Shown in pieces: positions 1 through 20,073 of a stretch of 20,073 nucleotides of DNA; within the stretch, counting starts at the first letter, position 1; each line of letters opens with the position of its first letter. The translations under genes and the position numbers were made by a program. The notes under the pieces are model-generated. The model had not been told where the DNA came from. It saw only the letters and a list, made by a program, of their open reading frames with translations, and ran no database searches. Source of the stretch: Cycloclasticus sp. (GTDB lineage Bacteria; Pseudomonadota; Gammaproteobacteria; Methylococcales; Cycloclasticaceae); assembly GCA_019090295.1 (NCBI GenBank), contig JAHRWG010000098.1:1-20073 (forward strand), written 5' to 3'.

Positions 1-57
1 CCACCGAGATCTACACTCGACTAGTCGTCGGCAGCGTCAGATGTGTATAAGAGACAG
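1..57 (+). other. Illumina Nextera i5 adapter (non-genomic contamination)
   Basis: This is synthetic sequence. Bases 1-16 are the 3' end of the Illumina P5 oligonucleotide, 17-24 (TCGACTAG) sit where the i5 index goes and match the Nextera index I know as S513, 25-38 are the Nextera read-1 arm, and 39-57 are the Tn5 mosaic end (AGATGTGTATAAGAGACAG). Genomic sequence therefore starts at base 58. The minus-strand translation of this stretch appends the familiar artefactual peptide VSYTHLTLPT to the truncated cysteine synthase. Confidence 0.98.
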
Positions 58-823
58 CTAACAATTCGTCAATATGCCCACCCTCAACTGCCCGTGCCGT
101 TAACGTGGAAATAAAATCGGGTGACCAACCTTGCATAGGATGCGGGGTAAAACTGGGGTGACTTTCGCTGTCAGTCTGAGGGATACCACTGGCCAGTAAT
201 GGCGCCACTTTTGGTTCACATACAATAATTTTAGTGTCAGGGCTTTTTTCTTTTAATACTCGTGACACGCCATTTAAAGTGCCTCCTGTTCCAAATCCAG
301 TGACCCAGTAATCCAATGTAATATCTGAAAAATCATCAAGAATTTCAATCGCTGTCGTTTTTGCATGCATGTCAGCATTAGCAGGATTATCGAATTGTTT
401 TGATTGCCACCAACCATGCTTCTCAGCTAATTCCTTGGCTTTTAGCACCATCCCTGTTCCTTTTTGTGCCGCAGGCGTCAAAATAACATTAGCACCTAAA
501 AAACGCATGAGTTTACGTCGCTCAACACTGAATGATTCTGCCATAACGACGACTAACGGGTAACCTTTTTGCGCACAAACCATTGCAAGCCCAATACCTG
601 TATTACCGCTGGTTGCTTCAACGATTGTTTGCCCTAGACGTAACTCTCCTCTTTTCTCAGCATCTTCAATGACGCCTAGAGCCAACCTATCTTTTACGGA
701 GCCCATCGGGTTAAATGACTCTACTTTAGCAAAAACATTAACATGTTTAGGCCCTAGTTTATTAATACGAATAACTGGTGTGCGGCCAATTGTTTCTAAA
801 ATAGTTTCAAAACGTTTTCCCAT
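58..823 (-). CDS. cysK: Cysteine synthase (O-acetylserine sulfhydrylase), 3'-truncated at contig end
   Basis: A PLP-dependent fold-type II enzyme that makes L-cysteine from O-acetylserine and sulfide in the cytoplasm. About 255 genuine residues remain. The PLP-lysine motif NPMGSVKDR puts the Schiff-base lysine at residue 44, the substrate loop TSGNTG follows, and the phosphate-binding loop is GFGTGGT. A stretch with SFTPHPMQGW is longer than in E. coli CysK, so this is a CysK-family variant; cystathionine beta-synthase-like activity is a less likely alternative. The ATG at 823 is chosen because GAGGG lies at a suitable distance upstream; the TTG one codon earlier has no better support. The C-terminus (roughly 55-70 residues) is missing because the contig stops, and everything left of base 58 is adapter. 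It lies 95 bp downstream of the channel gene, on the same strand. Confidence 0.88.
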
Positions 824-854
824 CAAATAACCCTCGTTGTTTAATACCAGTTGA

Positions 855-887
855 ACCTTATTAAAGCACGGTATATAAGGTGCTTTA
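855..887 (-). promoter_or_regulatory. Two overlapping, mutually exclusive stem-loops in the cysK leader
   Basis: Between the channel stop and the cysK start, two perfect inverted repeats share bases. TAAAGCAC/GTGCTTTA (862-869 with 880-887) gives an 8-bp stem with a 10-base loop. ACCTTAT/ATAAGGT (855-861 with 875-881) gives a 7-bp stem. They overlap at 880-881, so the full stems cannot form together. No T-run follows on the minus strand, so a plain terminator is not supported. It could be a leader RNA switch, an operator, or chance in AT-rich DNA. Confidence 0.35.
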
Positions 888-918
888 CATTTATTACTTA
901 GCGAACTCGTTCTTTGTC

Positions 919-1749
919 TTATTCATCAGTAGATGCTGGTCGTCGCCGATAAATAACATGGTAAATAAGACCAACTAGAACACTTCCACCTATTAGGTTT
1001 CCTAATATAACCGGCACCAAATTAGTGAGTAATCCCATCCAACTGACTGAGTCTGCAATGATGGTTGAAGTACCAAATGTTTTTATTAACATCGCTAAAG
1101 GGACAATATACATATTTGCAATACTGTGTTCAAACCCAGCGGCGACAAACGCTGAAATTGGAAATACGATAGCAATGGCCTTATCAATAACGGTTCTACC
1201 GGCCAGCGCCATCCATACAGCTAGGCATACAAAGACATTACAAAGAACGCCTTTAAAAAATGCACTCCAAAAAGGTAATGAGCATTTTGCAGCTGCAATA
1301 ACTAGGTATTTATCTGCAATTGCGCCACCATTCATCTCGGTATGCCCAGATAAAAAAACCAACAGTGCCAAACCCGTTGCACCTAAAAAATTGGCAAAGC
1401 AGATAACCAACCAGTTTTTTAGTAATTCGTAACTCGTTATTTGTTTATCAGCCCAAGCCATGGCTAACAAATTGTTTCCTGTAAATAGCTCTGCACCCGC
1501 CACAATGACCAATATTAAGCCTAAGGAAAAAGCTAAACCACTTAATAATTGGCTAATGGCAAAACTCAACGAAGCATCTGATTTAACGATAACAAAGTAA
1601 AGAGCACCCAAACCAATAAAGGCACCCGCTAATATACCCAACAATAACATAGACAGTAAAGGTAACCGTGCCTTGGCAACACCGACAGTTTTTACTCGGT
1701 GAGCAATTTCTTTCGGTGAAAAGGCATCTAAACCATACACTTCCGACAT
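919..1749 (-). CDS. Formate/nitrite transporter (FNT) family channel
   Basis: A pentameric inner-membrane channel of the FocA/NirC family, passing small monovalent anions such as formate or nitrite (also hydrosulfide in some members). The 276-residue length fits the family, and about six hydrophobic segments are visible. Both family signatures are present: AGAELFTG near residues 84-91 and KGVLCNVFVCLA near 166-177. The central histidine of FNT channels is seen in GFEHSIANMY (His208). The start ATG at 1749 follows AAAGGAG at good spacing. It lies between the ABC transporter and cysK on the same strand. Which anion it carries cannot be read from sequence; proximity to cysK makes sulfide a possibility, but there is no direct evidence. 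Confidence 0.9.
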   Translation of the reverse strand: MSEVYGLDAFSPKEIAHRVKTVGVAKARLPLLSMLLLGILAGAFIGLGALYFVIVKSDASLSFAISQLLSGLAFSLGLILVIVAGAELFTGNNLLAMAWADKQITSYELLKNWLVICFANFLGATGLALLVFLSGHTEMNGGAIADKYLVIAAAKCSLPFWSAFFKGVLCNVFVCLAVWMALAGRTVIDKAIAIVFPISAFVAAGFEHSIANMYIVPLAMLIKTFGTSTIIADSVSWMGLLTNLVPVILGNLIGGSVLVGLIYHVIYRRRPASTDE

Positions 1750-1814
1750 AACGACTCCTTTAAATTTTTTGACCCTTCCTCTACCCTACCATGATCTTCT
1801 TCGCTTTCTGGTGA

Positions 1815-3590
1815 TTAACTGATTGGCGTTGGCTGTTTAAACTGTAATCGTGCAAGCCGAGAGTATAATTCACTGGTTTCCATTAGCTCGTTGTGCTCAC
1901 CCAGTTCAACCAACTTTCCTTTTTCAAAAACAGCAATTTGATCACTGTGAACCACGGTTGATAAACGGTGTGCAATGATAAAAGTCGTACGACCCTTCAT
2001 CAGTTGTGTTAACGCCTTCTGAACCATACGTTCACTTTCAGCATCCAATGCACTGGTCGCTTCGTCCAGTAATAAAATTTTAGGGTTTCTTAAAATGGCT
2101 CGAGCTATTGCAATCCGCTGTCGCTGTCCTCCCGATAAGCGAACCCCTGCTTCACCTAAATGACTCTCATAGCCATCAGGTAATTGCTGAATAAATTCAT
2201 CCGCAAATGCCAGTTCAGCCGCTTTTCTAACCTGTTCATCGCTGGCACTTGGGGTTCCGTAGCGAATATTATCCCAAACATTACCTGTGAATAAGGTGGG
2301 AGATTGAGGAACAATAGCCATAAGGTCACGTAATTTTGACAGTTCCAATTGCTTAATATTAATACCATCGATATAAATCCCACCTTGCTGTGGATCATAA
2401 AAGCGCAGCATTAAATCAAACAACGTAGATTTTCCAGCGCCAGATGGGCCAACAATGGCTATATTAGTACCGGCCTGAACTGTTAATGACAGTGGACCTA
2501 ACGCAGGGTGTTTAAGCCTTGATGGGTAAGCAAATACCAATGACCTTATTTCAACTTGACCTGCGCCATCACTACTAATAGTCTCCGGCTTGGAAGGCGT
2601 TTGAATGAGTGAATGAGATGCTAATAGGTCGATAAGCCTATCTGTTGCACCACCGGCACGTTGAAGTTCACCATACACCTCGCTGATGGCGGCAACAGAC
2701 ATGGCAACAATAATGGCATAGAACACAAAAGCAGCTAAGTCTCCCCCACTAATGGTGCCTGCCAAAACATCCCTGCCTCCAACCCACATCATTGCACCAA
2801 TAGCCCCTAAAATAAGCGTGATCGCGACAGCAATCAGGATCGATCGGTAGCGTATTCGCCTGACGGCTGTCTGAAAAACTTGCTCGGTAAAGGTACCAAA
2901 TTCTTTTTTTGCAACCGTCTGATGGTTAAATGCCTGAACCGTTTTAATATTTTGTAACGACTCACCTACAAAGGTACTCACATCGGCAACTCTATCCTGG
3001 CTATCACGTGACAAAGCACGTACTCGGCGTCCAAAAATCAAAATCGGAATAATAATAAAAGGAACCGATATTAAGACAATAACCGTGAGTTTGAAATTAG
3101 TTAGAAGCATTAAGATAACACCCCCAAAAAAAATAATAATATTACGTAAAGCAATCGAAATAGACGAGCCAAGCACCGACTGCAGTAACGTGGTATCTGT
3201 CGTAATACGAGACTGAATTTCACCGCTTAGATTAGTTTCAAAATAGCCTGGGTGAAGTTCGACGACATGTTCGAAAACTGTATTCCTTATATCCATAACC
3301 ACCCGCTCACCTATCCATGACATAAAGAAAAAGCGGATGAATGTGCCAACGGCTAATGCCAAGCTGAGTGCTAAGAAAACAAGAATGGTCGCCGTTAAGT
3401 TTTCTTCTGATTGTGTCGCTAACCCTCGGTCTATTAATAATCTTAAACCATGCCCAATTGATAGCATAATTGACGCTGAGAAAATCAATGCAATAAGGGC
3501 TATAATTACTTGTAAATAATACGGTTTTAAGAATTTAAAAAGTAAAATAAATCGGTTTATGTCGTTGCTTTTATGTAAGGGGTTTATCAT
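1815..3590 (-). CDS. ABCB-type half-size ABC exporter (MsbA/BmrA-like)
   Basis: A 591-residue fused membrane-plus-ATPase half-transporter that should act as a homodimer in the inner membrane, exporting lipids or hydrophobic compounds. The N-terminal part (residues about 15-310) has six hydrophobic segments of the type I exporter domain. The C-terminal nucleotide-binding domain has Walker A GPSGAGKST (381-389), Q-loop VPQS (427-430), signature LSGGQ (485-489), Walker B LLLDE (506-510) and the switch His541 in AHRLST. All catalytic motifs are intact. No clear Shine-Dalgarno precedes the ATG at 3590. MsbA itself usually neighbours lpxK, which is absent here, so I do not call it msbA; the substrate is unknown. 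It is transcribed divergently from the peroxidase gene. Confidence 0.9.
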   Translation of the reverse strand: MINPLHKSNDINRFILLFKFLKPYYLQVIIALIALIFSASIMLSIGHGLRLLIDRGLATQSEENLTATILVFLALSLALAVGTFIRFFFMSWIGERVVMDIRNTVFEHVVELHPGYFETNLSGEIQSRITTDTTLLQSVLGSSISIALRNIIIFFGGVILMLLTNFKLTVIVLISVPFIIIPILIFGRRVRALSRDSQDRVADVSTFVGESLQNIKTVQAFNHQTVAKKEFGTFTEQVFQTAVRRIRYRSILIAVAITLILGAIGAMMWVGGRDVLAGTISGGDLAAFVFYAIIVAMSVAAISEVYGELQRAGGATDRLIDLLASHSLIQTPSKPETISSDGAGQVEIRSLVFAYPSRLKHPALGPLSLTVQAGTNIAIVGPSGAGKSTLFDLMLRFYDPQQGGIYIDGINIKQLELSKLRDLMAIVPQSPTLFTGNVWDNIRYGTPSASDEQVRKAAELAFADEFIQQLPDGYESHLGEAGVRLSGGQRQRIAIARAILRNPKILLLDEATSALDAESERMVQKALTQLMKGRTTFIIAHRLSTVVHSDQIAVFEKGKLVELGEHNELMETSELYSRLARLQFKQPTPIS

Positions 3591-3667
3591 TTTAAAGTGT
3601 GTTCAAATACGTTTCTAGAAATTAATATAAAGGGCTAAATATCTCCCAATTCATTATTAAATGCTAA

Positions 3668-3673
3668 TATAAT
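3668..3673 (+). promoter_or_regulatory. Possible -10 box (TATAAT) for the peroxidase gene
   Basis: A perfect TATAAT in the 181-bp divergent intergenic region, about 100 bases before the peroxidase start. No convincing -35 box lies 16-18 bases upstream, and the region is AT-rich, so this is weak support. The same region holds a 10-bp palindrome TTTCTAGAAA at 3612-3621, close to the ABC transporter start. Confidence 0.25.
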
Positions 3674-3771
3674 TTAGTTGAAATATAACTTATATAACAG
3701 CCTGAGAATAGGGTTTCTTACACCCTCCTCCGCCAATATAAATTGCACTGACCGATAAAGGAGCCCAAATA

Positions 3772-4257
3772 ATGGCCGCTAATATTTACGAATTCAATGT
3801 TACTGACATTGATCATACACCACACTCTCTATCCGAGTTTAAGGACCAAGTATTATTAATTGTTAATACGGCTAGTCAGTGCGGCTTAACCCCTCAGTAT
3901 GAAGGTCTTGAAGAGTTACACAAGCGCTTTAATAGCCAGGGGTTTAGTGTCTTGGGCTTCCCTTGTGATCAGTTTTTGCACCAAGAACCTGCAGAAGAGC
4001 CTGAAATAAAAGAATTTTGTAATACACAATACAATATTAGCTTTCCTCTATTTAGCAAAGTGTCCGTTAATGGTGAAAAAACTAACCCCATGTATGCCTA
4101 CCTTAAGCAACAAGCACCTGGCATTTTAAACAGCCAAAAAATCAAATGGAATTTTACTAAATTTTTAGTTAACCGGCAGGGGCAAGTAATTCGGCGTTAT
4201 GCACCAGTGATTAAACCCAGTCGTATTGCAAATGACATTCAAAAATTACTCACTTAA
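3772..4257 (+). CDS. Glutathione peroxidase family thiol peroxidase
   Basis: Reduces hydrogen peroxide and organic or lipid hydroperoxides in the cytoplasm. At 161 residues it matches small bacterial GPx/BtuE proteins. The catalytic tetrad is complete: Cys37 in NTASQCGLT, Gln71 in QEP, and Trp126-Asn127 in KWNFTKF. Cys83 (EFCNTQY) sits where thioredoxin-dependent members such as yeast Gpx3 carry their resolving cysteine, so thioredoxin is the likelier reductant despite the family name. The usual FPCNQFGGQEP motif reads FPCDQFLHQEP here, with three substitutions beside the catalytic Gln. AAGGAG at 3758-3763 supports the ATG at 3772. It converges tightly on the cation transporter gene, leaving 13 bp between stop codons. 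Confidence 0.93.
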   Translation: MAANIYEFNVTDIDHTPHSLSEFKDQVLLIVNTASQCGLTPQYEGLEELHKRFNSQGFSVLGFPCDQFLHQEPAEEPEIKEFCNTQYNISFPLFSKVSVNGEKTNPMYAYLKQQAPGILNSQKIKWNFTKFLVNRQGQVIRRYAPVIKPSRIANDIQKLLT

Positions 4258-4270
4258 GGCAGTCTAACCA

Positions 4271-5167
4271 TTATTGTCTACAGCGATTATGTCCTGTGTC
4301 ATCGATTCCGCATAGCTCACCTGGCCATTCAATTTCAATCGTGGAGTGAAACACCCCTTCTGATCGAATAATTGATTTAACCTGTTGTTTCAATTCTGCG
4401 TACTCACTAGGGTTTAATTTATTCCTTACAACAAGGTGGATCGTCAATACATGTTCCTCACCATCCAGCGACCATATGTGTAGATGATGAGCATCCTTGA
4501 CTTGCTTTAAGGCTTTAATATCACCTTCTAATTGTTCAATATTTATTTTATCGGGTGTTGCTTGAAGAAGAATCGTTATGACTTTTTTAAGGTTTTTAAC
4601 AACGCCTGTTAAAATATAAAGCGTTATAAGAATGGCTAAAATAGGATCAAGAATAGGGATATCTTTAAACATCAACACAATGGCCACCACCAGCACCGCC
4701 ACCCAGCCTAAGGCATCTTCAAGTAGATGAAGTTTTACCACTCGCGCGTTGATCCCAGTGTCTTTAGATAAACGAAAAACTGCAATTGAGTTAACAGCTA
4801 CACCTAATACAGCCAGTAAGAGCATTCCTTCGGCATTAGCCTGCTGGGGGTTTAACAACCTAGGTATGGCTTCTGTTAACACATAAGCTGAGCTGACTAT
4901 AAGGATAAGCGTGCTAACAAGCGCCCCAACAACGGTAAACCGTTTATATCCAAACGTATATCTTTTAGAGCCATTTTTATGGGTGAGTGACTCAAAATAC
5001 CATGCTTGACCGAGCGCAATGGAATCACCTAAATCATGCACAGCATCGGCTAAAATCGCTGTACTATTTGTTAGCGCACCGCCTATAAACTCGATAATCG
5101 TGAAGCTTAAATTTAAAAAAAAAGCGAGTTTAATGTTTTTGACGGCACCGTGATGATGATGTTCCAT
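4271..5167 (-). CDS. Cation diffusion facilitator (Zn2+/Co2+-type metal/proton antiporter)
   Basis: Exports divalent metal, most likely zinc, across the inner membrane by proton exchange, normally as a dimer. From the ATG at 5167 it has 298 residues, starting with a metal-binding-like MEHHHH. Two HxxxD pairs expected of zinc-type CDF proteins are present: DAVHDLGDS (His44, Asp48) and LHLLEDALG (His147, Asp151). The C-terminal cytoplasmic domain (about residues 205-290) contains HHLHIWSLDG. A TTG 42 bases further upstream also opens the frame but would add residues before the poly-His start and has no ribosome binding site; the ATG also lacks a strong one. The family resembles CzcD/ZitB; metal specificity is inferred only from the His/Asp pattern. 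Confidence 0.9.
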   Translation of the reverse strand: MEHHHHGAVKNIKLAFFLNLSFTIIEFIGGALTNSTAILADAVHDLGDSIALGQAWYFESLTHKNGSKRYTFGYKRFTVVGALVSTLILIVSSAYVLTEAIPRLLNPQQANAEGMLLLAVLGVAVNSIAVFRLSKDTGINARVVKLHLLEDALGWVAVLVVAIVLMFKDIPILDPILAILITLYILTGVVKNLKKVITILLQATPDKINIEQLEGDIKALKQVKDAHHLHIWSLDGEEHVLTIHLVVRNKLNPSEYAELKQQVKSIIRSEGVFHSTIEIEWPGELCGIDDTGHNRCRQ

Positions 5168-5261
5168 AGGAATGAGTGTACTTATTAGCCAGATAGGTGT
5201 TGATATCAATTAGTCGTCGTATTAGATACGTTTAACCGATTGATAACAACCATAAAAAATA

Positions 5262-5267
5262 ATTATA
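5262..5267 (-). promoter_or_regulatory. Possible -10 box for the cation transporter gene
   Basis: A minus-strand TATAAT about 95 bases before the transporter start, in a gap of 196 bp. The matching -35 region is poor. It overlaps the T-rich tail of a possible weak terminator of the upstream operon. Confidence 0.25.
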
Positions 5268-5295
5268 AAAACACTTGGCTATTAAATAATGGGCC
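5266..5295 (-). terminator. Weak candidate terminator of the large catabolic operon
   Basis: On the minus strand, about 70 bases after the DUF35 stop, a GGC/GCC stem extended by ATT/AAT with a small bulge (5277-5295) is followed by a run of five T and more AT-rich sequence. The stem is short and poor in GC, so this is at best a weak intrinsic terminator. I see nothing stronger between 5168 and 5363. Confidence 0.22.
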
Positions 5296-5363
5296 TACAT
5301 CAGGTGTACATTCAGAAGACGAATACGCTTTGCGCTACTTAAGTGTCTGCGATAAAGCCAGTA

Positions 5364-5804
5364 TTATTTATCCGCTAAATTGACTAGCTCAAAACAAGGT
5401 AAAAATACCTGCTCACTTATTTTCATGGTTTTCATCGCCACTGGAGAATCAATCGCTAGATGAGTAAAGTCTTTACCCAGCAACGAGCTTATCATGCGTG
5501 GCCCCTCCTCTAGTTCTACTAGCAAGACGGCATAAGGTACATCATCTCTAAAAGCTGGGCCGGGGCTACGATGAACCACGCTATATGAATGGATAATTCC
5601 ACGACCACTAGCCGCTCGATGGACTAATTTTTTTGACTGACAAATCCTGCACAGCCCTTGCTGGTAATATTGCACATGGCCGCAGTCTTCACAGTGTTGC
5701 AGTAATAACTCACCTTTTTTTAAGCCTTCCCACATGGCATGGCTGTCACTATCAGCAATTGGTAAGGGTTTCTGTATGGTATCTTCTTCAGTTAGTTGCT
5801 TCAT
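5364..5804 (-). CDS. DUF35 zinc-ribbon/OB-fold protein, partner of the thiolase-fold protein
   Basis: A 146-residue acyl-CoA-associated accessory protein. An N-terminal helix (MWEGLKKGEL) leads to a rubredoxin-like zinc ribbon with Cys38, Cys41, Cys52 and Cys55 (CxxC-x10-CxxC), then an OB-fold beginning near HSYSVVHRSPGPAF. Family knowledge: such proteins form complexes with thiolase-fold partners, as in BbsA with BbsB (benzoylsuccinyl-CoA thiolase) and the DUF35 domain of ChsH2 with the steroid aldolase Ltp2. The ATG overlaps the TGA of the thiolase-fold gene (ATGA), and GGGAG lies upstream, so the two are translationally coupled and probably made in equal amounts. It is the last gene of the operon. 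Confidence 0.88.
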   Translation of the reverse strand: MKQLTEEDTIQKPLPIADSDSHAMWEGLKKGELLLQHCEDCGHVQYYQQGLCRICQSKKLVHRAASGRGIIHSYSVVHRSPGPAFRDDVPYAVLLVELEEGPRMISSLLGKDFTHLAIDSPVAMKTMKISEQVFLPCFELVNLADK

Positions 5805-6982
5805 AGGGTGCTCCCTTTACCGAGCACGGTCGTCGCATGGGTGGAAAAACCTGCACCTAAGGTGTGTACTAAACCCACTTCTGCATCCTTCACTTGGCGT
5901 TCACCACAATTACCACGAAGCTGACGCACCACTTCTGTGAAATGAAACCATGCTGCTGGAATTCCAGGGTGAGCATACGACAACATTCCACCATGTGTGT
6001 TTGTAGGAATACACCCGCCATATGTTATTTCACCCGCTTCGACAAAGGGGCCTGCCTCACCTTTTTTACAAAAACCTAAATCTTCTAACATCATCAAGAC
6101 CGTTCCTGTAAAGCAGTCATAAATACCCGCTACATCTATATCTAGAGGAGAAACACCTGCCATTTGGTAGGCTTTTTGTGCTGACTGAACAGCCCCTGTT
6201 TCTGTTAAGTTAGGCATTAAGAAAATATGTTCATGGCTATAGTATTCACCGCCACCAAGAATGAAAATAGGTTCTTGGTTGTATTCATAAGCCTTTTCAG
6301 CCGACGTTAATATAAGGGCGGCCGCTCCGTCAGATATTAAGGAGCAATCCAGTTTTCGATACGGTGAACTCACCATTTTTGAAGCGAGTACATCATCAAT
6401 ACTGATTAAATCAGTCTTTTGCGCCCCAGGCGTGCGACTAGCATGTTGGCGAAAGGTAACCGCTACTTGAGCCATTTGCTCGGAGGTCGTGCCAAACTCT
6501 TTCATATGACGATGCGCAGTCATTGCAAAGGTATTAGCCACCGGTATACCAAAAGGCATTTCGTATTGTTGGTCACGGCTTTCCGTCATCGCCCTAATGG
6601 CCAAATCGGGAGTCATCCCAGTGAGTAAGCTATCGCCACAAGCCACCAATACGGTGTCTGCCAAACCTGAACAAATGGCTGCAGCGGCAGTATTCACAGC
6701 CGCACCTGCTGTTGCACCAGACACTTGAAGGGTATTTGAATACGAGGGCTGAATATTTAGGTATTCACTTAAAGCCACACTAAAGCGATGAAAGGATGAT
6801 GCGTACGCATTACCTGTTAGAACGCCGTCCAACTGGCTTTTATCCATGCCGGCATCGGCCAATGCCTTAAGGCTGGCATCGGCTGTTAGGTCTAAGGGGC
6901 TTCTTCCAGGCACTCGACCTGATGGAGACTGACCGATGCCGACAATAGCAACCTTCCCTCTAAGGGTATTTTTATTGCGCAT
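5801..6982 (-). CDS. Thiolase-fold, Ltp2/SCP2-like acyl-CoA C-C lyase (lacks nucleophilic Cys)
   Basis: A 393-residue thiolase-superfamily protein. At the site of the thiolase nucleophile (CAT in human SCPx) it reads GAT (Gly89 in QVSGATAG), and the usual second active-site Cys near the C-terminus is also missing (TLGAGFSTHA). The HPG of NTHGGMLSYAHPG, IYDCFT and EVVRQLRG are typical of the lipid-transfer-protein-like subfamily that includes the retro-aldolase Ltp2. It is therefore more likely to cleave a 3-hydroxyacyl-CoA by retro-aldol chemistry than to perform thiolysis; this is inference. Start: the third in-frame ATG (6982) has GGTGG six bases upstream and overlaps the carboxylase stop by 11 bases; the frame is open to 7003. 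It is coupled to the DUF35 gene by an ATGA overlap. Confidence 0.85.
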   Translation of the reverse strand: MRNKNTLRGKVAIVGIGQSPSGRVPGRSPLDLTADASLKALADAGMDKSQLDGVLTGNAYASSFHRFSVALSEYLNIQPSYSNTLQVSGATAGAAVNTAAAAICSGLADTVLVACGDSLLTGMTPDLAIRAMTESRDQQYEMPFGIPVANTFAMTAHRHMKEFGTTSEQMAQVAVTFRQHASRTPGAQKTDLISIDDVLASKMVSSPYRKLDCSLISDGAAALILTSAEKAYEYNQEPIFILGGGEYYSHEHIFLMPNLTETGAVQSAQKAYQMAGVSPLDIDVAGIYDCFTGTVLMMLEDLGFCKKGEAGPFVEAGEITYGGCIPTNTHGGMLSYAHPGIPAAWFHFTEVVRQLRGNCGERQVKDAEVGLVHTLGAGFSTHATTVLGKGSTL

Positions 6983-8960
6983 CGACATCCACCAATACCG
7001 CACTTTTAGCTACGTTGTTCCCTATTTGACAATAGAGCTCACTAACCACTCCATCATGGATCGCTTCAATTTGTAATTGCATTTTCATTGATTCCATTAC
7101 GATAAGTAGCTGGCCTGCCTTAACACTATCACCCTCATTAACCAATACTTGAATAACTTCACCCATCATCGGTGCTGTGATACTTTTACTGAGAAGGCTA
7201 TCAACTTGTTTATCGCTCACACGGGGTACCACCTGAAAGCTATTTTGTTGCCCCCGACTATGCACATGTACACCCTTATTATTAATTAGAGCCCTGGCTA
7301 GATAGCGAGCATCTTTAAATTTTGCCAAATAAGAATGATCACCTTGAGTTTTTACATTCACCTCAAAGCGTGTCTCATTAACCAGTAGTGTAATGGTGTT
7401 TGATGGGTCAACCGATACAATAGCAATTTTCCAAGAAACATCACCATCGGCCAAATCAAACCCATAAATCGGTTGATCATCGGGTGATAGCATTCCCCAC
7501 TGAGTAAAAGAGCCTGTTTTTTTCCATGGGTTTTTACTACCACTGTCTCTGTGTTGATCGAGCCATAGTGCAGCTGCAATAGCCGCGTTATTTTGGCTAC
7601 CCGCATTATCATTGACGTCGGTATAGTTCACCAACCAACGGTCAAGTGTGCCTGTATTGATACGGTCCTCTTCAACCTCTTTAACGCGCAATAATTGCTT
7701 TAAAAAATGACGGTTATTATCGACCCCAAATACGACCGTTTTATCAACGCCTTGTTGCAATCGCTCTAAGGCTTGCTGGCGCGTGTTGCCCGAAGAAATC
7801 AATTTGGCCATCATCGGGTCATAGTAAGACGATACGTTATCTCCCGTATCCACACCGGACTCAACACGAATATCATCGACAGGAAAGTCGATAAAATCAA
7901 TACTCCCCGTTGCTGGCATAAAGTTTAAGGCAGGTGATTCTGCATAAAGGCGAACCTCAATCGCATGACCTTGTTGGACAATATCAGCTTGACTCAAACC
8001 TAAGCCCGACCCTTGAGCAATTCGTATTTGTAACTCAACCAAATCTAGCCCTGTTATCAGTTCAGTAACAGGATGCTCAACTTGTAAGCGGGGGTTTACT
8101 TCTAAAAAATAATGCTGGTCTCCTTTGACAAGGAACTCGACGGTTCCAAGCCCTCTAAACTTAATTTGCTGCCCCAGTGCACAGGCATCTTTGAAGAGTT
8201 TTTTCCGTAAACTAGCTGTTAAGAAGATGGCTGGGGCTTCCTCTACCACTTTTTGATGACGGCGCTGTAGGGAGCATTCGCGTTCAAACAAATGAATAAT
8301 ATTGCCTTCACCATCACCTGCAATTTGCACCTCAACATGTCGTGCATCCATAATGCACTGTTCAATCAATAAGGCATCATCAGAAAAAGAGCGTAATGAC
8401 TCACTCATGGCGGCAGCAATATCTGCCGTTAAATTGGACAGATCATTTAAAACCCTCATGCCTTTACCACCACCACCGGCTGCTGCTTTAAGCATAATTG
8501 GCGGCATCATTGTGCGTACAACGTCAGCAATTTTGTCAGGGTCGGATAGTTTTCCCTCACTGCCTGAAATCACCGGTATTTGGGCGCGAATGGCCTCAGC
8601 CTTAGCTGCAGATTTATCTCCAAAACGCCGCAGATCATTTGCCCGTGGGCCAATAAAAATTAACCCTGCATTCTCTACTGCCTCTGCAAATTCTGGGTTT
8701 TCAGATAAAAACCCATAGCCGGGGTGAATAGCATCACAATCCGTTGATATGGCGGCATTAATGACACGCTCTATATTTAAATAACTATCAGAGACGGCTG
8801 CTCCACCTAATTCAACCGCATGCCCTATTTCTCTCACATGTCGGCTATCTTCGTCAGCTTTTGAATAGACTGCCACCGCTTCAATGCCGAGGTTTTTGCA
8901 GGTTCTTGATATACGACAAGCTATTTCACCACGGTTGGCAATCAGCACTCTCTTTATCAT
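6972..8960 (-). CDS. Acyl-CoA carboxylase alpha subunit (biotin carboxylase + biotin carrier), MCC/GCC type
   Basis: Carboxylates its own biotin using ATP and bicarbonate, to feed the beta subunit. At 662 residues it has the length and architecture of methylcrotonyl-CoA or geranyl-CoA carboxylase alpha. The N-terminal domain starts with VLIANRGEIACR; the ATP-grasp glycine loop is KAAAGGGGKGM, followed by ERECSLQRRHQK and EVNPRLQVEHPVTE. A linker region (about 450-585) precedes the C-terminal biotinyl domain, where MESMKM gives Lys626 as the biotinylation site. The start ATG forms an ATGA overlap with the beta-subunit stop, so the two subunits are coupled. Alternatives are propionyl- or acetyl-CoA carboxylase; the pairing with an MCC-like beta subunit argues for a branched or terpenoid acyl-CoA. 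Confidence 0.92.
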   Translation of the reverse strand: MIKRVLIANRGEIACRISRTCKNLGIEAVAVYSKADEDSRHVREIGHAVELGGAAVSDSYLNIERVINAAISTDCDAIHPGYGFLSENPEFAEAVENAGLIFIGPRANDLRRFGDKSAAKAEAIRAQIPVISGSEGKLSDPDKIADVVRTMMPPIMLKAAAGGGGKGMRVLNDLSNLTADIAAAMSESLRSFSDDALLIEQCIMDARHVEVQIAGDGEGNIIHLFERECSLQRRHQKVVEEAPAIFLTASLRKKLFKDACALGQQIKFRGLGTVEFLVKGDQHYFLEVNPRLQVEHPVTELITGLDLVELQIRIAQGSGLGLSQADIVQQGHAIEVRLYAESPALNFMPATGSIDFIDFPVDDIRVESGVDTGDNVSSYYDPMMAKLISSGNTRQQALERLQQGVDKTVVFGVDNNRHFLKQLLRVKEVEEDRINTGTLDRWLVNYTDVNDNAGSQNNAAIAAALWLDQHRDSGSKNPWKKTGSFTQWGMLSPDDQPIYGFDLADGDVSWKIAIVSVDPSNTITLLVNETRFEVNVKTQGDHSYLAKFKDARYLARALINNKGVHVHSRGQQNSFQVVPRVSDKQVDSLLSKSITAPMMGEVIQVLVNEGDSVKAGQLLIVMESMKMQLQIEAIHDGVVSELYCQIGNNVAKSAVLVDVDAQ

Positions 8961-10567
8961 TGTCTAAATACCCCAAATTGTGTATCAATTTTGGGGCAAC
9001 GCCCCGCTAGGTCCAGTAACAAGGCAAGCACTTCTCGTGTTTCGCATGGGTCAATCACAGCGTCATACCAAAGGTTAGATGCAAAATTATAGGCATTTTC
9101 AGAGTCTTCAAATCGTTTTCGATGCGGGGCTTTAAACGTTTCACGCTCATCATCGTTCCAAGTTTTACCTTCACGTGTCAGAATATCTTCACGCACCGTT
9201 GCTAGAGTATTAGCCACTTGTTCCGCGCCCATAATGCCAGAACGACCAGACGGCCAAGCAAGCATTGCATTTGGGTTAAAGGGTCGACCACACATAGCAA
9301 GGTATCCTGCACCATATGAGCCCCCAATAATAAGGGTGTATTTAGGTACTTTTGCCGATGACATGGCGGTAATAAATTTAGCTCCATCTTTTGCAATGCC
9401 ACCCCTTTCTGCTTCCTCGCCAACCATAAACCCAGGGACATCGGCCATAAATAACAAGGGGATATCACGCTGGCAGCACAAGTTGATAAAGTGGGTTCCT
9501 TTTTTTGCAGATTCGCTAAACATAACACCATCATTCATTAAAATACCCACTTCAAACCCGTGAATTTTGGCAAACCCACAGATTAATGTGTCGCCATAAT
9601 TGGCTTTAAATTCATCAAAATGACTGCCATCAACCAACCTTGCTAGAATGTCTCTATTGGCCGTTGGTATTTTCGTGTCTTGATTAATAATGCCGTAGAT
9701 ATCATCAATGGGGTAAAGCGGATCAACCGACGAGGCAACATCCCATCGTTGGGTAGGAGCTGTGCCAAAGTTAGCTGCAATATCTCTAACAATACTGAGT
9801 CCATGCGCATCGTCTTCAGCTATATAGTCGGCCACCCCACTGTCACGAGTGTGCATCTCAGCACCGCCCAGTTCTTCGTGTCCTACTTTTTCACCGGTTG
9901 CTGCTTCAACCAATTGTGGGCCACCTAAGTACATAAACCCTTTACCGCGCACAATAACAACCTCATCACATAAAGCAGGAATATAAGCACCACCAGCAGT
10001 AGATGAGCCCATGACAATTGCAATTTGGGGAATACCTTGTGCTGACATATCAACTTGGTGGACAAAAATACTGCCGAACATTCCTTCATCAGGGAATATG
10101 CCTTCTTGTTCCGGTAAATAGGCGCCGCCACTTTGTACCATGGTAATGCAAGGAAGCCGGTGTTGGATGGCAAACCGTTGAGCTCTAACATGCTTTTTGC
10201 AGGTCATAGGGTAATAGCTTCCCCCTTTTACCGTTGCATCATTAACAATGATCATACACTGGCGGTTATTAACTAAACCTACACCTGTTATTAAACTGGC
10301 TCCAATATGAGTACCATCCGCTAAATTATCACCCGCCAATTCACCTAATTCGAAAAAGGGTGAACCCACATCCAGTAATAACCGAATTCGCTCACGTGGA
10401 AGTATTTGACCTCTACTCTCTGTATGCCTTAATCGTGCTTTTTCTGGACCACCAAGGTGCGCCCTTTTCCGCCTTGCTTGCAAGTCTTTGACCAGGGTTA
10501 AATAGTGCTCTTTATTGTGAATAAAACTGCTTGCCTGGCCATTAACATTAGAAGGGATAATCGACAT
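8957..10567 (-). CDS. Acyl-CoA carboxylase beta subunit (carboxyltransferase), MCC/GCC type
   Basis: Transfers the carboxyl group from biotin to an acyl-CoA. The 536 residues hold both crotonase-like halves of a carboxyltransferase: N-terminal oxyanion motif VQSGGAYLP, then MGSSTAGGAYIPA and LGGPQLVEAATGE, and in the C-terminal half GGSYGAGYLAM followed by WPSGRSGIMG. These motifs follow methylcrotonyl/geranyl-CoA carboxylase beta (MccB/LiuB, AtuC) more closely than propionyl-CoA carboxylase. Neither the rest of the leucine catabolic liu set nor a recognisable HMG-CoA lyase is present, so leucine breakdown is unlikely here. The substrate may be a beta-branched unsaturated acyl-CoA of the alicyclic pathway (inference). 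The start lies 2 bp after the ligase stop, with AAAAGG upstream. Confidence 0.92.
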   Translation of the reverse strand: MSIIPSNVNGQASSFIHNKEHYLTLVKDLQARRKRAHLGGPEKARLRHTESRGQILPRERIRLLLDVGSPFFELGELAGDNLADGTHIGASLITGVGLVNNRQCMIIVNDATVKGGSYYPMTCKKHVRAQRFAIQHRLPCITMVQSGGAYLPEQEGIFPDEGMFGSIFVHQVDMSAQGIPQIAIVMGSSTAGGAYIPALCDEVVIVRGKGFMYLGGPQLVEAATGEKVGHEELGGAEMHTRDSGVADYIAEDDAHGLSIVRDIAANFGTAPTQRWDVASSVDPLYPIDDIYGIINQDTKIPTANRDILARLVDGSHFDEFKANYGDTLICGFAKIHGFEVGILMNDGVMFSESAKKGTHFINLCCQRDIPLLFMADVPGFMVGEEAERGGIAKDGAKFITAMSSAKVPKYTLIIGGSYGAGYLAMCGRPFNPNAMLAWPSGRSGIMGAEQVANTLATVREDILTREGKTWNDDERETFKAPHRKRFEDSENAYNFASNLWYDAVIDPCETREVLALLLDLAGRCPKIDTQFGVFRQ

Positions 10568-10569
10568 AT

Positions 10570-11970
10570 CTAGCGTACCTTTTCACTAGGGTTAACAAAA
10601 TCTGGCATTTCTCGAAGCGTTAAGGCAACTTTAGCCACACCAGGTTTAGAAAAGCTATTCGCTGCGACAACAATAACCTGAGCTTTAAATGAAAGAGAGT
10701 TCTTAATTGCTTGCTGAACTTTATCAACCAGCAGCGGGTCATCCTGTTCAGGTATATCAACTCCACGTTCCACGATAACTTTTAAGTTTTGCTGTGTCGT
10801 ATGGCCCTTAAAGTCGGCTAACACGCGCATAACCCCGTTGGTCAATGGCTTTAATTGTAGAACAAGGTCTTGAATGGCTGATGGAAACACATTAATGCCG
10901 CGTACAATTAACATGTCATCGGTGCGTCCAAAGCACCTTATTTTAGGTCCAGTCCTGCCGCAACCGCACTCGGTATCTGTCACAATAATGTGGTCACCGC
11001 TTTTAAAACGAACGACCGGTGACGCTTCCCGTGTTATGGCTGTATAAACAAGCTCCCCAGTTGTTCCTTTCTCAAATGGAATCACTTCATCTGTTTCAGG
11101 GTTTATCAGTTCAACAATAATATGATCTTGGCAAATCATATGCATGCCGTCCTGTTGATCACACTCACCCCAATAAATCACTCCTAGGTCAGTCCCACCC
11201 ATCATTTCACATACTTTTGCGCCCCAAGCGTCTTCAAGTGCTTGGCGAATAGCGGGAATACCTCCGCCAGGTTCGCCGCCCACCACTAATTGTTCAACCC
11301 CTAACTCATGCGCTGGTTGACCTAAAACATCCGGTGCTAAAGACGCCATGTGCAACAAGAAGTTTGGCGCACCAATGATGACACGCGGTTTAATATCGCC
11401 ACAGGCACGCAGCAGGCGGTCAACACCTCCATCTGCCCCAACCGGTATATCAATGGCACCCATATACTGAATGGCTTGCATACAGGGAATGCCACCGACA
11501 AAGCCCTTACTCATTGAGAAGCCATGTAACACAAAATCTCCCGGCTGAATGCCACAGGCATAAAGACCACGCGCGCTTAATTCATTCCAACTGGCCACAT
11601 CTTTCTCTGTTAGGGCAACATAGGCAGGGCTACCGGTTGTTCCAGATGAAGCTTGCATTTGGATAATATCAGTTACATTAGCTGCTTGGTGCAAACCAAA
11701 AGGAGGGCTAGCTTGCAAGCTATCTCTTAACTCTTGTTTAACCGTAAAGGGTACCTTAGCGAGATCGTCTAAGGTATTAATGTCTTCAAAACGAATCCCA
11801 GCTTGAGAAAACTTCTGCTGATAAAAGGCTGAATGATGAGCCAAGTAAGCCATTTGCTTTTGTAATTGCTCCTCTTGCAAATGAACAATATCACTTTCTA
11901 GGGCGACTTCAATAGGGTGATAGTGCCCTTGCCCACTCTTACTCGCCGCATCCAAACGTTTATAAGACAT
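10570..11970 (-). CDS. Phenylacetate-CoA ligase (PaaK) family acyl/aryl-CoA synthetase
   Basis: An adenylate-forming ligase expected to activate a carboxylic acid to its CoA thioester with ATP, in the cytoplasm. It has 466 residues, slightly longer than PaaK. The phosphate-binding loop is SSGTTGSP (108-115), the acyl-adenylate region includes MMGGTDLG (257-264), the hinge region GRTDDMLIVRGINVFP (348-363) is typical, and a candidate catalytic lysine of the C-terminal subdomain is Lys447 in GVAKVALTLR. Cys335 and Cys337 (CGCG) may bind zinc as in some relatives. AAAGGAAAGG precedes the ATG. In this operon it is the only ligase, so it is the best candidate for activating the growth substrate or a released side-product acid. 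A ring-hydroxylating Paa system is not present, so phenylacetate is unlikely. Confidence 0.87.
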   Translation of the reverse strand: MSYKRLDAASKSGQGHYHPIEVALESDIVHLQEEQLQKQMAYLAHHSAFYQQKFSQAGIRFEDINTLDDLAKVPFTVKQELRDSLQASPPFGLHQAANVTDIIQMQASSGTTGSPAYVALTEKDVASWNELSARGLYACGIQPGDFVLHGFSMSKGFVGGIPCMQAIQYMGAIDIPVGADGGVDRLLRACGDIKPRVIIGAPNFLLHMASLAPDVLGQPAHELGVEQLVVGGEPGGGIPAIRQALEDAWGAKVCEMMGGTDLGVIYWGECDQQDGMHMICQDHIIVELINPETDEVIPFEKGTTGELVYTAITREASPVVRFKSGDHIIVTDTECGCGRTGPKIRCFGRTDDMLIVRGINVFPSAIQDLVLQLKPLTNGVMRVLADFKGHTTQQNLKVIVERGVDIPEQDDPLLVDKVQQAIKNSLSFKAQVIVVAANSFSKPGVAKVALTLREMPDFVNPSEKVR

Positions 11971-11979
11971 ACCTTTCCT

Positions 11980-12402
11980 TTAATTGATTTTACAAACAGA
12001 AAACCCCTTAACAACCGGCTTTTCACCACAGTAGCAAACTAACTGACAGCGTGCATAAACACCTTCATCACGCTGAAAAATACTATCAACTTCACCACAA
12101 ACACGTACCGTATCACCCGGGTAAACAGGTCCAAGAAAGGCAATATCTAGTTCTCCACCATAGGCCCAGCCCTGCCAGTTCCATGTTGATAAGACGCGTG
12201 ATACGAATGCCAGCGTTAATAAACCATGTGCAATGGTGCGACCAAAAATAGTTGTTTTGGCAAACTCAGGATCAATGTGTAAAGGGTTAATATCCCCTGA
12301 TGCGTCGGCATAGGCATCGATCATGTGCTGATCGACCACTTGTATAACCTCTGGCAACGCCTGACCAACTGAGATATTTGCATAGCTCTGTAATTCACTC
12401 AT
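11980..12402 (-). CDS. MaoC-type (R)-specific enoyl-CoA hydratase, catalytic partner
   Basis: A single hot-dog protein of 140 residues. The hydratase dyad is seen in ASGDINPLHID: Asp37 and His42 (D-x4-H), followed by GRTIAHGLLTLAF, as in PhaJ and MaoC. The start at 12402 is chosen because its ATG forms an ATGA overlap with the upstream stop and AAGGA lies five bases before it; the reading frame is open five codons further to a TTG. The tight coupling to a degenerate MaoC protein suggests a heteromeric hydratase of the ChsH1-ChsH2 kind, in which one chain supplies the active site and the other the space for a bulky acyl group. The substrate is unknown. Confidence 0.87.
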   Translation of the reverse strand: MSELQSYANISVGQALPEVIQVVDQHMIDAYADASGDINPLHIDPEFAKTTIFGRTIAHGLLTLAFVSRVLSTWNWQGWAYGGELDIAFLGPVYPGDTVRVCGEVDSIFQRDEGVYARCQLVCYCGEKPVVKGFSVCKIN

Positions 12403-12824
12403 GATTCCTTCCCCCAAATTCTTGTAATCATGCCGCTTGTCACTAGCTCACCATTTTCATTTTTTGTATCGGTGCTCATATCCACGTAGTTACGCCCTTT
12501 CTTTTGATAAAGCTTGATAACCGTTGCCGATGTATAAAGCGTTTCACCTATAGTTGCAGGCCGATAAAATTTAAACTGTTGTTTAGCATGAATGCCACCT
12601 GGTGGGCCAACACGTGTTCGTAACGCTTCAATCACATAAACCGCTGCTAACATCGGTGGCGCAATGCGCGTATTACCAGGGCCGGTTTGTTGAAGCTCTA
12701 AAGTATTATCATTGGTAGCAAGAAGGTATTTATCGACAGCTTCTTGTGTCACCTTATATGCCGGTATTGGGTTAAGAAAATCATCGCCTTCGGTTAGGCT
12801 ATCGTAGGTTACGTAATCACTCAT
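12399..12824 (-). CDS. Degenerate MaoC-like hot-dog protein (non-catalytic partner)
   Basis: A 141-residue hot-dog domain related to MaoC N-terminal/FAS1-type dehydratase domains. At the position of the D-x4-H dyad it reads ATNDNTLELQQ, without the histidine, so it should not hydrate by itself. A conserved core remains in APPMLAAVYVIEAL and QQFKFYRPATIGETLY. It is followed by, and overlaps, the intact MaoC gene. By analogy with the ChsH1/ChsH2 pair from cholesterol degradation, it would be the subunit that shapes the pocket for a bulky or branched enoyl-CoA. That role is inferred from the missing dyad and the gene coupling only. Confidence 0.82.
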   Translation of the reverse strand: MSDYVTYDSLTEGDDFLNPIPAYKVTQEAVDKYLLATNDNTLELQQTGPGNTRIAPPMLAAVYVIEALRTRVGPPGGIHAKQQFKFYRPATIGETLYTSATVIKLYQKKGRNYVDMSTDTKNENGELVTSGMITRIWGKES

Positions 12825-12846
12825 TTTAAGTCTCTATCGTAGGTAT

Positions 12847-13869
12847 TTAGATTATTTGGTACTGATCAACCGTGGCCTCTTTTAGGCTTAGTTCTTGTTT
12901 AGCCATCAAAAAATTCAGGTGTGCTTTAGCTTCACCAACCGCGAGGAATTTATTTAAGACACTTAAACGTGTACCAAACATTTCCTCCATCACTGCTCGG
13001 CCACTTCTTGGCTGCTTACAAAATTGGCGTATTTGCTCTAATCCCTTTTCATGCCCAAGTCGCAAGTCATTGACACGTTCTTGTAGCCCATCAAATATAA
13101 CGCCATGAGAGGGTAAAACACGTGTTGAAACATCGAGCCTCGCTAAACTTAGTAAACTGTCTAAATAAGCCCCTAAGACATTTGCATCTGGCTCGCTATA
13201 AGCCACGCTAATATTAGGTGAGATAGTGGGCAACACTTGATCACCTGCAATAAGAATATCTCGACTAACTAGGTGTAGGCAAAGGTGTTCAGGGCTATGA
13301 CCAGCAAAACTGAGTACACGCCATTTTTCATGGTTAATGTCTAAGTGTTGCTCGGCTTCTAAGCGCCAATAAGTTGCTGGAAGCTGGGCATCTTCCGAAC
13401 TTGGCCGCCTTTTAATTAAGCTGGAGATATCCTCTTCTGATAAACCAAAGTGCTGATAAAACTCAACTCTAGCGAGTGTTTGTGCTGGCGTAGGTTCTTG
13501 GTACGCTTGTTGCGCCGTTAAAAATTCGGCTCGGCTCATGTATAAAGGTGCCTGAGTTTTTTTTGTCAGCCAATGGGCCATACCTAAGTGGTCTGGGTGA
13601 AAGTGAGTCACAATCACTTTATGAATGGTCTCTCGCTGACAAAAATTACTTAAAACATCCTCCCAAATTTGAATGCTTTCTTCACAATAAAAACCCGTAT
13701 CTACAATTGTCCAGCCATCTAAGTCACGAAGTAGCCATAAATTGATATGGTCTAAGGCAAAAGGGATAGGCATTTTTAACAAAAAGATCCCTTTAGATAC
13801 TTCTAAAGGGATTCCAAAATCTGGTTTTGTCTTTATAGGAGCATGCAACACCTTCGCTCGCTGTAACAT
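12847..13869 (-). CDS. Metallo-beta-lactamase-fold hydrolase (putative acyl-CoA thioesterase-like)
   Basis: A 340-residue MBL-fold hydrolase with a dinuclear metal site. The diagnostic motif THFHPDH gives His89, His91, Asp93 and His94; further ligands are likely in FAGHSPEHL, in IAGDQVLP, and in LPSHG near residue 256. An additional C-terminal helical domain (about 265-340) resembles LACTB2/glyoxalase II-like relatives. No signal peptide is seen, so it is cytoplasmic. Such proteins occur inside fatty-acid and alicyclic-acid oxidation operons, where hydrolysis of a dead-end or product CoA thioester, or of a lactone, is a reasonable guess. Actual chemistry cannot be told from the fold. The ATG lies 14 bp after the preceding stop and has no strong ribosome binding site. 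Confidence 0.82.
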   Translation of the reverse strand: MLQRAKVLHAPIKTKPDFGIPLEVSKGIFLLKMPIPFALDHINLWLLRDLDGWTIVDTGFYCEESIQIWEDVLSNFCQRETIHKVIVTHFHPDHLGMAHWLTKKTQAPLYMSRAEFLTAQQAYQEPTPAQTLARVEFYQHFGLSEEDISSLIKRRPSSEDAQLPATYWRLEAEQHLDINHEKWRVLSFAGHSPEHLCLHLVSRDILIAGDQVLPTISPNISVAYSEPDANVLGAYLDSLLSLARLDVSTRVLPSHGVIFDGLQERVNDLRLGHEKGLEQIRQFCKQPRSGRAVMEEMFGTRLSVLNKFLAVGEAKAHLNFLMAKQELSLKEATVDQYQII

Positions 13870-13883
13870 GCTAACGAACCGGC

Positions 13884-15014
13884 CTAAACCTTAGAGAATC
13901 GCTGTAAGTGGTAATCACGATCACCAAATAAGGTATTGAGCATGGTTAAGCGTTTAACATAATGAGCAACATCAAGTTCATCGGTAACACCAATGCCCCC
14001 ATGAAGTTGAGCTGCTTGCTCAGCAACGATTGAACGGGCATCACCCATATAAATTTTAGCTGCAGATACACTTTTAGTTCGTGTATCAAACTGGCCTTCA
14101 TCGACACGAATAGCTGCTAAATAAGCAAGGGAACGCATTTGCTCTTCAGCCATAAACATATCAACAACGCGGTGTTGCAATACTTGAAAATGGCCAATGA
14201 CTTGATTAAATTGTTTCCTGGTTTTAAGGTACTCAACGGTTTTTTCACGTAACTGACCAACAACGCCCACCCCTTCTGCACAAATAGCCGCAGCGGCAGA
14301 GTCAAGCACAGACTCTATCGTGGCGTAGGCATTATCAAGCTCACCCAGTAAGGCAGACGACTCAACCATCACGTCATTTAAACTAACTTCTGAAGCGCGC
14401 AAACCATCCACTGTTTCGTAGTGCCTAAAGTCCACTCCTTTTGTATTTTTATCTATTAGAAAGAGAGAGATGCCTTCTTTACTGATCGTGTCACCTGATG
14501 TTCTTGCACTAACAATAATATGGTCTGCGGTTTCGGCATTGAAAACAACCGATTTTTGACCATTAATAAGGTAGCCACCTGATTGTTTCTCAGCCTTACA
14601 TGCAATATCCGCAAGGTTATAGCGGCCTTGTCGTTCCACGTAGGCAAATGCTAACTTTAACTCACCCGCGATTAGGGCAGGTAAAATGCTCTCTTTTTGC
14701 TGCTCATTGCCCGCTTGTTGTACCAGTTGGCCACCCAAGATAATAGAGGCTAAATAAGGCTCTAAAACCAAGCCTTTACCAATGGCTTCCATAACAACGA
14801 TTAAGCCCGTTTGGCCTAAGCCAAAACCACCATATTGCTCATCAAATGCAACTCCAAGCAACCCCATGTCGGCAAAGCTTTGCCAGTGTTGCTCACTATA
14901 ACCAATCCCTTGACGGCTTAACTTTTGGCGGGATTCAAAATCATATTCATGTTGCAGAAATTTATCTAAGCTATCTTGCAACATCGTCATTTCTTCTGTG
15001 AACTCTAAATTCAT
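13884..15014 (-). CDS. Acyl-CoA dehydrogenase, PimD-like (pimeloyl-CoA dehydrogenase small subunit family)
   Basis: A 376-residue acyl-CoA dehydrogenase-fold protein that closely follows the pimeloyl-CoA dehydrogenase small subunit pattern: VVMEAIGKGLVLEPYLAS, FAYVERQGRYNLADIA, NGQKSVVF and GHFQVLQHRVVDMF. Neither usual catalytic glutamate position is filled: the helix-G region reads VLDSAAAAI and the C-terminal loop reads LFGDRDYH. This is expected for the non-catalytic chain of an alpha-beta heterotetramer, as in FadE28-FadE29 (ChsE1-ChsE2) and PimC-PimD. GAGGAG upstream supports the ATG at 15014. It lies 15 bp after the stop of the large-subunit gene, so the two are surely co-expressed. 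Confidence 0.85.
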   Translation of the reverse strand: MNLEFTEEMTMLQDSLDKFLQHEYDFESRQKLSRQGIGYSEQHWQSFADMGLLGVAFDEQYGGFGLGQTGLIVVMEAIGKGLVLEPYLASIILGGQLVQQAGNEQQKESILPALIAGELKLAFAYVERQGRYNLADIACKAEKQSGGYLINGQKSVVFNAETADHIIVSARTSGDTISKEGISLFLIDKNTKGVDFRHYETVDGLRASEVSLNDVMVESSALLGELDNAYATIESVLDSAAAAICAEGVGVVGQLREKTVEYLKTRKQFNQVIGHFQVLQHRVVDMFMAEEQMRSLAYLAAIRVDEGQFDTRTKSVSAAKIYMGDARSIVAEQAAQLHGGIGVTDELDVAHYVKRLTMLNTLFGDRDYHLQRFSKV

Positions 15015-15029
15015 TTCTATGCTCCTCTA

Positions 15030-16226
15030 TTAAAGTCCGAGTACGGCTTTAGCCATAATGTTTTTTTGAATTTCGTTTGAACCACCATAAATAGATGATT
15101 TACGCCAATCAAAATAATGCGGGGCTAAAACGGATGCTTCTTCCGGCCCAATCGGTTCGTCTTGCCAGCCTTCTAGCATGGTTTCTTTAATATAAGGAAA
15201 GCCAAAGTAGCCAACGGTTTCCATAAGGAGTGCTGTGATCGATTGCTGAACCTCCGTACCTTTTATTTTTAGTAATGATGATTCAACGCCTGGCGAATCA
15301 CCTGCGGATAATTTAGACAAAACACGTAAATTGGTCATTTCCAATGCCATCAATTCAACTTCGACTTGAGCTATTTTGGCGCTAAACTGGCTATCTTCAA
15401 TTAAAGGCTTGCCGTTATACATTTCTTTTTTTGCCAACGTTTTAAGTCGATCAATTTGCTTTTTAGAGCGGGGAACCTGCGCAATATAGGTGCGTTCATG
15501 TTGCAATAAATACTTTGCAATCGTCCAGCCATCGCCTTCAATACCCACTAAATTCTCAACCGGAACTTTTACATCTTCTAAGAAAATTTGATTAACAACA
15601 TGCATGCCATCAACGGTAATGATTGGATCAACTGTCACGCCCGCCGCTTTCATATCGATCAGTAAAAAACTAATGCCTTTCTGCTTTTTATCTTCTTGGC
15701 TTGTTCTTACCAAGGTAAACATCATATCGGCATAATGGCCATGGGTTGTCCATGTCTTAGAGCCGTTGACAATATAGTGGTCACCCTCTTTAACCGCTTT
15801 TGTTTGCAAAGAGGCTAAATCTGAACCTGCATTTGGCTCCGAATAGCCTTGGCACCACCAAGTGTCACTATTGTAAATATCGCTAAGGTATTTTTTACGT
15901 TGTTCGTCCGTTCCAAACTGCATCAGCACGGGAGCTAACATCACCAAACCGAAAGAGACGGTTCTTAAGCAATTGGCTGCACCACATTCTTCTTCAAAAA
16001 TATATTTTTCAACTGGCGTCCAACCTGGGCCACCAAACTCTTTAGGCCAACCTGGGGCGATCCAACCTTTGTCGGCTAAAACCTTTTGCCATCGGACATA
16101 ATCATCCTTTTTTAAGGCAATGCCCTTTGCTACTTTTTGTTGAATGTCTGCAGGGTAGTTAGCCTGTAGGAACTCACGAACGTCCTGTTGAAAGGCTTGT
16201 TCTTGCTCGGTATATTTTAAATCCAC
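15030..16226 (-). CDS. Acyl-CoA dehydrogenase, PimC-like (pimeloyl-CoA dehydrogenase large subunit family)
   Basis: An FAD-dependent enzyme predicted to make the 2,3-double bond in a dicarboxylyl- or bulky acyl-CoA. Of its 398 residues, the FAD/substrate region YSEPNAGSDLASL (128-140) and the flavin-side WTTHGHYAD (159-167) are intact. The C-terminal loop is IYGGSNEIQK, with no Glu at the usual place; instead Glu244 in LLQHERTYIA sits where isovaleryl-CoA dehydrogenase has its catalytic base (Glu254). The start is a GTG at 16226, supported by AAGGA about seven bases upstream; no ATG exists nearby. Together with the next gene it should form an alpha-beta heterotetramer oxidising the ring-opened pimeloyl-CoA analogue made by the BadI-like hydrolase. 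Confidence 0.87.
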   Translation of the reverse strand: MDLKYTEQEQAFQQDVREFLQANYPADIQQKVAKGIALKKDDYVRWQKVLADKGWIAPGWPKEFGGPGWTPVEKYIFEEECGAANCLRTVSFGLVMLAPVLMQFGTDEQRKKYLSDIYNSDTWWCQGYSEPNAGSDLASLQTKAVKEGDHYIVNGSKTWTTHGHYADMMFTLVRTSQEDKKQKGISFLLIDMKAAGVTVDPIITVDGMHVVNQIFLEDVKVPVENLVGIEGDGWTIAKYLLQHERTYIAQVPRSKKQIDRLKTLAKKEMYNGKPLIEDSQFSAKIAQVEVELMALEMTNLRVLSKLSAGDSPGVESSLLKIKGTEVQQSITALLMETVGYFGFPYIKETMLEGWQDEPIGPEEASVLAPHYFDWRKSSIYGGSNEIQKNIMAKAVLGL

Positions 16227-16263
16227 TTTTTTTCCTTTTCTTTAACACTTAATTATTAAAACT

Positions 16264-16293
16264 CACTGAATCAATATTGAAATTTATTCAGTG
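16264..16293 (-). other. Intercistronic stem-loop after the BadI-like gene
   Basis: A perfect 8-bp inverted repeat, CACTGAAT (16264-16271) with ATTCAGTG (16286-16293), around a 14-base loop. It begins within the last codons of the hydrolase gene, encloses its stop codon, and on the minus strand is followed by AGTTTTAATAATT. It lies in the longest gap of the operon (57 bp). It could be a weak attenuator or an RNA processing/stability element; the low GC content makes strong termination unlikely. Confidence 0.4.
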
Positions 16294-17066
16294 TATTGCC
16301 TAAAATCTGGCTGACGCTTTTCATTAAAGGCCTTAACCCCTTCTTGGGACTCATCACTATCGTAATATAGCTTTAGGGCTTGCATGCCCATGGCTGAGAT
16401 ACCCCTAATATTGTCTGTATCGGCATTAAATGAACGCTTGGCAATAGCAAGGGCTGTCGGGCTTTTTTGCATGATTTCATCACACCATTGCTGTACCTCA
16501 TCGGCTAATTTATCGTGTGCAACGACTTTGTTAACTAAGCCCATTTCTAATGCTTCTTGCGCAGTGTATTTACGGCACATGTACCACATTTCGCGTGCTT
16601 TCTTTTCACCAACAACACGCGCTAAATAGGCCGTTCCAAACCCTGGGTCCACTGAGCCTACTTTCGGGCCAACCTGGCCAAAAATAGCCTTTTCTGAAGC
16701 AATGGTCATGTCACAGATTGTCGCCAACACATTACCACCACCAATCGCGTAACCTTGAACCATGGCTATCACTGGTTTTGGAGCGTCTCTTAAAATAGAT
16801 TGCAGCTCTTCAACGGGTAAACCTATCACACCGCGCCCATCATACTGCCCTTCATGCGCACTTTGATCACCACCTGTACAGAAAGCTTTGTCACCAGCAC
16901 CAGCCAATACAATCACGCCAATGCTCGTGTCCCAAGCCGCTTTGGTCAATGCATGAATCAGTTCTTCGCAGGTTTGCCCTCTAAATGCATTAAATACCTT
17001 AGGTCTATTGATAGTGACATAGGCTGCGCCATTAGTGACGCTATAGATAATATCTTCGTAATCCAT
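16284..17066 (-). CDS. badI: 2-ketocyclohexanecarboxyl-CoA hydrolase (BadI-like ring-opening enzyme)
   Basis: A crotonase-fold hydrolase of the MenB/BadI branch. BadI opens 2-ketocyclohexane-1-carboxyl-CoA to pimeloyl-CoA in Rhodopseudomonas palustris. From the ATG at 17066 the protein has 260 residues, the length I recall for BadI, and follows it through INRPKVFNAFRG, FCTGGDQS, GYAIGGGNVLATICD, FGQVGPKVGSVDPGFGTA, REMWYMCRKY and SPTALAIAKRSFN. Asp140 (GSVDPG) and Tyr235 (LYYDSDES) match the MenB active-site Asp and Tyr. AGGA five bases before this ATG decides against the ATG four codons upstream. MenB is the alternative, but no other menaquinone gene is present and the neighbours handle pimeloyl-type CoA esters. 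The true substrate may be an alkylated ring. Confidence 0.88.
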   Translation of the reverse strand: MDYEDIIYSVTNGAAYVTINRPKVFNAFRGQTCEELIHALTKAAWDTSIGVIVLAGAGDKAFCTGGDQSAHEGQYDGRGVIGLPVEELQSILRDAPKPVIAMVQGYAIGGGNVLATICDMTIASEKAIFGQVGPKVGSVDPGFGTAYLARVVGEKKAREMWYMCRKYTAQEALEMGLVNKVVAHDKLADEVQQWCDEIMQKSPTALAIAKRSFNADTDNIRGISAMGMQALKLYYDSDESQEGVKAFNEKRQPDFRQYTE

Positions 17067-17089
17067 CTGCTTCCTCATTATTTGTTTGC

Positions 17090-17887
17090 TTAACGCTGTT
17101 TAAAAACAGGGTCACGTCGTTCTGAAAATGCTGTTAGGCCTTCCCTAACATCATCACTTTGTAGGCCTTTAGTTGCTTCAACTTCCTCTAGCTTCAAGGC
17201 ATCCGGCAAACTCAAGTCAGCGCCTGTGTAAGCCAGGCTCTTCATCATGGACAAACCATCCGCACTTTTATTGGTTAATAATTGGCAATACTTAAGGGCT
17301 TCTTCTCTTAAGGTCTCTCTGGGAACCAAATAATTGACCATTCCCCATTTTTCAGCGTCTATCGCCTTTAAGCGCCGACCAGACATCATCAAGTCTAAGG
17401 CTCGTCGACAACCAACAATCCTTGGTAATCGCTGACTTCCACCCCAGCCTGGTATCAATCCATAGTTAGCGTGTTGGTCACCAAATACTGCATCATCTGC
17501 AGCAAATATAATGTCACTTGCCAGTGATATCTCTAAGCCACCGGCCAAGCAAAAACCTTGAATTGCGGCAACAACAGGCAAGCAGCTTTGCTCAAAATCG
17601 GTACATGTTTTGTGCCCCAGCTCAATAAAGGCTTGTAAACCCTGATCAGTTTTTTCATCTATTAGAGTATTCACTTCATCTAAATCGGCACCTGTACAAA
17701 AGTGTTTACCTTCCGAGCACAATAAAATAGCTCTAACCTTTGGGTTATTAGTATGCAGCTTTAATGCATCTTGCAAGGCTTGATGCACTGATAATGATAG
17801 GCAGTTAAATTTGTCAGCACGATTGATAATAATTAGGCCAACTTGACCTTCTATTTTAGTTAGGACAATTGAATCATTCATAAGCAT
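17090..17887 (-). CDS. Enoyl-CoA hydratase/isomerase-family protein missing one catalytic Glu
   Basis: A 265-residue crotonase. The CoA-binding FCTGADLDE (63-71) and oxyanion GGLE are present, and Glu119 fills the first catalytic position (Glu144 of rat enoyl-CoA hydratase). The second (Glu164) is replaced by His139 in FGDQHANYGLIPGWGG. Classical hydratases need both glutamates, so simple 2-enoyl-CoA hydration is doubtful; isomerase, lyase or hydrolase chemistry, or hydration of an unusual cyclic enoyl-CoA, is possible. By position it fills the BadK (cyclohex-1-ene-carboxyl-CoA hydratase) slot beside the BadI-like gene. A second in-frame ATG two codons in (17881) is an equally good start. Spacing to the neighbours is 11-23 bp. 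Confidence 0.83.
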   Translation of the reverse strand: MLMNDSIVLTKIEGQVGLIIINRADKFNCLSLSVHQALQDALKLHTNNPKVRAILLCSEGKHFCTGADLDEVNTLIDEKTDQGLQAFIELGHKTCTDFEQSCLPVVAAIQGFCLAGGLEISLASDIIFAADDAVFGDQHANYGLIPGWGGSQRLPRIVGCRRALDLMMSGRRLKAIDAEKWGMVNYLVPRETLREEALKYCQLLTNKSADGLSMMKSLAYTGADLSLPDALKLEEVEATKGLQSDDVREGLTAFSERRDPVFKQR

Positions 17888-17906
17888 GGTCTCTTAGCGT
17901 TAAATA

Positions 17907-19061
17907 TTAATAAGGGACGCCATCGCGACCAATTTTTTCACGGGCAATAATCATTTTTTGAATTTGCGCCGTTCCATCCCCAATTTGAAGGCCCAGCACA
18001 TCACGTAAGCGTTGCTGAATAGGGTAGTCTTTGCTGTAGCCTCCATGGCCATGTGCAAGTAAACAATTATGGATAATCTCAAACGATACTTTAGGGGCCC
18101 ACCATTTACACATAGCCGCTTCTGCAGTATGAGGTTCACCCTGGTCTCTAAGCCAAAGTGTTTTATAGCACAGTAGTTTAGCGGCTTCTATAAATGTTTC
18201 TGCTTCAGCCAGTGGAAAAGTCACCCCTTCAAATTTTGATATCTTTTTACCAAATGCTTCGCGTGCTGTCACTTGCTGCCAAGTTTCTTCAACTGACACT
18301 TCAGCCGCCCCTAAGCATTGAAGACCAATTAAGGCACGACTGTAATCAAACCCTTGCATGACTTGGATAAACCCCATGCCCTCATCACCCAGCATATTGA
18401 TTGCAGGCACTTCAACATTGTCAAAAAATAAAGAGCCACGCCCTACAATGGATTCACCAATATCATCAAAATGCGTTCGTTCAATATTAGGGTTATCCAA
18501 AGGCACTAAAAACGCACTAACTCCTCGTGCTCTCTCGTCTGTAGTGCCGGTTCTTGCAAAGACAACGGCCACATCAGCCTGCGCTGCAGCAGAAATTGAT
18601 GTTTTCTCACCATTTAAAACGAACACATCACCCTTTCGCTCGGCTTTAAGCTTAATATTAGCTGCATCTGACCCTGCACTTGGCTCAGTTAAAGCAATAG
18701 CTACCATGGCTTCACCTGTAATAATCCGGCTTAACCAATATTGTGCCAGTTCAGGCGCTGCAAATTTCTCGATAATACTGCCATTAAGGCCAGCAAGGAC
18801 TTGCACATAAGCGACGTTAAAGTCACCACGTGAAATTTCTTCTGTGATCAGCCCTGCTGTCACATAATCTAAGCCTAAACCACCGTATTTAGTCGACAAC
18901 TCAGCCCCTATAAAGCCTAAATCACCCATTTGCTTTAACATGTCTCTATCGACAATATGTTTATCATCATTTGATTGATAATTAGGGAGTAGTTTTTCTT
19001 CTGCAAAGCGTCGAGCACTATCTTTTATGGCAAGTTGTTCTTCAGACCAAGAGAAATTCAT
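17907..19061 (-). CDS. Acyl-CoA dehydrogenase, AliB-like (cyclohexanecarboxyl-CoA dehydrogenase candidate)
   Basis: A 384-residue FAD-dependent acyl-CoA dehydrogenase and the first gene of the operon. The motifs ALTEPSAGSDAANIKL, NGEKTSIS and HGHGGYSKDYPIQQRLRD are standard. In the C-terminal catalytic loop the usual EGT is DGT: Asp362 in LGLQIGDGTAQIQK. An Asp base has been reported for alicyclic-ring acyl-CoA dehydrogenases, and with a BadI-like gene two positions downstream the best assignment is desaturation of a cyclohexanecarboxyl-CoA-type ring. Related Asp-containing dehydrogenases with other substrates exist, so this is not certain. AGGA precedes the ATG at 19061. It is divergent from the MmgE/PrpD gene, with 153 bp between the starts. 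Confidence 0.85.
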   Translation of the reverse strand: MNFSWSEEQLAIKDSARRFAEEKLLPNYQSNDDKHIVDRDMLKQMGDLGFIGAELSTKYGGLGLDYVTAGLITEEISRGDFNVAYVQVLAGLNGSIIEKFAAPELAQYWLSRIITGEAMVAIALTEPSAGSDAANIKLKAERKGDVFVLNGEKTSISAAAQADVAVVFARTGTTDERARGVSAFLVPLDNPNIERTHFDDIGESIVGRGSLFFDNVEVPAINMLGDEGMGFIQVMQGFDYSRALIGLQCLGAAEVSVEETWQQVTAREAFGKKISKFEGVTFPLAEAETFIEAAKLLCYKTLWLRDQGEPHTAEAAMCKWWAPKVSFEIIHNCLLAHGHGGYSKDYPIQQRLRDVLGLQIGDGTAQIQKMIIAREKIGRDGVPY

Positions 19062-19128
19062 GATTGTCCTATTGAATATAGTGTTAGCAACTAAAAGTTA
19101 CGTAATGTAGATTAAAGCGTGTAAAATA

Positions 19129-19142
19129 CTAACATTCGTTAG
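19129..19142. promoter_or_regulatory. Inverted repeat, candidate shared operator between divergent units
   Basis: CTAAC-ATTC-GTTAG is a perfect 5-bp inverted repeat with a 4-base spacer, in the 153-bp intergenic region between the operon start and the MmgE/PrpD gene. The form (AAC-N-GTT half-sites) resembles TetR-family sites of fatty-acid and steroid catabolism. A TAAAAT at 19122-19127 just upstream could be a -10 box toward the MmgE/PrpD gene, which would put the repeat over the start of transcription. A second imperfect copy, TTAG-CAA-CTAA, lies at 19084-19094. No regulator gene is in the window. Confidence 0.4.
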
Positions 19143-19214
19143 ATTTAACAAGGGGTTTTTCAACTTTTCTACTCTTTTAAATTAAACACACAATAAACCA
19201 AGGATTAATAACCA

Positions 19215-20073
19215 ATGACCAACCCACAGCAAGACAATATTTCGAGTACTCTCGCTAAGTATGCTTATGAATTTAATTTAGATAACGTGCCTGAGGATGT
19301 TCAGAAATACGCCTTAAACCTTATTTTGGATGGAACAGGTATTGCCTACGCATCGAGTCAATACTCTTTCAGTAAAATTGGTTTGGAGGCGCTTAGACTT
19401 TTCAATGAGCCAGGAGATCACTTGGTTTTAGGAACAGGAGAAAGGTTGCCCTATCGTGACGCTGCCTTGGCTAATGGCTTACTCATTCATGGGCTTGATT
19501 TTGATGACACACATGTTGCAGGTGTTGTACATATGACTTCAGCCGTTTGGCCATGCGTACTGGCTGTTGCTGAAAAGAATAACTCTAGCGGCAAAGAAAT
19601 GTTAGCAGCCTACATTGCTGGCATGGAGGTAGGCGCACGTATTGGTATGGTTGCTAAAGGTGCATTCCACCAAGTCGGTCATCACCCAACAGGTATTGCC
19701 GGTGCTTTTGCCTGTAGTTTAGTGGCCAGCATGCTGATGAAGTTATCTGAGGAGCAGATGGTAATGGCACAAGGCATTGCATTAAGCATGGCCTCTGGTA
19801 ATTTTGAATTTTTAGAGGATGGCGCGTGGACAAAACGTTACCACCCAGGCTGGGCAGCCGTTTCAGGCATTATGGCGGCTACCTTCGCAAAAGCAGGCTA
19901 TATTGGTCCATCGCAGCCCTATGAAGGTCGTTTTGGGCTTTATAAAAGTCATTTGTTGGCACTAGAAGACGGTTGCGATTACCAGCTGGCAACACACGGC
20001 TTAAATAATATTTGGGAAGTGCTAAATGTTGGTATTAAACCCTACCCATCTTGTCATTTTACTCATGCCGTTA
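19215..20073 (+). CDS. MmgE/PrpD family protein, 3'-truncated at window end
   Basis: The first 286 residues of a protein normally about 450 long. The MmgE/PrpD family includes 2-methylcitrate dehydratase, cis-aconitate decarboxylase and epimerases. Family hallmarks are visible: HGLDFDDTH, GHHPTGIAGAFACSL, KRYHPGWAAVSGIMAA, and KPYPSCHFTHAV at the edge. The ATG at 19215 has AAGGA ten bases upstream. Most members in catabolic operons have no assigned function. Because it is divergent from the alicyclic-acid operon and shares its promoter region, it may act on a hydroxy- or unsaturated diacid from that pathway, or in propionate disposal. No methylcitrate synthase is visible, so I do not call it prpD. 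Confidence 0.88.
   Translation, partial: MTNPQQDNISSTLAKYAYEFNLDNVPEDVQKYALNLILDGTGIAYASSQYSFSKIGLEALRLFNEPGDHLVLGTGERLPYRDAALANGLLIHGLDFDDTHVAGVVHMTSAVWPCVLAVAEKNNSSGKEMLAAYIAGMEVGARIGMVAKGAFHQVGHHPTGIAGAFACSLVASMLMKLSEEQMVMAQGIALSMASGNFEFLEDGAWTKRYHPGWAAVSGIMAATFAKAGYIGPSQPYEGRFGLYKSHLLALEDGCDYQLATHGLNNIWEVLNVGIKPYPSCHFTHAV

Follow-up and report, generated by a model that had tools for sequence, protein, structure and literature searches.

Which compound does a bacterium break down with thirteen genes that set a ring hydrolase beside an acyl-CoA carboxylase, a hydratase pair and an aldolase? Alkylcyclohexanes and naphthenic acids make up large shares of crude oil. Cycloclasticus, the marine, oil-associated source of the DNA studied here, is known chiefly for its use of aromatic hydrocarbons and short alkanes. 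In excerpts of a 2024 paper on its ecology, the sole mention of cycloalkane metabolism is in a figure legend (PMC12510462); naphthenic acids are treated in PMC4547698 and PMC5906575 (both in part). No carboxylase route was found in excerpts of the open-licence literature on cyclohexylacetate, Cycloclasticus alicyclics and 2-oxocyclohexanecarboxyl-CoA.

Operon layout and gene content

The window (the whole stretch analysed, 20,073 nucleotides of a Cycloclasticus draft genome) carries thirteen intact, co-directional and tightly packed ORFs on its minus strand between positions 5364 and 19061 (Table 1). Intergenic gaps range from -32 to +57 bp, with overlaps of 4 bp between the carboxyltransferase (CT) and biotin carboxylase (BC) genes and between the thiolase-fold and DUF35 genes, 32 bp between the BC and thiolase-fold genes, and 19 bp between the two MaoC genes. 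This arrangement is not due to chance, and the thirteen-gene operon described in the earlier note holds, its ORFs being intact and its order kept in six relatives. The gene families listed there also stand, with the PaaK-like ligase and the metallo-beta-lactamase-fold gene as additional members. The latter's product matches the PqsE thioesterase weakly (E ~6e-6), and chains with general names are closer. Promoter and terminator scans returned fewer sites than shuffled sequence. In six of the seven relatives whose loci were checked, the divergent MmgE/PrpD gene adjoins the operon; the contig of the seventh (L029) starts at AliB.

Table 1. Genes of the operon and its divergent neighbour in the window
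Gene product	Coordinates	Strand	Evidence
AliB1, cyclohexanecarboxyl-CoA dehydrogenase-type acyl-CoA dehydrogenase	17907..19061	-	TIGR03207 602.2 bits (cut-off 575.35)
Enoyl-CoA hydratase, crotonase family	17090..17887	-	best NCBIfam EchA19, 191.8 bits (below cut-off 400)
BadI, 2-oxocyclohexanecarboxyl-CoA ring hydrolase (predicted)	16284..17078	-	TIGR03210 476.1 bits (cut-off 467.6)
PimC-like acyl-CoA dehydrogenase, large subunit	15030..16226	-	TIGR03204 462.9 of 623.85 bits
PimD-like acyl-CoA dehydrogenase, small subunit	13884..15014	-	TIGR03203 389.2 of 652.7 bits
Metallo-beta-lactamase-fold hydrolase, possibly acyl-CoA thioesterase	12847..13869	-	PF00753
MaoC/FAS1-dehydratase-like subunit without hydratase motif, inert partner	12399..12824	-	PF13452 32.2 bits
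MaoC hydratase, catalytic subunit	11980..12417	-	PF01575 86.2 bits
PaaK-like acyl-CoA ligase	10570..11970	-	PaaK models 250 and 225 bits, below cut-offs
Acyl-CoA carboxylase carboxyltransferase subunit (CT), MCC/GCC lineage	8957..10567	-	matches to solved chains
Acyl-CoA carboxylase, biotin carboxylase + BCCP subunit (BC)	6972..8960	-	4-bp overlap with CT
Thiolase-fold retro-aldolase, Sal/Ltp2-like (likely)	5801..7003	-	solved-chain matches; YDCF motif
DUF35 (ChsH2 zinc ribbon + OB fold), aldolase partner	5364..5804	-	PF01796 + PF12172
MmgE/PrpD-family gene, divergent, runs off contig	19215..20072	+	PF03972 224.8 bits

Ring-opening enzymes

BadI and AliB both score above their equivalog cut-offs, and BadI is predicted to hydrolyse 2-oxocyclohexanecarboxyl-CoA. 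AliB shares 64-66% identity with Aromatoleum proteins named cyclohexanecarboxyl-CoA dehydrogenase. AliB1 forms its own clade in a tree of 104 rows that gave long-branch warnings and that sampled about every fourth listed protein plus the named ones, with identical pieces merged; its proposed role is that of a ring or ring-acetyl-CoA dehydrogenase. (Here, as in the CT, thiolase and locus comparisons, tblastn pieces below length limits were left out.) PimC and PimD fall under their cut-offs and are therefore assigned at the family level, as PimCD-like. These profile matches support the suggestion made for this locus that a ring of the cyclohexanecarboxyl type is opened, yielding a pimeloyl-CoA analogue.

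An AliB-type dehydrogenase, BadI, a pimeloyl-CoA-type product and PimCD-like enzymes are shared with the bad-ali pathway of Rhodopseudomonas palustris and Aromatoleum sp. CIB (PMC9795900, in part). The locus is not a plain bad-ali operon, however: AliA and BadH are missing, eight genes fall outside both the bad-ali and the pim sets, and a carboxylase, a MaoC pair, a PaaK-like ligase and a thiolase-fold/DUF35 aldolase are present instead. A search of the same genome for a dearomatizing hydrolase (TIGR03200) gave hits far below cut-off, the best being BadI itself.

Among named relatives, those scoring best against AliB and BadI carry names that refer to unsubstituted cyclohexanecarboxylate. These names cannot settle whether the ring is substituted, because MrcE, whose assigned substrate has a ring bearing an isopropenyl group, shares 88% identity with a BadI (PMC4109377, in part), a closeness which suggests that BadI-type enzymes may accept substituents. 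The earlier note had placed an alkyl group on the ring. An alkyl- or isopropenyl-substituted cyclohexanecarboxylate (a naphthenic acid or monoterpenoid) would pass through AliB, the enoyl-CoA hydratase, a BadH-like enzyme and BadI to a beta-branched pimeloyl-CoA, and after one round of beta-oxidation the MaoC pair would form a tertiary alcohol for the aldolase to cleave. Limonene offers a close precedent for ring opening with proposed tertiary-alcohol cleavage (Lrc, PMC12583861; Mrc, PMC4109377; both in part). The mrc genes of Castellaniella and the lrc genes of Syntrophobacteraceae, likened here by gene kinds, share the BadI-type hydrolase, which lies in our operon, while a BadH-like gene is found only in the surrounding island; excerpts also give mrc a MaoC pair. 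The Castellaniella monoterpene island further has BadH-like, FadH/OYE-family reductase, MaoC, CitE-like and acyl-CoA dehydrogenase genes in common with the Cycloclasticus island, where an Atu-type cluster also occurs. Unlike our operon, the mrc island table and lrc, in the excerpts, contain no acyl-CoA carboxylase, and lrc uses an HMG-CoA-synthase-superfamily enzyme in place of the thiolase-fold/DUF35 pair. A substituted ring would also leave the carboxylase without a role, since BadI cleavage already provides the distal carboxyl of a dicarboxylate, and none of the sequence features tested pointed to a substituent. We regard a substituted ring as rather unlikely, although the idea of tertiary-alcohol cleavage has a close counterpart in what was proposed for Lrc in 2025.

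Aldolase, hydratase pair and ligase

The thiolase-fold protein matches 4u4e (279 bits), CtSal (9myr_A, 198 bits) and Ltp2 (6ok1_A, 172 bits). Its nucleophilic Cys is missing, with Ser-Gly at that position, which rules out a true thiolase. All 77 aligned rows (the window's among them, identical pieces merged) share a Tyr-Asp-Cys-Phe motif (YDCF, containing Cys297), so that the description of this protein as Cys-less applies to the nucleophile but not to Cys297. With the YDxx Tyr, the absent nucleophile and a DUF35 partner that, among solved chains, comes closest to those paired with Sal and Ltp2, it is likely a Sal/Ltp2-like retro-aldolase acting on a beta-hydroxyacyl-CoA.

The catalytic MaoC subunit carries a GD-x-NPLH motif in all ten aligned rows, window included, while the inert subunit of the window has no D-x4-H anywhere in the protein. 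One active and one motif-less MaoC subunit, together with a Sal-like site, make hydration and retro-aldol cleavage of a beta-hydroxyacyl-CoA likely, as had been proposed. The steroid ChsE1E2-ChsH1H2-Ltp2 and Shy-Sal systems (PMC12329534, in part) share the combination of thiolase-fold protein and DUF35; the hydratase with an inert partner resembles ChsH1-ChsH2, and the Tyr/Cys dyad resembles Sal. In contrast to these modules, DUF35 is a separate protein unfused to MaoC, the acyl-CoA dehydrogenases are PimCD-like, the sequences are only distantly related, and the alignment places a His at the Sal Gln352 position. One MaoC subunit (MaoCa) had no ChsH1, ChsH2 or Shy match among solved chains at E<=1. 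Of the steroid-type module claimed earlier, the Sal-like aldolase site stands and the likeness of this subunit to ChsH1/ChsH2 does not. A steroid side-chain operon was rejected, the PimD-like dehydrogenase and this subunit being distant from solved Chs chains. The ligase is nearest to phenylacetate-CoA ligases among solved chains, followed by 2-hydroxyisobutyryl-CoA synthetase.

Carboxylase

The CT scores 621 bits to AccD1, 594 to human MCC-beta and 424 to GCC-beta; most chains named PCC give about 250 bits or less, and one named PCC-beta (9tps) gives 600. MCC traits are present, namely a Phe (Phe164, at the MCC Phe191 position counted on the human MCC-beta alignment), a 3-residue insertion and an N-terminal helix extension. 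GCC identity was rejected, as the insertion is present and no Gly stands at the Phe191 position, and PCC identity appears unlikely. By these comparisons the carboxylase is nearest to the MCC/GCC lineage, whose members add a carboxyl group to beta-branched enoyl-CoAs at the gamma carbon. The closest CTs are of Bradyrhizobium type (61-65%); other MCC-type CTs of the window's own genus reach 47-53%, and the clade is distinct from the GCC-type CT in the island's Atu cluster.

Conservation and gene co-occurrence

Among 101 genomes searched, own included, a close BadI occurs in 10 others, and six of these (G003, G004, G006, G007, G017, G029) keep all thirteen genes in the same order and orientation, with AliB cut by a contig end in G017 and the ligase match in two pieces in G003. 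Looking for co-occurrence in other genomes, as the earlier note had suggested, thus gave a positive answer. Contig ends interrupt the operon in G013 and G005, the BadI contig of G015 holds only the BadI-to-MaoC part, and G023 has BadI alone on its contig. A fourteenth gene, encoding a hexapeptide repeat protein, lies between BadI and PimC in G003, G006, G007, G015, G017 and G029, and is absent from the window operon and from G004. Named relatives include bins labelled Diesel and Guay6, which we count in favour of the ring-acetic acid reading developed below.

The 398-genome phylum sample gave 20 BadI loci in 19 other genomes. AliB, a BadH-like SDR and BadI stand together in nine, seven of which also have an AliA-like ligase. 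Operon-type CT, BC, thiolase A, DUF35 A, PaaK ligase, MaoC pair and PimCD are found in none of the 20, of which eight come from one genus with BadI alone and several lie on short contigs; one locus (L214) has the paralogous thiolase B/DUF35 B. None of 12 loci from 11 genomes of the class sample (369 genomes) has the operon-type extra genes either. In total, AliB-BadH-BadI clusters occur among the 32 BadI loci outside the order, and the extra genes in none.

A genome scan for thiolase A used the best 80 of 117 candidates; its seven Cycloclasticus-like loci are largely the contigs compared above for gene order. At the other 73 loci of these best 80, a CT lies near thiolase A in 36, 30 of them with a CT of the operon's clade. 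These are mostly from Bradyrhizobium, Afipia and other Hyphomicrobiales, and much of what Bradyrhizobium contributes is not phylogenetically independent. The CT is absent from the compared stretch in the remaining 37. Cycloclasticus-like loci are, at the thresholds used, the only ones where thiolase A stands with the MaoC pair and PimCD.

Such partial loci are what one would expect if two unrelated modules shared one operon, AliB-hydratase-BadI-PimCD (perhaps with MaoC) and ligase-CT-BC-thiolase-DUF35, the second disposing of branched pieces derived from the same substrates, petroleum or isoprenoid. In Bradyrhizobium-type loci the carboxylase/aldolase part stands free of PimCD and of the MaoC pair, L045 has the aldolase with only a ligase and an enoyl-CoA hydratase, and G015 keeps AliB1, BadI, PimCD and the MaoC pair without a close thiolase A, so the modules can part. 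Six relatives nonetheless keep the thirteen-gene order. In a Burkholderiales MAG (L106), one strand carries ligase, acyl-CoA dehydrogenase, SDR, BadI (69%), BC, BCCP, CT and enoyl-CoA hydratase, with divergent thiolase A/DUF35; BadI thus stands beside a carboxylase and aldolase again, this time with a CT that is 43% identical to the one in the window and belongs to a different clade. A further branched-chain module would also be redundant, since an MCC-type carboxylase adjoins an HMGL-family gene elsewhere in the G004 genome and G007 has an Atu-type cluster. A shared operon of independent modules seems rather unlikely to us.

The surrounding island

In a complete relative (G007) the operon lies within an acyl-CoA island of ~65 kb that also carries a second AliB, AliA-like and BadH-like genes (both under cut-offs) and the Atu-type carboxylase cluster; the pathway unit is probably this island rather than the thirteen genes alone. 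Eight of the 18 genus genomes have the BadH-like SDR (212-218 bits, cut-off 431.2), and in all four whose gene positions were compared it shares a contig with the operon. A missing BadH was accordingly rejected as proof, on its own, of a bypass: only the operons differ. A P450 as upstream hydroxylase was found in none of the 18 genus genomes at E<=1e-25.

Degradation of cyclohexaneacetate via cyclohexanone is a known route. The aldolase might act directly on 1-hydroxycyclohexylacetyl-CoA, giving cyclohexanone for Baeyer-Villiger oxidation, with the carboxylase serving another substrate. The G007 island has an alpha/beta hydrolase and two Baeyer-Villiger-type monooxygenases; the nearest matches of one of the two are steroid, phenylacetone and cyclohexanone monooxygenases. 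This trio has no match in the compared stretches of G003, G004, G006, G023 and G029, and the operon holds no monooxygenase; we consider such a route very improbable.

A proposed route from ring-acetic acids

Our preferred reading, to which we give a probability of roughly 40%, is that the operon catabolises a ring-acetic acid such as cyclohexylacetate by a cyclic counterpart of the leucine/citronellol routes. In the Liu (leucine) and Atu (acyclic terpene) pathways, a beta-branched enoyl-CoA is gamma-carboxylated and hydrated to a tertiary alcohol, whose cleavage yields acetyl-CoA together with a beta-keto acid. For the route below, we infer all substrates and the sequence of reactions from the gene content, order, conservation, families and motif residues. 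Cyclohexylacetate would be the leftover of even-chain alkylcyclohexanes. The ligase would form its CoA ester, an acyl-CoA dehydrogenase would yield cyclohexylideneacetyl-CoA, and the MCC-lineage carboxylase would place bicarbonate on the gamma carbon, here ring C2. Hydration by the MaoC pair would give a tertiary alcohol at ring C1, and the thiolase-fold/DUF35 aldolase would release acetyl-CoA and 2-oxocyclohexanecarboxylate, a beta-keto acid comparable to acetoacetate. Converted to its CoA ester, this would be the substrate of BadI; ring opening would give pimeloyl-CoA, and PimCD with beta-oxidation would complete the breakdown. The proposed gamma-carboxylation, hydration and C-C cleavage resemble Liu/Atu (for GCC, PMC4673880, in part), whereas the thiolase-fold/DUF35 pair would replace HMG-CoA lyase or AtuA, the MaoC pair would replace the crotonase, and ring hydrolysis by BadI would follow.

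AliB, the hydratase and the island BadH-like enzyme could handle cyclohexanecarboxylate directly, and BadI would then be the meeting point of the two routes. Somewhat more tentatively still, cyclohexylacetate and bicarbonate may be converted to acetyl-CoA and pimeloyl-CoA with cyclohexanone and Baeyer-Villiger chemistry bypassed, even- and odd-chain alkylcyclohexanes joining at one ring hydrolase.

For the ring-acetic acid reading we count the equivalog-level BadI and AliB, the gamma-carboxylating lineage of the carboxylase, the overlapping CT-BC-thiolase-DUF35 genes, and the Sal dyad of Tyr and Cys kept where the thiolase nucleophile is gone. A PaaK-like (ring-acetate type) ligase, carboxylase, hydratase pair and aldolase in place of AliA and BadH, extras found in none of the BadI loci sampled, the recurrence of CT near the aldolase, and L106 point the same way. 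So does a proteomic study, which found five proteins differentially expressed on a commercial naphthenic acid mixture (two acyl-CoA dehydrogenases, two acyl-CoA carboxylase subunits and one 3-hydroxyacyl-CoA dehydrogenase), all of them undetected with an aromatic model acid or in controls (PMC8289671, in part). Against it we count the CT-less thiolase-A loci (37 of 73, among the best 80 of 117 candidates), L045, G015 and G691 (which has the carboxylase but no aldolase nearby), the restriction of the MaoC pair and PimCD with thiolase A to Cycloclasticus-like loci, and the SDR still present in L106. The retained MCC Phe, which narrows the pocket, the score of 9tps, a named propionyl-CoA carboxylase, as high as those of MCC chains, and the island AliA-like, second AliB and BadH-like genes, which make the classical route available, weigh on the same side.

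If true, an entry to BadI by carboxylation and retro-aldol cleavage would explain the use of ring-acetic acids without oxygenases. It would also suggest functions for the carboxylase clade and thiolase-fold/DUF35 family of Bradyrhizobium and Burkholderiales. The operon suggests an undescribed breakdown route for petroleum ring compounds.

Organization and active sites of the operon

The thirteen genes are co-directional, with intergenic gaps of -32 to +57 bp, and the operon described in the earlier note is sound. In order of transcription, it encodes AliB, an enoyl-CoA hydratase, BadI, PimC-like and PimD-like proteins, a metallo-beta-lactamase-fold hydrolase and a MaoC pair, followed by a PaaK-like ligase, a carboxyltransferase (CT), a biotin carboxylase (BC)/BCCP, a thiolase-fold protein (thiolase A) and its DUF35 partner. 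BadI and AliB pass the curated equivalog cut-offs, which PimC and PimD miss. The window, 20,073 bases long, is one contig of a 2.15 Mb assembly in 375 contigs that is 81% complete and probably a MAG.

Across the thiolase-fold family, all 77 aligned rows (>=60%, window included) keep Tyr-Asp-Cys-Phe, and all 77 carry Ser-Gly at the thiolase nucleophile position. The paralogous Cycloclasticus pairs have YDAF in one and YDSF in the other. One MaoC subunit contains the hydratase motif, which is missing from the other, similar to the active/inert pairing of ChsH1-ChsH2 (PMC11321319). The CT is closest to AccD1 and MCC-beta and distant from most PCC-named chains, but 9tps, which bears the name PCC-beta, reaches 600 bits. 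According to PMC4673880, a Phe and an insertion mark MCC versus GCC; the operon CT retains both (position by manual count). Judged from sequence, the enzymology of the earlier note, namely alicyclic ring opening, acyl-CoA carboxylation, hydration and retro-aldol cleavage, appears largely right.

A second CT with Ala at the MCC Phe position occurs in seven Bradyrhizobium/Afipia-type loci (L053, L054, L056, L059, L061, L066, L100), where the substitution suggests a roomier acyl pocket.

Conservation and gene neighbourhoods

Among 101 genomes searched (own included), 10 others contain close BadI relatives; the tally of 12/101 also takes in the window's own genome, and G008 with no more than a 45% paralog. 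Co-occurrence of all thirteen genes, proposed earlier as a check, is found in six relatives with the gene order unchanged; G029, one of the six, belongs to a different family within the taxonomic order. In G013 and G005 the operon is interrupted at contig ends, in G015 the BadI-to-MaoC part is kept and followed by a different carboxylase cluster on the opposite strand, and in G023 BadI stands alone at the locus. Six relatives carry a hexapeptide-repeat gene between BadI and PimC; the window and G004 lack it at that position. Thiolase A is present at >=85% in 8/18 genus genomes, own included; five of the seven best loci of its nearest relatives are Cycloclasticus MAGs, the remaining two being labelled Gammaproteobacteria and Methylococcaceae. 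In G003, the split ligase match (see table) and a CT match weaker than in other relatives (73%) may represent frameshifts or assembly errors.

We analysed the best 80 of 117 candidate thiolase A loci from a genome scan. DUF35 is present in 80/80 and the operon-type CT in 35/80 (5/7 of the Cycloclasticus-like loci L036-L042 and 30/73 others); a CT of any clade occurs in 36 of the 73 loci outside L036-L042. The MaoC pair and PimCD are each found in 6/80, all within L036-L042, and the PaaK-like ligase in 6/80 (5/7 of L036-L042, and L045). Upstream genes of L036-L042 are undercounted in these figures because the stretches reach about 10 kb at most per side. The operon-type carboxylase is rare (3/398 phylum genomes, window's own included, E<=1e-190); it adjoins thiolase A in G733 and lacks it alongside in G691.

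We examined 12 BadI loci found in a class-level sample of 369 genomes and another 20 in a phylum-level sample of 398, all lying outside the taxonomic order. At the thresholds used, CT, BC, thiolase A, DUF35 A, PaaK ligase, MaoC pair and PimCD were found in 0/12 and 0/20. AliB, a BadH-like SDR and BadI co-occur in 9/20 phylum-sample loci, 7 of these 9 also having an AliA-like ligase; 8/20 come from one genus, each with BadI alone. Thus, wherever AliB and BadI occur together in the phylum sample, their partner is a BadH-like SDR; in the window operon, carboxylase and aldolase take that place. In L214, BadI is accompanied by the paralogous thiolase B/DUF35 B. Thiolase A and a BadI (69-73%) occur together in two Burkholderiales loci, L092 and L106, and L092 also has a BadH-like SDR (74%). 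L106 is an independent version of the BadI/carboxylase/aldolase combination, with a carboxylase of another clade.

The surrounding island

In G007 (one contig, 2.56 Mb), the operon sits within about 65 kb of acyl-CoA genes, an island largely retained in the compared stretches of G003, G004 and G006. An AliB tree built from 104 rows, which carries long-branch warnings, places AliB2 of the island with Bradyrhizobium/Afipia-type AliB (support 100/99); the operon's AliB1 forms its own clade, whose branching order relative to Aromatoleum AliB is not settled by the tree. The AliA-, AliB- and BadH-like genes of the island mean that the classical cyclohexanecarboxylate route could also operate in these genomes.

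Features of the window, the G007 island and related loci. Names of the other island genes come from inspection by eye or from inter-locus similarity
Feature	Stretch	Coordinates	Remark
Presumed Illumina Nextera adapter	window	1-57	contig start
First ORF	window	11-826	false at C-terminus because adapter occupies contig start
Operon	window	19061 to 5364	minus strand, thirteen genes
Second thiolase/DUF35 pair with ACAD and CoA-transferase	G007 island
Divergent MmgE/PrpD gene, TetR, ETF-QO, EtfA, EtfB, nitroreductase-family gene	G007 island
Beta-oxidation set and BadH-like SDR	G007 island
MaoC341 and CitE-like lyase	G007 island		lyase matches CitE and RipC models best, below their cut-offs
FadH/OYE-family reductase	G007 island
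3-oxoadipyl-CoA-thiolase-like enzyme	G007 island		608.1 of 622 bits
AliB2	G007 island		second AliB
AliA-like ligase	G007 island		614.1 of 792.3 bits
Atu-type cluster with AtuA	G007 island		AtuA, PF07287; CT with GCC signature
Alpha/beta hydrolase, two Baeyer-Villiger-type monooxygenases	L156 (G007), inside island	8829-13066	no counterpart in compared stretches of five relatives; one monooxygenase nearest steroid, phenylacetone and cyclohexanone monooxygenases
Third thiolase-fold/DUF35 pair (YDAF, 43%) with CoA-transferase and ACAD	L146 (G007)	15197-19613	convergent to operon in several relatives; absent from window contig
Second Cycloclasticus cluster: ligase, thiolase-fold protein (YDSF), DUF35, BadI/MenB-like hydrolase	L033; L035	6395-12944; 5945-10041	hydrolase 43-47% to BadI; L033 copy under cut-offs
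Ligase match	L023 (G003)	7429-8807	split in two pieces
BadI/carboxylase locus	L106 (Burkholderiales MAG)	1-11592	ligase, ACAD, SDR, BadI, BC, BCCP, CT, ECH on one strand; nitroreductase, thiolase A, DUF35 divergent

A possible route from cyclohexylacetate

Enzymes of the MCC/GCC lineage carboxylate beta-branched enoyl-CoAs at their gamma carbon. The earlier note proposed an alkyl- or isopropenyl-substituted cyclohexanecarboxylate as substrate. Such a ring may be the substrate, and the island's resemblance in gene kinds to the Castellaniella monoterpene island (PMC4109377) leaves room for it, but the carboxylase would be superfluous there because BadI cleavage already leaves a distal carboxyl. 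It makes sense before ring opening. In cyclohexylideneacetyl-CoA the gamma carbon would be ring C2, the site of carboxylation; hydration and retro-aldol cleavage would then release acetyl-CoA and 2-oxocyclohexanecarboxylate, whose CoA ester is the BadI substrate. The net conversion would be cyclohexylacetate (C8) and bicarbonate to acetyl-CoA and pimeloyl-CoA. One step each would fall to the PaaK-like ligase (ring-acetate type), hydratase pair, aldolase, BadI and PimCD, leaving the metallo-beta-lactamase-fold gene outside the scheme. We infer all substrates and the order of steps. This ring-acetate route is weakened by the classical route that the island genes could also support, by the MCC Phe retained in the operon CT, and by the modules coming apart elsewhere (G015, L045, Bradyrhizobium-type loci).

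Indirect, independent support comes from the proteomics of Pseudomonas fluorescens Pf-5 (PMC8289671). On a commercial mixture of naphthenic acids, five proteins showed differential expression: two ACADs, one 3-hydroxyacyl-CoA dehydrogenase and two subunits of acyl-CoA carboxylase. All five were undetected with an aromatic model acid or in controls. The near-consecutive accession numbers of three of them suggest a single operon.

No P450 was found at E<=1e-25 in 18 genus genomes (10 at least 90% complete), so any Cycloclasticus oxygenase for alicyclic hydrocarbons is probably of a different kind. Searches of the open-licence literature turned up no account of BadI being supplied by a carboxylase/aldolase route, and the gene set is a new arrangement assembled from known families.
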